DNA from: Knoellia koreensis | GTDB taxonomy: Bacteria; Actinomycetota; Actinomycetes; Actinomycetales; Dermatophilaceae | DNA: 64,000 nt | Reading direction: 5' to 3' | Assembly: GCF_013041615.1 (NCBI RefSeq) | Contig: NZ_JABEPQ010000001.1 | Span: 922,976-986,975 of the forward strand | Shown: positions 1 through 64,000 of the stretch, piece after piece | How the letters are laid out: every line of letters begins with the position of its first letter | Numbering within the stretch: the first letter of the stretch is position 1 | Made by a program: the position numbers and the translations under genes | The notes under the pieces: model-generated | Database searches by the model: none | What the model saw: only the letters and a program-made list of their open reading frames with translations | Told to the model about the DNA's origin: nothing

Positions 1-209
1 CTCCCAGGGCGGAGGGTTTCGAGACGCCCCGGTCCTACGTCGAGGTGGACTCCATCGACGACGCGGTGGCGAAGGCGAAGGACAGCGGCGGGACGGTGGT
101 CATGGAGAAGTCACCGATCAGCGAGACGAGTTGGTATGCCGTCATCGCCGACCCCGACGGCAACAACATCGGTCTCTACGAGGGTGTGACCGAGGTGTCC
201 GAGCAGTAG
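1..209 (+). CDS. VOC (glyoxalase/bleomycin-resistance fold) family protein, C-terminal part
   Basis: This is the last 68 codons of a gene whose 5' part lies outside the window. The frame ends at the TAG at 207-209. The visible part has the typical end of a VOC protein: a YVEVDSIDDA strand-helix, then ETSWYAVIADPDGNNIGLYEG, where DPDGNNIGLYE is the usual last strand with the metal-ligand Glu position. VOC proteins are small cytosolic metalloenzymes or binding proteins with varied substrates, so no specific reaction can be given. One copy of the dispersed octamer GTATGCCG (134-141) encodes its Tyr-Ala. Confidence 0.8.
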   Translation, partial: PRAEGFETPRSYVEVDSIDDAVAKAKDSGGTVVMEKSPISETSWYAVIADPDGNNIGLYEGVTEVSEQ

Positions 210-226
210 CACCCTCGAGATGACGG

Positions 227-1372
227 TCATTGCGGGGCGAACCCGGGCACGCTGCGCCCCAACCAGCGCAGGGCCGCTGGCAGCTCGTTCGCCCACAGCT
301 GCTCGCGGTGGCCGCCGGTCTTGAGCAGGAGGGTCGTGACGGACAGCGGAGGGCGCACCTGACGGAGGAAGGCCGCCGTCGGCGGGTAGGAGTAGCCGTC
401 CCGCTTACTCGACTGCACCCACATCGCGAGGGCCGGTGGATGCGTTCGGGCCAGCCGGACGAGGTTGTACCGACTGGGGGTCGACCGCCCGAACGGCCGG
501 TAGTGGTCGGTGAACTCGGGCGCGCAGGTTCCGCTGAACACCAGGGAGCCGCCGAAGACGGACGGGTGCAGCATCCCGGTCATGGCGGCGCACCAGCCAC
601 CCTCGGAGTACCCGGCCACGGCCCACGACGAGCGTTCGGTGCGCACCCGGAAATGCGTCGCGACGAAGTTCGGCACGTCGACGCCGAGCCAGGTCTCGAC
701 CTGGGGCGTCCCGGCCGGACCGTTGACGCACTCGCCGTCCACGCCCATCGGCACGTTGCCCTGGGGCAGCACGACCACCGCCGGCGCGACGACGTGGGCG
801 GCCACCTGGGCGTCGAGCGTCTGCTGCAGGTTCATCCCCGTCAGCCACGACTGCGGGCTGCCCGGGAAGCCGTGCAGGGCTTCGATCACGGGGTAACGCG
901 TGGGTCGCTTCGCGTCGTAGCCACGGGGCAGGAGCACGTCGACCTGGCCGCGCACGTGACTGCGCGAACCGTTGACTACGTAGATCTGCAGGCGCCCGGA
1001 CGACCTGAGCGCCGGCAGGATCGACGGGGTGCGGGCGAGCGGGCTGGCCATGCCGTGGCTCGCGGCGGCACGCGCCGACGCCCCATGGTGGGTGACCGTG
1101 ACGGCGGAGCTGGCTCCCGCGAGGTCGGACCAGCTGACGTAGAAGTCGAAATGGTCGTTGACCAGGGTGCCGACCAGGCCGACGACGACTAGGTTGAGAA
1201 CCACGAGGCCCGTGCCCCTCGCCGCAATGGCCGCCCACCGGCTGCGCACCCACGGGATTCCCGCCGCCAGGAACACGAACAGCCCCAGAGCGACCACCGC
1301 CAGCACCACCGGCAGCGCGGCGCCGGTCAGCGACATCATCGCCCGCCTGCCGACCACTGGCCGGACATCCAC
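227..1372 (-). CDS. Membrane-anchored alpha/beta-hydrolase (esterase D / antigen-85-like)
   Basis: A 381-residue protein with two hydrophobic segments near the N-terminus (about residues 13-38 and 52-72), then a hydrolase domain that probably lies outside the membrane. The domain shows an oxyanion-region strand with LHGFPGSPQSW (about 167-176), a nucleophile elbow GYSEGG (Ser about 257) and a late GGH that could supply the catalytic His. This layout is typical of the putative esterase family that includes esterase D and the mycolyltransferase-like antigen 85 proteins of Actinobacteria. The substrate cannot be read from sequence. The start is a GTG; an ATG-ATG pair 11-12 codons further in is an alternative. 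It is divergent from nadA. Confidence 0.75.
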   Translation of the reverse strand: MDVRPVVGRRAMMSLTGAALPVVLAVVALGLFVFLAAGIPWVRSRWAAIAARGTGLVVLNLVVVGLVGTLVNDHFDFYVSWSDLAGASSAVTVTHHGASARAAASHGMASPLARTPSILPALRSSGRLQIYVVNGSRSHVRGQVDVLLPRGYDAKRPTRYPVIEALHGFPGSPQSWLTGMNLQQTLDAQVAAHVVAPAVVVLPQGNVPMGVDGECVNGPAGTPQVETWLGVDVPNFVATHFRVRTERSSWAVAGYSEGGWCAAMTGMLHPSVFGGSLVFSGTCAPEFTDHYRPFGRSTPSRYNLVRLARTHPPALAMWVQSSKRDGYSYPPTAAFLRQVRPPLSVTTLLLKTGGHREQLWANELPAALRWLGRSVPGFAPQ

Positions 1373-1506
1373 AGGCGCGATGGGCGGTTCGCCAGGTCGC
1401 CGGTGCTACCGGTCCTGCTCATGGGGCCAGTGTCCGAGTGCCTGCTCCGAGCGGGCCGGGAGCGGGCTGCGAGTTGCCTGTGAGGCACCTGCCCGAGCCC
1501 ACGGCA

Positions 1507-1512
1507 TACGAT
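1507..1512 (+). promoter_or_regulatory. -10 box of leaderless nadA promoter
   Basis: TACGAT lies six bases before the nadA GTG, so transcription would begin at or next to the start codon. No Shine-Dalgarno sequence is present. The hexamer begins inside a CGGCATAC octamer (1502-1509). Confidence 0.5.
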
Positions 1513-1518
1513 CGGCAC

Positions 1519-2715
1519 GTGAGCACCACGACGGACAGTCCGCGCAACGCCCCGCTGCCCCTGCTGGTCCTCGGCCAGGGGACCGACCTGCGCACCGAGC
1601 GCGGCGTGGAGTGTCCGGGCGACCTGCCGGCACCCTCAGACCCGGACCTCGTCGCGCGAGCCCGTGCGGCCAAGGAGGCGTTGGGCGACAAGGTGTTCGT
1701 GCTCGGTCACCACTACCAGCGCGACGAAGTCATCGAGTTCGCCGACGTCACCGGGGACTCGTTCAAGCTCGCCAAGGATGCAGCCGCCCGGCCCGACGCG
1801 CCGTACATCGTGTTCTGCGGCGTGCACTTCATGGCGGAGTCGGCGGACATCCTCACCAGCGACTCGCAGACGGTGGTGCTGCCGGACCTCGCGGCCGGGT
1901 GCTCGATGGCCGACATGGCCGCGATCGCGCAGGTCGAGGACGCGTGGGAGGACCTCGTCGCGGCGGGCGTCGCCGAGCGCACCGTGCCAGTGACGTACAT
2001 GAACTCCTCGGCGGCGATCAAGGCGTTCACCGGGCGGCACGGCGGGACCATCTGCACGTCGTCCAACGCCAAGACCGCCCTCACCTGGGCACTGGACCAG
2101 GCAGGTGATGGCGGCAAGGTGCTGTTCCTGCCCGACCAGCATCTCGGACGCAACACCTACGTGCGCGATCTCGGTGGGGCGCTTGAGGATTGCGTCGTCT
2201 GGGACCCGCACAGGCCGAACGGTGGGCTCACCCCCGAGGAGCTCGAATCGGCGACCATGCTGCTGTGGCGCGGGCACTGCTCCGTGCACGGGCGGTTCAC
2301 CCTCGAAGCAGTCGAGCAGGCCCGCCGCGAGATCCCCGACGTCAAGGTCATCGTCCACCCGGAGTGCCGGCATGAGGTCGTCGAGGTGGCCGACGAGGTG
2401 GGGTCGACCGAGAAGATCATCAAGACCATCGCCGCCGCGCCGGCCGGCACCAAGTGGGTCGTCGGCACCGAGCTCAACCTCGTCAAGCGGCTCGCGGCGC
2501 AGTTCCCCGAGCAGTCGATCGCCTTCCTGGAGAAGAACGTCTGCTACTGCTCCACCATGAACCGCATCGACCTCCCCCACCTCGTCTGGGCACTCGAGTC
2601 CCTCGTCGAGGGGCGCGTCGTCAATCCGATCCGGGTCGACGACGAGGTCGCGCGGTACGCGCGGGTCGCGCTCGACCAGATGTTGGCTCTGCCCGGGGAG
2701 ACGCACAAGGACTGA
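1519..2715 (+). CDS. nadA: Quinolinate synthase A
   Basis: NadA condenses iminoaspartate with dihydroxyacetone phosphate to quinolinate, the first committed precursor of de novo NAD synthesis, using an oxygen-sensitive [4Fe-4S] cluster in the cytosol. The 398-residue product has the family's GHHYQRDEV segment (64-71) and three cluster-cysteine regions: CGVHFMAES (Cys100), GHCSVHGRF (Cys254) and CYCSTMNR (Cys342/344). GTG at 1519 is chosen because a -10 box sits six bases before it and because the upstream in-frame residues do not look like NadA. nadB and nadC are not next to it, which is unusual for Actinobacteria, where nadABC often cluster. Confidence 0.95.
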   Translation: MSTTTDSPRNAPLPLLVLGQGTDLRTERGVECPGDLPAPSDPDLVARARAAKEALGDKVFVLGHHYQRDEVIEFADVTGDSFKLAKDAAARPDAPYIVFCGVHFMAESADILTSDSQTVVLPDLAAGCSMADMAAIAQVEDAWEDLVAAGVAERTVPVTYMNSSAAIKAFTGRHGGTICTSSNAKTALTWALDQAGDGGKVLFLPDQHLGRNTYVRDLGGALEDCVVWDPHRPNGGLTPEELESATMLLWRGHCSVHGRFTLEAVEQARREIPDVKVIVHPECRHEVVEVADEVGSTEKIIKTIAAAPAGTKWVVGTELNLVKRLAAQFPEQSIAFLEKNVCYCSTMNRIDLPHLVWALESLVEGRVVNPIRVDDEVARYARVALDQMLALPGETHKD

Positions 2716-3385
2716 GCCCGCGCGGCGTGCCGTCGTGGGACATCGGTATGCCGCGGGGCTTGGTTTTGCTCGCGACTTGCCGTTCGCGTACGGGCTCGTT
2801 CGGGCTCGTTCGGGCTGGTTGTCAGACGCTGGCGACGCCCGAGGCGGTCTTGATGGCTCCCTGGGTCCGTCGCCTTCGCGATCGGTGGGGAGACAGGCGC
2901 TTTGGACGGGCGGGCTGTCGTGGAGCGGTGTCGCGATTGCGTCGCCTTGACGCTCGGGCATGACGCGGGACGCTCGGATGAAGGGCTTGGTCGTGGGCCG
3001 GCCTCGCTGTCTGCTGCTCGTGCGACCGCTTGGCACACAAGCGCTTTGGACGGACTATCCGGGGGGTCTGCCCGGATTTGTCGCCTTGTCATCGGCCAGG
3101 CAAAAGTCGCTGGGACGAATGGCTAGGTCTTGGGGTCGGTTTCGTCGACGGGCCGCTCGTGCGATCGCTTGGCACACGGGGCCTTCGGTTGGGGAGTCGT
3201 CGCGGGCCTCGTCGCCTTGATGTGGTCGCTTTGGTGTGGCCGTGAGCGACGTCGCGACCCGTGCACGATCTGCCGCCTCGTCGGTCTGGACCACCCTTTG
3301 CCGACGGCGCGATGCGCCAGTCACTTCCGCTTCAGGACCACCTGGCGCTTGTGAACGAACTCTCTTGGAAACAAACAGGATTCGG
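2716..3385. repeat. Gene-free stretch with degenerate tandem repeats
   Basis: No convincing gene lies between nadA and the HNH gene, and base use is visibly more T-rich than in neighbouring genes. Three tandem 10-bp units stand at 2791-2820 (CGGGCTCGTT twice, then CGGGCTGGTT). A longer degenerate unit recurs with a period near 139 bp. GCTCGTGCGAYCGCTTGGCA plus CAC occurs at 3016-3038 and 3155-3177 (one mismatch). GTCGCCTTG occurs at 2941, 3080 and 3211. GCGCTTTGGACGG occurs at 2897 and 3041. An octamer copy is at 2746. Short open frames on both strands look like chance. It may be a decayed duplication linked to the HNH gene. Confidence 0.6.
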
Positions 3386-3394
3386 TGTGGACAA
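3386..3394 (-). promoter_or_regulatory. DnaA box upstream of the HNH gene
   Basis: TGTGGACAA on the plus strand is the complement of TTGTCCACA, the consensus DnaA box of high-GC Actinobacteria. It lies three bases upstream of the -35 hexamer of the HNH promoter. This is an exact match; occupancy is inferred. Confidence 0.45.
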
Positions 3395-3397
3395 GTC

Positions 3398-3426
3398 TTG
3401 TCGGTGTGGGTGGGTTCAAGTACAAT
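3398..3426 (+). promoter_or_regulatory. Promoter of the HNH endonuclease gene (leaderless)
   Basis: TTGTCG (3398-3403) and TACAAT (3421-3426) are separated by exactly 17 bases, close to the consensus for the housekeeping sigma factor. The predicted first transcribed base falls at or one base before the ATG at 3434, so the mRNA would be leaderless. Confidence 0.6.
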
Positions 3427-3441
3427 CGAACACATGATCGA
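3426..3441 (+). promoter_or_regulatory. LexA (SOS) box overlapping -10 and start codon
   Basis: TCGAAC-ACAT-GATCGA matches the mycobacterial/Bacillus-type SOS box TCGAAC-N4-GTTCGA with one mismatch (A for T in the right arm). Its first base is the last base of the -10 box and it covers the ATG, an ideal place for a repressor. DUF222/13E12-type genes in Mycobacterium are known to be among LexA-controlled genes. Confidence 0.55.
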
Positions 3442-5845
3442 TATCGTGGAGCTGTTGCGGACGGTGAGCGCTGACGCTGCCCGTCTGGCGGATGCTCCAC
3501 GGCGTGCGTCGATCGATGACTTCGTCCAGCTGGTCGGCGACATGCAGCGCCTGATCAGCACCGCGCAAGCCGTGCAGACCCTGGCGATCGCGAACGTGTC
3601 CGCGATCGAGGACGTCGTCGACCCGGGTACCGGTGAGGTGGTCGAGCAGTTCCGCGGGTACGAACACCATCGCATGGACACGCCCGGGTTGGTCAGTGAC
3701 GAGCTGGGCCTGACCGCCCTGGGCGCCGACACCAAGGTCACGCAGGCGGCGGACCTGGCCGCGCGGTACCCGGTGGTGCTGGAAGCGATGGGGCAGGGGC
3801 GGATCGATGCCTACCGGGCTGGAATCATCGTCACTGAACTGCGCGATGCACCCGCCGATGCCGTCGAGGCGGTGCTGGTCAAAGTCGAGCCCTACCTCGG
3901 CAAGGAGACCGGTGGCCGGTTGCGGCAACGCGTGCGCCGCGTCCTGGGGCAGGTGGCTGCGGAGTTCCTGCGGCAGAAGGCCGTCCAAGCGCGTAAGGAG
4001 CGGTCGCTGCAGCGCTGGCCTGGTGACGGGCCTGGGGTCGACACCTGGGTCGCGTCGTTGCCGGCAGAGCAGTCGCAGAAGGCGTGGTCCGCGATCGACT
4101 CCCTCGCCCGCGAGTACGTGCGCGCCGGACACAACACGTGCATCGAGCAGGCCCGGGCGGACGCGATGCTCGCGTTCATCGACGGCAACGCCCGCGCCGA
4201 GTACGTCATCCAAGTCGCCGTGCCCGAGTCCCGCCTTCATGGCTCACTGGAGGGCCTGACCACGCCGAAGCCACAGCACCAGACCAACGACCGGCAGAAC
4301 GCCATGGCGGGCGCGAGCATCCCAGTGACCGGTGCCGGCGACGCATCCAGCGCAGCTCTTGCCGGTCTGGCTGACCTCGGCACCGGTGGCTCCAAGGGCG
4401 ACACAGTCACCCCGACCGCGGCACAGTTCGAGCGCGTTGGCCGTGCCGATGAGTCAGCCGTCGAAACCGGGGCGCCACCCACGGCGGTCAACACGGCCGA
4501 CCTCGACGCGTGGGTGCGTCAAGTGCTGCGCGACACCGGAATCGGCCACGCCTGCACCGGCAGCAGGCCCCCCATACCCGTAGGACTCCCAATACGGACA
4601 ATCCCCGACGACCGGAACATCGACGGGCAGGGCAGCCCAGGCAACACCATCGGCAACCACACCACCGACAGCGAAGGCGAAGTCGAGGTCAAGGGCAAGG
4701 TCGAGGTCAAGGGCAAAGGCCGCAAGAGGAAGAAGCTGCGTGCCGCCGACCCGAGTGCACCCGCGACCGCAGATGGTCGACCGGTGGCCTTGCCGGCGCT
4801 GGCTCCTCGGCGGGTGCGGATCGACATCCTGCCCTGCGACGAGTCGACCGGCGCCTACACCTCCACCCCGGTCAGCAGCTGGACCATCACCCCCACCGGT
4901 CAGGACAAGACCCGTGGCAGCGACCACGCCACCGCAAGGGCAGCCACCAGCCGCAACGGAAACGCGAGCTCGACAGGAACGGCGGACATGGCCGGGCTCA
5001 CCGGGGTCCCGGGCACCTCAGGGATGACAGGCAATGCCGAGAACGCGGGCTCGACGGGCAACGTGGGCTCGACTGGAAACGCGGGCCTGGCTGACGCGCA
5101 GAAGGCCAACGACTCGAGTGACGCGAACGATGCAAGCTACGCGGGTCGCGTCGGCGGAGCCTTCGCCGCCGCGGTCGTGCGGCGGTGCGCGGTCCCGGAA
5201 CCGGTCGTGATCGGGTACCGGCCCACCGAAGCCATGATCCGCACCGTCAAAGCCAGGGACGGACACTGCCGGTTCCCCGGCTGCACCGTCGCCGCCACGT
5301 TCTGCGACCTCGACCACGTCACCCCCTGGCGTGAAGGGTCCACCCTGACCCGGGTGAGCAACCTGATCTGCCTGTGCCGACGACACCACCGCACCAAACA
5401 ACTCCGCCGCTGGTCCGTACGCATGCTCCCCGGCGCCGTCGTCGAATGGACCGACCCCACCGGCCGCACCCGAACCACCCACCCGGTCAACCACCTGGAC
5501 CCCGACCCCGAACCCTGGCTCGACCCCACCGGCCGACCCCTCGCTGACGACACCGGCGCTGCAACAGACCGCCCGGTCGAGCTCCCCTCCGCGCTCGAGG
5601 ACAACTTCGAGTACCTGATCGACAGGTTCTACGCCGACACCGGCACCCCCGCCGCGCGCATTTCGTTCGGACCAACCCCGAGACCACCCCGCAGCCCCGG
5701 CTGTGACTTCCACACCGGCAACCCGCACCTCACCGCCCAGCGGCGCAGCCGCCCATGCCACTTCCCCGACACCAAGCCCAGCAAGCAGGTAACCACCCAC
5801 GACGGCCGGCACCAAGCAGACGACTACCCGCCGCCGCCCTTCTGA
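3434..5845 (+). CDS. DUF222 domain HNH endonuclease (13E12 repeat family)
   Basis: An 803-residue protein with an N-terminal DUF222 domain (roughly residues 20-290) and a C-terminal HNH nuclease domain: DGHCRFPGC (about 609-617), LDHV (His628) and a closing RRHHRTKQ near 655. HNH domains cut DNA using one divalent metal ion; the target of this family is not known. Relatives are usually 400-550 residues. The extra length is a low-complexity middle (about 290-590) with a KVEVKGKG basic patch and Gly/Asn/Ser/Thr repeats such as AGSTGNVGSTGN. The ATG at 3434 is chosen over an upstream in-frame ATG because promoter and LexA box end there. The gene holds no copy of the octamer common elsewhere. Multiple divergent copies per genome are typical. 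Confidence 0.85.
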   Translation: MIDIVELLRTVSADAARLADAPRRASIDDFVQLVGDMQRLISTAQAVQTLAIANVSAIEDVVDPGTGEVVEQFRGYEHHRMDTPGLVSDELGLTALGADTKVTQAADLAARYPVVLEAMGQGRIDAYRAGIIVTELRDAPADAVEAVLVKVEPYLGKETGGRLRQRVRRVLGQVAAEFLRQKAVQARKERSLQRWPGDGPGVDTWVASLPAEQSQKAWSAIDSLAREYVRAGHNTCIEQARADAMLAFIDGNARAEYVIQVAVPESRLHGSLEGLTTPKPQHQTNDRQNAMAGASIPVTGAGDASSAALAGLADLGTGGSKGDTVTPTAAQFERVGRADESAVETGAPPTAVNTADLDAWVRQVLRDTGIGHACTGSRPPIPVGLPIRTIPDDRNIDGQGSPGNTIGNHTTDSEGEVEVKGKVEVKGKGRKRKKLRAADPSAPATADGRPVALPALAPRRVRIDILPCDESTGAYTSTPVSSWTITPTGQDKTRGSDHATARAATSRNGNASSTGTADMAGLTGVPGTSGMTGNAENAGSTGNVGSTGNAGLADAQKANDSSDANDASYAGRVGGAFAAAVVRRCAVPEPVVIGYRPTEAMIRTVKARDGHCRFPGCTVAATFCDLDHVTPWREGSTLTRVSNLICLCRRHHRTKQLRRWSVRMLPGAVVEWTDPTGRTRTTHPVNHLDPDPEPWLDPTGRPLADDTGAATDRPVELPSALEDNFEYLIDRFYADTGTPAARISFGPTPRPPRSPGCDFHTGNPHLTAQRRSRPCHFPDTKPSKQVTTHDGRHQADDYPPPPF

Positions 5846-6024
5846 CCACGCCCCCAAGAAACCAGCTATGCGACATACCGGGTGATCACTGCCAATCCGG
5901 CACGAATCACTCACGGACACAACGGATTTCGCCTACGCCTCTTGGCCGATTCACAACCCCACGACGAGCGAGGACACTGACTGCTGGTTGCAGGGACATC
6001 TCATCACGCACGCTCGGAGGGGTC

Positions 6025-7188
6025 ATGCCAGCCAACCCACTACGCCGCAGAACCAGCCACACCCGTCGACCATCCCGCGCCGCCCTCGCTCTGGGCGCCA
6101 CGGCTGCACTCACCGCCCTCGCGGCCCTCCCCGCCTCAGCCGCAACGGCCCTTAACGCCGCCTCCGGACCGACCGTCGTCGCCTCCGGACTCGACAACCC
6201 GCGCCAGCTCGCCGTCACCGCCTCCGGTGACGTCTACGTCGCCGAAGCCGGCCGCGGCGGCGCCGGCCCGTGCCACGCGGGTCCCGAGGGAGAGTCCTGC
6301 TTCGGCACCACCGGCGCCGTGACGGTCGCACCACGACACGGCACCCAGCACCGCATCGTCACCGGGCTCCCGTCGATGGCGGCACCAGACGGATCCGGCG
6401 CCATCGGCCCCAGCGACGTCGAACCGGTCGGCAGCGGCCAGGCCCTGGTCCTCATCGGCCTCGGCGCCAACCCCGGCCTGCGCGACACCCTCCCCGCCGC
6501 CGGCCGCAAGCTCGCCACCCTCCAGCTCGTCGGCCCGGGCAACAGCAGCAAGACGCTGTCCGACCTCGGCGCCTTCGAGGCGCGCACCAACCCCATCCAC
6601 GACCCGGACAGCAACCCAGTCTCGATCGCCAAGGACGGCAACGGATTCATGATCGCGGACGCCGGCGGCAACACGGTGGTCCGCACCGACCGGCTGGGCA
6701 AGTCATCCACTGTGGCCGTGTTCGACGACCAGCTCGCCACCGCACCACCGTTCCTCGGCCTGCCACCCGGGACCAAGATGCCCGCCCAGGCCGTGCCGAC
6801 CGCAGCAGCCAAGGGGCCCGACGGCGCCTGGTACGTCAGCCAGCTCACCGGGTTCCCCTTCGAGCCGGGCCTGGCGAAGATCTACCGAGTCGTTCCCGGG
6901 CACGCACCGACCGTCTACGCCAGTGGGCTGACCAACGTCACCTCGCTCGCGTGGTCACCCAGCGGCCACCTGTATGCCGTCCAGATCGCCGACGGTGGTC
7001 TGCTCGCCTCCGAGGGGCTGCCGATGGGGTCACTGCTGCGGATCACCCCCGGCGCCAGCTCGCACACGGCGGTCGCCGGCCCGCTGCCTGCCCCCTACGG
7101 CGTCGCGATCTCGGGCAGCTCGGCCTACGTGTCCACCTGCGCGGTCTGCCCCGGCGGTGGACGGGTCATGCGAATCCCGTTGTCCTGA
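6025..7188 (+). CDS. Secreted ScyD/ScyE-like beta-propeller protein
   Basis: A 387-residue product. It starts with an Arg-rich n-region, a hydrophobic stretch (AALALGATAALTALAALP) and an ASA-A cleavage site, so it is exported. The mature part begins PTVVASGLDNPRQLAV and has AEAGRGGAGPC and CFGTTGAV, features of the ScyD/ScyE family of predicted six-bladed (NHL/SMP-30-like) beta-propellers. Paired cysteines near the N- and C-termini (CAVCPGGG) could form disulfides outside the cell. The family name comes from cyanobacterial scytonemin clusters; the role in Actinobacteria is unknown. The ATG at 6025 has a GGAGGGG ribosome site just upstream (6016-6022). The 179-base gap before it shows no clear signals. 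Confidence 0.75.
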   Translation: MPANPLRRRTSHTRRPSRAALALGATAALTALAALPASAATALNAASGPTVVASGLDNPRQLAVTASGDVYVAEAGRGGAGPCHAGPEGESCFGTTGAVTVAPRHGTQHRIVTGLPSMAAPDGSGAIGPSDVEPVGSGQALVLIGLGANPGLRDTLPAAGRKLATLQLVGPGNSSKTLSDLGAFEARTNPIHDPDSNPVSIAKDGNGFMIADAGGNTVVRTDRLGKSSTVAVFDDQLATAPPFLGLPPGTKMPAQAVPTAAAKGPDGAWYVSQLTGFPFEPGLAKIYRVVPGHAPTVYASGLTNVTSLAWSPSGHLYAVQIADGGLLASEGLPMGSLLRITPGASSHTAVAGPLPAPYGVAISGSSAYVSTCAVCPGGGRVMRIPLS

Positions 7189-7216
7189 AGGGCGTTCGAA
7201 AGCAGATTGGCCGGAT

Positions 7217-7257
7217 TGGGCTGGCTGGCGCGGCGGCGGGACGCGTCAGCCAGCCCA
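7217..7257. terminator. Bidirectional hairpin terminator
   Basis: Arms 7217-7232 and 7242-7257 pair over 16 positions with one G-T wobble and a nine-base loop. It lies between two convergent genes (stops at 7188 and 7264) and can serve both. There is no T-run, as is common in high-GC Actinobacteria. Confidence 0.6.
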
Positions 7258-7263
7258 CACCGT

Positions 7264-8499
7264 TCAGGCGGTCAGCTCCTCCACCGCGAGCGTCAGCCCC
7301 GCGGCGCGCAAGCGTTCGACGAGCACGTCACCCATGGCGGTTGCGGGCGTCAGCACACCTGCGACCGCCGGGAGCCGCTCCCCGTCCAGTGCCAACGCAA
7401 GAGCCGACTCTCCCAGCATCACGGCCGTCGCGGCATACCCGGGGTCACCCTGTCCGGCCACGGTCGACAGATAGCGCCGCCCCGACGAGGTGGTCGTCCG
7501 GATCTTCATCTGGAACCACCCGGCAGCCCGCGCCTCCTCGCTCGGCCCCTCCCCCGGCTTCGGCGCGAACCGGTCGATGACCGGACGCGTCCGCTCGTTC
7601 GCCATGCCTGCCATGGCCGCACCCAGCGCCGCGGTCATCGCGAGCGCCCGCAGCCGCCCCTTCACCCCGCGACCGTATGCCGCGAGCTCCCGGTAGCGGA
7701 ACCGTCGCCCATACGCGTGGCCGGCAAGTGCGTTGCTACGTCTCACGATTCGCGTGTTGAAGGCGGCCATGACGAACGGTCCCACCCACTGACCGGTGTC
7801 CGCGTCCACGAACACCGACCGGTTGTCCCTCTCCGACCCGAGGTCGGGTTCGGACGCACGGTCGGGACTCACGGCATACGGGTCGAGGACGACCTTCATG
7901 AGCGAACGGTCGGCCATCACGGCGTCGACCTGTGTGCGCGACGAGTCGATCGTGCCACCGGAGAAGCCGCCCTTCATCCGGGCCAGCAGGGTCGTGTCGC
8001 CCAGGTCGCCGGCACCGTCGGCCTCCGCCCGCTCGTGCAGCAGGAGGACGCCCAGGTCGGACGGGATCGAGTCGTAGCCACACGCGTTGACGATGCGCGC
8101 GCCACTCGCCAGCGCCGTCCGGTGCAGCTCGTCGGCGAGCCGGCGCACGAACAGCACCTCGCCGGTGAGGTCTGCGTAGTGGGTCCCTGCCTCGGCGCAC
8201 GCCCGGGCCAGCGGCAGTCCGTACTTGAGGTAGGGCCCGACGGTCGTCACGACGGCGGTCGTCGAGGCCGCCAGGTCCGCCAAGGCCTTCGCGTCCGCCG
8301 CATCCGCCACCAGCACCGGCCACTCCCGCGCCGCACCCGGGAGCCCCGCACGCACGGCCTCGAGCCGCTCCCGCGACCGCCCGGCCAACGCGATCCGCGC
8401 CCCGGCGGGTGCGTGTTCGGCGAGGTAACCCGCGAGCAGCTTGCCCACGAAACCGGTCGCCCCGAAGACGACGAGGTCGTGCTCGCGCAGGGTGCTCAT
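7264..8499 (-). CDS. Saccharopine-dehydrogenase-like / trans-acting enoyl reductase family protein
   Basis: A 411-residue protein starting with a Rossmann NAD(P)-binding motif (VVFGATGFVGKLLAGYL, residues 9-25) and the GRS-R-LE segment typical of saccharopine dehydrogenase-like reductases. The pattern of VVTTVGPYLKYG, YADLTGE and CGYDSIPSDLG matches the actinobacterial group annotated as trans-acting enoyl reductase, after the mycobacterial phthiocerol/phenolglycolipid enzyme. Lipid modification is possible but not shown by context. Its ATG overlaps the stop of the upstream gene by four bases (ATGA), so the two are probably translated together. Confidence 0.8.
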   Translation of the reverse strand: MSTLREHDLVVFGATGFVGKLLAGYLAEHAPAGARIALAGRSRERLEAVRAGLPGAAREWPVLVADAADAKALADLAASTTAVVTTVGPYLKYGLPLARACAEAGTHYADLTGEVLFVRRLADELHRTALASGARIVNACGYDSIPSDLGVLLLHERAEADGAGDLGDTTLLARMKGGFSGGTIDSSRTQVDAVMADRSLMKVVLDPYAVSPDRASEPDLGSERDNRSVFVDADTGQWVGPFVMAAFNTRIVRRSNALAGHAYGRRFRYRELAAYGRGVKGRLRALAMTAALGAAMAGMANERTRPVIDRFAPKPGEGPSEEARAAGWFQMKIRTTTSSGRRYLSTVAGQGDPGYAATAVMLGESALALALDGERLPAVAGVLTPATAMGDVLVERLRAAGLTLAVEELTA

Positions 8500-9524
8500 G
8501 CCCCGTGACCCTCGGGAACGACCTCGGCCGCCGGCGGCGGCCCGGGTGCTGTGCCGTCACCGAACGGCCGACCGCCCAGCTCCTCCCGACCGTGGGGGGT
8601 CAGCCAGCCGGACAGGTCGGGGCCGAGCGGCACGATCCCCGTCGGGTTGATGTCGCGGTGCACGACGTAGTAGTGCTGTTTGATCTGCACGAAGTCCGTG
8701 GTGTCTCCGAACCCCGGCGTCTGGAACAGGTCCCGCGCATACGCCCACAGCACCGGCAGCTCGGTCAGCTTGGACCGGTTGCACTTGAAGTGCCCGTGGT
8801 AGACCGGGTCGAACCGCGCCAAGGTGGTGAAGAGCCGCACGTCCGCCTCGGTGATGGTGTCGCCCATGAGGAAACGCCTGGTCGCCAGCCGCTCCTCGAG
8901 CCAGTTGAGCGCGTCCCACAGCCGGCGGTATGCCGCGTCGTAGGACTCCTGCTCACCGGCGAACCCGCAGCGGTACACACCGTTGTTGACCTCGCGGTAG
9001 ACCCGGTCCATCACCTCGGTCATCTCGTCGCGCAACGCCTCCGGGTAGAGGTCGGGCGCACCCTCGCGGTGAAACGCAGTCCACTGCGTGGAGAAGTCGA
9101 GGGTGATCTGGGCGAAGTCGTTCGTGACCACCTCACCGCTGGTCTCCTCGACGATCGCCGGCACGGTGATCCCGCGCGGGTACCCCGGGAACCGCTTCTC
9201 GTATGCGTCCTTGAGCCGCGGGATGCCGAGCACCGGGTCGATGCCGCCGGGGTCGAGGTCGAACGTCCAGCTGTCCTGGTCGTGGGTCGGCCCGCAGAGC
9301 CCGAGCGAGATCGCGTCCTCGAGCCCGAGCAGCCGTCGCACGATGAGGGTGCGGTTCGCCCACGGGCACGCACGCGCCGCCACGAGGCGGTAGCGACCCG
9401 CCTCGACCGGCCACTGGCGGGCACCGTCGCCGTCGGGTCCGTCCTGCGGGTCCGCGACGATCCGGTCGGTGATGTAGTTGGTGTCTCGTTCGAAGGACTT
9501 CTCGACGTAGGTCTGCTGCGCCAT
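8496..9524 (-). CDS. Glutathione S-transferase family, glutathionyl-hydroquinone reductase-like (YqjG/ECM4)
   Basis: A 342-residue cytosolic thiol transferase. The thioredoxin-like N-terminal domain has the catalytic CPWA motif (in ARACPWANRTLIVRRLLGLE), followed by the long YPRGITVPAIVEE and VVTNDFAQI segments and an all-helical C-terminal GST domain. This is the omega-like class that reduces glutathionyl- (in Actinobacteria more likely mycothiolyl-) hydroquinones; the thiol partner here is inferred. Length and motif order match the family. It is first of a two-gene unit with the reductase at 7264-8499. Confidence 0.85.
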   Translation of the reverse strand: MAQQTYVEKSFERDTNYITDRIVADPQDGPDGDGARQWPVEAGRYRLVAARACPWANRTLIVRRLLGLEDAISLGLCGPTHDQDSWTFDLDPGGIDPVLGIPRLKDAYEKRFPGYPRGITVPAIVEETSGEVVTNDFAQITLDFSTQWTAFHREGAPDLYPEALRDEMTEVMDRVYREVNNGVYRCGFAGEQESYDAAYRRLWDALNWLEERLATRRFLMGDTITEADVRLFTTLARFDPVYHGHFKCNRSKLTELPVLWAYARDLFQTPGFGDTTDFVQIKQHYYVVHRDINPTGIVPLGPDLSGWLTPHGREELGGRPFGDGTAPGPPPAAEVVPEGHGA

Positions 9525-9531
9525 GCCTCCG

Positions 9532-9537
9532 AACCTA
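9532..9537 (-). promoter_or_regulatory. -10 box of leaderless GST-family gene
   Basis: TAGGTT on the minus strand, seven bases before the ATG at 9524. Confidence 0.45.
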
Positions 9538-9546
9538 CCCGCCGGT

Positions 9547-10923
9547 TCAGCCCCTCGCGCGGGTGTGGGCGATGAGGTCGCGGTACCAGTGGTAGGAGTC
9601 CTTGGGGGTGCGCACGAGGGTCTCGTAGTCGACGTGCACCAGCCCGAACCGCTCCTTGTAGCCCTCGGCCCACTCGAAGTTGTCGGTCGCCGACCAGGCG
9701 AAGTAGCCGCGCACGTCGGCTCCGTCCGCGATCTCGCCGGCGAGCGCCCGCAGGTGCGCGTCGTGGTAGGCGATCCGCTTCGGGTCGGCGACGCGTCCGT
9801 CGACGGGGTCGGCGTCGTGGTAGCTGCACCCGCTCTCGGTCACGTACACCGGCGGCAACGCCGCGGCATACCGGCCGCGCAGCGTCCGCACCAGCTCGGC
9901 GAGGGCCTCCGGCACGATCGGCCAGTTGAAGTCGGTGCGCTCGTAGCCCGCCAGCGGCCGGTTCTCGAACGGCAGCCCCGCGGGCACCTCGACCCCGCCG
10001 AGCTCCTCGGTCGCCGACCCCGCCCCGGGGGCGCCGATGCTGGCGGGGTTGTAGTAGTTGACGCCGAACCAGTCCAGCGGCTGGTGGATCGTCTCGAGGT
10101 CGCCGTCGCGGTACGTGGGAAAGCCCTGCTCCATGCCCTCCACCGGGTACCGCCCGAGCAGCACCGGGTCGGCAAACGTCCAGTTCCACAGGTTGTCGTA
10201 GACCTGCGCGGCCTCGCGGTCGGCGTCGCTGTCCGACGCGGGCCACACCGGCGCGTGGTTGCTCGCGATCCCGATCTCGTGCGCGCCCGCGGAGCGCAGC
10301 GCCTGGACGGCCAGACCGTGCCCGAGCAGCAGGTGGTGGGCGACCGGCAGGGCTTCGTAGCCGAGCCCGCGACCGGGCGCGTGGACGTCGAGCGCGTAGC
10401 CGAGCATCGTCACGACGTTGGGCTCGTTGAGGGTCATCCACCGGGCGACCCGGTCACCGAGGCGTTCACCGACGACGGAGGCGTATGCCGCGAAGTGCTC
10501 GGCGATGTCGCGTCCCGTCCAGCCCCCGGCATCCTCCAACGCCTGCGGGGTGTCCCAGTGGAAAAGCGTTGCGGCTGGCGCGATCCCGGCCGCCAGCAGC
10601 TCGTCGACCAGGCGGTCGTAGAAGTCGAGCCCAGCCTGGTTCACCTCACCCGTGCCGGCGGGCAGGATGCGCGGCCACGCGATCGAGAACCGGTAGCTGT
10701 CGACCCCGAGGTCACGCAGCAGGCCGACGTCCTGGGCATACCGGTGGTAGTGGTCGCAGGCGACCGCGCCGGTGTCACCGTTCGCGACCTTGCCGGGGAC
10801 GTCACAGAACGTGTCCCACACCGAGCGACCACGCCCGTCCTCGTCGACCGCACCCTCGATCTGGTACGACGCCGACGACGCCCCGAACACGAAATCCGTT
10901 GGCAGCGAAGGGAAGTCGGTCAT
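9547..10923 (-). CDS. Beta-glucosidase, glycoside hydrolase family 1
   Basis: A 458-residue TIM-barrel enzyme that hydrolyses beta-linked glucosides (or galactosides) by a retaining two-step mechanism. The GH1 N-terminal signature FVFGASSASYQIEGA is at 11-25, the acid/base Glu is in TLNEP (Glu167) and the nucleophile is in YVTESG (about Glu363; most GH1 enzymes have TENG, so Ser replaces Asn after the nucleophile). There is no signal peptide, so it is cytosolic and acts on imported disaccharides. It lies 12 bases downstream of the M20 gene and is probably co-transcribed. No sugar transporter or LacI-type regulator is nearby. Confidence 0.9.
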   Translation of the reverse strand: MTDFPSLPTDFVFGASSASYQIEGAVDEDGRGRSVWDTFCDVPGKVANGDTGAVACDHYHRYAQDVGLLRDLGVDSYRFSIAWPRILPAGTGEVNQAGLDFYDRLVDELLAAGIAPAATLFHWDTPQALEDAGGWTGRDIAEHFAAYASVVGERLGDRVARWMTLNEPNVVTMLGYALDVHAPGRGLGYEALPVAHHLLLGHGLAVQALRSAGAHEIGIASNHAPVWPASDSDADREAAQVYDNLWNWTFADPVLLGRYPVEGMEQGFPTYRDGDLETIHQPLDWFGVNYYNPASIGAPGAGSATEELGGVEVPAGLPFENRPLAGYERTDFNWPIVPEALAELVRTLRGRYAAALPPVYVTESGCSYHDADPVDGRVADPKRIAYHDAHLRALAGEIADGADVRGYFAWSATDNFEWAEGYKERFGLVHVDYETLVRTPKDSYHWYRDLIAHTRARG

Positions 10924-10935
10924 GGCTGGCCCGCC

Positions 10936-12300
10936 TCAGCCCTTGAGCGCACCGAGCCGAGCCAGCAGCACGGCCTCGGCCACGCAGACCTTCTCGAACT
11001 CCTCGAGGTGGAGCGACTCGTTCGCGCCGTGAGCGCGCGTGTCGGGGTCCTCGACCCCGGTCACGAGGATGCCCGCGTCCGGGAACTTCTCGGCGAAGGC
11101 GGCGACGAACGGGATGGAGCCACCGACACCGATGTCCACCGGCTGCACGCCCCACGCGTCGGCGAAGGCCGCCCGCGCCTGGTCGTAGACCGGCCCGTCC
11201 GCGTTGGCCGCGAAGCCGGACCCCTGGTCGTCCAAGGTGACCTCGACCTTCGCACCCCACGGCGTGTGCTTCTCCACGTGACGCCGCACCGCGGCATACG
11301 CCTCCAGGGGGTCCTCGTCGGCGGCGAGGCGGATCGACACCTTGGCGCTGGCCGTGGGCACCAGGGTGTTCGACGACTTGGCGACCGACGGGGCGTCGAT
11401 GCCGATGACGGTCGCGGTCGGCTTGGCCCAGATGCGGTCCAGCAGTGACCCGGTGCCGACGGTCTCGACGCCGTCGAGCAGCCCCGACTCCTCGCGCAAC
11501 CGCGCCTCGTCGAAGTCCAGCTGGCTCGCAGTCCCTGCCGAAAGTCCTTCCACCGCAACGTCACCCGCGTCGTCGTGGAACGAGGCCAGGATGCGGATGA
11601 GTGGCATGAGCGCGTCCGGGACGGCCCCACCGAACATGCCGGAGTGGATGCCGTGGTCGAGCGTCGTCACCGTGATGACCACGCGGATGAGGCCGCGCAG
11701 GGTGGTGGTGAGGGCGGGCTCGCCGATGGCCCAGTTGGTCGAGTCGGCGAGGACGATCGCGTCGGCGCGCAGCTTCTCGCCGTGCTTGTCGAGGATCGTC
11801 GGCAGCGAGTCGGAGCCGATCTCCTCCTCGCCCTCGACGAAGATCGTCACCCCGACGGGCAGGTTGCCCGAGTGGGCCCGCAGCGCGGCGACGTGGGCCA
11901 TGACGCCGGCCTTGTCGTCGGCGGCGCCACGGCCGTAGAGCCGGCCGTCGCGCTCGGTCGGCTCGAACGGCGGGCTGTCCCAGTCGGCGTCGTCACCCGG
12001 CGGCTGCACGTCGTGGTGCGCGTAGAGCAGGACGGTCGGGGCGCCCTGCGGCCCGTCGATGTGGCCGATCACCGCGGGGCGGCCGCCCTCGCGGACGATC
12101 TCCACGTCGAGCCCCTCCGCGCGCAGCAGCTCGGCGGTCGCCTCGGCGCTGCGGTCGACCTGGGCCTGGTCGAAGGCGTCGAGGCTGACGCTGGGGATGC
12201 GGGTGAGGGCTTCGAGGTCCTGGCGCACCTGCGGCATGAGGCCGGCCACGGTGCTGCGGAGCGCGGTGATCTGGTCAGGGGTGAGCACGTCGTCGGTCAC
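10936..12300 (-). CDS. M20-family metallodipeptidase
   Basis: A 454-residue M20 peptidase that hydrolyses short peptides with two zinc ions. Visible motifs are the first metal segment LLYAHHDVQPPGDDADW, the bridging-Asp region GRGAADDKAGVMAHV and the catalytic base FVEGEEEIGS. The dimerisation (lid) domain follows from about residue 200, and a late HGANE supplies the last metal ligand. GTG at 12300 is chosen because a -10 box (12308-12313) is seven bases upstream. It leads a two-gene unit with the beta-glucosidase. Substrate range is not deducible. Confidence 0.88.
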   Translation of the reverse strand: MTDDVLTPDQITALRSTVAGLMPQVRQDLEALTRIPSVSLDAFDQAQVDRSAEATAELLRAEGLDVEIVREGGRPAVIGHIDGPQGAPTVLLYAHHDVQPPGDDADWDSPPFEPTERDGRLYGRGAADDKAGVMAHVAALRAHSGNLPVGVTIFVEGEEEIGSDSLPTILDKHGEKLRADAIVLADSTNWAIGEPALTTTLRGLIRVVITVTTLDHGIHSGMFGGAVPDALMPLIRILASFHDDAGDVAVEGLSAGTASQLDFDEARLREESGLLDGVETVGTGSLLDRIWAKPTATVIGIDAPSVAKSSNTLVPTASAKVSIRLAADEDPLEAYAAVRRHVEKHTPWGAKVEVTLDDQGSGFAANADGPVYDQARAAFADAWGVQPVDIGVGGSIPFVAAFAEKFPDAGILVTGVEDPDTRAHGANESLHLEEFEKVCVAEAVLLARLGALKG

Positions 12301-12307
12301 GCAGCCG

Positions 12308-12313
12308 ACCCTA
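12308..12313 (-). promoter_or_regulatory. -10 box of leaderless M20 dipeptidase gene
   Basis: TAGGGT on the minus strand, seven bases before the GTG at 12300. Confidence 0.45.
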
Positions 12314-12351
12314 GTGGGTGCGCGGATTCGGGCCGTGGCGTCCCCACGGCA

Positions 12352-12357
12352 TACCCT
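12352..12357 (+). promoter_or_regulatory. -10 box of leaderless DUF3043 gene
   Basis: TACCCT, six bases before the GTG at 12364. It starts inside a CGGCATAC octamer (12347-12354), with the same octamer-to-start spacing (nine bases) as at nadA. Confidence 0.45.
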
Positions 12358-12363
12358 TGGGTC

Positions 12364-12945
12364 GTGTTCGGACGCAGCAAGACCATCAATGAGGAGCAGG
12401 CCGAGACGGTCGCGCGCCCCCAGCGCGAGGGTGCCAAGAACCGGCCCACTCCCAAGCGCAAGGACCAGGAGGCCGCGCGCAAGCGCCCCCTGGTCGAGAC
12501 CGACCGCAAGGCGGCGCGCGAGCGCGAGCGGCAGGCCCGCCGCGAGGCCTCGCTCAAGCAGCGGCAGGCGATGGTCACCGGCGACGACGCGGGTCTCCCG
12601 CCGCGCGACAAGGGCCCGGTCCGGCGCTACATCCGCGACTTCGTCGACGCCCGCTGGAGCGTGGGCGAGTTCCTGCTGCCGGTCATGCTGGTCGTGCTGG
12701 CGCTGTCGTTCATCCAGAAGCCGATCGTCTTCGCCATCGTCTCGATCGGCGTCTACGGCCTCATCGCGGTCGCCGCGCTCGACGGTTTCCTCATGTGGCG
12801 CAAGCTCAAGCGCCAGCTCGTCACCAAGTTCGGCGAGGACAAGGTCGGACGCGGCCTGGCCATGTATGCCGTGATGCGCGGTTTCCAGATCCGCCGCGCC
12901 CGTATGCCCAAGCCGCAGGTCGACCGGGGTCAGTACCCGTCGTAA
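12364..12945 (+). CDS. DUF3043 domain membrane protein
   Basis: A 193-residue actinobacterial protein of unknown function. The first 90 residues are highly charged (runs such as KRKDQEAARKRP and ARERERQARREA, likely coiled or disordered). They lead to RRYIRDFVDARWSVGEFLLP, two transmembrane helices (about 104-122 and 126-146) and a basic C-terminus. The order of charged N-terminus, RDFVDAR motif and two membrane spans is characteristic of DUF3043. The start is the GTG with a -10 box six bases before it. It converges with the 71-residue gene (11-base gap). Confidence 0.8.
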   Translation: MFGRSKTINEEQAETVARPQREGAKNRPTPKRKDQEAARKRPLVETDRKAARERERQARREASLKQRQAMVTGDDAGLPPRDKGPVRRYIRDFVDARWSVGEFLLPVMLVVLALSFIQKPIVFAIVSIGVYGLIAVAALDGFLMWRKLKRQLVTKFGEDKVGRGLAMYAVMRGFQIRRARMPKPQVDRGQYPS

Positions 12946-12956
12946 CCAGTGGGCTG

Positions 12957-13172
12957 CTACTCGGCCGCCCGCAGGCTCATCGGCCCGTAGACGACCTCAC
13001 CCTCGCGGTGCAGCACCACGGCGTCGACCCCGGCGTCGGCCAGCTCGTGCCACGCCTCGCCGAACCAGTTCTCGGCGTCGGACTGTGACGGGAACGCCGT
13101 CGTCGTCAGCGCCTCGCCCTCCAGCTGCTTGCCATCGGCGTCGAGATACGTCCAGGTCCATGCCTCGCTCAT
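12957..13172 (-). CDS. Small conserved actinobacterial protein, unknown function
   Basis: A 71-residue acidic protein (starts MSEAWTWTYLDADG) with no signal peptide or membrane span. The pattern of an aromatic strand, FPSQSDAENWFGEAWHELADAGVDAVVL and EVVYGPMSL suggests a small alpha/beta fold. I recognise it only as a type common in Actinobacteria. The -10 box is six bases before the ATG and overlaps that of the divergent ABC gene. Confidence 0.7.
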   Translation of the reverse strand: MSEAWTWTYLDADGKQLEGEALTTTAFPSQSDAENWFGEAWHELADAGVDAVVLHREGEVVYGPMSLRAAE

Positions 13173-13178
13173 GGGTGC

Positions 13179-13188
13179 AGCCTAGAGT
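13179..13188. promoter_or_regulatory. Bidirectional promoter with overlapping -10 boxes
   Basis: The minus-strand TAGGCT (13179-13184) serves the 71-residue gene and the plus-strand TAGAGT (13183-13188) serves the ABC ATPase; they share the bases TA at 13183-13184. Each lies 6-7 bases before its start codon (13172 and 13196). Confidence 0.5.
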
Positions 13189-13195
13189 CGCCATC

Positions 13196-14668
13196 GTGAT
13201 CGCGGTCGACGGGCTCCAGGCGGGGTATGCCGGGCAGCCGGTCCTCGTCGACGTCACCTTCGCGGTGCCCGAGGGCGAGTTCGTGCTGGTGGTGGGTCGC
13301 ACCGGCGCGGGCAAGTCGACACTGCTGCGCGCCGTCCGGGACCAGGTCCCCGGTGCGGGTTTCGTGCCGCAGGACCCGCTGCAGGCCGTGACGGGTGGGA
13401 CGGTGGAGTCCGCGATCGGCGCGTCGGGTCGGCGCCTGGAGGAGCTGCTCGACCTGTTCGACCTCGCCGCCCTGCGCGACAGGCACGTGTCGACGCTGTC
13501 CGGGGGGCAGCAGCAGCGGGTCGCCATCGCTGCCGCGCTCGCGCCCGGTCCGCGGGTGCTGGTGCTGGACGAGCCGACCTCGGCCCTGGACCCGGTCGCC
13601 GCAGAGGAGGTGCTCGCCAGCCTGCACCGCCTGGCCCACGACGTCGGCACCACGCTGCTCGTGGCCGAGCACCGGCTCGAACGCGTGGTGCACCACGCCG
13701 ACGCGGTGCTGGTCGTTGCGGACCGGCGCGTGGTGGGCCCACGCGACCCTGCGACGGCGATGGCCGACTCACCGGTGCGACCGCCCCTCGTGGACCTTGG
13801 TCGCGCGCTGGGGTGGTCGCCCCTGCCACTGTCCGTCCGTCAGGCCCGTCGTGCCGGCGCCGACCTCCGCTCTCAGCTCGCCGCGGTCCCAGCACCGGGT
13901 CACGTCGCCGCCGGTCGCGCCACCCTCGCGCCTCCCAGCGCCACGACCCGTCACCTCGGCGTCCTGCGCGGGGACGTCGTGGCCCTGCGCGGTGTCGACC
14001 TCGAGCTGCGGGCCGGTGAGGTCGTCGCCCTCATGGGGCGCAACGGCTCCGGCAAGTCCACCCTGCTCGGCGCGCTGGCCGGAACGCTGTCGGCGACCCA
14101 CGGCCGCGTCACGAACGGCGCACCGGTGCTGCTCGCGCCACAGGACCCGGCCGCGGTCCTCGCTGCGCACACCGTCGGCGACCAGCTCGCCGCGAGCGGC
14201 TCACCGAGTGCCGCTGCGGCAGCTGCGAACCTGTTCACGCGACTAGCCGGCACGGTTGCGCCCACCCAGCCGCTGACGAATCTCTCTCAGGGACAACGGA
14301 TGTCGCTCGCCCTCGCGACCCGCCTCTCGCCCGCCCTCGACAACTCGGACAGCACGCCCACCCCTGCGGTCATCCTGCTCGACGAACCAACCCGCGGGCT
14401 CGACTACGACGCGAAGGCCGTGCTCGCCGACGTGGTCCGAGGTCTGGCGCAGGCAGGGCACGCGGTCGTCGTCGCCACCCACGACGTCGAGCTCGCCGCC
14501 GACCTGGCCACCCGGGTCGTGGTGCTGGCGGAGGGCGAGGTCGTGAGCGACGGACCGGCCTGGCAGGTGCTGGCCGACTCCCCCGCCTTCGCCCCGCAGG
14601 TGGCCAAGGTCGTGCACCCCGCGGCATACCTCACGACCGGCGAGGTCCTCGCCGCGCTCGACCACTGA
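13196..14668 (+). CDS. ECF-type ABC transporter ATPase, two fused nucleotide-binding domains
   Basis: A 490-residue cytosolic protein made of two ABC domains. Domain 1: Walker A GRTGAGKS, signature LSGGQQQR, Walker B LVLDEPTSALD. Domain 2: Walker A GRNGSGKS, signature-like LSQGQRMSLA, Walker B ILLDEPTRGLD. The arrangement matches the fused EcfA-EcfA' energising subunits of energy-coupling-factor importers, which take up vitamins or metal ions with an EcfT scaffold and an S component. No EcfT or S gene is in the window, so it may work with parts encoded elsewhere. GTG at 13196 follows a -10 box by seven bases. It converges with DedA (two-base gap). Confidence 0.85.
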   Translation: MIAVDGLQAGYAGQPVLVDVTFAVPEGEFVLVVGRTGAGKSTLLRAVRDQVPGAGFVPQDPLQAVTGGTVESAIGASGRRLEELLDLFDLAALRDRHVSTLSGGQQQRVAIAAALAPGPRVLVLDEPTSALDPVAAEEVLASLHRLAHDVGTTLLVAEHRLERVVHHADAVLVVADRRVVGPRDPATAMADSPVRPPLVDLGRALGWSPLPLSVRQARRAGADLRSQLAAVPAPGHVAAGRATLAPPSATTRHLGVLRGDVVALRGVDLELRAGEVVALMGRNGSGKSTLLGALAGTLSATHGRVTNGAPVLLAPQDPAAVLAAHTVGDQLAASGSPSAAAAAANLFTRLAGTVAPTQPLTNLSQGQRMSLALATRLSPALDNSDSTPTPAVILLDEPTRGLDYDAKAVLADVVRGLAQAGHAVVVATHDVELAADLATRVVVLAEGEVVSDGPAWQVLADSPAFAPQVAKVVHPAAYLTTGEVLAALDH

Positions 14669-14670
14669 CC

Positions 14671-15357
14671 TCAGCGCGCGCTGGTGACCTCGTCCCGCGA
14701 GTGCTCGACCTCGTCGACCGGGCGGCGGGCGCGCTGCACCGCGCGACGCACGACAACGGCGATGAGCAGCACGCCGAGACCGGCGAGCAGGATGTTGCTC
14801 GCGGTGCCCACGTAGCTGCCCACCTTCTCCCACTGGGTGCCGAGGGCGTACCCGGCGCCGACGAGGGCGGCGTTCCAGATGGCGCTGCCCGCGGCCGTCG
14901 CGAGGCTGAACGGGAGCAGGGGCATCCGCTGGGCACCCGCAGGCAGCGAGATGAGGCTGCGGACGCCCGGCACGAACCGGCCGAAGAACACCGAGCTGCG
15001 CCCGTGGCGGTGGAACCAGTCCGACGCCTTGTCGAGGTCCGCGCGGTCCACGAGCGGCACCTTCGACACCAGGGTCAGGGCCCGCTCGAGCCCGAGCCGC
15101 GCCCCGAGCGCGTAGAAGACCCAGGCGCCGATGAGCGAACCGGCGGTCGCCAGCACGACGACCCACAGCAGCGACAGGCGTCCCTGGTGGGCGAGGAATC
15201 CGGCGAGTGGGAGCACGACCTCGCTCGGCACGGGTGGCACGAGGGTCTCGAGCAGGGTGAGCACCCCCACCCCGACCTCGCCGACCGTGTCGATGAAGTC
15301 CGCGAAGAACCCGGTCAGTCCGGTCAGCTGGGGGTCAGTGGCTGCCAGCGCAGTCAT
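14671..15357 (-). CDS. DedA family membrane protein
   Basis: A 228-residue integral membrane protein. It has the DedA/VTT signature: LLETLVPPVPSEVVLPLAGF in the first hairpin, GSLIGAWVFYALGARLG, then FFGRFVPGVRSLISLPAGAQRM and a C-terminal membrane hairpin. DedA proteins help recycle undecaprenyl phosphate and phosphatidylethanolamine across the membrane and maintain proton-motive force. The conserved acidic Glu in PPVPSE and the FxGRFxPxxR motif are intact. The last 25 residues are charged and cytoplasmic. Confidence 0.9.
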   Translation of the reverse strand: MTALAATDPQLTGLTGFFADFIDTVGEVGVGVLTLLETLVPPVPSEVVLPLAGFLAHQGRLSLLWVVVLATAGSLIGAWVFYALGARLGLERALTLVSKVPLVDRADLDKASDWFHRHGRSSVFFGRFVPGVRSLISLPAGAQRMPLLPFSLATAAGSAIWNAALVGAGYALGTQWEKVGSYVGTASNILLAGLGVLLIAVVVRRAVQRARRPVDEVEHSRDEVTSAR

Positions 15358-15412
15358 GCCCCAAGTCTGGGCGAAGGACCTGAGTCCTTTCTGTGTGCCA
15401 CCTGAACGTGGG

Positions 15413-16297
15413 TCAGCCCGGTGGACCCGCTTGCACGCGGCGGCGCAGCTCGGCCTGACCCGAGGCGTCCATCGGCAGCGACCACCACGACTCGACCCAC
15501 CACGTGGCGCCGGCGTCGGCCCAGTCGGCGGGCGTGCCCTCGAGCTGCACGAACTCGCCGCTGCTGTCCGCCTCGACCACGCAGTCGTACCCGTCCCACG
15601 GCAGCCCGGCGTCCTCGCGCATCCCGCGCACGATCGAGGTGATCTCGGCGTAGGAGTTCAGGTCGTACCCCGAACCCGGTCCGTCCCGCGTGGGATCCAC
15701 GACCGAGGCCAGTAGACCGTCCCACCTGGCCGCCCGCGCGAGCGACGGCTGGCGCGCCTTGCCCTTGAGCCACGCGCCCACGACCCAGACGGGTGGGTGC
15801 GGGCGCTGGACCGGTGGCGGCGGGCCGGGCGGTCCGCCGTCGACCGGTGCGCCGCCATCCACCGGCCCGACCTGCCAGTGCCTGCCGTCGAAGGTGAACG
15901 GTGTCTCCGGCTCGCCGAAGAGCCCAGCCATCACCGCTAACCCCTCGTCGAGCTTCTCGGCACGGGCGCGTCGACCCTCGTCGGCCTCGAACCGGGTCCA
16001 CCCCGAGTGCAGGGCGCCCAACCCGACGGCCATGGTCACGCGCCCACCACTGAGCCGGTCGACGGTGCTCACCATCGAGGCGAGGTCCCATGGGCGGTGC
16101 CGGGACGCGGGCGTCAGCAGCGTGCCGAGCCGGATCCGTGAGGTGAGCATCGCCGCGGCGGCCATCGACACCCACGCGTGCTCGCCGTAGAGCGACTCCC
16201 AGGTGAACACGCCGTCCCAGCCGTGCTCCTCCCCCAGGGCGGCGAGCTCGGCGAACTCGCGCGCGTCGGCATACGGCACCACGAAGCCATATCGCAT
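15413..16297 (-). CDS. LLM-class flavin-dependent oxidoreductase
   Basis: A 294-residue luciferase-like monooxygenase-fold protein: MRYGFVVPYADAREFAELAALGEEHGWDGVFTWE, RIRLGTLLTPASRHRPWDLASMVSTVDRLSGGRVTMAVGLG and a C-terminal TIM-barrel end. The family uses reduced FMN or F420; the cofactor and substrate cannot be assigned. The ATG at 16297 is chosen over the in-frame start eight codons upstream because a TAGCGT -10 box lies seven bases before it. Confidence 0.82.
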   Translation of the reverse strand: MRYGFVVPYADAREFAELAALGEEHGWDGVFTWESLYGEHAWVSMAAAAMLTSRIRLGTLLTPASRHRPWDLASMVSTVDRLSGGRVTMAVGLGALHSGWTRFEADEGRRARAEKLDEGLAVMAGLFGEPETPFTFDGRHWQVGPVDGGAPVDGGPPGPPPPVQRPHPPVWVVGAWLKGKARQPSLARAARWDGLLASVVDPTRDGPGSGYDLNSYAEITSIVRGMREDAGLPWDGYDCVVEADSSGEFVQLEGTPADWADAGATWWVESWWSLPMDASGQAELRRRVQAGPPG

Positions 16298-16304
16298 GCA
16301 GGCG

Positions 16305-16310
16305 ACGCTA
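16305..16310 (-). promoter_or_regulatory. -10 box of leaderless LLM oxidoreductase gene
   Basis: TAGCGT on the minus strand, seven bases before the ATG at 16297. Confidence 0.45.
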
Positions 16311-16344
16311 CGCGGCCCCACCGACAGCGTCGTGGCGCCGCACG

Positions 16345-16368
16345 CTCACGACCTCACGACCTCACGAC
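16345..16368. repeat. 8-bp tandem repeat at the gcvT stop codon
   Basis: CTCACGAC occurs three times in tandem; the third unit contains the gcvT stop (16362-16364). No function is evident. Confidence 0.6.
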
Positions 16369-17468
16369 TCCCGGACGTCGACCTCGACGAAGGGCGGCTT
16401 GGTCACCGTCACGGGCACCTCACGTCCGCGGACGTCGACGACGAGCTCGTCGCCGGCGGCGACGTCGGGAGCCAGCAGCGCCAACGCGATCCCGTTCTTG
16501 AGGGTCGGGCTGAACGTCCCCGAGGTGACCTCGCCGACCAGCTCACCGTCGCGCTTCACGGGGTTTCCGGCGCGAGGTATGCCGCGCCCGGTCGCGAGCA
16601 GTCCCCACGCCACACGCGCGGGGCCGGCTTCCTTCTCCGCGACCAGCGCGTCCTTGCCCCAGAAGGCGTCCTTCTTCCACCCGACCGCCCAGCCGACGCG
16701 TGCCTGCACCGGGGTGATCTCGGGCGTGAGCTCGTGGCCGTGCAGGGCATAGCCCATCTCGGTGCGCAGGGTGTCGCGCGCGCCCAGCCCGCACGGCAGG
16801 CCGGCATACGGCTCGACCGCTGTCATCAGTGCGTCCCACAGGTCGCCGGCGACCTCCCACGCGGGCACGAGCTCGTAGCCGCGCTCCCCCGTGTAACCGG
16901 TGCGGCACACGATGACGGGGTGGCCGTTCCACTGCGTCTCGACGAACGACATGTACTCGTGCCCCGACGGCAGCCCGAGCGACTCGAGGACCTCGTCGCT
17001 CTTCGTGCCCTGGACGGCGATGACGCCGTAGCGGTCGTGCAGGTTCTCCACCGTGATGCCGTCGGGGGCGGCCTCCGACAGGAGCCGCACCACCTCGGCC
17101 GTGTTGGCGGCGTTGGGGATGAGGAACACGTCGTCGTCGCTGCGCAGGTAGGCGATGAGGTCGTCGACGACGCCGCCAGTTTCGTTGCAGCACAACGTGT
17201 ACTGCGCCTTGCCCTCGTGGATGCGACCGAGGTCGTTGGCGAGGGTCGCGTTGACGAAGTCGCGTGCGCCCGGTCCGCTCACCCGCGCCTTGCCGAGGTG
17301 GGAGACGTCGAAGACCCCGACCGAGGTGCGCACCGCGGTGTGCTCGCGCACGACCCCGCCGCCGGGGTACTCAATGGGCATCGACCACCCGCCGAAGTCG
17401 GCCAGCTTGGCGCCGAGCGCCACGTGCCGGTCGTGCAGGGGGGACGTCTTGAGGGCCTCGTCGCTCAT
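16362..17468 (-). CDS. gcvT: Aminomethyltransferase (glycine cleavage system T protein)
   Basis: GcvT (368 residues) transfers the methylene group from aminomethyl-lipoyl GcvH to tetrahydrofolate, releasing ammonia. Family features: [30 protein letters not shown] at the N-terminus, [30 protein letters not shown] and the C-terminal [19 protein letters not shown]. The ATG at 17468 is supported by a TAGCGT box seven bases before it. A leaderless mRNA leaves no room for a glycine riboswitch. gcvP and gcvH are not in the window. It is divergent from pepA. Confidence 0.95.
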
Positions 17469-17475
17469 GGCGCGA

Positions 17476-17494
17476 ACGCTACCGTGGCTATCCT
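17476..17494. promoter_or_regulatory. Divergent -10 boxes of gcvT and pepA
   Basis: Minus-strand TAGCGT (17476-17481) lies seven bases before the gcvT ATG. Plus-strand TATCCT (17489-17494) would start the pepA mRNA near 17501, giving a leader of about 43 bases with an AAAGAAGG ribosome site (17532-17539). Confidence 0.45.
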
Positions 17495-17543
17495 GCCATC
17501 GACCCTGCACACCCCCACCGAACACCCCACGAAAGAAGGTCTC

Positions 17544-19064
17544 GTGACGACCGTCAACGTGTCCGACCGCCCCGCCGCCGACATCAAGGGCGACGCCCTG
17601 GTCCTCGGCACCGTCGAGTCCGACGGGAACGCCAGTCTGGCGGCCGGTCACGGCCTGCCGCGGTCGGCAGCCACCCACCTCGGCAAGCAGCTCGGGGCGC
17701 TCCACGCGACCGGCAAGGCCGAGGAGACCCTCACCGTCGCCGACGTTCCCGGGATCGCCGCCGGCCGGGTCGTCCTCGTCGGGCTCGGGACCGGCACCGG
17801 GCGCACCACCAGCTTCGAGCCCGAGGTGCTGCGTCGCGCCGCGGGTGCCGCCGTTCGGTCGCTGAAGAAGGCCCGCAAGGTCGTTGTCGCGCTCCCCGCG
17901 TCGAACGTCGAGTCGGTCGCGGCCGTCGCCGAGGGTGCCGCGCTCGGCGCCTACCGGTATGCCGCCCCGAAGGGTGGCGCGAAGGGCGCCAAGGCGACGG
18001 CCGGCGAGTCCGACGGCGTCACCGCTGTGACCGTGGTGACCAGCGAGGCGCGCGGCAAGGCCGCCAAGGCCGCGGCCACCCGCGCGCAGGTGCTCGCCGA
18101 CGCCAAGGCCTACGCCCGCGACCTGGTCAACACCCCTCCGAACAAGCTGTTCCCGCAGTCGTTCGCCGAGTCCGTCAAGGACCGCGCGAGCGGCGCCAAG
18201 GGCAAGGTCACCGTCAAGGTGCTCGACGAGAAGGCCCTCGCCAAGGGCGGTTTCGGCGGCATCGTCGGTGTCGGCCAGGGCTCGGTCAACCCGCCGCGGA
18301 TCGTGCAGGTGTCGTGGAGCCCCGCCAAGGCCAAGGGCTCGGTCGCCTTGGTGGGCAAGGGAATCACCTTCGACTCCGGTGGCCTGTGCATCAAGCCGCC
18401 GGCCTCGATGCTCACCATGAAGTCCGACATGGCCGGTGCCGCGGCAGTCGCCGCGACCGTCTTCGCCGCTGCCGAGCTCGGGGTGCCGGTGGCCGTCACC
18501 GGCTACCTCTGCCTCGCGGAGAACATGCCGAGCGGCAGCGCTCAGCGCCCCAGTGACGTCGTCACGATGCGCGACGGCACCACCGTCGAGATCCTCGACA
18601 CCGACGCCGAGGGCCGCATGGTGCTCGGCGACGGCATCTGCCTCGCGGGTGAGGCGAAGCCCGACGCCATCGTCGACATCGCCACTCTCACGGGTGCCCA
18701 GATGGTCGCGCTCGGCCCCCGCGTCGCCGGCATCATGGCCAACGACGACTCCTTCCGTGACCGTGTCCGCGCGGCCGCCGACGCCAGCGGCGAGGCCGCC
18801 TGGCCGATGCCGCTGCCCGAGGACCTGCGTCCGCAGCTCGACTCGGCGACCGCCGACCTCGCCCACAAGGGCGAGCGCTGGGGCGGCATGCTCACCGCCG
18901 GCCTGTTCCTGCGCGAGTTCGTCACCGAGGGCACGCCGTGGGCGCACGTCGACATCGCCGGGCCGTCGTTCAACGAGGGCTCCGCCTGGGGCTACACCCC
19001 CAAGGGCGGCACCGGGTTCGGCGTCGGCACGCTCCTGTCCCTCATCGAGGGGTATGCCGCCTGA
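17544..19064 (+). CDS. pepA: Leucyl aminopeptidase (M17)
   Basis: A 506-residue cytosolic exopeptidase that removes N-terminal residues, working as a hexamer with two metal ions per subunit. The metal and catalytic region is intact: [15 protein letters not shown] (Lys and Asp ligands), [11 protein letters not shown] and [12 protein letters not shown] (the family's NTDAEGR with Asp for Asn and Met for Leu). An N-terminal macro-like domain precedes it. GTG at 17544 has the AAAGAAGG site four bases upstream. It ends at a strong hairpin (19093-19127). Confidence 0.93.
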
Positions 19065-19092
19065 GCCAGCGGGTGCCCACGCGCACTGACGA

Positions 19093-19127
19093 CGAACGCC
19101 CACCGGCTGCGTGCCGGTGGGCGTTCG
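19093..19127 (+). terminator. Hairpin terminator after pepA
   Basis: A perfect 15-bp stem (19093-19107 with 19113-19127) and five-base loop begin 28 bases after the pepA stop. Confidence 0.75.
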
Positions 19128-19167
19128 CATGGGTGACCACGCGGCATACGGCGCGGTCATCTCCTCC

Positions 19168-19362
19168 TCAGCCGCTCTTGCGGCGGAACATCTGCTGGGT
19201 CGCGGTGGTCGCCGCGTCCGACGCGTGGTCGACCTTGCCGTGCTCGTGGTCGTCGGAGACGTCGCGGCCGGCGTGCGCCTGCTTCTTCTCCAAGGCCTCG
19301 CGGAACTTGCGCTTGACGTCCTCGCTCGGCCCGGTGTTCCCGGACTTGCCGTTGCCGGCCAT
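19168..19362 (-). CDS. DUF5302 family small protein
   Basis: A 64-residue, very hydrophilic protein: [28 protein letters not shown], then [19 protein letters not shown] and a basic end [10 protein letters not shown]. This matches the short actinobacterial DUF5302 family of unknown function; it looks largely disordered. A clear AGGAGG ribosome site (19367-19372) decides the start. Confidence 0.8.
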
Positions 19363-19439
19363 GGCGCCTCCTCGTGGTTCGGGGGTGATGCGTCCACCCT
19401 CGCAAAACCGGCGGCTGGGCACCACCGCAATACGCGCAG

Positions 19440-19775
19440 TCAGTCCTTGCGCCGCTGGCGCGAGTTCCATTCGCGCATGCGGTTCGGGTAGCCGGTCTGG
19501 TTGACGTCGTAGACCGGGACGCCGAGGCTGCGCGCCAGCTCGAAGGCGCCCTGTCGCGACCCGGCCGCGCGCCGCGTCCACTCGCCGTCGTGGGCGATGA
19601 GGATGATGGTCGTCGCGGTGACGTTGGTGGGCGGCTCGACGTAGGCCTCGACTCCGCGCCGGGACGAGGCGAACTCGGTCAGGTGCCGGCGCACGGCCTG
19701 GTTGTCGACCGCCATGTTGGGCCCGTCGGACGGCCCACGCGGGGCCTTCGCGCGCCCCCGTCTCCACCACGCCAT
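19440..19775 (-). CDS. Conserved actinobacterial protein, unknown function
   Basis: A 111-residue basic protein starting MAWWRRGRAKAPRGPSDGPN. The core reads HLTEFASSRRGVEAYVEPPTNVTATTIILIAHDGEWTRR, then AFELARSLGVPVYDVNQTGYPNRMREWN, a compact alpha/beta fold with no obvious catalytic motif. I recognise the type only as widespread in Actinobacteria. The ATG at 19775 is chosen over upstream in-frame ATGs because a TATTCT box lies six bases before it. Confidence 0.72.
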   Translation of the reverse strand: MAWWRRGRAKAPRGPSDGPNMAVDNQAVRRHLTEFASSRRGVEAYVEPPTNVTATTIILIAHDGEWTRRAAGSRQGAFELARSLGVPVYDVNQTGYPNRMREWNSRQRRKD

Positions 19776-19781
19776 GGCGGA

Positions 19782-19787
19782 AGAATA
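19782..19787 (-). promoter_or_regulatory. -10 box of the 111-residue gene
   Basis: TATTCT on the minus strand, six bases before the ATG at 19775. Confidence 0.45.
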
Positions 19788-19931
19788 CGGGTCGCGGCTG
19801 CGCACCGGCTGCAGATCGGCCAGACGCCTCCGGGCCGCGCCGTCGTCCGTTGCGCGACCTGCTTGCGCCGCGTCACGCAATCAGTGACAAGATGCGTGGT
19901 GTCGATCAGCCCATCACGCGAGGGAGCGAGC

Positions 19932-21323
19932 ATGTCGGCAGACGCCGAGTCCACCACCGAGTCCACGTACGACGTGGTGATCCTGGGTGGGGGCAGCGGC
20001 GGCTACGCCTGCGCCTTCCGTGCCGCCGAGCTCGGGCTACGCGTCGCGCTGGTCGAGAAGGGCAAGCTGGGCGGCACCTGCCTGCACGTCGGCTGCATCC
20101 CGACCAAGGCGCTGCTGCACGCCGCCGAGGTCGCCGACAGCGCCCGCGAGGGTGAGAAGTTCGGCGTGAAGTCGACCTTCGAGTCGGTCGACATGTCGGG
20201 CGTCAACGCCTACAAGGACGGCGTCATCGCCCGGCTTTACAAGGGGCTCCAGGGGCTGGCGAAGGCGCACAAGATCGAGCTCGTCGAGGGCGCCGGCCGG
20301 TTGGTCGACGCGAAGACCGTCGAGGTGGACGGCCGCCGCATCACCGGGCGCAACGTCGTCCTCGCCACCGGTTCGCAGCCCAAGTCGCTGCCCGGGCTGG
20401 AGATCGGCGGCCGCATCATGACGAGCGAGCAGGCGATGACGCTCGACTTCGTGCCGCCGCGTGTCGTGGTGCTCGGCGGTGGCGTCATCGGCGTCGAGTT
20501 CGCGTCGGTGTTCAGGTCGTTCGGCTCCGAGGTGACCATCGTCGAGGCCCTGCCCCGGCTCGTCGCCGCCGAGGACGAGGCCATCTCTAAGACGCTCGAG
20601 CGCGCGTTCCGCAAGCGCGGCATCAACTTCCGCACCGGCGTGCGGTTCGAGAGCGCCACCCAGTCCGGCGACACCGTCACGGTGACGCTCGAGGGTGGCG
20701 ACACGATCGAGGCCGACCTGCTGCTCGTCGCCGTCGGTCGCGGGCCGGTCACCGAGGGCCTCGGGTATGCCGAGGCCGGAGTGAGCGTCGACCGCGGCTT
20801 CGTGCCCACGGACGAGCGGCTGCGCACCGGTGTCGACGGCGTGTATGCCGTCGGCGACATCGTGCCCGGCCTCCAGCTCGCGCACCGCGGGTTCGCCCAC
20901 GGCATCTTCGTGGCCGAGGAGATCGCCGGGCTGAACCCGGCACCGATCGACGACGTCGGCATCCCCCGCGTCACCTACTGCGACCCCGAGATCGCCTCGG
21001 TCGGCCTCACCGAGGCACAGGCCCGCGAGAAGTTCGACGAGGTCGAGACCTACGAGTACAACCTGGGCGGCAACGGCAAGTCCCAGATCCTCGGCACCCA
21101 GGGCTTCGTCAAGCTGGTGCGCCAGAAGGACGGGCCCGTCGTCGGGGTCCACATGGTCGGCGCGCGGATGGGTGAGCAGGTGGGCGAGGCCCAGCTCATC
21201 GTCGGCTGGGAGGCGTTCCCCGAGGACGTCGCCGGTCTCATCCACGCGCACCCCACCCAGAACGAGTCCCTCGGCGAGGCCCACCTGGCCCTGGCCGGCA
21301 AACCGCTGCACGCCCACAACTGA
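19932..21323 (+). CDS. lpdA: Dihydrolipoyl dehydrogenase (E3)
   Basis: A 463-residue FAD enzyme that reoxidises the dihydrolipoyl groups of 2-oxoacid dehydrogenase complexes with NAD. FAD-binding [11 protein letters not shown] is at 19-29, redox-active Cys50 and Cys55 are in [13 protein letters not shown], the NAD-binding motif is [13 protein letters not shown], the second FAD site is VYAVGDIV, and the C-terminal active-site pair is [10 protein letters not shown]. The ATG at 19932 has a GAGGGAG ribosome site. It lies 29 bases upstream of the E2 gene and is surely co-transcribed with it. Confidence 0.95.
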
Positions 21324-21352
21324 ATTCACACAAACCAGAGGAGAACGATCAG

Positions 21353-23284
21353 ATGTCTGAACGCGTGACCATGCCGGCCCTCGGTGAGTCGGTCACCGAA
21401 GGCACCGTGACGCGCTGGCTCAAGAACGTCGGCGACACCGTCGAGGTCGACGAGCCGCTCCTCGAGGTCTCGACCGACAAGGTCGACACCGAGATCCCGT
21501 CGCCGGTCGCCGGGACGCTGCAGGAGATCCTCGCCAACGAGGACGACACCGTGCCCGTGGGCGCCGACCTCGCCGTGATCGGCGACGGCAGCGACGGTGG
21601 CGGCGACAGCGGCCAGACCGGCGGTGCCGAGCAGCAGGACCAGCAGCAGGAGCAGGGCCAGCAAGAGCAGGACCAGCAGGAGCAGCAGGAGGCCCCTGCC
21701 GCCGAGGCACCCTCCACCGAGCAGGAGCCCCAGCCGGCCACCTCCGAGCCGGAGCAGGCGCGGCAGCAGTCCTCCGGTGACAGCGGTTCCTCCGGCGGCG
21801 ACTCGGCCGGTGGTGACTCTGGTGGCGGTGGTGAGACCGTGACCATGCCCGCGCTCGGTGAGTCGGTGACCGAGGGCACCGTCACCCGCTGGCTCAAGGC
21901 CGAGGGTGACACGGTCGAGGTCGACGAACCGCTGCTCGAGGTCTCGACCGACAAGGTCGACACCGAGATCCCCTCACCCGTGGCCGGCACCGTCACCAAG
22001 ATCCTCGTCCAGGAGGACGACACCGTTCCGGTCGGTGGCGACCTGGCCATCATCGGCGGCTCCGGCGGCGACTCGCGATCCTCCACCGACGCCGCTCCCG
22101 CACAGCAGGAGCAGCAGCAGGACGCCCCTGAGCAGCAGGAGGAGCAGCAGGAGCAGCAGGCTCCCCCGGCCGAGGCGCCCTCCACCGAGCAGGAGCCCCA
22201 GCCGGCCACGTCCGAGCCCGAGCAGCAGCAATCCCAGCAGCAGACTCCGGCACCCGCCCAGGCACCGGCGCCCGCTCAGGCTCCGGCTCAGGCACCCGCT
22301 CCCGCCCAGGCCCCGTCCGCTCCGGCCGGCGGCGGCGACTCGGCTGACGCGTCGGCATACGTCACTCCCCTGGTGCGCAAGCTGGCGGCGGAGAACAACG
22401 TCGACCTCGGCTCGATCAAGGGCACCGGTGTCGGCGGCCGCATCCGCAAGCAGGACGTCCTCGACGCGGCCAAGGCGGCGCAGGAGCCGGCCCAGGCTCC
22501 AGCCGCATCCGCTCCCACTACGTCGGCTCCCGCAGCGAGCAGTGCGCCGGCGGCTTCGGCCCCGGCGCCCGTGTCGCCCAAGCGCGGCACCACCGAGAAG
22601 ATGTCGCGGCTGCGTCAGACCATCGCCAAGCGGATGGTCGAGTCGCTGCAGGTCTCGGCCCAGCTGACCACCGTGGTCGAGGTCGACGTCACCAAGATAG
22701 CCCGGCTGCGGGCCAAGGCGAAGGGTGACTTCGAGGCACGCGAGGGCACCAAGCTCAGCTTCCTGCCGTTCTTCGCGCTGGCCGCCGTCGAGGCGCTCAA
22801 GGCGTACCCGCAGGTCAACTCCAGCGTCGAGGGCGACCAGATCACCTACCACGGGCAGGAGAACCTCGGCGTCGCGGTCGACACCGAGCGTGGCCTGCTG
22901 GTGCCGGTCATCAAGAACGCCGGTGACCTCAACATCGCCGGGCTGGCCCGGGCGATCGCGGACCTGGCCGATCGCACGCGCAACAACAAGATCATGCCGG
23001 ACGAGCTGTCGGGCGGGACCTTCACGCTGACCAACACCGGCAGCCGGGGCGCCCTCTTCGACACCCCGATCATCAACCAGCCCAACGTCGGAATCCTCGG
23101 TACCGGAGCGGTCGTGAAGCGACCGGTCGTCGTGGCCGACCCCGACGGCGGCGAGACGATCGCGGTCCGCTCGATGGTCTACCTCGCCCTGTCCTATGAC
23201 CACCGGGTCGTGGACGGCGCCGACGCAGCACGATTCCTCACCGCGATGAAGACCCGGCTCGAGGAGGGCAAGTTCGAGGTCTGA
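21353..23284 (+). CDS. sucB: Dihydrolipoamide succinyl-/acyltransferase E2 with two lipoyl domains
   Basis: A 643-residue core enzyme of a 2-oxoacid dehydrogenase complex. Domain order: lipoyl 1 (about 2-77, lipoylated Lys43 in TDKVDTE), a Gln/Glu/Ser-rich linker, lipoyl 2 (about 160-235, Lys201 in an identical [15 protein letters not shown]), a Gln/Pro/Ala-rich linker, the peripheral-subunit-binding domain (about 336-370) and the acyltransferase domain (from about 415) ending with [16 protein letters not shown] (catalytic His and Asp). The two lipoyl domains are nearly identical, suggesting recent duplication or conversion. The name follows actinobacterial usage; a role in pyruvate dehydrogenase is possible. 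GAGGAG ribosome site at 21338-21343. Confidence 0.93.
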
Positions 23285-23325
23285 TCCTCGAATCCCCTCT
23301 GCCCCAACCAGTTCCACGGAGCACC

Positions 23326-24222
23326 ATGCGACAGCGCGTTGCCATCACCGGTTCGTCCGGCCTGATCGGCAGCGCGCTGTCGGCGTTCCTGCGGGCGCGT
23401 GGGGACGAGGTCGTGCGGCTCGTCCGCCGCCCGCCCGAGGAACCGGACGAGGTGCAGTGGGACCCGGCCGCAGGTGTCCTCGACCCCGCCGACCTGGAGG
23501 GCGTCACCGCAGCGGTCAACCTCGCCGGTGCCGGCGTCGGCGACCACCGCTGGACCCCCGACTACCAGCAGCAGATCCTCGCCTCCCGCGTCGACTCGAC
23601 CACGACCCTCGTGCGGGCGCTCGTCGACCTCGACCACCCCGTGCGGTTGGTCAGCGGGTCGGCCGTCGGCTTCTACGGCGACCGCGGCGACGAGGTGCTG
23701 ACCGAGCAGTCGGCGCCCGGTGAGGGCTTCCTCACCGAGGTCGTGCTGGCTTGGGAGGCAGCCGCCGACCCGGCCCGCGAAGCAGGTCTGCCCGTCGCGC
23801 TCTCACGCACCGGTCTCGTCCTCGCCGCGGGCGGCGGCGCGATGGCCCGCATGGTGCCGCTCGCCCGGCTCGGCATCAACGGACCGCTCGGCTCGGGCAG
23901 GCAGTGGTGGCCCTGGATCTCGTTGCGCGACACCGTCGCCGGCCTGGTCTGGCTGATTGACCACCCCGAGCTGACCGGCCCGGTCAACCTCGTCGGCCCG
24001 CAGCCGGAACGACAGCGCCAGGTGGCGAGCGAGCTCGGCCGCCAGCTCCACCGGCCTGCCCTCCTGCCCGCCCCGGCGTTCGGCATCCGCGCCGTGCTCG
24101 GCGGCTTCGCCGACGAGGTGCTCACGAGCAAGCGGGTCATGCCGAACCTGTTGCAGGACAGCGGCTTTCAGTACACCGACACCACCGTGGGGTCGGCGAT
24201 CCACGCCGCCCTGCACGGCTGA
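23326..24222 (+). CDS. TIGR01777 family NAD(P)-dependent epimerase (SDR39U1-like)
   Basis: A 298-residue extended short-chain dehydrogenase. The N-terminus RVAITGSSGLIGSALSAFLRARG is the nucleotide-binding Rossmann motif. VNLAGAGVG, LVSGSAVGFYGDRGDE and the C-terminal DUF1731-like EVLTSKRVMPNLLQDSGFQ are diagnostic of the family. Function is unknown. In Actinobacteria this gene often sits between the E2 gene and lipB, as here. It begins 41 bases after the E2 stop and converges with the kinase gene (two-base gap). Confidence 0.88.
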   Translation: MRQRVAITGSSGLIGSALSAFLRARGDEVVRLVRRPPEEPDEVQWDPAAGVLDPADLEGVTAAVNLAGAGVGDHRWTPDYQQQILASRVDSTTTLVRALVDLDHPVRLVSGSAVGFYGDRGDEVLTEQSAPGEGFLTEVVLAWEAAADPAREAGLPVALSRTGLVLAAGGGAMARMVPLARLGINGPLGSGRQWWPWISLRDTVAGLVWLIDHPELTGPVNLVGPQPERQRQVASELGRQLHRPALLPAPAFGIRAVLGGFADEVLTSKRVMPNLLQDSGFQYTDTTVGSAIHAALHG

Positions 24223-24224
24223 GG

Positions 24225-25811
24225 TCAGGACACCGCGCCCGGCTCACGCACCGACGAGACCTTCCAGCGTCCGTCGTGCCACACGAGGGTGAACCGCAGC
24301 TGCGCACCGGTCGCGGCCGGCATCCGCCGGGTGCTGCTCGCCGTCACGACGTCGTATGCCGCGGTGTCGACCCGGGCGTCGACCTCGGCCCTGCTGGGTG
24401 AGACGGACACGAGGCGGGCGACGCCCACCGTCAGCCGCACCCCCGCGTAGTGCGCGTTGCGGTCGCGCACCTGCCGCAACGTCCGGGTGTCCTGGGCCAG
24501 CGCCTCGGAGCCGGGGGCGTCCAGCGACGCGAGCCGGGTCGCGTCACCGGTGTTCATGACCTCGGCGCGCTCATTGGCCAACGCGGCCACCAGCTGGGCG
24601 AGGTTGCGGCTGGGCGCCCGGCGGTCCTGCACGACGCGAGTCGCCGTCGTCGGAACCGGCGAGGTCGCCACGCGCGGGACCCGTGGCCCCGCAGCCGCCT
24701 GGCCGTCCCCCGCCTGGTGCAGCAGCAGGCCCGCACCAGCCGTGGCGAGGACGAAGGCCAGCCCACCCAGCGCCAGGCGGCGACCCCCGCCCGCCGTGGA
24801 GCCGCGGTGCCGGGCAGGGGCCGGCCCGCGGCGCAGGTCCACGAGTCCTGGCCGGCGGCGCCGGTCCACCAGGCCGGCCAGCCGAGCCGACCCCGTGCCC
24901 ACGGCGCGGCGCAGCGACTCCACCCGCGACGGGGGCTTCTCCGTCGCAGGCCTGCCGCCGGGGTCTGCACTGCCCGCCCGGATGCGGTGGGTCAGCAACG
25001 AGGTCTCGTCACCACCGACCGTCATCCGCAGCGGCTCGCAGGGCGCTGCGTCGAAGTAGCCCAGGGCCAGCTCGGCGGCGCTCGGACGCAGCCCCGGGTC
25101 GCCGGCGAGCGCACGGCTCGTCAGCTCCGCCCACGCCACAGGCAGCCCCGGCAGGACCTCCTGGATCGGCGGCCGCAGCGCGGCAATCCCCGGGGCCGCC
25201 CCGGTGACGCACCACCACGCGAGCGCCCCCACGGCATACACATCGGCCGACGCCCCCGCGCGGCCACCGTCGAGCACCTCCGGCGCGACGAAACCGTCGG
25301 TGCCCCAGGCCATCCGGTCACCGTCGCCAGCCACCCGGGCGACCCCGAGGTCGGCGAGCAGCGGCCGGCCGTCGAGGCGCAGCAGCACGTTGCCAGGTGA
25401 GACGTCGCCGTGGACGACGCCGAGGGCGTGTAGCTCGGACAGGGCCCGCGCCACCGGTGCGAGGACCGTGACCGACTCCCCCACGCTGAGGTGGCCTCGC
25501 GCGGACACGGCCGACGCGAGCGTCCCCCCACCGACGCGGTCGAGCACCACGGCCAGCGCCGGAGGGTCGGTGTCGAGGGCGAGCGCCTCGTGGAACGGCA
25601 CCAGGCCGTCGACCTCCACCTGCGCGAGCACGGCGAGCTCGCGCGCCGCTTGCGCACCGTCGTCCTCCCCCACCAGCGGCACGACCTTCACGGCGACGTC
25701 GCGCTGGTCGCGCTCCCGGGTCGCCGCCCACACACCTCCCGTGCCGCCGCGTCCGAGCGGCTCACCGAGGCGGTACCCCGGAACGCTGGGCGGCGACGTC
25801 GTGGGAGCCAT
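24225..25811 (-). CDS. Atypical membrane-bound serine/threonine protein kinase
   Basis: A 528-residue protein: kinase domain (about 12-270), Arg/Pro-rich linker, one transmembrane helix (about 342-365) and an extracytoplasmic C-terminal domain. The glycine loop is GRGGTGGVW, the ATP-anchoring Lys is Lys42 (VAVKVV), the catalytic loop is HGDVSPGN (Asp136) where most kinases have HRD-K-N, the metal motif is DLG (Asp154) instead of DFG, and APE is intact (176-178). Loss of the HRD Arg and the change of the loop Lys to Ser suggest altered regulation or weak activity. The external part resembles a SnoaL/NTF2-like domain weakly. The ligand is unknown. Confidence 0.8.
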   Translation of the reverse strand: MAPTTSPPSVPGYRLGEPLGRGGTGGVWAATRERDQRDVAVKVVPLVGEDDGAQAARELAVLAQVEVDGLVPFHEALALDTDPPALAVVLDRVGGGTLASAVSARGHLSVGESVTVLAPVARALSELHALGVVHGDVSPGNVLLRLDGRPLLADLGVARVAGDGDRMAWGTDGFVAPEVLDGGRAGASADVYAVGALAWWCVTGAAPGIAALRPPIQEVLPGLPVAWAELTSRALAGDPGLRPSAAELALGYFDAAPCEPLRMTVGGDETSLLTHRIRAGSADPGGRPATEKPPSRVESLRRAVGTGSARLAGLVDRRRRPGLVDLRRGPAPARHRGSTAGGGRRLALGGLAFVLATAGAGLLLHQAGDGQAAAGPRVPRVATSPVPTTATRVVQDRRAPSRNLAQLVAALANERAEVMNTGDATRLASLDAPGSEALAQDTRTLRQVRDRNAHYAGVRLTVGVARLVSVSPSRAEVDARVDTAAYDVVTASSTRRMPAATGAQLRFTLVWHDGRWKVSSVREPGAVS

Positions 25812-25851
25812 GGCATCCAGTCTGCTCGGATCGGCGAACCCGCCACGGCCG

Positions 25852-25860
25852 TTGTCCACA
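25852..25860 (+). promoter_or_regulatory. DnaA box at the peptidase E promoter
   Basis: Exact TTGTCCACA, seven bases upstream of the -10 box of the peptidase E-like gene, between it and the divergent kinase gene. Confidence 0.45.
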
Positions 25861-25867
25861 GGCCCCC

Positions 25868-25873
25868 TAGAGT
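25868..25873 (+). promoter_or_regulatory. -10 box of peptidase E-like gene
   Basis: TAGAGT, eight bases before the ATG at 25882; leaderless or nearly so. Confidence 0.4.
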
Positions 25874-25881
25874 CGGGCACC

Positions 25882-26616
25882 ATGGCCACCGACCAGCCCA
25901 CCATCCTCGCGACCTCCGGCGGCTACCGACGGGGCAAGCGCACCGACTTCGAGTTCGACGCGCTGATCCACCACGCGGTCGAGCTGTCCGGCGCGACCGG
26001 GCGCCGCCCCAAGGTCACGCACCTGCCCACCGCGAGTGGCGACCAGCGCTGGCTCGGTGCCGAGATGAACGACGCAGCCCGCGTCGCCGGCTTCGACTTC
26101 ACCAACCTCTACCTCTTCCCCATGCCGAACCTCGACGACATCGAAGGGCACCTGCTCGAGCAGGACGTCGTGTGGGTCAACGGCGGCTCGGTCGCCGGGC
26201 TCCTGGCGCTGTGGGATGTGCACGACCTGCGCCCGGTCTTCCGGCGCGTGTGGGAGGCGGGTGTGGTGCTCGCCGGCGTCTCGGCCGGCTCGATCTGCTG
26301 GTATGCCGGCGGGACGACCGACTCGTTCGGCCCCGAGCTGCGCGCGGTCACGAACGGCCTGGCACTGCTGCCCTACGGCAACGGCGTCCACTACGACTCC
26401 GAGGAGCGCCGCCGCCCACTCGTGCACCGCCTCGTGGCCGACGGCACGCTCCCCGTGACCCACTGCACCGACGACGGGGTGGGCCTGGTCTACCGGGGCA
26501 CCGAGCTCGTCGAAGCCGTCAGCGAGCGCGACGGCAAGGGCGCCTACGTCGTCACCCGCGAGGGCGACCGGGCCGTCGAAGAGCGGATCGAGCCACGCCG
26601 GCTGCCCACCACCTGA
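25882..26616 (+). CDS. Peptidase E-like serine hydrolase (family S51)
   Basis: A 244-residue cytosolic protein with the S51 fold. [16 protein letters not shown] is at the N-terminus, the segment [17 protein letters not shown] is present, and the nucleophile elbow is [13 protein letters not shown] (Ser in AGS). DSFG and [15 protein letters not shown] resemble the His/acid region. Family members cleave Asp-X dipeptides or cyanophycin; which applies is unknown. The ATG at 25882 fits the -10 spacing. Its stop codon (26614-26616) lies inside the first of two dyad repeats. Confidence 0.8.
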
Positions 26617-26686
26617 ACTTTGGCCCAAAGTTCCCCTGTGCTTGGAACCTTCCGCGCCAGGGCGAACTTTGGGCCAAAGTTCGCCC
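26615..26686. promoter_or_regulatory. Pair of 19-bp dyads between peptidase E and lipB
   Basis: GAACTTTGGCCCAAAGTTC (26615-26633) and GAACTTTGGGCCAAAGTTC (26664-26682) are each near-perfect palindromes and exact reverse complements of one another, with centres 49 bp apart. The second extends to a 27-bp dyad (26660-26686). They may be a pair of operators for a dimeric regulator upstream of the lipB -10 box (26722), or the arms of a hairpin that ends the peptidase gene. Confidence 0.65.
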
Positions 26687-26721
26687 GAGGAGGTGTCGGC
26701 GGGATGGTCCGACGTGGGGCG

Positions 26722-26727
26722 TACTGT
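26722..26727 (+). promoter_or_regulatory. -10 box of leaderless lipB
   Basis: TACTGT, seven bases before the ATG at 26735. Confidence 0.45.
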
Positions 26728-26734
26728 GAACGAC

Positions 26735-27370
26735 ATGCGCTTCGAGCACGTCGGCTTCGCCCCTGACTTCGTCGACTACGAGGCCGGGTGGGCGCTCCAG
26801 CGCGAGGTCCACCACCGCGTGGTCGACGGCGGCGAGGACACCGTGCTGCTGCTCGAGCATCAGCCCGTCTACACCGCGGGCAAGCGCACCGAGGACCACC
26901 AGCGCCCCAAGGACGGGACGCCGGTCGTCGAGGTCGACCGCGGGGGCCTCATCACCTGGCACGGTCCCGGCCAGCTCGTGGGCTACCCGATCGTGCGGTT
27001 GCACGGCGCCCCCATCGACGTGGTCGCCCACGTGCGTCGCCTCGAGGAGGTCATGATCCGGGTATGCCGTGAGTTCGGTGTCGAGACCACGCGCGTCGAG
27101 GGTCGTTCGGGCGTCTGGGTGCTGGCGGACGACCGGGGGCCGGACCGCAAGCTCGGGGCCATCGGCGTGCGCGTCAGCAAGCAGGTGACCATGCACGGGT
27201 TTGCGCTCAACTGCGACGCCGACCTGTCCTGGGCCGACAACATCGTCGCCTGCGGCATCGACGACGCCGACGTGAGCTCGATCAGCCAGGAGTCCGGTCG
27301 CCAGGTCACCGTCCAGGACGTGCTCCCCTACGCCGAGAAGCACCTCACCGACGTCCTCGGCAACGCGTGA
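26735..27370 (+). CDS. lipB: Octanoyl transferase
   Basis: LipB (211 residues) moves the octanoyl chain from acyl carrier protein to a Lys on lipoyl domains, the first step of lipoate assembly. The active-site pair is Lys139 ([22 protein letters not shown]) and Cys173 (VACGIDD); the conserved [18 protein letters not shown] (69-86) is complete. The ATG at 26735 is preferred to an upstream in-frame ATG because a -10 box ends seven bases before it; a GTG nine bases upstream is less likely. lipA follows after one convergent gene. Its targets, the E2 lipoyl domains, are encoded 4 kb upstream. Confidence 0.94.
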
Positions 27371-27373
27371 CCC

Positions 27374-27907
27374 TCACGATCCGGTCCGCGACCGCCGTCC
27401 TCGCCGTGGCCGCACGAGCAAGTCACTGAAGTCGGTCGGCTCCGGTTCCACCGGCTCGCCGCGACCGACCCGCTCACGCCACAGGGCGACCAGGTCATCG
27501 GCCTCGGCCCGGTTGCCGACCCGCCGCGCGTGGACGACCCGGCTGCCCTCACGCACCACGACGGTCCGTGGAACCCGCGCGAAACGCAGAGCGACGAGCC
27601 AGAACGGCCACGCGACCAACAGGGCCAGCACCTCCACCAGGGCAGGCAGGACGCACAGGGCGATGAGGCCGACGAAGTAGGCAGCAGTGACCTGCTGGCG
27701 CCCCCTCCAGATGTCACGCGTGTCCGACATCGGCCGCCACCGGGTATCCGGCTCGAACCCGTTCGTGGCACCGCTGACGTCGCCCAGGGCCTCGGCCATC
27801 GGTCGGGTCGAGCGCAGCAGCCACGGGCGGCTCAGGACCTCGACCCGCTGCGCCGGTCCCGGCGCAGTGGTGCCCGGGTAGGTCATCCCCACGTACTTCG
27901 TCACCAT
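27374..27907 (-). CDS. Membrane protein of unknown function
   Basis: A 177-residue protein placed between lipB and lipA on the opposite strand. There are about 75 polar residues, then a hydrophobic hairpin (VTAAYFVGLIALCVLPALVEVLALLVAWPFWLVAL, two helices around 73-108), then VPRTVVVREGSRVVHARRVGNRAEADDLVALWRERV and a basic tail. No family is recognised. Alternative starts exist at internal ATGs. A seven-codon open frame overlaps its start (27901-27924). Confidence 0.6.
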   Translation of the reverse strand: MVTKYVGMTYPGTTAPGPAQRVEVLSRPWLLRSTRPMAEALGDVSGATNGFEPDTRWRPMSDTRDIWRGRQQVTAAYFVGLIALCVLPALVEVLALLVAWPFWLVALRFARVPRTVVVREGSRVVHARRVGNRAEADDLVALWRERVGRGEPVEPEPTDFSDLLVRPRRGRRSRTGS

Positions 27908-27924
27908 GTCGCCTTCGTCCCCAT
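27901..27924 (-). CDS. Possible leaderless upstream open frame (7 codons)
   Basis: ATG-GGG-ACG-AAG-GCG-ACA-TGG-TGA: its TGA overlaps the ATGGTG start of the following gene, so ribosomes could reinitiate. A TACTCT -10 box lies six bases before its ATG. This is inference from spacing only. Confidence 0.3.
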   Translation of the reverse strand: MGTKATW

Positions 27925-27930
27925 GTCGCG

Positions 27931-27936
27931 AGAGTA
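27931..27936 (-). promoter_or_regulatory. -10 box upstream of the membrane-protein gene
   Basis: TACTCT on the minus strand, six bases before the upstream-frame ATG (27924) and 23 bases before the main ATG. Confidence 0.35.
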
Positions 27937-27963
27937 GGGCGAGCGGCGCCACGACCGACGGGG

Positions 27964-27972
27964 TTGTCCACA
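27964..27972 (+). promoter_or_regulatory. DnaA box between the membrane-protein gene and lipA
   Basis: Exact TTGTCCACA, 27 bases upstream of the minus-strand -10 box, i.e. near its -35 region. Confidence 0.45.
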
Positions 27973-28123
27973 GGTCCCCCGTCCCCGCACGCGGTCCCTG
28001 CGGGAATACCCCGAAACGCGCAGGCGTACCCTTGAAGGACGCCCGGTGACCTCCGGGCGTTACCGCGCCCACGCGGCATACCTGTCGAGCGAGGCGCACC
28101 GAACGCAAGGCAAGGGAGTCTTC

Positions 28124-29161
28124 GTGACCGTCGCACCCGAGGGCCGTCGACTGTTGCGCGTCGAGGCGCGCAACGCCGAGACGCCGATCGAGCGCAAGCC
28201 CGAGTGGATCCGCACCACCGCCAAGATGGGGCCGGAGTACACCAAGCTGAACTCGATGGTGAAGACCGAGGGCCTGCACACCGTCTGTCAGGAAGCCGGC
28301 TGTCCCAACATCTTCGAGTGCTGGGAGGACCGTGAGGCTACCTTCCTCATCGGTGGCGACATCTGCACCCGGCGCTGCGACTTCTGCGACATCGCCAGCG
28401 GGCGCCCGCTGGCCCTCGACCTCGACGAGCCGCGCCGCGTGGCCGAGTCGGTCGCCCAGATGGGGCTGCGCTACTCGACCGTGACCGGCGTCGCGCGCGA
28501 CGACCAGCCCGACGGCGCCGCCTGGCTCTACGCCGAGACGATCCGCCAGATCCACGCAAAGAACCCCCACACCGGCGTCGAGATCCTGCCCCCCGACTTC
28601 GGCGCCAAGCCCGAGCTGGTCGGCCAGGTCTTCGACGCCCGGCCCGAGGTGTTCGCGCACAACCTCGAGACGGTGCCGCGCATCTTCAAGCAGATCCGAC
28701 CGGCCTTCACCTACGAGAAGTCGCTCAAGGTCCTGTCGATGGCCCGCGACGCCGAGCTCGTCACCAAGTCCAACCTCATCCTCGGCATGGGCGAGGAGGA
28801 CCACGAGGTCGAGCAGGCGATCCGCGACCTGCACGACGCGGGCTGCGACATCCTGACGATCACCCAGTACCTGCGTCCCTCCAAGCTGCACCACCCGATC
28901 GACCGGTGGGTCAAGCCGGAGGAGTTCGTCCACTGGAGCGAGGTCGCCGAGGAGATCGGGTTCAAGGGCGTCATGGCGGGACCGCTCGTGCGCTCGTCCT
29001 ACCGCGCCGGACGCCTGTGGGCGACCGCGATGCGCAAGTGGGGTCGCGAGATCCCCGAGCACCTGCAGCACCTCGCCGACGCCGCGTCCGACCCCGCCCG
29101 CCAGGAGGCCGCCTCGCTCGTGGCCGCCCGCACGCCGGGCGCGCTGGGCACCCCCGCCTGA
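28124..29161 (+). CDS. lipA: Lipoyl synthase
   Basis: A 345-residue radical-SAM enzyme that inserts two sulfurs into protein-bound octanoyl chains. The auxiliary [4Fe-4S] cluster is held by Cys55, Cys60 and Cys66 ([12 protein letters not shown]) and the SAM cluster by Cys81, Cys85 and Cys88 (CTRRCDFC). The closing RSSYRAG, whose Ser is the unusual fourth ligand of the auxiliary cluster, is present. The GTG at 28124 has a GGGAG ribosome site, so unlike lipB it has a leader. A CGGCATAC octamer stands 42 bases upstream. The DUF4191 gene follows after 17 bases. Confidence 0.96.
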
Positions 29162-29165
29162 CAGG

Positions 29166-29171
29166 TATCCT
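29166..29171 (+). promoter_or_regulatory. -10 box of leaderless DUF4191 gene
   Basis: TATCCT, seven bases before the ATG at 29179 and just after the lipA stop; an extra internal start is likely besides read-through from lipA. Confidence 0.4.
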
Positions 29172-29178
29172 GACCCTC

Positions 29179-29913
29179 ATGGCCCGCAAGGAAAAGCAGC
29201 AGTCAGACACGCCCAAGGAGCCGGGTCGGTTCCGGCAGGTCGGGCAGGTCTTCAATGCCGCCCGCAAGGTCGACCCCACCATCCCGTGGTGGATGCTGCT
29301 GGCGTTCCTCGCCGTCGTCCTCGTCGGTGTCGCGATCGGTCTGGCGGTCGGTCACTGGGTCTACGCCCTCGTCCTGTCGATCCCGCTCGGCCTCCTGGCC
29401 GCCATGGTCGTCCTGTCGCGCAAGGCCGAGCGCGCCGCCTACCGCTCGCTGGAGGGCCAGCCCGGCGCCGCCGGTGCCGCCCTGTCCGGGCTGCGGCGTG
29501 GCTGGTACTACGACCAGCAGCCGGTCGCCCTCGACGGCGCCCGCGGCACGCGCCCCGACGACATGTCCGGGGCGGCGTTCGTCTTCCGCGCTGTGGGTCG
29601 CCCCGGGGTCGTGCTCATCGGTGAGGGCACGGCCGCCCGCCGCTCCAAGCTGCTCACGCAGGAGCGCAAGAAGGTCGAGCGTGTGGCCCCCGGCGTGCCC
29701 GTCACCCTGCTCGTCGTCGGCGACGGCGAGGACCAGCTGCCGGCGCGCAAGCTGAGCTCGAAGATGACCCGCATGAAGCCGGTGCTCACCAAGGAGGAGG
29801 CGGCCGCGGTCAACAAGCGGCTCAAGGCCCTCGGTGGCATGCGCCCGCCGATCCCCGCCGGCATGGACCCCATGCGTGCGCGTGTCGACCGCAAGGCGAT
29901 GCGCGGCCGCTGA
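29179..29913 (+). CDS. DUF4191 domain membrane protein
   Basis: A 244-residue protein with a charged N-terminus (MARKEKQQSDTPKEPGRFRQ), two membrane helices (about 38-58 and 61-82) and a soluble C-terminal domain (RRGWYYDQQPVALDGARGTRPDDMSGAAFVFRAVGRPGVVLIGEG). This is the DUF4191 family, found directly after lipA in many Actinobacteria. Function is unknown; the constant link with lipA suggests a role near lipoate or envelope metabolism. It converges with the ATP-grasp gene. Confidence 0.85.
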   Translation: MARKEKQQSDTPKEPGRFRQVGQVFNAARKVDPTIPWWMLLAFLAVVLVGVAIGLAVGHWVYALVLSIPLGLLAAMVVLSRKAERAAYRSLEGQPGAAGAALSGLRRGWYYDQQPVALDGARGTRPDDMSGAAFVFRAVGRPGVVLIGEGTAARRSKLLTQERKKVERVAPGVPVTLLVVGDGEDQLPARKLSSKMTRMKPVLTKEEAAAVNKRLKALGGMRPPIPAGMDPMRARVDRKAMRGR

Positions 29914-29916
29914 CGG

Positions 29917-30780
29917 TCAGCTGAGCGCAGACTCCAGGGCGTCGGCGTAGCGCCCGAGCGCGCCCTCGTCCATCCGCAGGAACAGGTCGGGCTCGATCAG
30001 CTCGAGCTCCATCAGCGTCGGCTGCCCGTCCACGTCGATGAAGTCGGCCCGGGCGTAGACCAGCTCGTCCGGCGCCAGCGCCATCGCGGCCCGCGCCACC
30101 TCGACCTCGCCGCTGGTCGGCAGGTGCTCGAGCTCGGCCCCGCCGTGCAGCGCCTGCACCCGGTAGTCGCCCGGCTTGGGCACCTTGCGCACGGCGTGCG
30201 ACAGCTCGCCGCCGAAGAAGAACAGCGAGGTCTCCCCCAGCTCGACGCTCGCGGCATATGGCTGGACGATCGTGTCGCCTCGCCGCACAAGGTCGGTGAC
30301 GTGGGCGGCGACCTCGTCGCTCGCGGCGAGCCCGCGCAGCGCCTTGAAGGCACCACCGTCGACCGCCGGCTTGACCACGACCTCGTCCCAGCCCGTGCCG
30401 CGCAGCTGCCCGACCGGGTCGGGTGCGCCGTGGTCGAGGGCGAGTGAGGGCAGGACTGGTATGCCGCGTGCCGCCAGCTCGGCGAGGTAGCCCTTGTGGG
30501 AGTTCCAGCGAATCACCTTGGGGCTGTTGACGATTCGCGTGACCGAGTCGACGCGGTCGACCCAGCCGAGGAACTCCTCTAGCCGGTCGAAGTAGTCCCA
30601 CGTCGAGCGGACCACGACGAGGTCGTATGCCGCCCAGTCACCGCCCGCGTCCCAGTGCACGACCTGCGCGTCGTGGCCTCGACGGACCAGCTCGTCCGCA
30701 ACCTGCTCGGCCTCGGGGTCGACGTAGTCGTGGTTGCTCCAGGTGCACAGGGCGATTCGGCGGGCGGTCACGGCGCCCAT
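29917..30780 (-). CDS. ATP-grasp domain protein (RimK/glutathione-synthetase-like)
   Basis: A 287-residue predicted carboxylate-amine/thiol ligase. The N-terminal pre-ATP-grasp domain runs RIALCTWSNHDYVDPEAEQVADELVRRGHDAQVVHWD. Then come VVVRSTWDYFDRLEEF, the ATP-binding strand VVVKPAVDGGAFKALRG (phosphate loop), TIVQPY, and the metal end FIDVDGQPTLMELELIEPDLFL with its acidic ligands. The usual final Asn is part of ELELIEP here. The substrate is unknown and it is not clustered with a partner. A GTG three codons in is an alternative start. Confidence 0.78.
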   Translation of the reverse strand: MGAVTARRIALCTWSNHDYVDPEAEQVADELVRRGHDAQVVHWDAGGDWAAYDLVVVRSTWDYFDRLEEFLGWVDRVDSVTRIVNSPKVIRWNSHKGYLAELAARGIPVLPSLALDHGAPDPVGQLRGTGWDEVVVKPAVDGGAFKALRGLAASDEVAAHVTDLVRRGDTIVQPYAASVELGETSLFFFGGELSHAVRKVPKPGDYRVQALHGGAELEHLPTSGEVEVARAAMALAPDELVYARADFIDVDGQPTLMELELIEPDLFLRMDEGALGRYADALESALS

Positions 30781-30806
30781 TGTGCCGTGCTTGCCAACGC
30801 GACACT

Positions 30807-30842
30807 CGCGATATAACGTGTTTCCGACAACGCGATATAACG
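30807..30842. promoter_or_regulatory. Direct repeats, probable PadR operator, with -10 boxes
   Basis: CGCGATATAACG occurs at 30807-30818 and 30831-30842, 24 bp apart. Each contains TATAAC, usable as a -10 box for the DUF4097-PadR pair. The AT-rich core between CG-rich ends resembles PadR-type operators, so autorepression by the downstream PadR gene is likely. Ribosome site GAGAGG at 30848-30853. Confidence 0.55.
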
Positions 30843-30860
30843 CGAATGAGAGGACTCATC

Positions 30861-31688
30861 ATGGCAGAGCAGTGGCAGGTCGAGAGCCCGCGGGTGATCG
30901 ACATCGGTGGCGACGACGAGCTGGTGCGCGAGCTGCAGGTCGGCATCGTCGGCGGACACGTCGACGTCGTCACCCACGACGACTCCCCCACGGCGCGGGT
31001 CGAGGTCTCGCAGGTCCAGGGCAGCCCGCTGACCGTCGAATGGGATGGCTCGCAGATCAAGATCACGCACGGCACGTGGGGCCAGAACATCCTCACCAAG
31101 CTCAAGCAGCTGGTGGACGTACCCGAGCGCAACCGGGTCACCCTCAGCATCTCGGTGCCGGAGTCGACCCGCACCAAGGTCAGCACGGTCAGCGCGAGCG
31201 GACTGCTCGCGGGGCTGCGCGCGGAGGCGAAGGCCAACACGGTCTCTGGCGGCTTCACCCTCGACGACATCGTCGGCGACATCGACGTCAACACCGTCTC
31301 CGGTGACGTCGAGTGTGTCGAGCTCACCGGGCCGCTGACGGTCAACACGGTCTCGGGCGCGGTCACGGCCCAGCACAGCGACCTGCCGTCGGTGAAGATC
31401 AACACGGTCAGCGGTGACGTCACCCTCGACCTCGTCAACACCGCCAGCACCATCTCCTCGAGCTCGGTGTCGGGCGACGTCACGGTCCGCAGTGCCCACG
31501 ACGGGTATGACGTCAAGGGCGCCACCGGCACCGGGCAGGTGGTCGTCGACGGCCACTCGGTGAGCCGGCAGGCACAGAAGAAGGGCGAGCGCGTCCGTGG
31601 CGGCGACGGTGGCATCAAGCTCGACGCCAGCGCCGCCACCGGCAGCATCGTGCTCCTGCGCGCAGTGACCGGGGCGCAGGCGTCATGA
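30861..31688 (+). CDS. DUF4097 beta-repeat protein
   Basis: A 275-residue protein with no signal peptide, made of repeating beta-strand turns: KANTVSGGFTLDDIVGDI, VNTVSGDVECVEL, VNTVSGAVTAQH, INTVSGDVTLDL and SSVSGDVTVRS. The NTVSGDV unit recurs about every 19-22 residues and should form a right-handed beta-helix or roll as in other DUF4097 (adhesin-like) proteins. In Actinobacteria such genes are frequently paired with PadR regulators, as here: the stop overlaps the PadR ATG by four bases. Function is unknown. Confidence 0.85.
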   Translation: MAEQWQVESPRVIDIGGDDELVRELQVGIVGGHVDVVTHDDSPTARVEVSQVQGSPLTVEWDGSQIKITHGTWGQNILTKLKQLVDVPERNRVTLSISVPESTRTKVSTVSASGLLAGLRAEAKANTVSGGFTLDDIVGDIDVNTVSGDVECVELTGPLTVNTVSGAVTAQHSDLPSVKINTVSGDVTLDLVNTASTISSSSVSGDVTVRSAHDGYDVKGATGTGQVVVDGHSVSRQAQKKGERVRGGDGGIKLDASAATGSIVLLRAVTGAQAS

Positions 31689-32287
31689 GCCCGGTCTTCG
31701 CGCACGGCCAGCTGAGGCTCTACCTGTTGGCCCTGCTCGCCGACGGCCCGCGGCACGGTTACGAGGTGATCCAGGACCTCGAGCAGCGCTTCAACGGGCT
31801 CTACTCCCCCAGCGCCGGCACGGTCTACCCCCGCCTCGCCAAGCTCGAGGAGGAGGGCCTCGTCGAGCGGTCCGACGAGGGGCGCAAGGCGGTCTACTCG
31901 ATCACCGACGCCGGCCGAGAGGAGGTGCGTGAGCGCCAGGACGACCTGGCCAACCTGCAGGCCGACCTCGACCTGTCGGTGCGCGAGCTGGCCGAGCAGG
32001 TGCGATCCCGGGTCCGGGGGCAGGCGAGTGACCTGCGGGCCGAGCTCAAGGCTGCGGCTCGTGAGGCCCGGCGCGGCGCGACCCCGGTCGGCGGTGAGGC
32101 GTGGAGCAGCTGGACTTCCGCCGACCCCAAGGCTTTTCGCGACCTCGAGAATGCCGTGCACGAGTTGCGCACCGAGGCACGCACCGCCTGGCGCAAGCAC
32201 GGGCTCACCGCCGAGCAGACCCGGGAGATCGCGGCGATCGTCACCGAGGCGACCGACCGCATCCGTGAGGTGCTGAACCGGCGATGA
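31685..32287 (+). CDS. PadR family transcriptional regulator
   Basis: A 200-residue DNA-binding protein. The winged-helix PadR domain (1-90) reads LRLYLLALLADGPRHGYEVIQDLEQRFNGLYSPSAGTVYPRLAKLEEEGLVERSDEGRKAVYSIT. A long charged helix region (about 80-200) serves for dimerisation and perhaps effector binding. It probably represses its own operon through the repeats at 30807-30842. The inducer is unknown, though PadR proteins often sense phenolics or drugs. Confidence 0.9.
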   Translation: MSPVFAHGQLRLYLLALLADGPRHGYEVIQDLEQRFNGLYSPSAGTVYPRLAKLEEEGLVERSDEGRKAVYSITDAGREEVRERQDDLANLQADLDLSVRELAEQVRSRVRGQASDLRAELKAAAREARRGATPVGGEAWSSWTSADPKAFRDLENAVHELRTEARTAWRKHGLTAEQTREIAAIVTEATDRIREVLNRR

Positions 32288-32379
32288 GCGTCCACCCCGT
32301 CCGGTTCCGGCCCTGCTCCCCCGCGACGGCGCTCAGCCTCGCGGCGGCTGCGGCGCAGTGGGCGGGTGCGGGTGCGCGC

Positions 32380-32856
32380 TCAGGTGCGGACGATGACGGT
32401 GCCCGCCGCCTTGTCGTGCAGGCCGCGACCGTCCTTGTCCCAGAACATCGCCGGCAGGAACAGGGCGAGCAGGATGGTGCGCACCAGCACCTGGAAGGGT
32501 CGGGCGGCCGCGCCGTCGGCTGACAGGACACGCAGGCCGACGACCCGGTGACCGAGCGTGGACCCGAGGGTGCCGACCAGGAGCAGGTTCTCGAGGGCGA
32601 AGATGCCCAGCACGATGAGTGACTGGCTGCCCGTCGCCACCGCCGTGAACGGCAGGGGCACGCGGAACAACGCGGTCGCGATGAGGCTGCACAGGACCCA
32701 GTCGATGACGACGCCGACGAGGCGTCGCCCGAAGCGACCCATCGAACCGGCGCCGGCACGCGGCATACCGAGACGCTCTCCGGGGTATGCCGACGAGCTG
32801 CCCGTGCGTGCCCCCGGGCCTTCCAGCCAGGAGCCGATGTCCTTGCGGTCGACCAC
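32380..32856 (-). CDS. RDD family membrane protein
   Basis: A 158-residue protein: a polar N-terminus rich in Ser/Gly, then RFGRRLVGVVIDWVLCSLIATALF (the Arg and Asp of the RDD motif), a second hydrophobic segment (LIVLGIFALENLLLVGTLGSTLGHRVVGLRV) and a third before WDKDGRGLHDKAAGTVIV. This is the compact RDD fold; some members act in transport or as ion exchangers, most are unknown. It precedes glnA, the usual actinobacterial arrangement. The start is a GTG; the exact choice is uncertain. Confidence 0.85.
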   Translation of the reverse strand: MVDRKDIGSWLEGPGARTGSSSAYPGERLGMPRAGAGSMGRFGRRLVGVVIDWVLCSLIATALFRVPLPFTAVATGSQSLIVLGIFALENLLLVGTLGSTLGHRVVGLRVLSADGAAARPFQVLVRTILLALFLPAMFWDKDGRGLHDKAAGTVIVRT

Positions 32857-32994
32857 GCGCCCAGCCTCTCACGGCGTAACACCGGCGAAACATACGGGTC
32901 ATGGGCGGGAAATCCCGGCGCACTAGGGTCGAACCCGACCCCGAGCGGAACCGTCGTGCACGCGTCGTGCCCCGATGCCCGCCGCCCCACCACC

Positions 32995-33000
32995 AGGAGG
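32995..33000 (+). promoter_or_regulatory. Ribosome binding site deciding the TTG start of glnA
   Basis: AGGAGG stands eight bases before the TTG at 33009. A possible -10 box TAGGGT lies at 32924-32929, giving a leader of about 75-80 bases. Confidence 0.7.
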
Positions 33001-33008
33001 CACTCACT

Positions 33009-34433
<1,425 letters not shown>

Positions 34434-34500
34434 TCCCGAAGCCCCGGGCCGGCTAACCTGCGCCGTTGCGGGTCAGCGGGCCCGATGGTTCCGCGGATGA

Positions 34501-34548
34501 GGCACGAGCCCGACCTGGGCGGTTGTCTGGGTCGGGCTCTGCCGTGCC
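34501..34548 (+). terminator. Hairpin terminator after glnA
   Basis: A 10-bp stem (34506-34515 with 34530-34539, 14-base loop) is extended outward by GGCAC/GTGCC after a four-base bulge. It begins 67 bases after the glnA stop. Confidence 0.55.
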
Positions 34549-34604
34549 AGCAGGACGGCGGCGGGAGGTCCACGGGAGGGCTGCTGGTCCGGCGCCTTGG
34601 GCGA

Positions 34605-34610
34605 TAGCGT
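34605..34610 (+). promoter_or_regulatory. -10 box of leaderless 135-residue gene
   Basis: TAGCGT, six bases before the ATG at 34617. Confidence 0.45.
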
Positions 34611-34616
34611 TCCGCC

Positions 34617-35024
34617 ATGGGCTACGACCTCCACGTCTTCCGCGGCGACGAATGGTTTGAGGCCGAACCGATTCCGCTCGACGAGTGGGCTGAGTTCGTC
34701 GAATCGTCCAACGATCTGCGTGCAACTGGTTCGATCGAGGCAACTACTCCTTCGGGCGAAACGATCCGGATGGAAGATGACGGCCTGGCCGAGTGGATCG
34801 GCCATGGCAATGGCCCGGTGCCGGTTCTGTTCAGCGAAGGGCAGCTCGTGGTGAAGAACCCCGACGACGAGACCATTGCTTGGCTGGTTTCTGTTGCTGA
34901 TCGGCTCGGAGCCCGGGTCCAAGGGGATGAGGGCGAGTTCTATCCCGCGGCTGGTGGTTCGGGCGCCGCGCCGGGCGAACCTCGGCAGGGCTGGTTTCGT
35001 CGCAGAGGTCGCGGCCGCTCCTAG
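34617..35024 (+). CDS. Acidic protein of unknown function
   Basis: A 135-residue protein beginning MGYDLHVFRGDEWFEAEPIPLDEWAEFVESSNDLR, with GLAEWIGHGNGPVPVLFSEGQLVVKNPDDETIAWLVSVADRLGARVQGDEGEFY and a basic tail WFRRRGRGRS. The core looks like the small immunity/DUF-type alpha/beta proteins that start MGYDL, but I cannot name a family. Codon use is visibly less GC-rich than in glnA and dnaE (many GAA, ACT, TTG, ATT), which hints at later acquisition. The stop touches the ATG of the next gene. Confidence 0.65.
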   Translation: MGYDLHVFRGDEWFEAEPIPLDEWAEFVESSNDLRATGSIEATTPSGETIRMEDDGLAEWIGHGNGPVPVLFSEGQLVVKNPDDETIAWLVSVADRLGARVQGDEGEFYPAAGGSGAAPGEPRQGWFRRRGRGRS

Positions 35025-35444
35025 ATGGTGACCGTGCGGGAACATTGGTGGACGATCGCGCTCGGCGTCGTGGGTGGGCTCGTGCTGCTGTGGGGCGCGC
35101 TCATCGCGGCCCTGTGGCTCGGCCGGCCCGACGACCTGTCGGTCAAGGACGCGCTGCGGCTGCTACCCGACCTGGTGCGACTGCTCAAGCGGCTGGCCGC
35201 CGACAAGACGCTCCCCCGCGGCATACGGGTGCGCCTTTGGCTGCTGCTCGCCTATCTGGCGCTGCCCATCGACCTCGTCCCCGACTTCCTGCCGGTGATC
35301 GGCTATGCCGACGACGCGGTCGTCGTGGCGCTCGCCCTGCGTTCGGTGACCAAGGCGGCCGGCCCCGAGGCGCTCGACCGGCACTGGCCGGGAACGCCGG
35401 AGGGGTTGCGGGCGGTGCGGCGGCTGGCCGGCCTACCCGCGTGA
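35025..35444 (+). CDS. YkvA/DUF1232 family membrane protein
   Basis: A 139-residue protein with an N-terminal membrane helix (about 9-31) and a DUF1232 domain marked by RLWLLLAYLALPIDLVPDFLPVIGYADDAVVVALALRSVTK. Function is unknown. The ATG directly follows the TAG of the preceding gene. One codon is ATA (Ile), very rare in this DNA, and it lies in a CGGCATAC octamer (35219-35226). Confidence 0.85.
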   Translation: MVTVREHWWTIALGVVGGLVLLWGALIAALWLGRPDDLSVKDALRLLPDLVRLLKRLAADKTLPRGIRVRLWLLLAYLALPIDLVPDFLPVIGYADDAVVVALALRSVTKAAGPEALDRHWPGTPEGLRAVRRLAGLPA

Positions 35445-35781
35445 GAGTCGTTCAGGCCAGCGTCGGGACGACCACGACCGGTGCGGACACGTCGGTGTCG
35501 GCGACCCGCTGACCCAGGCCGTCGGCGCGGTCCAGGAGCGAGAGGTCCTCGTCCATCATCGGGGCAATGCGGTCCATCAGTCGGTTCCACATGTCGGCCA
35601 GGGCGTCCTTTCGGGGGCTGAGGACTGGCTGGGGTGAACATGGAGAGGTTGCCTTCTCACCATTGAGTGCAGGCAGCAGTATGCCGTGCTTCCTCCGTTG
35701 GATGACGCAAGACTGGCCGAACGGATGAGGGAGCACGAACGCGCGAGCGCGGCATACCCCATCCGGCGCAGGCCGCCGGCC
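35445..35781. other. Gene-poor gap between convergent genes, with a doubtful small open frame
   Basis: The gap holds octamer copies at 35679 and 35750 and a possible minus-strand frame 35452-35592 (46 residues, MWNRLMDRIAPMMDEDLSLLDRADG...). That frame has typical codon bias but no convincing ribosome site or promoter; it may be a real micro-gene or a remnant. No terminator hairpin was seen. Confidence 0.4.
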
Positions 35782-37929
35782 TCAGGCGAGGCGGATCGAC
35801 ACCGGCGGCGCCATGGACGGCTGCACCTCGACCTCGAACCACACGGTCGTGCCGGCGGAGGTGCGGTGCACGCCGAACGCGTCGCTGATCGCCTTGACCA
35901 GCGACAGGCCACGCCCCCGCACCGCCATGGGGTCGGCGCCGGTGAGCAGCGGCTCGCCCCGGTTGCCGCTGTCCGAGACGGTGACCGTCAGCACGCCGGA
36001 GTCGAGGTCCATCGACAGGTGCGACTCGGTGCCCGCGTGCAGCACCGAGTTGGTGATCAGCTCGGAGATGCCGGTGATGACGGTGTGCTGGTCGCTCTCG
36101 CTGATGGCCCAGTCGTCGAGCTCGCGGCGCGCCCACTCGCGGGCGGCGCGCACGGACTCGGGCAGGGGCGGCACGACGATGGCGACCCGGCGGTACCCCG
36201 CAGGCGAGCGCCCGACGGCCAGGACCGCACAGTCGTCCTCCTGCCCGGACGTCTCGAGCATGGCGTCGACGACGAACTGCGCCACCCGCCGCGGGCTGCT
36301 GGGTGGGATCGCGCCGAGCACCGCGACGAGCTGGGCCTCACTGTGCTCCAGCGAGATGCCGCGACGCTCGAGCAACCCGTCGGTGTAGGCGAGCAGCATG
36401 TCGCCGACCGTGAGCCGGACCCGCGCCACCGGGCGCTCGCCGGGGATCCCGAGCGGCGGGCCGACGTCCATGGACATCAGCCGACCGCGAGGTATGCCGT
36501 CGGCGCGGGACTCGCGCCCCGCCAGCAGCGCCGGTGGTGGGTGGCCGGCGCTGGCCACCTGCAGGTCGCCGGTGGAGGGGTCGATCGCGCCGTACAGGAG
36601 GGTGACGAAGAGCTCCCCACCGAACGACATGCCCGGGCGGGCCCTGGTCGTGCCGAGCGGCATCGACGCCGGCCACAGGTCGTTGAGATCGGTGACGACT
36701 CGGTCCAGGGCAGCCATGACGGTGGCGGGTGACGGGTCGGTGAGTGCCGCGCCTCGGATCGCCGCCCGCACCTGGCCCATGACCGTGGCAGCCATGACAC
36801 CGCGTCCGGCGACGTCGCCGATGACGAGGGCGAGGCGTCCGTCGGGCAGGAAGAACGAGTCGTAGAAGTCGCCACCGGCGACCGTGCCCTCGGACACCGG
36901 CTCGTAGCGGGCGGCGATGCTCACCTGGTCGGACTGCGGGAGGTTGGGCGGCAGCAGGGTGCGTTGCAGCAGCTCGGCAGTCGACCGCTCGGCGTCGTAG
37001 ACGACGGCCCGGCGCAAAGCCTCGGCGACGAGCTCGCGGAACGGGGCCGCCATGCCCAGCACGTCGCGTGGCACCGCGCTGGCCTGGCGGTGGATCACCA
37101 GGGCGGCGGTGACCTCACCCTCGCGCAGCGGCATCGCCACGGTCTCGCCGCCGGGCTGCACGTGCAGGTCCGAACCGGCGGTCACCTCGTCCACGAGGGC
37201 CGCAAGGTCGGGCGTCACCTCCGACCAGATGAGCGGCAGCCGCTCCTCGTCGGGTGACAGCTCCTCGACCCGGTGACGCCGGGCCATGCGCCACCCCGAC
37301 GGGCCGGGTGAGGGCAGGCAGAAGGTCACCGAGAGCGCGTCGAATGCGACCATGGCCTCGCGGAGCACGACCTTGCAGACGTCGTCGACCGTCACCGCCA
37401 CCGCCAGCGAGGTCGCCAGTCGGGCGACCGCGCGGGACCGCCCGACGGTCGCGGTGGTGTCGACGGCCAGGTGCAGCACGGCCAGGACGCGGCCGTCCTC
37501 GTCGCGCACCGGTGAACCCGCCCGCACGAACGTGGCCAGGTGCTCCTCGTCCCGGTCGCTCAGCGGCTGCACGTCGATCTCGGCTGCCTCCTGCAGGAAG
37601 CTCGTGCCCCAGTGCATGGTCGCCTCGAACGGCCGACCCACGAGCGGGTCGCTCCACACCCGGCCCAGCACCTCGCGGGCGGGGCGGGCGAACGACTTCG
37701 GGTGACGGTGGCCGAGCAGGTCGGCGAACGCGTCGTTGTAGAGCAGCAGCAGCTGTGGGCCGCACAGCAACGCCATCGGTACGACGCTGTCGACGACGAG
37801 GTCCCATGCAGCAGTCAGGCGCGCCGGCCACTGGTCCACCGGTCCCAGCGGCGTGGCCGCCCAGTCCCAGCGGTCCGCCGTTCTGCGCGCAGCAGACTCC
37901 GCACCCTCACTCACGCTCAGCCCATCCAC
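35782..37929 (-). CDS. PAS-GAF-SpoIIE phosphatase with HATPase (RsbU/RsbW-like) domain
   Basis: A 715-residue cytosolic signalling protein. Order: PAS-like sensor (about 30-150, LLLLYNDAFADLLGHRHP), GAF (about 165-310), SpoIIE-type PP2C phosphatase (about 330-545; metal Asp motifs GGDFYDSFFLPDGR and IGDVAGRGV, later GDMLLAYTDGLLERR and EDDCAVLAV), and a C-terminal anti-sigma-type ATPase (about 565-705; ELITNSVLHAGT is the N-box and DSGNRGEP and RGRGLSLVKAIS the G-boxes). Having phosphatase and kinase-like modules in one chain is typical of actinobacterial partner-switching regulators acting on anti-sigma-factor antagonists. No partner is encoded nearby. The GTG at 37929 is supported by a -10 box seven bases before it. 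Confidence 0.9.
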   Translation of the reverse strand: MDGLSVSEGAESAARRTADRWDWAATPLGPVDQWPARLTAAWDLVVDSVVPMALLCGPQLLLLYNDAFADLLGHRHPKSFARPAREVLGRVWSDPLVGRPFEATMHWGTSFLQEAAEIDVQPLSDRDEEHLATFVRAGSPVRDEDGRVLAVLHLAVDTTATVGRSRAVARLATSLAVAVTVDDVCKVVLREAMVAFDALSVTFCLPSPGPSGWRMARRHRVEELSPDEERLPLIWSEVTPDLAALVDEVTAGSDLHVQPGGETVAMPLREGEVTAALVIHRQASAVPRDVLGMAAPFRELVAEALRRAVVYDAERSTAELLQRTLLPPNLPQSDQVSIAARYEPVSEGTVAGGDFYDSFFLPDGRLALVIGDVAGRGVMAATVMGQVRAAIRGAALTDPSPATVMAALDRVVTDLNDLWPASMPLGTTRARPGMSFGGELFVTLLYGAIDPSTGDLQVASAGHPPPALLAGRESRADGIPRGRLMSMDVGPPLGIPGERPVARVRLTVGDMLLAYTDGLLERRGISLEHSEAQLVAVLGAIPPSSPRRVAQFVVDAMLETSGQEDDCAVLAVGRSPAGYRRVAIVVPPLPESVRAAREWARRELDDWAISESDQHTVITGISELITNSVLHAGTESHLSMDLDSGVLTVTVSDSGNRGEPLLTGADPMAVRGRGLSLVKAISDAFGVHRTSAGTTVWFEVEVQPSMAPPVSIRLA

Positions 37930-37936
37930 GAGTGTC

Positions 37937-37942
37937 GTTGTA
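37937..37942 (-). promoter_or_regulatory. -10 box of leaderless SpoIIE-phosphatase gene
   Basis: TACAAC on the minus strand, seven bases before the GTG at 37929. Confidence 0.45.
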
Positions 37943-38009
37943 GCCCTGCAGCCGCTCCCACCCTAGGCCCCTCGATGAGGCGATTGGGCCGGACGTCCAC
38001 GGAAGTTGG

Positions 38010-40145
38010 TCAGTCGACGCGCTCGACGGCACCCACCTGCCCGGCGAGGAAGGCCCACTCCCATCCGGCCTGGCGCCAGCTGTCGTACCGGCCGCTCTTG
38101 CCGCCGTGACCCGCCACCATCTCGGTGCGCAGCAGCACCGGTCGGGCCGCGGGGTCACTCGTGGTCACCTCCCGCAGCCGCGCCACCCACTTCGCCGGCT
38201 CGGTGAAGTAGACGCGGGTGTCGTTGAGCGAAGTGGTCGCGAGGACCGCGGGGTATGCCGCGGGGTGCAGGTTCTCGTACGGCGTGTACGACTTCATGTA
38301 GGCGTAGACCTCTGGGTCGTCGAGCGGGTTGCCCCACTCCTCCCACTCGACCACCGTCAACGGCAGGCTCGGGTCGAGGATGGTCGTGAGGGCGTCGACG
38401 AACGGCACGGCCGCGTGCACGACCCGGAACCGCTCGGGCGCCAGGTTGAGCGCAGCGCCAATCAGCAGGCCACCGGCCGAACCTCCTTCTGCTGCAAGGC
38501 GATCCGGGTCGACCCAGCCCGAGTCGACTAGGTGGTCTGCGCTGGCGATGAAGTCGGTGAAGGTGTTGCGTTTGTGCAGCAGCTTGCCGTCGTCGTACCA
38601 CGCCCGCCCCATCTCTCCGCCCCCACGAACGTGGGCGATGGCGTAGACGAAGCCACGCTCGAGGAGCGACAGCCGGGCCACGGAGAAGTACGGGTCGGAG
38701 GAGATCTCATAGGACCCGTATGCCGTGAGGAGACCGGGGTGGCTGCCGTCGGGCTTCGCCCCGGCCCGGTGGACGATCGAGATCGGGACCTGCGTGCCGT
38801 CGGGGGCGGTGGCCCACTCGCGACGCTGTTCGTAGTCCGACGGGTCGTAGCCACCGAGGACGGGCTGGCGCTTGAGCAGGTCCAGCTCGCGGGTGGCCAG
38901 GTCGTAGTCGTAGACGGTCTTGGGCGTCACCATCGACTCGTAGCCGATGCGCAGCCGGGTGGTGGCCGGCTCAGGGTTGTCCCCCAGCCACACGTGGTGG
39001 ACCGGCTCGTCGAACTCGAGGTCGTGGTGCTCGCCGTAGCCGGTCTCGCTCGCGGCGTCACGGGCGATGACGCGCAACGCGGTCAGGCCGTCCCGACGCA
39101 GCGACAGCACCGCCACGTCGTCGAACGCCTCGACCCCCTGGAACCGCTCTCCGGGGGCCGAGCGCATGAGCGGCTGCCACTGGTCGGCCGAGGTCGCGTC
39201 CAGTGGTGCCCACGCGAGGTCGGAGTCGATGTTGTCGGCGTTGTGGACGATGAGCAGCCGGTCGGCTGCCGGCTCGACGTCGTACTCGACCCCGTCGCGG
39301 CGGGGCGCGACGACCCGGAGCTCGCCCAGGGGGTCGGTGGCGTCGAGGATGCGCACCTCGGAGGTGGTCTTCGACCCGACGCCGACCATGATCCAGCGGT
39401 CGTCACGCGAGGACCCGATGCCCATCCAGAAACGCTCGTCGCCCTCCTCGAGGACGAGCACGTCCTGGTCGGCCGGGGTGCCGACGCGGTGCCGCCACAC
39501 CTGGTACGGACGCCACTGCTCGTCGACGCGCAGGTAGAAGACGTGGCTCGCGTCGTGGGAGAACACCACCCCGTAGCCGATGCCCTCGACCGCGTCGTCG
39601 ACGACCTCGCCGGTGCGAAGGTCCTTGACCCGCAAGGCGAAACGTTCGTCGCCCTCTGTGTCCACGGCATACGCGAGCATGGAGTGGTCGGGGCTCACGG
39701 TGAGGGCGCCCAGGGCGAAGAAGTCGTGGCCCTGCGCCTCGACGTTCCCGTCGAGGAGGACGACCTCGCCGGGCACGGGTGTCTCCGGCGCGAGCGACGG
39801 CGGCGCCTCGCCCGGGGTGCGTGGCGCCCGGCACTCGACGCCGTACTGCTTGCCCTCGAACGAACGTGAGTAGTACCACCAGGGACCGCTCGCCACCGGC
39901 ACCGACAGGTCCGTCTCCTGGGTGCGGCCCTTGATCTCCTCGAAGATGGCCTCGCGCAGCGGCGCCAGGTCGGCCGTCATCGCCTCGGCGTAGGCGTTCT
40001 CGGCCTCCAGGTGGGCGACCACCGCCGGGTCGTCCTTGTCCGCCAGCCACGTGTAGGGGTCGTGGACGACGTCGCCGTGGTGCTCACGGATGGTGTCGCG
40101 CTTGGCCGGGGTGGGAGCGGTGGGTGCCTGTGCTTCGGTGCTCAC
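38010..40145 (-). CDS. ptrB: Oligopeptidase B (prolyl oligopeptidase family S9A)
   Basis: A 711-residue cytosolic serine peptidase that cleaves after basic residues in short peptides. An N-terminal seven-bladed propeller (about 70-420) gates a C-terminal hydrolase domain. DPYTWLADKDDPAVVAHLEAEN is the family's N-terminal signature; AHVRGGGEMGRAWYDDGK and the nucleophile elbow GGSAGGLLIG (Ser about 556) follow; the closing AGHGGKSGRYD supplies the catalytic His. GTG at 40145 is favoured by a TAGGCT box six bases upstream. Confidence 0.93.
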   Translation of the reverse strand: MSTEAQAPTAPTPAKRDTIREHHGDVVHDPYTWLADKDDPAVVAHLEAENAYAEAMTADLAPLREAIFEEIKGRTQETDLSVPVASGPWWYYSRSFEGKQYGVECRAPRTPGEAPPSLAPETPVPGEVVLLDGNVEAQGHDFFALGALTVSPDHSMLAYAVDTEGDERFALRVKDLRTGEVVDDAVEGIGYGVVFSHDASHVFYLRVDEQWRPYQVWRHRVGTPADQDVLVLEEGDERFWMGIGSSRDDRWIMVGVGSKTTSEVRILDATDPLGELRVVAPRRDGVEYDVEPAADRLLIVHNADNIDSDLAWAPLDATSADQWQPLMRSAPGERFQGVEAFDDVAVLSLRRDGLTALRVIARDAASETGYGEHHDLEFDEPVHHVWLGDNPEPATTRLRIGYESMVTPKTVYDYDLATRELDLLKRQPVLGGYDPSDYEQRREWATAPDGTQVPISIVHRAGAKPDGSHPGLLTAYGSYEISSDPYFSVARLSLLERGFVYAIAHVRGGGEMGRAWYDDGKLLHKRNTFTDFIASADHLVDSGWVDPDRLAAEGGSAGGLLIGAALNLAPERFRVVHAAVPFVDALTTILDPSLPLTVVEWEEWGNPLDDPEVYAYMKSYTPYENLHPAAYPAVLATTSLNDTRVYFTEPAKWVARLREVTTSDPAARPVLLRTEMVAGHGGKSGRYDSWRQAGWEWAFLAGQVGAVERVD

Positions 40146-40151
40146 CGCCCC

Positions 40152-40157
40152 AGCCTA
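40152..40157 (-). promoter_or_regulatory. -10 box of leaderless ptrB
   Basis: TAGGCT on the minus strand, six bases before the GTG at 40145. Confidence 0.45.
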
Positions 40158-40192
40158 GGCACGCAGCGGCGGGCTGGGTTCACGGCGGGTGG

Positions 40193-43100
40193 TCACCCGG
40201 CCAGACAGCGTGGCCCGAGGATCACCTTGAGGTCACCGAAGAGTGACTCGCTGGCGTTGACGCGGTAGGCGTCCTCGAGCCGCATGAGCACCGAGCGCCC
40301 CGGCTGGCTGAGCCGCACGTGGACCTCCGTCGAGCCCGGGTGCGAGGACAGCACACCCTTGAGCTCCTCGATCTTGGCCGCCGTCGCCCGGTTGGTGTCG
40401 ATGGTGACCACGACCGGCCCGCGCGGCCCCTCGGAGATGTCGGGCAGCGTGAGGTCGGAGGCGTAGATCGACGGGGTGTCGTCGCGCCGGTTGACCCGGC
40501 CCTTGACCGAGACGACGGTGTCGTGGCTGAGCGCGTGGCGCACCGTCTCGTAGGCCGAAGGGAAGAACAGGCACTCGATGGCGCCCTCGAGGTCCTCGAC
40601 CGTGACGATGGCCCACAGGTCGCCCTTCTTGGTGCGCTTGACCGCCAGGCCGGTGATGAGCCCAGCGATGGTCACGGTCGTGCCCTCGGGCTTGCCGTCC
40701 TCCCCCATGAGGCTGGCGATCGAGGTGTCGGCGTGGGCGGTGAGGACGTGCTCGATGCCGAACAACGGGTGGTCGGAGACGTACAGCCCCAGCATCTCCC
40801 GCTCGAACCCGAGCAGAGTCTTCTTGTCCCACTCGACACCGGGGATGGGCGGCAGCACGGAGAAGTCGACCGAGACACCGCCGGCGTCGTCGTCGCCGAA
40901 GCCGCCGAAGAGGGAGTCCTGTCCGATCGCCTCCTGACGCTTGATGTCGACGAAGTTGTCGACGTAGGCCTCGTGCACGCGGTGCAAGCCCTGGCGCGAC
41001 TCGGCGAGCCCGTCGAACGCGCCCGCCTTGATGAGCGACTCGATGGTGCGCTTGTTGCAGACCACGGCCGGGCACTTGGACAGGAAGTCCTTGAAGGACG
41101 TGAACCGGCCCTTCTCCTCGCGCGCCTGGACGATCGCCTCGACGACGTTGTGGCCGACGTTGCGGATCGCCTGCAGCCCGAACCGGATGTCGGTGCCGAC
41201 GGCGGCGAACCGGGCCACGGAGTCGTTGACGTCCGGCGGCAGGACCTTGATGCCCATGCGGCGGCACTCGCCGAGGTAGAGCGCGGACTTGTCCTTGTCG
41301 TCGCCAACGCTGGTGAGCAGTGCGGCCATGTACTCGGCCGGGTAGTTGGCCTTGAGGTAGGCGGTCCAGTAGGAGACCAGACCGTATGCCGCGGTGTGCG
41401 CCTTGTTGAACGCGTAGTCCGAGAACGGCACGAGGACGCCCCACAGAGCCGCGATCGAGGCCTCGTTGAACCCGTTGGCCTTCATGCCCTCGGAGAAGGG
41501 GACGTACTCCTTGTCGAGCACCTCCTTCTTCTTCTTGCCCATCGCGCGGCGCAGCAGGTCGGCGTTGCCGAGCGTGTAGCCGGCGAGCTTCTGCGCGATC
41601 TCCATGACCTGCTCCTGGTAGATCACCAGGCCGTAGGTCGTGCCGAGGATCGGCTCGAGCGCCGTCACCATCTCGGGCTGGAGCTTGCCCTTGAGCTGGG
41701 GGTCGAGCGGGATGAGCTCCTGCTTGCCGTTCTTGCGCAAGGCGAAGTTGGTGTGGGCGTTCACGCCCATGGGGCCCGGGCGGTAGAGCGCGAGCGCCGC
41801 CGAGATGTCCTCGAAGTTGTCCGGCTGCATCAGCTTGAGCAGCGTGCGCATGCCGCCACCGTCGAGCTGGAAGACGCCGAGGGTGTCACCGCGCGACAGC
41901 AGCTGGTAGGTCGCGCGGTCGGTCATGTCCTTGGAGAGCGCGTCGAGGTCGATGTCCTCGCCGCGGTTGGCTTTCACGTTCTCGATCGCGTCGTCGAGGA
42001 TCGTGAGGTTGCGCAGGCCGAGGAAGTCCATCTTGACCAGGCCGAGCGACTCACAGCTCGGGTAGTCGAACTGGGTGATGACCTGCCCGTCCTGGAGGCG
42101 CCGCATGATCGGGATGACGTCGATCAGCGGCTCGCTGGACATGATGACGCCGGCCGCGTGCACGCCCCACTGGCGCTTCAGCCCCTCCAGGCCCATCGCC
42201 GTGTCGACGATCTCCTTGAAGTGTGGCTCGCTCTCGACGAGGGCGCGGAAGTCGACGCCCTCGTTGTAGCGCTTGTGCTCCTTGTTGTAGATCTCCGACA
42301 GCGGCACGCCCTTGCCCATGACGTCCGGCGGCATCGCCTTGGTGAGCTGCTCCCCCACGACGAACGGGTGACCCATCACGCGCGCGGCGTCCTTGACGGC
42401 CTGCTTGGCCTTGATGGTGCCGTAGGTGACGATCTGCGCGACCCGCTCCGAGCCGTACTTCTCGGTGACGTACTTGATGACCTCGCCCCGCCGGCGCTCG
42501 TCGAAGTCGACGTCGAAGTCGGGCATCGACATGCGTTCGGGGTTGAGGAACCGCTCGAAGATCAGGCCGTGCGGGATCGGGTCGAGGTCGGTGATCCGCA
42601 TCGCGTAGGCGCACATGGACCCGGCACCGGAGCCACGACCCGGCCCCACGCGGATGCCGTTCTCCTTGGCCCAGTTGATGAAGTCCGCGACGACGAGGAA
42701 GTACCCCGGGTACCCCTTCGACACGATCACGTCCGTCTCGTACTGAGCCTGCTTCGCGGCATACTCCGGCACGCCGTCGGGGAAGCGCTCGACGAGACCC
42801 TTCTGGACCTCCTTGACGAACCAGCTCTCCTCGTTCTCCCCTTGCGGCACAGGGAACTTCGGCATGAAGCGCCCCTCGCCCTCGGTGAACGAGATGTCGC
42901 ACATCTCCGCGATGAGCAGAGTGTTGTCACAGGCCTCGGGCAGCTCGCGCCAGGTGTGGCGCATCTCGGCCGGGCTCTTGAGGTAGAAGTCGTCGGCGTC
43001 GAACTTGAACCGGTTGGGGTCCATGAGCGTCGAGCCGGACTGCACGCACAGCAGGGCCGAGTGGGCCTTGGCGTCCTCGGGGCTGGTGTAGTGCAGGTCG

Positions 43101-43795
43101 TTGGTCGCGACGAGCGGCAGGTCGAGCTCGCGGGCGAGGCGCAGCAGGTCCTTCTGCACCCGGCGCTCGATGTCGAGCCCGTGGTCCATCAGCTCGCAGA
43201 AGTAGTTCTCGGCGCCGAGGATGTCGCGCATGTCGCTGGCGGCCTGGAGCGCCTCGCGGTACTGCCCGAGCCGCAGCCGGGTCTGGATCTCCCCCGACGG
43301 GCAGCCGGTGGTGCCGATGAGGCCCTGGCCGTACTGGCTGAGCAGCTCGCGGTCGATGCGCGGCCACTTGGCGTAGACCTGGTCGAGGCTGGCCATCGAG
43401 TCGAGCCGGAACAGGTTGTGCAGGCCGGTGTTGTCCTTGGCCAGCAGCAGCATGTGGGTGTAGGCGCCCGAGCCGGACACGTCGTCGGAGGCCTGGTGCT
43501 CCTCGCCCCACTTGACGCGCGTCTTGTCGGTGCGGTGGGTGCCCGGCGTGACGTAGGCCTCGACGCCGATGATCGGCTTGACCCCGGTGCCCTGCGCCTT
43601 CTTCCAGAACTCGTAGGCGCCGAAGACGTAGCCGTGGTCGGTCGTCGCGAGCGCCGGCATCCCCATCTCCGCGGCCCGCGTGAACAGGTCCCCGATCCGG
43701 GCCGCGCCGTCGAGCATGGAGTACTCGGTGTGCACGTGGAGGTGGACGAACGAGTCAGTGCCGTTCGAGGAGCCGGAGCCGTTCTGGGGGGACAT
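40193..43795 (-). CDS. dnaE: DNA polymerase III alpha subunit
   Basis: The 1200-residue replicative polymerase. It opens with a PHP domain (FVHLHVHTEYSMLDGAARI, about 13-30, with metal-binding His residues that often give proofreading in Actinobacteria). The palm carries GPGRGSGAGSMCAY and the catalytic acidic motif MPDFDVDFDERRRGEVI (near residue 425). Then come finger and thumb regions, helix-hairpin-helix, the beta-clamp-binding region and an OB domain (about 990-1080, TTVTIAGLITGLAVKRTKKGDLWAIVTVED). The ATG at 43795 is chosen over one eight codons upstream because a TAGGAT box lies seven bases before it. It matches DnaE1 in length. Confidence 0.96.
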   Translation of the reverse strand: MSPQNGSGSSNGTDSFVHLHVHTEYSMLDGAARIGDLFTRAAEMGMPALATTDHGYVFGAYEFWKKAQGTGVKPIIGVEAYVTPGTHRTDKTRVKWGEEHQASDDVSGSGAYTHMLLLAKDNTGLHNLFRLDSMASLDQVYAKWPRIDRELLSQYGQGLIGTTGCPSGEIQTRLRLGQYREALQAASDMRDILGAENYFCELMDHGLDIERRVQKDLLRLARELDLPLVATNDLHYTSPEDAKAHSALLCVQSGSTLMDPNRFKFDADDFYLKSPAEMRHTWRELPEACDNTLLIAEMCDISFTEGEGRFMPKFPVPQGENEESWFVKEVQKGLVERFPDGVPEYAAKQAQYETDVIVSKGYPGYFLVVADFINWAKENGIRVGPGRGSGAGSMCAYAMRITDLDPIPHGLIFERFLNPERMSMPDFDVDFDERRRGEVIKYVTEKYGSERVAQIVTYGTIKAKQAVKDAARVMGHPFVVGEQLTKAMPPDVMGKGVPLSEIYNKEHKRYNEGVDFRALVESEPHFKEIVDTAMGLEGLKRQWGVHAAGVIMSSEPLIDVIPIMRRLQDGQVITQFDYPSCESLGLVKMDFLGLRNLTILDDAIENVKANRGEDIDLDALSKDMTDRATYQLLSRGDTLGVFQLDGGGMRTLLKLMQPDNFEDISAALALYRPGPMGVNAHTNFALRKNGKQELIPLDPQLKGKLQPEMVTALEPILGTTYGLVIYQEQVMEIAQKLAGYTLGNADLLRRAMGKKKKEVLDKEYVPFSEGMKANGFNEASIAALWGVLVPFSDYAFNKAHTAAYGLVSYWTAYLKANYPAEYMAALLTSVGDDKDKSALYLGECRRMGIKVLPPDVNDSVARFAAVGTDIRFGLQAIRNVGHNVVEAIVQAREEKGRFTSFKDFLSKCPAVVCNKRTIESLIKAGAFDGLAESRQGLHRVHEAYVDNFVDIKRQEAIGQDSLFGGFGDDDAGGVSVDFSVLPPIPGVEWDKKTLLGFEREMLGLYVSDHPLFGIEHVLTAHADTSIASLMGEDGKPEGTTVTIAGLITGLAVKRTKKGDLWAIVTVEDLEGAIECLFFPSAYETVRHALSHDTVVSVKGRVNRRDDTPSIYASDLTLPDISEGPRGPVVVTIDTNRATAAKIEELKGVLSSHPGSTEVHVRLSQPGRSVLMRLEDAYRVNASESLFGDLKVILGPRCLAG

Positions 43796-43802
43796 CGGGA
43801 CG

Positions 43803-43808
43803 ATCCTA
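43803..43808 (-). promoter_or_regulatory. -10 box of leaderless dnaE
   Basis: TAGGAT on the minus strand, seven bases before the ATG at 43795. Confidence 0.45.
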
Positions 43809-43888
43809 AGCCTCGCCACCGACCGCCCCTCGGCGTGTCGCCGCCCGTGTCGCGGCGGGTTCCCGACGTGCCGCGTCCAGAGGTGACG

Positions 43889-43918
43889 GTATGCCGCGGA
43901 GCCGGCTCCGCGGCATAC
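43889..43918. terminator. Perfect 30-bp palindrome built from two facing octamers
   Basis: GTATGCCGCGGAGCC is followed directly by its exact reverse complement. The RNA could fold into a 13-bp stem with a CCGG tetraloop, so it may terminate rluD transcription 20 bases after its stop. The outer eight bases of each arm are the dispersed octamer, in opposite orientations. Confidence 0.7.
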
Positions 43919-43937
43919 ACCTCACCTCCTCGTGGGG

Positions 43938-44867
43938 TCACCCACCGAGGCGGTCGAGTGCGTCCTGGAGGTCCTGCGGGTAGGGGCTCTCGAACGAGAC
44001 GTACTCCCCCGAGCCGGGGTGCTCGAAGCCCAGGCCGACCGCGTGCAGCCACTGTCGCTCGAGGCCCAGCTTCTTGGCGAGGACCGGGTCGGCGCCGTAC
44101 ATGGGGTCGCCGACGCAGGGGTGGCGGACCGCCGCCATGTGCACCCGGATCTGGTGGGTGCGCCCAGTCTCGAGGTGCACCTCGAGCAGACTGGCGTGCG
44201 GGAACGCCTCCAGCAGCTGGTAGTGGGTGACCGCCGGCTTGCCCGAGTCCATGACCGCGAACTTGAACTCCGCGCCGGGGCGGCGGCCGATCGGTGCGTC
44301 GATGGTGCCGACGAGCGGGTCCGGCAGGCCCTGCACGAGCGTGTGGTAGGTCTTGTCGACCCGGCGCTCCTTGAACGCGCGCTTGAGGACCGAGTAGGCG
44401 CGTTCGGACTTGCAGACGACCATGAGGCCGGACGTGCCCACGTCGAGTCGCGACACGATGCCCTGGCGCTCGGGCGCACCGCTGGTGGAGATGCGGTAGC
44501 CAGCGGCCGCGAGTCCGCCCAGGACCGTCGGGCCGGTCCAGCCGACGCTGGGGTGGGCCGCGACGCCGACCGGCTTGTCGACGACGACGATGTCCTCGTC
44601 GTCGTGCACGATCGTCATGCCCGGGACGGGCTCGGCGACGACGGCGAGCGTCGGTGACTCCTCCGGCGTCGGCAGGGTCACCTCGAGCAGGTCGCCAGCG
44701 CTGACCCGGTCGGACTTGCCGGCGGCCCGGTGGTTGACCTGGACGTGGCCGTCGGCCGCCAGCTCGGCACCCTTGGTGCGCGAGACCCCGAAGAGGCGCG
44801 CCAGCGCGGCATCGACGCGCTCACCCTCGAGACCGTCCGGGACGAGCAGGGTGCGGGTGTCAGGCAT
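43938..44867 (-). CDS. rluD: RluA-family 23S rRNA pseudouridine synthase
   Basis: A 309-residue enzyme with an N-terminal S4 RNA-binding domain (about 13-70, [30 protein letters not shown]) and the pseudouridine synthase core. The core contains [15 protein letters not shown], the catalytic motif [16 protein letters not shown] (Asp in RLD) and [14 protein letters not shown]. RluD-type enzymes modify helix 69 of 23S rRNA; the precise site is inferred. The ATG at 44867 overlaps the end of lspA by eight bases, a regular actinobacterial pairing. Confidence 0.9.
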
Positions 44868-45474
44868 CGGCACCTGCCTCGTGGCGTCCGCGCTCCGGGC
44901 GCCGCCCGTCGACGCCCACACCCCGCAGCGCCAGCAGCCCGATGAGGATGGCCGCGGAGACGATGAAGATGTCGGCGACGTTGCCGATGAACAGGCCGAA
45001 GTAGTCGATGAAGTCGACGACGTGGCCCCGGCCGGGGCCGGGCTCGCGCAGCATCCGGTCCGTCAGGTTGCCGAGCGACCCGCCGAGCAGCATGCCCAGC
45101 GCCCACGCCCAGCCCACGCTGCCGAGCCGGCGGGCGGTCACGATGATGAAGACGAGGACCGCGAACGCGATGAGGGTGAGGACCCAGGTGGCGCCGTTGC
45201 CGATGGAGAAGGCGGCCCCGGCGTTGCGGATCAGGTTGAGCCGCAGGTACTCGCCCACGACGTCGATGGGGTCACCGGGCACCAGGGTGGCCAGCGCCCA
45301 GAGCTTGGTGAGCTGGTCGGCGGCGTAGCTGACGACGGCGATGACCACGAGCAGGCCGAAGAGGCCACGACGGCTCACGCGGGCACCGTGGCTCGCGGGC
45401 TCGGCGTGACTGGAGGTGGGTGCGGGCTGCTGTGGGTCGGTGGCGCTCAGCGGCGTTCCTGTTTCGTCTTGCAT
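44860..45474 (-). CDS. lspA: Lipoprotein signal peptidase (signal peptidase II)
   Basis: A 204-residue four-helix membrane aspartyl protease that removes signal peptides from prolipoproteins after diacylglyceryl transfer. [29 protein letters not shown] (first catalytic Asp) and [21 protein letters not shown] (second Asp) are intact. The polar 35-residue N-terminus is longer than usual. The ATG at 45474 overlaps the end of the upstream dksA-like gene by 28 bases; a start three codons earlier is possible. The substrate lipoproteins are encoded elsewhere. Confidence 0.93.
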
Positions 45475-46265
45475 GACACGCACAGGGTCGCACGAGGAGC
45501 CGCCTGGAGGCGAAGCTTGCCGATCGGGTTGCCGCAGGACTCGCAGACGCCGTAGCTGCCGTCGTCGAGGCGCTCGAGGGCGTGCAGGTTCTGCTCGAGC
45601 ATCTCGCGGGCGTTGTTCGCCAAGGAGATCTCCTGCTCGCGCTCGAACGTCTTGGCACCGGCATCGGCCTGGTCGTCACCGGCCCCGTCGCCCGCATCCC
45701 GCATCAGCCCGACGAGGTCGGCCTCGGCGGCGCTGATCTCGGTGCGCAGCTGGGCGACGTTGCCCTCGATCTCGGCGCGGATCTCCCGCAGTTCCTTGGC
45801 GGTCCACGGCGACTCGTCCTCACGCACGACGAGCTTGCGCGGTGCAGCCTTCTTGGCGGGCGCGGCCTTCTTGGCCGGCGCGGCCTTCTTGGCCGGCGCG
45901 GCCTTCTTCGCGGGCGCGGCCTTCTTGGCCGGCGCGGCCTTCTTCGCGGGAGCCGCCTTCTTCGCCGGCGCGGCCTTCTTCGCGGGCGCGGCCTTCTTGG
46001 CCGGCGCGGCCTTCTTCGCGGGAGCCGCCTTCTTGGCCGGAGCCGCCTTCTTGGCCGGAGCCGCCTTCTTCGCCGGAGCCGCCTTCTTGGCCGGAGCGGC
46101 CTTCTTGGCCGGCGTGGCCTTCTTCGCCGGCGCGGCCTTCTTGGCCGGCGCGGCCTTCTTGGTTGCCGCAGCCTTCTTCGTCGTGGCCTTCTTCGCTGCC
46201 GTGGTTGCGCTCTTGCTGGTGGCGCGCGGCGCCGCCTTGGTCGCGGCTTTCGCCTTCTGAGCCAT
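45447..46265 (-). CDS. DksA/TraR zinc-finger protein with histone-like PAKKA tail
   Basis: A 272-residue protein. The first 140 residues are a Lys/Ala/Pro-rich tract with about 18 repeats of AAPAKK. The C-terminal part is a DksA/TraR domain with a coiled segment (ELREIRAEIEGNVAQLRTEISAAEADL) and a four-Cys zinc finger ([29 protein letters not shown]). DksA-like proteins enter the RNA polymerase secondary channel; the acidic tip here is not the classic DxxDxA. PAKKA tracts are known from mycobacterial HupB/Hlp and eukaryotic H1-like proteins, where they bind DNA. The role is inferred. It lies upstream of lspA and downstream of the divIVA terminator. Confidence 0.88.
   Translation of the reverse strand: MAQKAKAATKAAPRATSKSATTAAKKATTKKAAATKKAAPAKKAAPAKKATPAKKAAPAKKAAPAKKAAPAKKAAPAKKAAPAKKAAPAKKAAPAKKAAPAKKAAPAKKAAPAKKAAPAKKAAPAKKAAPAKKAAPAKKAAPRKLVVREDESPWTAKELREIRAEIEGNVAQLRTEISAAEADLVGLMRDAGDGAGDDQADAGAKTFEREQEISLANNAREMLEQNLHALERLDDGSYGVCESCGNPIGKLRLQAAPRATLCVSCKTKQERR
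45843..46166 (-). repeat. 18-bp tandem repeat encoding AAPAKK
   Basis: About 18 imperfect 18-bp units inside the DksA-like gene. Third positions vary between units, so protein sequence seems to be under selection. Unit number may differ between strains. Confidence 0.85.
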
Positions 46266-46388
46266 GTGTTCGGCGCCCCTCGGTCGCAGCGTGCTCGCCG
46301 CGGCGAGCGTGACAGGTGCGGTGAGGATATGCGCTGGTCGTCGGGGACTCAAAGCCAAAACGCGCGAGTCACCGAACCCGTCACGCGC

Positions 46389-46425
46389 GTCGGCGCCCCA
46401 CCGCGTGTCGCGGTGGGGCGCCGAC
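46389..46425 (-). terminator. Hairpin terminator after divIVA
   Basis: A perfect 16-bp stem (46389-46404 with 46410-46425) and five-base loop begin 20 bases beyond the divIVA stop and separate it from the DksA-like gene. Confidence 0.75.
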
Positions 46426-46445
46426 TGCACTGCTACGGGCGGGAA

Positions 46446-47657
46446 TCAGCCCTTCTGGTCACCCTTGGCATCGCCCTGCTGACCCTCGGACTGCTTGCCC
46501 TCGGCCTGCTGCTCGCCGTCGCCGGACTGCTGTCCCTCGGCGCCCTGGTCGCCCTCGGCCGGCTCGACACCGGTCGAGTCGAGGTCGGCCAGCTGGCCCT
46601 CGATGTAGTTCTTGAGCCGCGCGCGGTAGTCGCGCTCGAACGACCGCAGCTCCTCGATCTTCTTCTCCAGCAGCGTGCGCTCGCGGCCCAGCTCCTCGAG
46701 GATCTGCGCCTTCTTCTGCTGCGCCTCGTGGACCATGCCGGTCGAGCGCTCGCGCGCCTCGGTGATGAGCTGCTCGTGCTTCTGCTCGGCGTCGGACACC
46801 AGCTCGTCGTGGCGCGCCTGCGCCGTCGTGACCAGCTCGTCGTGCTTGTTCTGGCCCTGGCCGACCAGCTCGTCGTGGCGACCCTGCGCCTCGGCGATGA
46901 GGCGGTCGCGGGTCTGCTCACCCTGGCCGACGTGCTCGTCGTGCAGACGCTGCGCCATCTCCAGCAGCGCGGCCGCGCTGGCACCGCCACCGGCACCGGC
47001 AGCGGCGGCACCGGCCAGCGCCGCACCACCCTGCGCCGGAGCCTGCTCCTGCCGGGCCTGCTGGGCGCGCTCCTCAGCCTGGGCGAGCGCCTGCTGGGCC
47101 CGGGCCTCGGCCTCCTGCGCGCGGGCCTGGGCCTGCTCGGCCTCCTGCTGCGCGGCGGCCAACCGCTGCTCGGCCTCCTGGGCGCGGGCCTCGGCCTCGC
47201 CGGCCTTGGCCTCCACCTGCTGCTGTGCCTTGGCGATCCGCTCCTGTGCGGCCTTCTCCGCCTCGTCGGCGCGGGCCTGGGCCGTCTTCTCGGCCTCCTC
47301 GGCGCGCGCGTTGGCGGCGTCGATCCGCTGCTGAGCGGCCTTCTCCGCCTCGTCGGCCTTGGCGGCGACGGCGGCCGTGCGCTCGTCCGCGTCGGACTTG
47401 GCGCGCGCCTCTGCCTCCTGGTCCCGTCCGTCCCCACCGCCCTTGGCGTCGCGACCCGCCGGCGCCACGGCCGGCATACCCTTGCTCTGGCGGCACTCGT
47501 TGAGCTGCTCGCGCAGGTCATCGGAGTCCTTGACCAGCTTGCGCATCTCGGTCACGACCTCGTCGAGGAAGTCGTCGACCTCGCGCTCGTCGTAACCACG
47601 ACGGAACTGGGTGGGCGTGAAGTTCTTGTTGAGGACGTCCTCAGGAGTGAGCGTCAT
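46446..47657 (-). CDS. divIVA: DivIVA / Wag31-like polar growth and division protein
   Basis: A 403-residue cytoplasmic scaffold that binds curved membrane and recruits wall-synthesis enzymes. The N-terminal membrane-binding domain is MTLTPEDVLNKNFTPTQFRRGYDEREVDDFLDEVVTEMRKL. A long Ala/Glu/Gln-rich coiled coil (about 80-210) follows, then an Ala/Gly stretch and a second coil (MAQRLHDEHVGQGEQTRDRL onward, with the repeat QxxHDELV). The tail is Gln/Gly-rich and acidic (after residue 365). Wag31 is usually near 260 residues, so the coil and tail are extended. GAGGTGA ribosome site before the ATG. Confidence 0.92.
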   Translation of the reverse strand: MTLTPEDVLNKNFTPTQFRRGYDEREVDDFLDEVVTEMRKLVKDSDDLREQLNECRQSKGMPAVAPAGRDAKGGGDGRDQEAEARAKSDADERTAAVAAKADEAEKAAQQRIDAANARAEEAEKTAQARADEAEKAAQERIAKAQQQVEAKAGEAEARAQEAEQRLAAAQQEAEQAQARAQEAEARAQQALAQAEERAQQARQEQAPAQGGAALAGAAAAGAGGGASAAALLEMAQRLHDEHVGQGEQTRDRLIAEAQGRHDELVGQGQNKHDELVTTAQARHDELVSDAEQKHEQLITEARERSTGMVHEAQQKKAQILEELGRERTLLEKKIEELRSFERDYRARLKNYIEGQLADLDSTGVEPAEGDQGAEGQQSGDGEQQAEGKQSEGQQGDAKGDQKG

Positions 47658-47762
47658 GTAGTCACCTCGGTTGCTGGCATGAGTCGCTGGCGTGAGCAGT
47701 GCAGGGTCAAGCATCCCAGACTCTGCGGTTGCCGCCAGCCAGCCTAGAGGATGCCGTTGGTG

Positions 47763-48050
47763 CTAGAGGATCCCCATGAGGATCGTCGTGATCAGCATGA
47801 GGGCGAGGAAGGCCAGGTCGAGCCGGATCGCGCCCAGCGTCAACGGCGGGATCACCTTGCGCAACGCCTTCAGCGGTGGGTCGGTGACCGTGTAGATCGC
47901 CTCCGCGACCACGAGCAGCACCCCCCGGGGACGCCAGTCCCGGGCGAACGCCTGCACCCACTCCAGCACCAGCCGCCCGAGCAGCACGATGAAGAACAGG
48001 AACAGGGCGAACCGCACCACACTGGCGATGGGGTTCTGGCCGAGCAGCAT
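47763..48050 (-). CDS. YggT family membrane protein
   Basis: A 95-residue protein with two hydrophobic segments (about 9-31 and 73-94) and the signature VAEAIYTVTDPPLKALRKVIPPLTLGAIRLDLAF. YggT proteins sit between sepF and divIVA in most Actinobacteria and are linked to division or envelope stability; the mechanism is unknown. A GGGTGA ribosome site precedes the ATG. Confidence 0.9.
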   Translation of the reverse strand: MLLGQNPIASVVRFALFLFFIVLLGRLVLEWVQAFARDWRPRGVLLVVAEAIYTVTDPPLKALRKVIPPLTLGAIRLDLAFLALMLITTILMGIL

Positions 48051-48127
48051 GCGATCACCCTGCCATGCGCGGCTGAACTCGGCCTGTGCGGGTCGGTCCC
48101 GGGCGGGTCAGGGAGTGTCGGAGCAGG

Positions 48128-48607
48128 TCAGCTCTGGTTGAACAGGCCGCGGGCGCTGGGCGCCGAGGCGCTCTCCTCGGCCGACACCTCGACGTGCGAC
48201 GGCGACAGCAGGAAGACCTTGGAGGTCACCCGCTCGATCGAGCCGTGCAGGCCGAACACGAGACCGGCGGCGAAGTCGACCAGCCGCTTGGCGTCGGAGT
48301 CGTCCATGTCGGAGAGGTTCATGATGACGGGCGTGCCGTCACGGAAGCTCTCGCCGATGTTCTTGGCCTCGTTGTAGGTGCGCGGGTGGATCGTGGTGAT
48401 GCGGTTGAGCGCACCGACCTCGACGTCGCGGACCACCTGGGCCACGGGCGTGCGCTGCGGCAGCGGGGTCACCGCGGCGGAGCGCTCCTGCTGGGGCTCG
48501 TGACGCTGCTGGGGCTCGTCGTAGTCGTAGTCGTCGTACCCCTCGTAGCGCTCGTCTTCCTCGGCGAGCCCGAGGTACACCATCGTCTTGCGCAGCGCCC
48601 CAGCCAT
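48128..48607 (-). CDS. sepF: Cell division protein SepF
   Basis: A 159-residue membrane anchor for FtsZ, essential where ftsA is missing, as here. The amphipathic N-terminus [18 protein letters not shown] binds membrane, an acidic Tyr-rich linker (about 18-45) follows, and the C-terminal ring-forming domain contains [56 protein letters not shown]. Ribosome site GGGAG. It probably shares an operon with yggS. Confidence 0.95.
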
Positions 48608-48654
48608 GAAGAGCTCCCTTTGGTTTCGTGCGTGTCCGGCGTTCGTGCTCGACG

Positions 48655-49356
48655 TTACTGGTGTGACTGGCGAGAACCGAGGATTGCGGTCCCGACACGC
48701 AGGTGTGTCGCCCCGTGGGCGATGGCCTGCTCGAGGTCCCCGCTCATGCCGGCCGAGATCCAGGTGGCCTGCGGGTGCCTGTCCTGTATGCCGCGTGCCA
48801 CCTCGCGCAGTCGCGCGAAGGCGGGTGCCGCGTCGGCGCCGAGGGGCGCCACGGCCATGACCCCGCGCAGGTCGAGGTGGTCGGCGCGCGCGGCCGCGTC
48901 GGCGAGGGCGAGGGCGTCAGCCGGCGCGACTCCCCCGCGACCCTGCGACTCGTCCAACCCGACCTGCACCAGGACGGCGAGCCGTCGCCCGTGGCGCTCG
49001 GCAGCGCGGTCGAGTGCGTCCACGAGCTTGGGGCGGTCGAGTGACTGGACGACGTCGGCATACCCCGCGACCGACCCCGCCTTCTTGCTCTGCAGCTGTC
49101 CGACGAAGTGGACCTCGAGGTCGTCGCGGTGGGCCAGCTCGAGGACCTTGGCGGACGCCTCCTGGTCGCGGTTCTCCCCGACGGCGCCGACGCCGAGCTC
49201 GGCGAGCAGGTCGACGTCGCTCGCGGGGAAGAACTTGGTGACGGCGACAAGGGTGACGTCGCCAGCGTCGCGCCCGGCGGCGGCGCAGGCGCGGCCGATC
49301 CGCTCCCGGACGCCTTCGAGGTTGGCGGCCAGCTCGGCCCGCCGTTCGCTGCTCAC
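48655..49356 (-). CDS. YggS/PROSC family PLP homeostasis protein
   Basis: A 233-residue TIM-barrel protein that carries pyridoxal phosphate on a Lys and balances B6 and amino-acid pools. [37 protein letters not shown] contains the PLP Lys (VTK). [44 protein letters not shown] and the phosphate site [29 protein letters not shown] follow. GTG at 49356 overlaps the pgeF stop by four bases. Confidence 0.92.
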
Positions 49357-50078
49357 TCCTGCTCCAGGACGACGACACCGGCGAACCTGCCGGTGCGGCC
49401 GTCGCGCCGGTAGGAGAACAGTCGCTCGTCCTCTCGGGCGCACCCGGGCACCCAGGTCACGGCCACGTCCTGCGCGCGCAGCTGGGCCACGACGCCGGCG
49501 GCGACGTCGATGGCGGGTGTGCCGGTCCACGACACGGTGGCCGACTCCGGGCTCACCTGCGCCGCCTCGGCCCGCATCTGCTCGGGCACCTCGTAGCAGC
49601 GGCCGCACACCGACGGGCCGACGACGGCGGCGATGCTCCGGGCGCCGAGGTCACGCATGGCCGTGACCGCGCGGTCGACGATGCGGCTCGTCATGCCGGG
49701 TCGACCGGCGTGCACCGCCGCGACGACGCCCTCGTCGGGGTCGGCCAGAAGGACCGGTGTGCAGTCAGCGACGAGCGCGGCGAGGGCCAGCCCCGGCGTG
49801 CGGGTGACGACACCGTCCGCCTCCGGCGCCCCCTCGGGGCCCCACGGCCCGTCGGCGACGACCACGTCGGCGCTGTGCACCTGCGCCAGGAAGAGCAGTC
49901 GATCCCGTTGCACCCCAACGGAATCCGCAAGCCGTTCGCGATTTGCCTCGATGCTGGCCGGGTCGTCGCCGGCCTTGCCGCCGAGGTTGAGGGAGTCGAA
50001 GTCGCCGTCGCTCACGCCGCCGTCACGGTCGGTGAACGCCCAGCGCACGGGGCCGGTGCGGTCCTGCCAGAAGAACAC
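49353..50078 (-). CDS. pgeF: Peptidoglycan editing factor PgeF (YfiH, laccase-domain)
   Basis: A 241-residue protein of the DUF152 family. E. coli PgeF removes L-Ser wrongly placed in peptidoglycan stems; older names include polyphenol oxidase. SLNLGGKAGDDPASIEANRERLA, AQVHSADVV (His ligand), VADCTPVLLAD (Cys ligand) and VHAGRPGM (His) form the zinc site. Position next to ftsZ is standard in Actinobacteria and fits a wall-editing task. The GTG at 50078 has a -10 box six bases upstream that abuts the ftsZ terminator. Confidence 0.9.
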   Translation of the reverse strand: MFFWQDRTGPVRWAFTDRDGGVSDGDFDSLNLGGKAGDDPASIEANRERLADSVGVQRDRLLFLAQVHSADVVVADGPWGPEGAPEADGVVTRTPGLALAALVADCTPVLLADPDEGVVAAVHAGRPGMTSRIVDRAVTAMRDLGARSIAAVVGPSVCGRCYEVPEQMRAEAAQVSPESATVSWTGTPAIDVAAGVVAQLRAQDVAVTWVPGCAREDERLFSYRRDGRTGRFAGVVVLEQE

Positions 50079-50084
50079 CGCCCC

Positions 50085-50090
50085 AACCTA
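50085..50090 (-). promoter_or_regulatory. -10 box of leaderless pgeF
   Basis: TAGGTT on the minus strand, six bases before the GTG at 50078. The ftsZ hairpin starts at the adjacent base, so the -35 region lies within it. Confidence 0.45.
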
Positions 50091-50131
50091 CGACAGGGGC
50101 GCCGGACCTTCGTGGTCCGGCGCCCCTGTCG
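50091..50131 (-). terminator. Hairpin terminator after ftsZ
   Basis: A perfect 18-bp stem (50091-50108 with 50114-50131) and TTCGT loop, 30 bases after the ftsZ stop; the strongest hairpin seen in the window. Confidence 0.8.
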
Positions 50132-50160
50132 GCGTCTGTCGTGTCGCTTCGCTCAGTGCC

Positions 50161-51471
50161 TCACTTGAGGAAGTCGGGCACGTCGAGGTCGTCACCCTCG
50201 TCGAAGGTGACGGTACGCGGCGGGCGACCAGCACCCTCGCGCGCCGGCTGCGGCGCCGACGGCTCGGACGTGGTGACCGCGTCGTCGTCACGCTGGCCGG
50301 GCTGGGGCTCGCGCGCCGCCGGCTGCTGTGCGGGAGTCGGCGGCTGCTGGCCGGTCGCTGCCGGCTGCTGCGCGGGGGCCGGCTGCTGCGGCTGTCCCGG
50401 GACCTGCTGGCCCGGGCGGCCGGGCTGCTGCTGCCCGGCCTGCTGCTGGGGCGGCTGCTGCCCGGCCGGCCGGGTCGCACCCTGCACCTGACCGATCGCC
50501 CGGTCGTTGTCGCGCTTGACCGGCGCACCACCGTCGAAGCCGGCGGCGATGACCGTCACGCGGACCTCGTCGCCGAGGGCGTCGTCGATGACCGCGCCGA
50601 AGATGATGTTGGCCTCCGGGTGGGCGGCCTCCTGGACCAGCCGGGCCGCCTCGTTGATCTCGAACAGGCCGAGGTCGCTGCCACCCTGGATCGACAGCAG
50701 CACGCCGTGGGCGCCGTCGATGCTGGCCTCGAGCAGCGGGCTGGAGATCGCGAGCTCGGCGGCCTGGACGGCCCGGTCGTCGCCCCGCGAGGAGCCGATG
50801 CCCATGAGGGCCGAGCCGGCCCCCTGCATGACCGACTTCACGTCGGCGAAGTCGAGGTTGATCAGGCCCGGAGTGGTGATGAGGTCGGTGATGCCCTGGA
50901 CACCGGACAGCAGCACCTGGTCGGCGCTGCGGAACGCGTCGAGCATGGAGACTGCGCGGTCGCTGATCGACAGCAGCCGGTCGTTGGGGATGACGATGAG
51001 GGTGTCGACCTCTTCGCGCAGGTTGCCGATGCCGGACTCGGCCTGGTTGGCGCGGCGGCGCCCCTCGAAGGTGAACGGGCGCGTCACCACACCGATCGTC
51101 AGGGCGCCCAGGCCCTTGGCGATCTTGGCGACGACGGGCGCGCCACCGGTACCGGTGCCACCGCCCTCGCCCGCCGTGACGAAGACCATGTCGGCCCCCT
51201 TGAGGACCTCCTCGATCTCCTCGGCGTGGTCCTCGGCGGCCTTCTTGCCGACCTCGGGGTCGGCACCGGCACCCAGACCGCGGGTGAGCTCGCGGCCCAC
51301 GTCGAGCTTGACGTCGGCGTCACTCATGAGCAGGGCCTGGGCGTCGGTGTTGATGGCGATGAACTCCACGCCCTTGAGGCCGACCTCGATCATGCGGTTG
51401 ATGGCGTTGACGCCACCACCACCGATGCCGACGACCTTGATGACGGCCAAGTAGTTCTGTGGTGCTGCCAC
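50161..51471 (-). CDS. ftsZ: Cell division protein FtsZ
   Basis: The 436-residue tubulin-like GTPase that forms the division ring. The N-terminal [22 protein letters not shown], the tubulin signature GGGTGTG (103-109) and the synergy-loop region [26 protein letters not shown] are intact. A Gln/Pro-rich linker (about 325-425, [14 protein letters not shown]) ends in the conserved peptide [10 protein letters not shown] that binds SepF and others. The GTG start is preceded by a GGAGAGG ribosome site. It has its own terminator and probably its own promoters in the 304-base gap before it. Confidence 0.98.
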
Positions 51472-51775
51472 GGTGGTGGGCCTCTCCTGGGGGTGTTGCC
51501 TTCGGGTGGTGATGCTGGTGTTGTCTCGACGTCTAGTTGAGAGTTATGCCTTGTTTCCCAACGGTTTCCGTGACGCCGACGCTATGCGCGAGCACGGATG
51601 CAAGCAACGAGATCGCCCGCGTGTCGCTGCACCGATTGGCCCGATTCCGCGGTTTCTCCCTGTGCTTGAGGGTTAGCCTGTCACACCAGTCACAACAGTC
51701 ACTCCGGCCCCATCGCTCGACGCCATCCCGTGCGCCCAAACCGTTGCGGGTGACACCAGGGGCAGCTCGGACCGG
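51472..51775 (-). promoter_or_regulatory. ftsQ-ftsZ intergenic region with paired TAACYCTCAA elements
   Basis: The 304-base gap holds no gene. On the minus strand TAACTCTCAA (51537-51546) and TAACCCTCAA (51666-51675) occur in matching surroundings (GGCATAACTCTCAACT, GGCTAACCCTCAAGCA), 129 bases apart. They may be -10 regions of two ftsZ promoters or sites for one regulator. Upstream of the second stands a GTGACTG-TTGTGACTG-GTGTGAC run. Confidence 0.45.
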
Positions 51776-52519
51776 TCAGCGGGTGACCGGGGTCTCCGGT
51801 GCACTGACGTCGATGACCTTCGGCTTGCCCTTGAGCAGCGCCTGGACGATCTCGAGCTTGCGGTCGGGCTCGTCGAGGCCGCCCCACACCACCGAGGTCG
51901 AGCCGATCTTGAGCGTGACGAGACCGGCGCCGCTGACGGTCACCGCAGACACCTTGTCCTGGGTCGCGGCCGGCAGCACCCGGACCACCGACACGGCCGC
52001 CTGCAGGGCTTCGCGCGACAGCGCCGCACTGGTGGCCGCCGACACCACCGGCACCCCCTTGGGCGCCTGTCGCACGACCGCGTACGCCACCCCCGTCTCA
52101 TCCACAACCTGTAGTTGACCTTGAGGGTTCTTGACCACGAGGAACGGGGTGCGCGGGCTCGCGTGGATGACCAGGGTGCCCGGCCACGAGCGCTCGATCG
52201 AGACGTCCGCGACGGTCGCCCGCTGGGTCACCCGGTCGGCGACGGCCGCGGTGTCGACGCGGGCCAGCGGCTGCCCGACCGGCACCTGTGCGAGGTCGCG
52301 GATCGGGGCCACCTCGCCCGCCGGCACGCCCACGACCTCCACCGTGCGCACGGCGAGCAACGGGCTGAACGCCACCACCCAGACCAGCGCGGCCACGACG
52401 AGCACCGTCACGACGGCATACCCCCACAGCCGACGTGGTCGGCGCTGCACCTCCTGGGCGCGGCGCACGAACCGGTCGCGTGACGAGGCGACCCCGCGGC
52501 CCTGCGTCGGCGCGCTCAC
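51776..52519 (-). CDS. ftsQ: Cell division protein FtsQ (DivIB)
   Basis: A 247-residue single-pass membrane protein: a basic cytoplasmic N-terminus, one helix (about 33-52, YAVVTVLVVAALVWVVAF), a POTRA domain (about 55-125, LLAVRTVEVVGVPAGEVAPIRDLAQVPVGQPLARVDTAAVADRV) and an FtsQ beta domain. It links FtsZ-side proteins with FtsW/FtsI at the septum. Its GTG overlaps the murC stop by four bases. Confidence 0.95.
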   Translation of the reverse strand: MSAPTQGRGVASSRDRFVRRAQEVQRRPRRLWGYAVVTVLVVAALVWVVAFSPLLAVRTVEVVGVPAGEVAPIRDLAQVPVGQPLARVDTAAVADRVTQRATVADVSIERSWPGTLVIHASPRTPFLVVKNPQGQLQVVDETGVAYAVVRQAPKGVPVVSAATSAALSREALQAAVSVVRVLPAATQDKVSAVTVSGAGLVTLKIGSTSVVWGGLDEPDRKLEIVQALLKGKPKVIDVSAPETPVTR

Positions 52520-53955
52520 CGGTCCCCCAGGGCGCGCAGGATCTCCGGGCCGATCATGGTGACGTCGCCGGCTCCGACGGTGAGGACGAGGTCGCCCTCG
52601 CGGGCCAGGCCGGCGACCGTCTCGGCGACCGCGGACCAGGACGGCACGACCCGCACGTCGGCGTCGGGCCGCGACTCGACCAGGGCGTCGGCGACGAGCT
52701 GGGAGGAGACGCCGGGCACGGGGTCCTCGCGCGCGGCATACACCTCCATGAGGACGACGACGTCGGCCGGCGCGAGGGCCCGACCGAACTCCGTCGCGAA
52801 GTCACGGGTCCGGGAGAACAGGTGCGGCTGGAAGACCACGACGAGCCGTGCGTCCCCCTCCACGAGCGAGCGCCCGGTCTCGACGACGGCCGCCACCTTG
52901 CCCGGGTTGTGCGCGTAGTCGTCGACGACGGTCACCCCGCCCGCGCTCCCCTTGGGCTCGAACCGTCGGCGGGTGCCGGTGAACCCGTAGAGCCCGTCGA
53001 GGATGCGTGCAGGGTCCTGTCCCAGCCCCTCGACGGCGACGGTGTATGCCGCGGCGGCGTTGAGCAGGTTGTGCCGGCCCGGCACCTTGACCCGCAGGAC
53101 GCGTTCCTCGCCGTCGGGTCCGCGCAGTGCAGCGCGGGCCAGCAGCCCGCGGAACGCCGGGTCGGTCAGGACCACGTCGGCATCGGCCGCGAAACCGTAG
53201 GTCAGGACGCGGACGCCGGAGGCGCGGGCGGACTCGGCCAGTCGGCGTGAGCCCTCGTCGTCGGCGCAGGCGACGAGCAGCCCGCCCGGCTGCACCGACG
53301 CGGCGAACTCGGCGTACGCCTCCTGCACCCGCTCGAAGCTGCCGTAGAAGTCGAGGTGGTCAGGCTGCACGTTGGTGACGACGGCGACCTCGGGCCGGTA
53401 GACGAGGAACGACCCGTCGCTCTCGTCGGCCTCCGCCACGAACACCTCACCAGTGCCCCAGTGGGCGTTCGTGCCGTGACCGGCCAGCTCGCCGCCGGCC
53501 GCGAAGGACGGGTCGATCCCGCAGTGCTGCAACGCGACCGTGAGCATCGAGGTCGTCGTCGTCTTGCCGTTGGCGCCGGCCACCGCGACCCGGCGCGAGC
53601 CCGCCATCGTGGCGGCGAGGGCCTGGGCGCGGTGCAGGACCCGCAGGCCACGCTCTCGTGCCGTCGCCAGCTCGACGTTGCTCTCGCGGATGGCCGAGGA
53701 GACGACGACGGTGTCGACGCCGTCGAGGTATGCCGGGTCGTGGCCGACGTGGACGTCGGCACCTTCGGCGGCCAGCGCCGCCAGCAGCGGCGAGTCCTTG
53801 GCGTCCGAGCCACTGACCCGGGTGCCGCGGGCGAGCATGACCCGCGCGACCCCGGACATGCCGGCACCGCCGATCGCGATGAAGTGGACGGCACCCAGCT
53901 CCTCGAGCGCAGGCACCTCGGCGCGGAAGTCGAACCGCAGGTTCTCGCCGTTCAT
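52516..53955 (-). CDS. murC: UDP-N-acetylmuramate-L-alanine ligase
   Basis: A 479-residue ATP-dependent ligase that adds the first amino acid to UDP-MurNAc. The Rossmann motif AIGGAGMSGVARVML (27-41), P-loop AGANGKTTTTS (127-136), ADESDGSFL and QPDHLDFYGS are all present. Overlaps at both ends (ATGA with murG, GTGA with ftsQ) show tight translational coupling. Confidence 0.97.
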   Translation of the reverse strand: MNGENLRFDFRAEVPALEELGAVHFIAIGGAGMSGVARVMLARGTRVSGSDAKDSPLLAALAAEGADVHVGHDPAYLDGVDTVVVSSAIRESNVELATARERGLRVLHRAQALAATMAGSRRVAVAGANGKTTTTSMLTVALQHCGIDPSFAAGGELAGHGTNAHWGTGEVFVAEADESDGSFLVYRPEVAVVTNVQPDHLDFYGSFERVQEAYAEFAASVQPGGLLVACADDEGSRRLAESARASGVRVLTYGFAADADVVLTDPAFRGLLARAALRGPDGEERVLRVKVPGRHNLLNAAAAYTVAVEGLGQDPARILDGLYGFTGTRRRFEPKGSAGGVTVVDDYAHNPGKVAAVVETGRSLVEGDARLVVVFQPHLFSRTRDFATEFGRALAPADVVVLMEVYAAREDPVPGVSSQLVADALVESRPDADVRVVPSWSAVAETVAGLAREGDLVLTVGAGDVTMIGPEILRALGDR

Positions 53956-55100
53956 CGTTGCCCCGGCGATGGATGTCCTTGCTTGCCAAGGGATTCCGCG
54001 TAGGCAGCGTCGACCATGTCGGCCAGGAGCTCGTCGGCTCCGCGCTCCCCCGTCACCGCCGAGGCTTGCGCCATGGCGTCGAGCCGGGCCCGGTCACCCA
54101 GCAGCGGCAGCAGGTCGGAGTCGACCCAGGCCGGGGTGAAGCCGGCGTCCTCGACGAGCAGGCCCCCACCGGCCGCGACGACGTCGGCCGCGTTGAACCG
54201 CTGCTCGCCGTTGCCGATGGGCAGGGGCACGTAGACCGCAGGGAGCCCGACAGCGGTCAGCTCACACACGGTGTTGGCACCGGCGCGGGCCACGACGAGG
54301 TCGGCCACGGCATACGCGAGGTCCATCCGGTCGGCATAGGGGGCGACGACGTAGCGCGCGGCGCCGCTGCCGCCCTCGGTCGGTCGCTGCGGCGTGAACT
54401 CCTTGCCGGCACCGGTGAGGTGCAGCACCTGCACCCCACGCGCCGACAGCTCTGCCGCGCGCGCCTCGAAGGTGCTGTTGAGGCGTTGCGCCCCCAGGGA
54501 TCCGCCCGTCACGAGCAGCGTCGGCCGGGTGTCGTCGAGACCGAAGTAGGCCAGGCCCTCGGCGCGCGAGGCGGCCCGGTCGAGCTGCGCGATCTCGGGG
54601 CGCAGCGGCATACCGATCGCGGTGGCGTGCGCCAGCTTGGTGGACCGGAACGTCGTCGCGACGTGGTCGGTGAACCGGGCGCCGAGCCGGTTGGCGATGC
54701 CGGGTCGCGCGTTCTGCTCGTGGACCACGATCGGCACGTGGCGGCGGCGCGCCGCGAGGTAGGCCGGGGTCGAGACGTAGCCACCGAAGCCCACGACGAC
54801 CTGGGCGCCCGACTCCTCGATCGCGCGCTCGGCCGCGCGGACCGCCGCACGCAGGTTGCCGGGCAGGCGCAGCAGGTCGGCCGAGGGGCGCCGCGGCAAC
54901 GGCACCTTGGGCACCGTCAGCAACGGGTAGCCGCGCTCGGGCACGAGCCGCGCCTCGAGCCCGGCCTGCGTGCCGAGCGCGGCGACGTGGACGTCGGGGT
55001 TGCGCCGGCGCAGGCAGTCGGCGAGGGCCAGCAGGGGCGAGACGTGACCAGCCGTCCCCCCGCCGGCCAGCAGGACCGAGGTGGGTGAGGAGCCGGCCAT
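53952..55100 (-). CDS. murG: UDP-GlcNAc:lipid I N-acetylglucosamine transferase
   Basis: A 382-residue GT-B glycosyltransferase on the inner membrane face that converts lipid I to lipid II. G-loop 1 LLAGGGTAGHVSPLLALA, G-loop 2 VVVGFGGYVSTPAYLAA, HEQNARPGIANRLGARF, VTGGSLGAQRLN and ARAGANTVCELTAVGLPAVYVPLPIGNGEQRFNA match the family throughout. The ATG shares one base with the ftsW stop. Confidence 0.97.
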   Translation of the reverse strand: MAGSSPTSVLLAGGGTAGHVSPLLALADCLRRRNPDVHVAALGTQAGLEARLVPERGYPLLTVPKVPLPRRPSADLLRLPGNLRAAVRAAERAIEESGAQVVVGFGGYVSTPAYLAARRRHVPIVVHEQNARPGIANRLGARFTDHVATTFRSTKLAHATAIGMPLRPEIAQLDRAASRAEGLAYFGLDDTRPTLLVTGGSLGAQRLNSTFEARAAELSARGVQVLHLTGAGKEFTPQRPTEGGSGAARYVVAPYADRMDLAYAVADLVVARAGANTVCELTAVGLPAVYVPLPIGNGEQRFNAADVVAAGGGLLVEDAGFTPAWVDSDLLPLLGDRARLDAMAQASAVTGERGADELLADMVDAAYAESLGKQGHPSPGQR

Positions 55101-56377
55101 CAGCCTCGACCCCTCCGGCCGGGCAGGACGGCCAGCGACCGCTTGACGACCGACGGCTTGGCCGCCAGGGCCTCGGCGCAACCGGGCTCCTGGCGCGCGA
55201 AGGACAGCAGGATGCCCAGGGCCAGCATCGTTGTCATCAAAGAGGATCCACCGTAGGAGACGAGGGGCAGTGGCACGCCGATCACCGGCAGCAGACCGAT
55301 GACGGCACCGATGTTGACGACGGCCTGCACCACGAGCCAGGCCATGATGCCCGCGGCCGCGACCCGGACGAAGAGGTCCTCGGTGCGCAGCACGATGCGG
55401 TAGCAGACCAGCGCGAACACGCAGAACAGGCCGAGCAGCACGAGCGTGCCGGGCAGGCCGAGCTCCTCGCCGAGGATGGCGAAGATGAAGTCGTTGTGCG
55501 CCTCGGGCAGCCACGACCACTTCTCGCGTGAGGCGCCGAGGCCGACACCCCACCAGCCGCCGTCGGCCAGGGCGTACCGGCCGTGGATGGGCTGCCGGGC
55601 AGCGCCGTAGGGGTTGGTGTCCTTGCCCAGCCACACGTCGAACCGGCTCAGCCGGTTGGGGCTGGTGACGATGAAGTAGAGCGCACCGCCTGCCATGACC
55701 GCGCCGCCCCAGACGAACAGCTCGCGCGGCACGCCGGCCGCGAACAGCACCGCGCCGACGATGCCGACGAGGACGATCGCGGTGCCGAGGTCGTGACCGA
55801 GGAGCACGAGCCCGAGGACCCCGAGGACCACCGGCACCAGGTAAGGGACCACGACGTGCCGCACCTGCCCGAGGGAGCGCCGCTTCGCCGACAGGATCGT
55901 CGCGCCGACCAGTACGAGGCCGATCTTGGCCAGCTCGGAGGGCTGCAGGGTGAAGCCGCCGACCCCGACCCAGTTGCGGTTGCCGTTGACCGTGACCCCG
56001 AGCGGGGTGAACACCAGCAGCTGGAGCACGACCGACAGCCCGAGCAGCGGCAGCGACAGCGCCTTCCACCCGCGCACCGGGATGCGGCTGGCCACGAGCA
56101 TCGCGACCCCGCCGGCGATGGCGAACATCAGCTGCTTGCGGAAGTACAGGTAGGGCGTGGCGTTGTCGGTCTGCTCGAGCGACTTCACCGATGACGCCGA
56201 CAGCACCATGATCAGCCCGATGAGGACGAGCACCACCGAGACGCTGAGCAGCACGTAGTAGCTCGTGACCGGTGAGTCCAACCGGGCGAGGCGGCTGCCC
56301 ATCCCGGTGCGTCGCTCGCCCCGGTCCGGACGCGTGGACGTGCGCGCCTTGGGGGGCGCGGCGGTGGTGCTGCTCAC
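55100..56377 (-). CDS. ftsW: Peptidoglycan glycosyltransferase FtsW (SEDS family)
   Basis: A 425-residue polytopic membrane protein that polymerises lipid II at the septum with FtsI. NGNRNWVGVGGFTLQPSELAKIGLVL, LGHDLGTAIVLVGIVGAVLFAAG and IIGLLPVIGVPLPLVSYGGSS-type ending (here VIGLLPVIGVPLPLVSYGGSSLMTTM) are diagnostic. The catalytic Asp is expected in the large loop after KDTNPYGAARQPIHGRYALADGGWWGVGLG. GTG start, three bases after the murD stop. Confidence 0.96.
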   Translation of the reverse strand: MSSTTAAPPKARTSTRPDRGERRTGMGSRLARLDSPVTSYYVLLSVSVVLVLIGLIMVLSASSVKSLEQTDNATPYLYFRKQLMFAIAGGVAMLVASRIPVRGWKALSLPLLGLSVVLQLLVFTPLGVTVNGNRNWVGVGGFTLQPSELAKIGLVLVGATILSAKRRSLGQVRHVVVPYLVPVVLGVLGLVLLGHDLGTAIVLVGIVGAVLFAAGVPRELFVWGGAVMAGGALYFIVTSPNRLSRFDVWLGKDTNPYGAARQPIHGRYALADGGWWGVGLGASREKWSWLPEAHNDFIFAILGEELGLPGTLVLLGLFCVFALVCYRIVLRTEDLFVRVAAAGIMAWLVVQAVVNIGAVIGLLPVIGVPLPLVSYGGSSLMTTMLALGILLSFARQEPGCAEALAAKPSVVKRSLAVLPGRRGRG

Positions 56378-56380
56378 GAC

Positions 56381-57877
56381 CTACCCACCTGTGGTGTCGG
56401 CACGGCGCGCGACGGCTGCCGCGAAGGCGTCGCCGCGTGCGCCGTAGTTGGGGAACATGTCCATGGAGGCCGCGGCCGGTGCGAGCAGGACGACGTCACC
56501 CGGCTGGGCGAGGTCGGCTGCACGGGCCACGACGAGGTCCATGACCCCAGTGTCCGTGGTGGGGACGTCCACGACGGGGACATCCGGCGCGTGTCGGGCC
56601 AACGCGTCGGCCAGCTGGGCCCGGTCCTGCCCGATCAGCACCACGCCGCGCAACCGGCCGGCCGCGTCGCGCACGAGCTCGTCGACGTCGGCGCCCTTGA
56701 GGAGTCCTCCGGCGACCCACACCACATGCTCGAACGCCCCGAGCGATGCGGCTGCAGCGTGCGGGTTGGTCGCCTTGGAGTCGTCGACCCAGCGCACTCC
56801 CCCGACGACACCGAGGTCGGCGATGCGGTGCGGCTCGGGTGCGAAGGCACGCAACCCGTTTCGCACCGCGGCGGGAGGTATGCCGTAGGAGCGGGCGAGG
56901 GCGGCCGCCGCCAGCGCGTTGGCGAGCTGGTGGGGGGCGAGCGTCGGTGCGGCGCCCTGGACGTCGGCGAGGGTGGCCAGCTCGGCGGCGGAGGTGCGCC
57001 GCTCCTGCACGAACGCGCGGTCGGCCAGCACGTCGTCGACGACCCCGACCATCGACAGGCCCGGCGTACCGAGGGTGAACCCGATGGCGCGGCAGCCCTC
57101 CTGCACCTCGGCATCCATGACGAGCTGCTCGGTCGCGGGGTCCTGCACGTTGTAGACGCACGCGACCTTGGTGTTCGCGTAGACCTTGCCCTTGGCCCGC
57201 ACGTACTCCTCGTAGGAGCCGTGCCAGTCGACGTGGTCGGGCGCGAGGTTGAGGCAGCAGGAGGCATACGGCGCAAGGGAGTCCGACCAGTGCAGCTGGA
57301 AGCTGGACAGCTCGACGGCGATGACGTCGTAGGGCTCGGGGTGCAGGACCGCCTCGAGGATGGGGGTGCCGATGTTGCCGGCGGCGGTGGCCCGCAGCCC
57401 ACCGGCACGCAGCATCTCGGCGAGCATCGCGACCGTCGTGGTCTTGCCGTTGGTGCCGGTGACGGTGATCCAGGGGGCGGGCCCGACGGCCGCGCGCATG
57501 CGCCAGGCGAGCTCGACCTCACCCCAGACGGGTATGCCGTCGCGAGCCGCCTGCGCGAGCAACGGCTGGTCCGGTCGCCACCCCGGCGAGGTGACGACGA
57601 GGTCGGGCACCCAGCCCGCCGGCATACCCGTCGTGTGGTCGGCGCCGAGGCGCACGTCGACGCCGAGGATGTCGAGGATGCGGGCACGCTCGGCCAGCGT
57701 GGTGTTGGTGTCGGGGTCGCCGCCGTCCACGGCGATGACGTGGGCGCCCCTCTCCTGCAACGCATCTGCGGCGGCGAAGCCACTCACGCCCAGACCGGTC
57801 ACGAGGACGCGCAGGCCGCTCCAGTCGGCCCCGGCGTTGGTCAGCCCGTCGAGCCGCCCACCAGGGTGTGCGCTCAT
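56381..57877 (-). CDS. murD: UDP-N-acetylmuramoylalanine-D-glutamate ligase
   Basis: A 498-residue ligase that adds D-Glu. VLVTGLGVSGFAAADALQERGAHV (Rossmann), VTGTNGKTTTVAMLAEML (P-loop 138-147), ELSSFQLHW, NLAPDHVDWHGSYEEYVRAKGKVYAN and DDSKATNPHAA are present. A weak GGGGA ribosome site precedes the ATG; it is separated from mraY by 61 bases, the widest gap inside the mur block. Confidence 0.96.
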   Translation of the reverse strand: MSAHPGGRLDGLTNAGADWSGLRVLVTGLGVSGFAAADALQERGAHVIAVDGGDPDTNTTLAERARILDILGVDVRLGADHTTGMPAGWVPDLVVTSPGWRPDQPLLAQAARDGIPVWGEVELAWRMRAAVGPAPWITVTGTNGKTTTVAMLAEMLRAGGLRATAAGNIGTPILEAVLHPEPYDVIAVELSSFQLHWSDSLAPYASCCLNLAPDHVDWHGSYEEYVRAKGKVYANTKVACVYNVQDPATEQLVMDAEVQEGCRAIGFTLGTPGLSMVGVVDDVLADRAFVQERRTSAAELATLADVQGAAPTLAPHQLANALAAAALARSYGIPPAAVRNGLRAFAPEPHRIADLGVVGGVRWVDDSKATNPHAAAASLGAFEHVVWVAGGLLKGADVDELVRDAAGRLRGVVLIGQDRAQLADALARHAPDVPVVDVPTTDTGVMDLVVARAADLAQPGDVVLLAPAAASMDMFPNYGARGDAFAAAVARRADTTGG

Positions 57878-57938
57878 TCGGGGTCCCCGCCAAGTACCTG
57901 GTGGAGCGAAGCGGAGGCAGAGCCTCGTGGGGTTGTCG

Positions 57939-59021
57939 TCATGCTCCGCCCACGACCCACTCGGCGTAGAAGATGCCGAGGCCGAGCGCGACGCACAGCC
58001 CGGCGATGATCCAGAACCGGATGACGATGGTGACCTCGTTCCACCCCATCAGCTCGAAGTGGTGCTGCAACGGCGCCATCCGGAAAACGCGTTTGCCGGT
58101 GAGCTTGAACGAGCCGACCTGGATGATGACCGACAGCGTGATGGCGACGAACAGCCCGCCGAGGATGATGATGAGCAGCTCGGTGCGGGTGGTGATGGCG
58201 AGCCCCGCGAGTGCGCCACCGAGGGCCAGGGACCCGGTGTCGCCCATGAAGATCTTGGCCGGTGACGCGTTCCACCACAGGAAGCCGAAGCAGGCACCCA
58301 TGCAGGCTGCGGCGACCACCGCGAGGTCTCGTGAGTCACGCACCTCGTAGCACTTGAGCCCGGGGGTGATCTGGCAGTTCTGGTTGCCCTGCCAGATGCC
58401 GATGAGGACGTAGGCCGCGAACACCATCACCGAAGCGCCGGTGGCGAGTCCGTCGAGGCCGTCGGTGAGGTTCACGCCGTTGGAGGTGCCCGCGATCATG
58501 AGGTTGGCCCAGATCACAAAGAGCACCAGCCCGATCAGTGGCCCGGCGAAGGCCAGGTTGAACGGGGTGTCGCGGACGAACGAGATGCTCGTCGAGGCGG
58601 GTGTGCGCCAGTGGCTGTTGGGGAACTGCAGCGCCAGCACGGCGAAGATCACCGCGACGAGGGTCTGGCCGGCGAGCTTCTCCCCCGACCGGAGGCCGAG
58701 GCTGCGCTGCTTGGAGATCTTGATGTAGTCGTCGAGGAACCCCACGAGCCCGAGCCCGGCCATGAGGAACAGCACGAGGACGCCGCTCCACGTGAACGGT
58801 GTGCCGGTGATGGCGTGCGCGAGGCCGTATGCCGCGAGGGCCGAGCCGATGATGACCGAGCCACCCATGGTGGGCGTGCCGCGCTTGGTGTGGTGCGAGG
58901 TGGGTCCGTCGTCGCGGATGAACTGGCCGTACCCCCGCTTGACGAGGAACTTGATGTACATCGGGGTGCCCAGCAGGGCACCCACGAGGGAGATGACGGC
59001 TGCCGCCAGCACCGCCTTCAC
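57939..59021 (-). CDS. mraY: Phospho-N-acetylmuramoyl-pentapeptide transferase
   Basis: A 360-residue ten-helix membrane enzyme that loads UDP-MurNAc-pentapeptide onto undecaprenyl phosphate to make lipid [34 protein letters not shown] (Asp pair), [12 protein letters not shown] and [11 protein letters not shown] are the catalytic and metal motifs; the C-terminal [14 protein letters not shown] is also typical. The GTG overlaps the murF stop by four bases. Confidence 0.97.
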
Positions 59022-60496
59022 GTCGCGTCCTCCTGCTTGTCACCCGTGCTGTCACCGGTGTCCGCGGTGGGCCCCGACTCGGCGGCCACCCTGTCACCGA
59101 GCCACCGTAGTCCGGCGTCGCGGCTGGACTTGAGCAACACGACGTCACCGGGGAGAAGTTTGTCGGCGAGCAGGTCGTGGGCGGCGTCGGCGTCGGGCAC
59201 CCACACGACCTCCTCACCCCACGACCCCTCGTGCTGGGCCCCGGTGGCCATCGGACGGGCGGTCTCCCCGACCACGACGAGCCTGGAGATGTTGAGCCGC
59301 ACCGCGAGCCGGCCGATGGCGTCGTGCTCGGTCAGCGAGTCGTCACCGAGCTCGAGCATCGAACCGAGGACCGCCCAGGTGCGCCGCGGGGTTCCGTCCT
59401 CGGCCCGGCTCATCGCGACCAGCGCCTTGAGGGCGGCCCGCATCGAGTCCGGGTTGGCGTTGTAGGCGTCGTTGACGACGGTGACGCCGTCCGAGCGCTC
59501 GGTGACCTCCATCCGCCACCGCGAGGCGGGCGTCGCCGTGCTCAGAACCCTCACCGTCAGGTCGAGGTCAACCCCACTCTCGAGTGCTGCCGCAACCACG
59601 GCGAGGGCGTTGCCCACGTGGTGCTCGCCGTGCAGGGCCAGCGTCACCCGACGCGACACCGGCTCGGCGCCCGGCGAGGTGACCACGAGGGTGAAGGACG
59701 GTCGGCCGAACGCGTCGAGGCTGATGTCCTGCGCCCGCACCTGCGCGTCGGCGGCCGTGCCGACGAGGACGACGCGCGCGTCGGTGACATCGGCCATGGC
59801 CCGCACCGCCGCGTCGTCGGCGTTGAGGACCGCCACCCCGTCCGCGGGCAGCGCCGCCACCAGCTCGGACTTGGCGGTGGCGATGGCCTCGCGCGACCCG
59901 AACTCCCCCACGTGGGCGGTGCCAACGTTGAGCTCGATGCCGATGCGCGGTGGCGCGATGGTCGTGAGGTAGGCGATGTGCCCGATGCCACGGGCCCCCA
60001 TCTCGACGACGAGGTAGCGGGTCTGCGGGGTGACCCGGAAGACCGTGAGGGGCACCCCCACCTCGGAGTTGAGCGAGCCGACGGGCGCGACGGTCGGTGC
60101 GTGTGCGGCCAGGACCGCGCCGAGCAGGTCCTTGGTCGAGGTCTTGCCGGACGACCCGGTGATGCCGATGACGGTGAGGTCGGGATGGCGGTCGACGACC
60201 GCCCGCGCCAGCGCGGCGAGGCCGTCCTGGATGTCCTCGACGACGACACACGGCAGCTCCTCGACCGGCCGGGTCGTCAGCGCAGCGATGGCGCCCTGGT
60301 CGCGGGCACCCGCCACGAACTGGTGGCCGTCGAGCTGCTCGCCGATGCGGGCGATGTAGAGGCCGCCCGGCCCGGCTTCGCGCGAGTCGGTGACCACCGG
60401 GCCGTCGACGACGAGCAAACGCGCCGCGGCGTCGTCGATGCCTTCGAGGCGCCCGTTCGTGATCTCGGCGATCTCCTTGAGGGACAACGGGATCAC
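59018..60496 (-). CDS. murF: UDP-MurNAc-tripeptide D-alanyl-D-alanine ligase
   Basis: A 492-residue ligase that adds D-Ala-D-Ala. P-loop [15 protein letters not shown] (111-125), [29 protein letters not shown] and [14 protein letters not shown] follow family order. The last 25 residues ([20 protein letters not shown]) are an acidic tail not needed for the fold. GTG start overlaps the murE stop by four bases. Confidence 0.96.
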
Positions 60497-62061
60497 GGTG
60501 TGCCGTCCTTGTCGGTGAGGGCCCGAAGGGCGGCCTCGGCTTCCGCCCGGTCGTCGAAGGGGTGCACGGTCCCGGCGATCTCCTGTCCTGTCTCGTGGCC
60601 CTTGCCCACGACGGCGACGACGCTGCCTGGCCCCGCGGCATACGCGGCCGACACCGCGGCACGGATCGCGTCACCCCGTCCCGCCACGTCGTGCAGCTCG
60701 GCATCCGTCGCAGCCGCGGTGGCGCCGGCGAGGACGGCCGCACGGATCACTGCGGGGTCCTCGGTGCGCGGGTTGTCGTCGGTGACGAAGACGAGGTCGG
60801 CCGCCCGGGCCGCGGCCTCACCCATGCCTGCCCGCTTGCCCCGGTCGCGGTCGCCACCGGCACCGAGGACGACGACCAGCGCGCCGGAGGTGGTGGGCCG
60901 CAGCGCACGCAGCGCGGCGGCGACAGCCTCGGGGGTGTGCGCGTAGTCGACGACCACCAGGGGCAGGTCGCCGGCGCCGGCCTCGCCGGCCAGCGTCACC
61001 TGCTCCATCCGGCCGGGCACGTGCGGGTCGGCCGCCAGCGCGCGCTCGGCGTCGTCGGCCGAGTGGCCGGTCGCCAGCAGAGCCAGCGCCGCCATGGCGG
61101 TGTTGACCCGGTTGAAGTCACCCGGCAGGGCCGACCGCAGTCGCAGCGTCGTCCCACCGTCGGTGAGCTCGAAGGCGGCCGGGTCGTCGCCGTCGACGGT
61201 GAGCCGCCACTGCGCGTCGACGCCCTCGACCGAGGTCATGGTGGTGACGGGAACCGTTGCGGTTGTTGCGAGCTCGCGCCCCCACTCGTCGTCGACGCAC
61301 ACGACTCCCTGCCGTGCGCGCTCCGGGGTGAACAGCGAGGCCTTGGCCTCGAAGTAGTCGCGCATCGTGGGGTGGAAGTCGAGGTGGTCCTGCGACAGGT
61401 TGGTGAACAGCGCGACGTCGTAGACGACACCGTCGACCCGGTGCTGGGCCAGCGCGTGGCTCGACACCTCCATGACGCACGACTGCACGCCGCGTTCGGT
61501 CATGAGGGCCAGCAGCGCATGCAGCACCGTCGCCTCGGGTGTGGTGCGCACGCTCTTGACCCGCTCGTCGACGATGCGCGTCTCGACCGTGCCGATGAGC
61601 CCGGTGCGCTGGCCGAGCGCGACCAGGGCCGAGTTGATGAGGTATGCCGTGGTGGTCTTGCCGTTGGTGCCCGTCACCCCGTACATCGTGAGGCCCAGCT
61701 GCTCGGTGCCGTACGCGCGGGCCGCGACCGCACCGACGACCGAGCGCGGCGACTCCACGACGACGCGCGGCAGCACCACGCCCGCTTCGTCGAGGATCTG
61801 CACCCCACGGACGTCGGTCAGGACGGCGACGGCGCCCAGCCCGGCCGCGCCCGCGGCATACGAGGCGCCATGGGCGTTGGCGCCCGGCAGGGCGGCATAC
61901 AGGTCTCCGGCCACGACGTCACGCGAGTCGAGGGTCACCCCGGTGACGGCGACCTGGCCGTCCTCCCCCGGCACGGCGGGGCGGTCGACGGCTCCCCCGA
62001 CGAGCGCGGCGAGGGACTCCAGCGTGATGGCATGCGAAGACGCCGGACGGGGGGATGACAC
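60493..62061 (-). CDS. murE: UDP-MurNAc-tripeptide synthetase (meso-DAP-adding)
   Basis: A 522-residue ligase that adds the third residue of the stem peptide. P-loop GVTGTNGKTTTAYLI (128-142), EVSSHALAQHRVDG, FTNLSQDHLDFHPTM and VDYAHTPEAV are complete. The substrate motif DNPRTEDP (near residue 430) is the one linked to diaminopimelate rather than Lys. GTG start, 17 bases downstream of ftsI. Confidence 0.96.
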   Translation of the reverse strand: MSSPRPASSHAITLESLAALVGGAVDRPAVPGEDGQVAVTGVTLDSRDVVAGDLYAALPGANAHGASYAAGAAGLGAVAVLTDVRGVQILDEAGVVLPRVVVESPRSVVGAVAARAYGTEQLGLTMYGVTGTNGKTTTAYLINSALVALGQRTGLIGTVETRIVDERVKSVRTTPEATVLHALLALMTERGVQSCVMEVSSHALAQHRVDGVVYDVALFTNLSQDHLDFHPTMRDYFEAKASLFTPERARQGVVCVDDEWGRELATTATVPVTTMTSVEGVDAQWRLTVDGDDPAAFELTDGGTTLRLRSALPGDFNRVNTAMAALALLATGHSADDAERALAADPHVPGRMEQVTLAGEAGAGDLPLVVVDYAHTPEAVAAALRALRPTTSGALVVVLGAGGDRDRGKRAGMGEAAARAADLVFVTDDNPRTEDPAVIRAAVLAGATAAATDAELHDVAGRGDAIRAAVSAAYAAGPGSVVAVVGKGHETGQEIAGTVHPFDDRAEAEAALRALTDKDGTP

Positions 62062-62078
62062 GGGCAGCGAGCCTACCG

Positions 62079-64000
62079 TCAGCGTTTGGTGGTGCCGGTC
62101 GGCCGGTCGCGGATGACAGCCGGGTCGTTCTTGGCCGGCGGCGTCTTCGGCGTGATCTGCGCGACCGGCGCCTTCGTCCCGGTCGGCGGGACCTTCTGCT
62201 CCTGCAACGCGTACGTCATGACGTCCTTGAAGACCGGGCCGGCGACCGAACCACCGAAGTAGCCCTTGATCGGGCGCTGCAGGGTGACGGCCACGACGAT
62301 CTGCGGGTCGTCGGCAGGGGCGAAGCCGATGAAGCTGGCCGTCTTGCCGGAGTAGCCGCCGACCTTGGCGTCGTACCGGTCGGCGGTGCCCGTCTTGCCG
62401 GCGACGCGGTAGCCCGGGATCTTCGCCTCCGGCGCGGTGCCCTCCTTGCCGACGACGCCCTCGAGCATGTCGCGCAGCTTGGCGGCGGTGTCCTGGGAGA
62501 CGACCTGCACCGGCTTGGGCTCGGGCGCGGCGGTCCAGCCCCCGTTGCCGTCGCTGACGTCCGCGACGATCCGCGGCGGGATGCGCACGCCGCCGTTGGC
62601 GATGGTCTGGAACACCCCGGCCGCCTGCAGCGCGTTGACCGACAGGCCCTGTCCGTACATCACGGTGTAGCGCTGGGAGCCGTTCCAGTCCTGCGGCTTG
62701 GCCAACAGGCCGGGGCTCTCGCCCGGGAAGTCCATGCCGGAGGTCTGGCCCAGCCCGAACTTGCGGTAGTAGTCGTACAGCGTCTGCGGCTGCATCTTCT
62801 CGCCGACGAGGACGGTGCCGATGTTGCTGGACTGCGCCAGGACGCCGGTGAAGGTGAGGTTCAGCGTCGCGTGGTCGTGGCTGTCCTTGAACTCCTTGTT
62901 GTCCGCGCGATAGATCCGGTTCGGCACCTCGACCACGGTCGAGGGAGTGACGACCTTCTCCTCCAGCGCTGCGGCGGCGGTCATCACCTTCGCCGTCGAG
63001 CCGGGCTCGTAGACGTCGCTCCAGGCCTTGTTGGTCCAGTTGTCGCTGGACTGGCCGGGCTGGTTCGGGTCGAACGTCGGGTAGGACGCGACTGCCAGCA
63101 GCTCACCGGTCTTGGCGTTGAGCGCCACGACACTGCCCGACAGCGCCTTGGTCTCCCGGACCTTCTGCGCCACCGCGTTCTGGGCGTACCACTGCAGGTC
63201 CGAGTCGATGGTCAGCCGGACGTCCTTGCCGGGCACCGAGTTGATGGTGTCCTGCCGCGCGTTCGGGATGGGCTTGCCGTCCTGGCTCGCCTCGAAGATG
63301 GTCTTGCCGGCCTTGCCCTTGAGGCTCTTGTCCATCAGCACCTCGAGGCCGCCACCCGCGGTGCCGTCGGCCTGGAGGAACCCCACGAGCGACGCGGCTG
63401 CCGTCGAGGTCGGGTAGGTGCGGTCGCTGGTGGGCTCGGAGTAGATGCCGTTGACGCCGAGCGCGGCGATCTTGCGCCAGTTGAGCGGCGTGATGTTCTT
63501 GGCGAGGATGCGGTACCGCTCCTTGCCGTCGAGCATGGGGGTCAGCTTGTCGACAGGGATCCCCAGCAGGGGTGACAGGTCCTTGGCCGCGCCCTCGACG
63601 CCGACCTTGACGCGTTCCTTGCCGACGGTCTTGGTGTACTCCGGCACCGCGGTCTGGTCGACGGTCACCGTCCGTCGTTCGACGCTGGACGCGAGGATCG
63701 TGCCGTCGCGGTCGACGATGGACCCGCGCATGGCAGGCAGCGCGACGGTGGTGGTGCGCGAGGACTGCGCGTCCTTGGAGACCGCGGCCGCATCGAAACC
63801 CTGCAGCCGCAGCAGCTGCGCCCCGAAGATGCTGAAGACGAACAGGACCGCGATCGTCATGGTCCGCATCCGCCGGCGCGGGTTGCCGCCCCCGAGCTGC
63901 ACCGGCTTGCCAGCCGGGCGACGCGGTGGCGGGGCCGCCTTGGCGCGGGGACGCCCGGTGCCGCCGCCACTGGCGGGCCGGCGCTGTGCCGACGTGCCGT
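62079..64000 (-). CDS. ftsI: Division-specific penicillin-binding protein 3 (FtsI/PbpB), 5' end outside window
   Basis: At least 640 codons are open to the window edge. A GTG at 63902 is a possible start, but the frame continues upstream as a Pro/Arg/Ala/Gly-rich cytoplasmic tail, typical of actinobacterial FtsI, so the gene is probably cut. One membrane helix (MRTMTIAVLFVFSIFGAQLL), a PBP dimer domain (ALPAMRGSIVDRDGTILASS) and the transpeptidase domain with SxxK in EPGSTAKVM (about 62995-63010), SSN and KTGTAD (about 62385-62405) are visible. FtsI cross-links septal peptidoglycan with FtsW. Confidence 0.94.
   Translation of the reverse strand, partial: GTSAQRRPASGGGTGRPRAKAAPPPRRPAGKPVQLGGGNPRRRMRTMTIAVLFVFSIFGAQLLRLQGFDAAAVSKDAQSSRTTTVALPAMRGSIVDRDGTILASSVERRTVTVDQTAVPEYTKTVGKERVKVGVEGAAKDLSPLLGIPVDKLTPMLDGKERYRILAKNITPLNWRKIAALGVNGIYSEPTSDRTYPTSTAAASLVGFLQADGTAGGGLEVLMDKSLKGKAGKTIFEASQDGKPIPNARQDTINSVPGKDVRLTIDSDLQWYAQNAVAQKVRETKALSGSVVALNAKTGELLAVASYPTFDPNQPGQSSDNWTNKAWSDVYEPGSTAKVMTAAAALEEKVVTPSTVVEVPNRIYRADNKEFKDSHDHATLNLTFTGVLAQSSNIGTVLVGEKMQPQTLYDYYRKFGLGQTSGMDFPGESPGLLAKPQDWNGSQRYTVMYGQGLSVNALQAAGVFQTIANGGVRIPPRIVADVSDGNGGWTAAPEPKPVQVVSQDTAAKLRDMLEGVVGKEGTAPEAKIPGYRVAGKTGTADRYDAKVGGYSGKTASFIGFAPADDPQIVVAVTLQRPIKGYFGGSVAGPVFKDVMTYALQEQKVPPTGTKAPVAQITPKTPPAKNDPAVIRDRPTGTTKR

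Follow-up and report, generated by a model that had tools for sequence, protein, structure and literature searches.

GTATGCCG, an abundant octamer of Knoellia koreensis and putative DNA uptake sequence of the Dermatophilaceae

The genome of Knoellia koreensis carries the octamer GTATGCCG far more often than chance, and copies in the same orientation avoid one another within ~1 kb while copies in opposite orientation do not, which is a new observation. We favor, with some reserve, the reading that the word is a DNA uptake sequence (DUS/USS-like) of the Dermatophilaceae (Micrococcales). To our knowledge, self-recognition through an abundant uptake word is known only from the Neisseriaceae and the Pasteurellaceae, both of which use type IV pilus machines, and among the open-licence papers listed in our literature searches, none points to an actinobacterial uptake word in its title or the opening of its abstract. 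If the reading is correct, an Actinomycetota case with a Tad pilus would represent convergent evolution of selective DNA uptake, would offer a possible genetic handle on hard-to-manipulate genera (Nostocoides, Knoellia, and Terrabacter), and would make it possible to search for the receptor with natural dialect switches as a guide. Avoidance between same-orientation copies also provides a genome-scale route to asking whether uptake is directional.

Abundance of the octamer inside and outside genes

The window (the whole stretch of 64,000 nucleotides analyzed here) contains exactly 61 exact copies of GTATGCCG/CGGCATAC, 32 forward and 29 reverse, the same numbers that the initial annotation had reached by hand. 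The first begins at 134 and the last ends at 61900. All are given below as exact matches, with gene or gap status taken from home-made gene calls.

134..141, +, copy between genes
1502..1509, -, copy between genes
2746..2753, +, copy between genes
6972..6979, +, copy in gene
7431..7438, -, copy in gene
7675..7682, +, copy in gene
7872..7879, -, copy in gene
8928..8935, +, copy in gene
9864..9871, -, copy in gene
10483..10490, +, copy in gene
11292..11299, -, copy in gene
12347..12354, -, copy between genes
12864..12871, +, copy between genes
13225..13232, +, copy in gene
14622..14629, -, copy in gene
16267..16274, -, copy in gene
16577..16584, +, copy between genes
16802..16809, -, copy between genes
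17957..17964, +, copy in gene
19052..19059, +, copy in gene
19142..19149, -, copy between genes
20765..20772, +, copy in gene
20843..20850, +, copy in gene
22353..22360, -, copy in gene
24354..24361, +, copy in gene
25232..25239, -, copy in gene
26301..26308, +, copy in gene
27062..27069, +, copy in gene
28074..28081, -, copy in gene
30459..30466, +, copy in gene
30625..30632, +, copy in gene
32761..32768, -, copy inside gene, one half of a close outward-facing (-+) pair
32785..32792, +, copy inside gene, other half of that pair
35219..35226, -, copy in gene
35679..35686, +, copy between genes
35750..35757, -, copy between genes
36492..36499, +, copy in gene
38253..38260, +, copy in gene
38718..38725, +, copy in gene
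39665..39672, -, copy in gene
41384..41391, +, copy in gene
42757..42764, -, copy in gene
43889..43896, +, copy between two - strand genes, left arm of the 30-base inverted pair 43889-43918
43911..43918, -, copy between two - strand genes, right arm of that pair
47472..47479, -, copy in gene
48786..48793, +, copy in gene
49056..49063, -, copy in gene
52414..52421, -, copy in gene
52734..52741, -, copy in gene
53044..53051, +, copy in gene
53728..53735, +, copy in gene
54308..54315, -, copy in gene
54606..54613, -, copy in gene
56878..56885, +, copy in gene
57532..57539, +, copy in gene
57620..57627, -, copy in gene
58827..58834, +, copy in the gene used as query for relatives' loci
60636..60643, -, copy in gene
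61642..61649, +, copy in gene
61854..61861, -, copy in gene
61893..61900, -, copy in gene

The over-representation is real. One hundred dinucleotide-preserving shuffles of the window gave a mean of 0.75 copies and never more than 4. A count of 8-mers against an order-3 Markov background, a check of the kind proposed in the initial annotation for the complete genome, ranks the word first by z in the window (expectation 3.0) and again first in a 658,686-base sample made up of 30 stretches of the source genome plus the window. In that sample 566 copies were observed against 28.7 expected, and masking the word prior to computing the background lowers the expectation to 5.0. The whole genome holds 3,986 copies (1983 and 2003 on the two strands), or ~0.93 per kb, against 114 (54 + 60) for the reversed-word control; the earlier claim of a genome-wide word therefore stands. 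Like DUS and USS, then, GTATGCCG is a short non-palindromic word found far over chance at about one copy per kb genome-wide, with no genome-wide strand bias.

Most copies in the sample (413 of 566) are coding, where codon-preserving shuffles of the 568 called genes predict 34.2 (sd 4.5, largest of 30 synonymous shuffles 44). Codon preference is thus insufficient to explain them, as had been argued, and the ratio to such a null, on which the initial annotation had staked its claim, is not near one. Density is 1.42 per kb between genes and 0.745 per kb within genes. In the window, 12 copies fall in + genes, 37 in - genes (49 in called genes altogether), and 12 between genes, in line with the statement that genes of either strand and gaps all receive them. 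Of the rare codons that copies had been suggested to force, TAT lies within the word in 195 of 358 cases and ATA in 44 of 82, but GTA in just 7 of 159 and GCA in 128 of 1730. The copy-free segment 2754-6971 had been taken as a sign of foreign DNA; because a longest gap of such length has P = 0.63 under random spacing, we have dropped that inference.

Orientation, spacing, and the question of a directional reader

Strand counts per stretch fit 50:50, and a polar model with a 75:25 split fits less well by 66 log units (29 of the 31 stretches, two being without any copy; the replication origin was not located). On these 29 stretches the word has neither the replication-direction bias of Chi sites nor the strong replichore polarity of KOPS, and the 50:50 fit rules out a replication-polar signal as its orientation class, as the initial annotation had anticipated.

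Spacing depends on relative orientation. In the source genome (G000), the pair ratio at 60 to 600 bp is 0.35 to 0.45 for copies in the same orientation and 0.96 to 1.22 for copies in opposite orientation, and adjacent copies are opposite in 396 cases versus same in 182. The pattern recurs among adjacent copies in Nostocoides jenkinsii (219 opposite versus 149 same), in stretches of 8 other genera (78 versus 45), at 7 named loci (29 versus 15), and in G030 with GTATGCG (20 versus 5). It was not seen in the GG dialect genome G026 (63 opposite versus 51 same, tandem array included), in the GG dialect at locus L105 (11 versus 16), or in G055 (32 versus 47), and does not reach significance in congeners (ten 20-kb stretches, 49 versus 34, P 0.12); these negatives count against the uptake reading. 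For the spacing analysis of the source genome, L193 was trimmed by the 4 kb it shares with L090. The avoidance argues for a strand-specific reader, either one engaged in polar uptake or, less likely, one acting at a Chi-like hotspot. In the uptake reading, the reader would act over ~1 kb on a single strand or in a single direction, so that a nearby second copy pointing the same way would add little and a copy pointing the opposite way would not interfere.

Inward-facing (+-) pairs within 60 bp number 21, of which 19 are intergenic, versus 1 ++ and 1 --. A gene 3' end stands beside 17 of these 19, but divergent gaps are the only ones without such an end; of 14 pairs in tandem gaps, 11 lie closer to the 3' end (P 0.057, tallied by reading gene calls). 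The window's inverted pair at 43889-43918 folds at -24.9 kcal/mol as RNA. Such pairs may secondarily serve as hairpins between genes, and since the word hairpins carry no T-runs, a terminator role is unproven.

A Chi-like hotspot would have a helicase-nuclease (AdnAB, AddAB, or other) recognize the word at broken ends in a single orientation and switch to recombination, each copy serving ~1 kb one way. The word resembles the Chi sites of RecBCD/AddAB, which are non-palindromic octamers with directional action over kilobases, and a directional reader of this kind predicts same-orientation avoidance over ~1 kb with independent orientations; RecC is present in the carriers G000, G021, and G035 and in the dialect genome G030. 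Known Chi sites, however, show the replication polarity that the word lacks on 29 stretches, and we know of no Chi site with inverted pairs, one-letter dialects, or higher density between genes than in coding sequence, all of which the word has. Of 58 genomes, 18 have RecC; most of the carriers examined gave no hit for it, including all 10 word-carrying congeners and G017, the densest GTATGCCG carrier among the 58, which disfavors RecBCD as the reader. Overall, we regard a Chi-like role as unlikely.

Relatives, dialects, and competence genes

Among aligned congeners (10 genomes at 77-81% DNA identity to G000, with gapped columns left out), 52 of 154 cells match the word exactly, versus 10 of 168 for control 8-mers similar in composition. 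Precursor sequences depart from the word at several positions and by different changes; word sites are gained and lost by point mutation in place. Across the Dermatophilaceae the word is patchy. It reaches at least 150 per Mb in 13 of 26 family genera, G029 shows a weak excess (293 versus control 130), and 11 family genera have neither GTATGCCG nor a clear dialect; 11 to 80 kb of each was scanned for other words, with the outcomes given below. Relatives were gathered with the gene holding the copy at 58827..58834, which from gene order we take to be mraY and whose nearest named relatives among the records listed are at 82% (Phycicoccus); whole-genome word counts cover 24 of the 80 loci, and the listed loci mostly exclude Streptomyces. 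Mobile-looking contigs outside the window are nearly without the word, two plasmid-like contigs of ~37 kb each having 0 and 3 copies; an island has 4 copies in 40 kb.

In some relatives a one-letter replacement of GTATGCCG takes its place: GGATGCCG in G026 (3816 copies versus control 392) and GTATGCGG in G030 (1204 versus 107). Dialects that appear to follow relatedness, another property of DUS and USS, are seen in three family genomes (G026, G030, and the metagenome-assembled genome behind L105). In a ComEC tree of 41 rows, from which G004 (whose assembly breaks comEC into two frames) and other genomes without a fetched comEC were omitted, G026 nests inside a GTATGCCG clade. In G011, GGATGCCG is weakly over-represented (1336 copies genome-wide versus control 310), and genomes other than G026, G011, and G055 have 253 to 976. 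A related word, GGATGCC(T/G) (GGATGCCK), is abundant in G060, a member of another family (3658 versus control 226). G034 has several over-represented words and none dominant, among them TACGGCCA (19 versus 1.4) and GTACGCC (55 versus 13.5). The latter, one letter off GTATGCC, occurs at 0.92 per kb with the following letter free, and its neighboring copies show no alternation of orientation (28 opposite versus 24 same). In G046, GTTCAGCG has merely 11 copies in 60 kb.

These comparisons bear on the explanation that the initial annotation had put forward, upkeep like that of cyanobacterial HIP1 (GCGATCGC), in which an orphan methyltransferase with a methyl-directed repair ratchet, or biased mutation, would make and keep the word site by site. 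Both are very frequent 8-mers, and HIP1 too is patchy and is swapped in some strains for alternative words along with matching methyltransferases (excerpts of PMC4390886). HIP words, however, are tied to methyltransferases and are palindromic and thus without orientation, whereas GTATGCCG differs from its reverse complement. The mixed precursors also count against such upkeep, as do words one letter off, which show a mild excess instead of a depletion (446 versus 332), and the same-orientation avoidance, which a per-site process would not be expected to produce over ~1 kb. Methylation upkeep is therefore disfavored and a HIP1-like process seems decidedly improbable, DUS and USS being the closer parallel; the initial interpretation as a whole is partly supported.

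Selection for the binding site of a chromosome-organizing protein, or for a signal acting at the RNA level, would fit the genome-wide spread, the gain by point change in place, the upkeep at orthologous sites, and a modest coding-strand preference (232 versus 181 copies, P 0.014). But an orientation-blind binder fits poorly with avoidance confined to same-orientation copies, and a pure RNA signal fits poorly with use of both strands relative to genes; we give this explanation little credence. A dispersed insertion element or repeat remnant, which the high copy number would suit, is hardly credible, as strict conservation covers just 8 bp with a weak YGNGG tail in the 658,686-base sample, and congeners differ by point changes, not gaps, at most sites inspected in the alignment.

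Returning to uptake, the source genome encodes ComEA, ComEC, ComF-like, and Tad proteins, some of them under curated cut-offs. Of 58 genomes, 57 have ComEC and all 58 have the TadE minor pilin family (54 over the cut-off); being near-universal, neither tracks the word, which counts against the uptake reading and leaves their presence uninformative as a word switch. Known uptake systems use a type IV pilus, of type IVa and with a minor-pilin receptor, but G000 has Tad genes instead, with no PilT over the cut-off and no PilM. We treat the type IVa pilus as a trait of known systems and not as defining; as the uptake machine here it is set aside, as it was not found in G000 and does not track the word. 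That no experiment on uptake or transformation is known to us from these genera is a further point against the reading.

If uptake is the explanation, some part of the machinery for competence (Tad/Flp pilus with ComEA/ComEC, as in Micrococcus luteus) would prefer word-bearing free DNA during natural transformation. Word-bearing fragments would then enter and recombine more often, and biased transmission would spread and maintain the word, whether or not selection contributes. A change in reader specificity could give rise to dialects, and loss of the reader could lead to decay of the word. More tentatively, and with slightly less than even confidence, we propose that this may be the first Gram-positive DNA uptake sequence system, in which an Actinomycetota Tad/Flp-pilus competence machine would read GTATGCCG or its dialect strand-specifically and directionally; hence each strand would carry its own independent, self-spacing set of copies, with about one copy per fragment length.

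Comparison with known uptake systems

The nearest machine is that of Micrococcus luteus, whose transformation requires two tad loci and comEA/EC (PMC4322843, in excerpt). G000 likewise has Tad loci and comEA/comEC, with type IVa pilus genes not found; unlike here, no uptake word is mentioned in the parts of that study's main text consulted.

The USS of the Pasteurellaceae share with GTATGCCG a spacing of ~1,000 bp and close inverted pairs, which in USS lie at gene ends (excerpts of PMC7811141), as well as the lack of a general orientation bias (PMC2346458). They differ in that the word is unrelated and has A/T-tract flanks, which are not seen in our 658,686-base sample, and in that USS uptake takes double-stranded DNA through a type IV pilus machine (excerpts of PMC7811141). 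Actinobacillus USS experiments, as mentioned in PMC2346458, showed no orientation effect, which speaks against the uptake reading.

The DUS of the Neisseriaceae have a core of 10-12 bp, versus 8 bp here, where the host is Gram-positive with ~70% GC, Tad genes stand in place of PilT and PilM (not found), avoidance is orientation-specific, hairpins lack T-runs, and the function is putative. Most neisserial DUS are intergenic (excerpts of PMC2397512), whereas the copies here are mostly coding, which again weighs against uptake. The letters ATGCCG, common to GTATGCCG and the neisserial DUS, are probably shared by chance. Eight DUS dialects are described (excerpts of PMC3630211), and DUS form inverted-repeat terminators and are spaced ~1.5 kb apart (excerpts of PMC2397512). 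As with GTATGCCG, DUS occur about once per kb genome-wide with no strand bias, form close inverted pairs, are denser between genes than inside them, and have dialects one or a few letters apart in a family of which some genera are wordless (excerpts of PMC3630211, PMC2397512, and PMC2346458).

Abundance and turnover of the octamer

The window (C1:922976-986975) contains 61 copies of the octamer GTATGCCG or its reverse complement CGGCATAC, 32 of them forward and 29 reverse, just as the initial annotation had counted; dinucleotide shuffles predict 0.75. The whole Knoellia koreensis genome (4,282,418 bases in 15 contigs) holds 1983 + 2003 copies, and 54 + 60 of the reversed word. In a sample of 658,686 bases (the window and 30 further stretches), it is the most over-represented 8-mer, with 566 copies for an order-3 Markov expectation of 28.7, or 5.0 once the word was masked before the background was computed. 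Our own gene calls (568 genes, 84.2% of the sample) place 413 copies entirely inside coding sequence. Synonymous-codon shuffling within each gene leaves 34.2 on average (at most 44 in 30 shuffles), which bears out the earlier view that codon preference does not explain the word. A further 148 copies are intergenic and 5 straddle a gene boundary, the density being 1.42 per kb intergenic versus 0.745 per kb in genes. For two rare codons, TAT and ATA, the word explains slightly more than half of the occurrences, since 195 of 358 and 44 of 82, respectively, lie within it (TAT is 5.1% of tyrosine codons outside it); no such share of the rare GTA (7 of 159) and GCA (128 of 1730) codons is owed to it.

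All eight letters are strict and are followed by a weak YGNGG tail. One-letter-off words number 446 in the sample, 1.34 times the 331.7 expected, so near-misses are not depleted overall; individual ones range from 0.32 to 3.78 times expectation.

In a MAFFT alignment of an orthologous region from 11 species of the genus (77 to 81% identity to K. koreensis), 30 aligned sites have GTATGCCG in at least one species and 11 in a single species. Exact retention of K. koreensis copies is 52 of 154 cells versus 10 of 168 for SWWWSSSS control 8-mers (ten-row sums). The same columns in other species read GTACGCCG, GTAGGCCG, CTATGCCG, GGATGCCG, GCATGCCG, and similar. Gains and losses of the word thus result from point changes that occur in place and at varied positions, evidence against both insertion and any single mutation bias.

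Contig C14 (37,586 bases) has no copies, C15 (37,100 bases) has three, and C9:1-40000 has four. From N-termini read by eye, without database matches, C14 looks plasmid-like (ParA, SSB, and resolvase), C15 looks to carry secretion genes together with SSB and resolvase-like ones, and genes in the C9 stretch resemble those of IS elements and integrases. The copy-free stretch 2754-6971 of the window, previously taken as a sign of foreign DNA, is an ordinary gap (P 0.63).

Orientation and spacing of copies

Pairs of GTATGCCG within 60 bp of each other in the sample comprise 21 inward (+-), 10 outward, 1 ++, and 1 --. The window offers an example:

43889-43918, + then -: inward pair of GTATGCCG

Nineteen of the 21 inward pairs are intergenic, 2 of these 19 in divergent gaps; 11 of the 14 in tandem gaps, read by hand, lie closer to a gene's 3' end (P 0.057). 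Their folding energies run from -12.6 to -51.7 kcal/mol, and no T-runs were found at their hairpins.

Strand counts per stretch are evener than chance (chi-square 7.6, 29 df, lower-tail P 2.4e-5), and a model with 75:25 polarity fits worse by 66 log units, in agreement with the lack of polarity noted earlier. The excess evenness arises because same-orientation copies avoid each other, as an unplanned test prompted by the strand counts and covering 754,686 bases of K. koreensis revealed. Observed/expected ratios for same-orientation pairs are 0.14 (8-60 bp), 0.45 (60-150), 0.35 (150-300), 0.45 (300-600), 0.70 (600-1000), and 0.84 (1000-1500), then 1.01 to 1.15 beyond 1500 bp; those for opposite-orientation pairs are 2.2 below 60 bp, an excess, and 0.96 to 1.22 at 60-1500 bp. 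Adjacent copies are opposite 396 times versus 182 same (P 3e-19), and 109 versus 43 inside single genes; four control words pooled give 379 versus 425. At face value, the spacing suggests that each copy would act in one orientation across about 1 kb.

The avoidance is weaker in Nostocoides jenkinsii (219 opposite versus 149 same, P 3e-4), in stretches of eight other genera (78 versus 45, P 0.004), and in seven named loci (29 versus 15, P 0.049), and falls short of significance in ten 20-kb stretches from congeners (49 versus 34, P 0.12). Among genomes with variant words, GTATGCG in relative G030 gives 20 versus 5 from few copies (P 0.004); avoidance was not seen for the GG dialect (63 versus 51 in G026, 11 versus 16 in locus L105) or in G055 (32 versus 47).

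Distribution, dialects, and competence genes

The comparison set comprised 58 genomes, K. koreensis and 57 relatives, with the family taken as Dermatophilaceae in the GTDB sense, as read from named matches. All 10 congeners carry GTATGCCG (625 to 2551 copies). Thirteen of 26 family genera, Knoellia included, have at least 150 per Mb, a density that none of 22 genomes from other families reaches; 11 of the 26 fall below it and show no clear dialect in the stretches read. Ten of the 24 genomes behind named loci (the 24th being the dialect MAG of L105) also have at least 150 per Mb: N. jenkinsii (3272 copies), a Tetrasphaera MAG (2311), Flexivirga caeni (2304), Terrabacter sp. Ter38 (2069), Knoellia aerolata (1971), Serinicoccus kebangsaanensis (1624), S. 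sediminis (1513), Arsenicicoccus cauae (1455; control word, 462), and two MAGs (1423 and 816). In Ornithinimicrobium laminariae the count is 404 (control, 69). Non-carriers include Phycicoccus jejuensis (21), P. sonneratiae (23), Luteipulveratus (47), Janibacter Soil728 (38), Austwickia (83), two MAGs (55 and 47), and genomes of Cellulomonas, Isoptericola, Sanguibacter, Flaviflexus, and Actinomyces (9 to 59 each).

Some relatives favor another word. G026 has 3816 GGATGCCG (control, 392) and 235 GTATGCCG, with GGATGCCG at 253 to 976 in the remaining genomes, G011 and G055 excepted. G030 has 1204 GTATGCGG (control, 107; at most 459 in other genomes) and 196 GTATGCCG. The MAG of L105 has 3658 GGATGCCK (control, 226) and 288 GTATGCCG, and G055, which belongs to a different family within the order, has 3044 GGATGCCK (control, 200), 1548 with final G. 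ATGC is common to GTATGCCG and all these words. In a quick ComEC tree of 41 rows, G026 adjoins G025, a GTATGCCG genome, within a carrier group (SH-aLRT 89 for the two, 98 for the group of four).

Several local patterns are recorded here. G055 (L210-L212) has 10 same-orientation GGATGCC(T/G) pairs within 60 bp of each other in 60 kb, and its word may be one more dialect or may belong to a separate system. G034 (L027, L063, and L064), a genome without GTATGCCG, has 55 GTACGCC in 60 kb versus 13.5 expected, one letter from GTATGCC and with the next letter free, possibly a dialect or a codon effect. A tandem repeat array at L277:15232-15680 (G026:C1:55232-55680) holds six GGATGCCG, all oriented alike and spaced at steps of 51-102 bases. 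More than 50 GTATGCGG in single orientation at ~61-base steps (G053:C1:28082-31265) probably make up a repeat array, CRISPR or otherwise, with no relation to the finding.

K. koreensis encodes a ComEC-like protein (PF03772 above cut-off; TIGR00361 E 4.6e-52, 177 bits, below the 190 cut-off), a ComEA-like protein (TIGR00426 above cut-off), and a weakly matching ComF-like protein. A Tad locus adjoins a DEAH helicase (TIGR03817, TIGR03819, TIGR03816, and TadE_Rv3655c above cut-off), and a second, Tad-like locus has TadA- and CpaB-like proteins below cut-off; the profile search found no PilT above cut-off and no PilM. The set resembles that of Micrococcus luteus, whose transformation requires similar com/Tad genes according to an excerpt of PMC4322843. 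Presence of ComEC (57 of 58 genomes) or TadE (58 of 58, 54 above cut-off) does not correlate with GTATGCCG. In the congener G004, with 2537 copies, the comEC match falls in two open frames (G004:C1:1517076-1517881), which may be a sequencing error or recent loss. TadE_Rv3655c matches in G030, which has the GTATGCGG dialect, are weak (best 4.4e-6, below cut-off), unlike those of other family members, and offer a lead towards the reader of the word.

A candidate DNA uptake word

Our analysis makes it reasonably probable that GTATGCCG is a DNA uptake word. With per-site processes and an orientation-blind binder set aside, a directional process remains: polar DNA uptake or a Chi-like reader at broken DNA ends. 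We regard the Chi-like reader as unlikely: RecC is present in K. koreensis and relatives G021, G035, and G030, but was not found in any of the 10 congeners or in G017, and the word lacks replication polarity. An orientation-blind binder would be unable to distinguish strands. Codon use, mutation bias, and methyl-directed ratchets act per site and should not yield an avoidance that depends on the orientation of another copy 500 bp off.

The comparison with the cyanobacterial word HIP1 in the initial annotation was a fair lead but, going by an excerpt of PMC4390886, is not the best match. GTATGCCG has ATGCCG in common with the neisserial uptake sequence, printed as ATGCCGTCTGAA in the portion of PMC2346458 available; since the neisserial core CTG is absent from GTATGCCG, this overlap is probably chance. 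Against uptake, the experiments mentioned in that portion do not point to an effect of USS orientation. Inverted pairs, a higher density between genes, dialects, and a patchy distribution, all seen for GTATGCCG, are features of the DUS of Neisseriaceae and USS of Pasteurellaceae in excerpts of PMC2397512, PMC3630211, PMC7811141, and PMC2346458, a likeness that speaks for the uptake reading over a Chi-like word.
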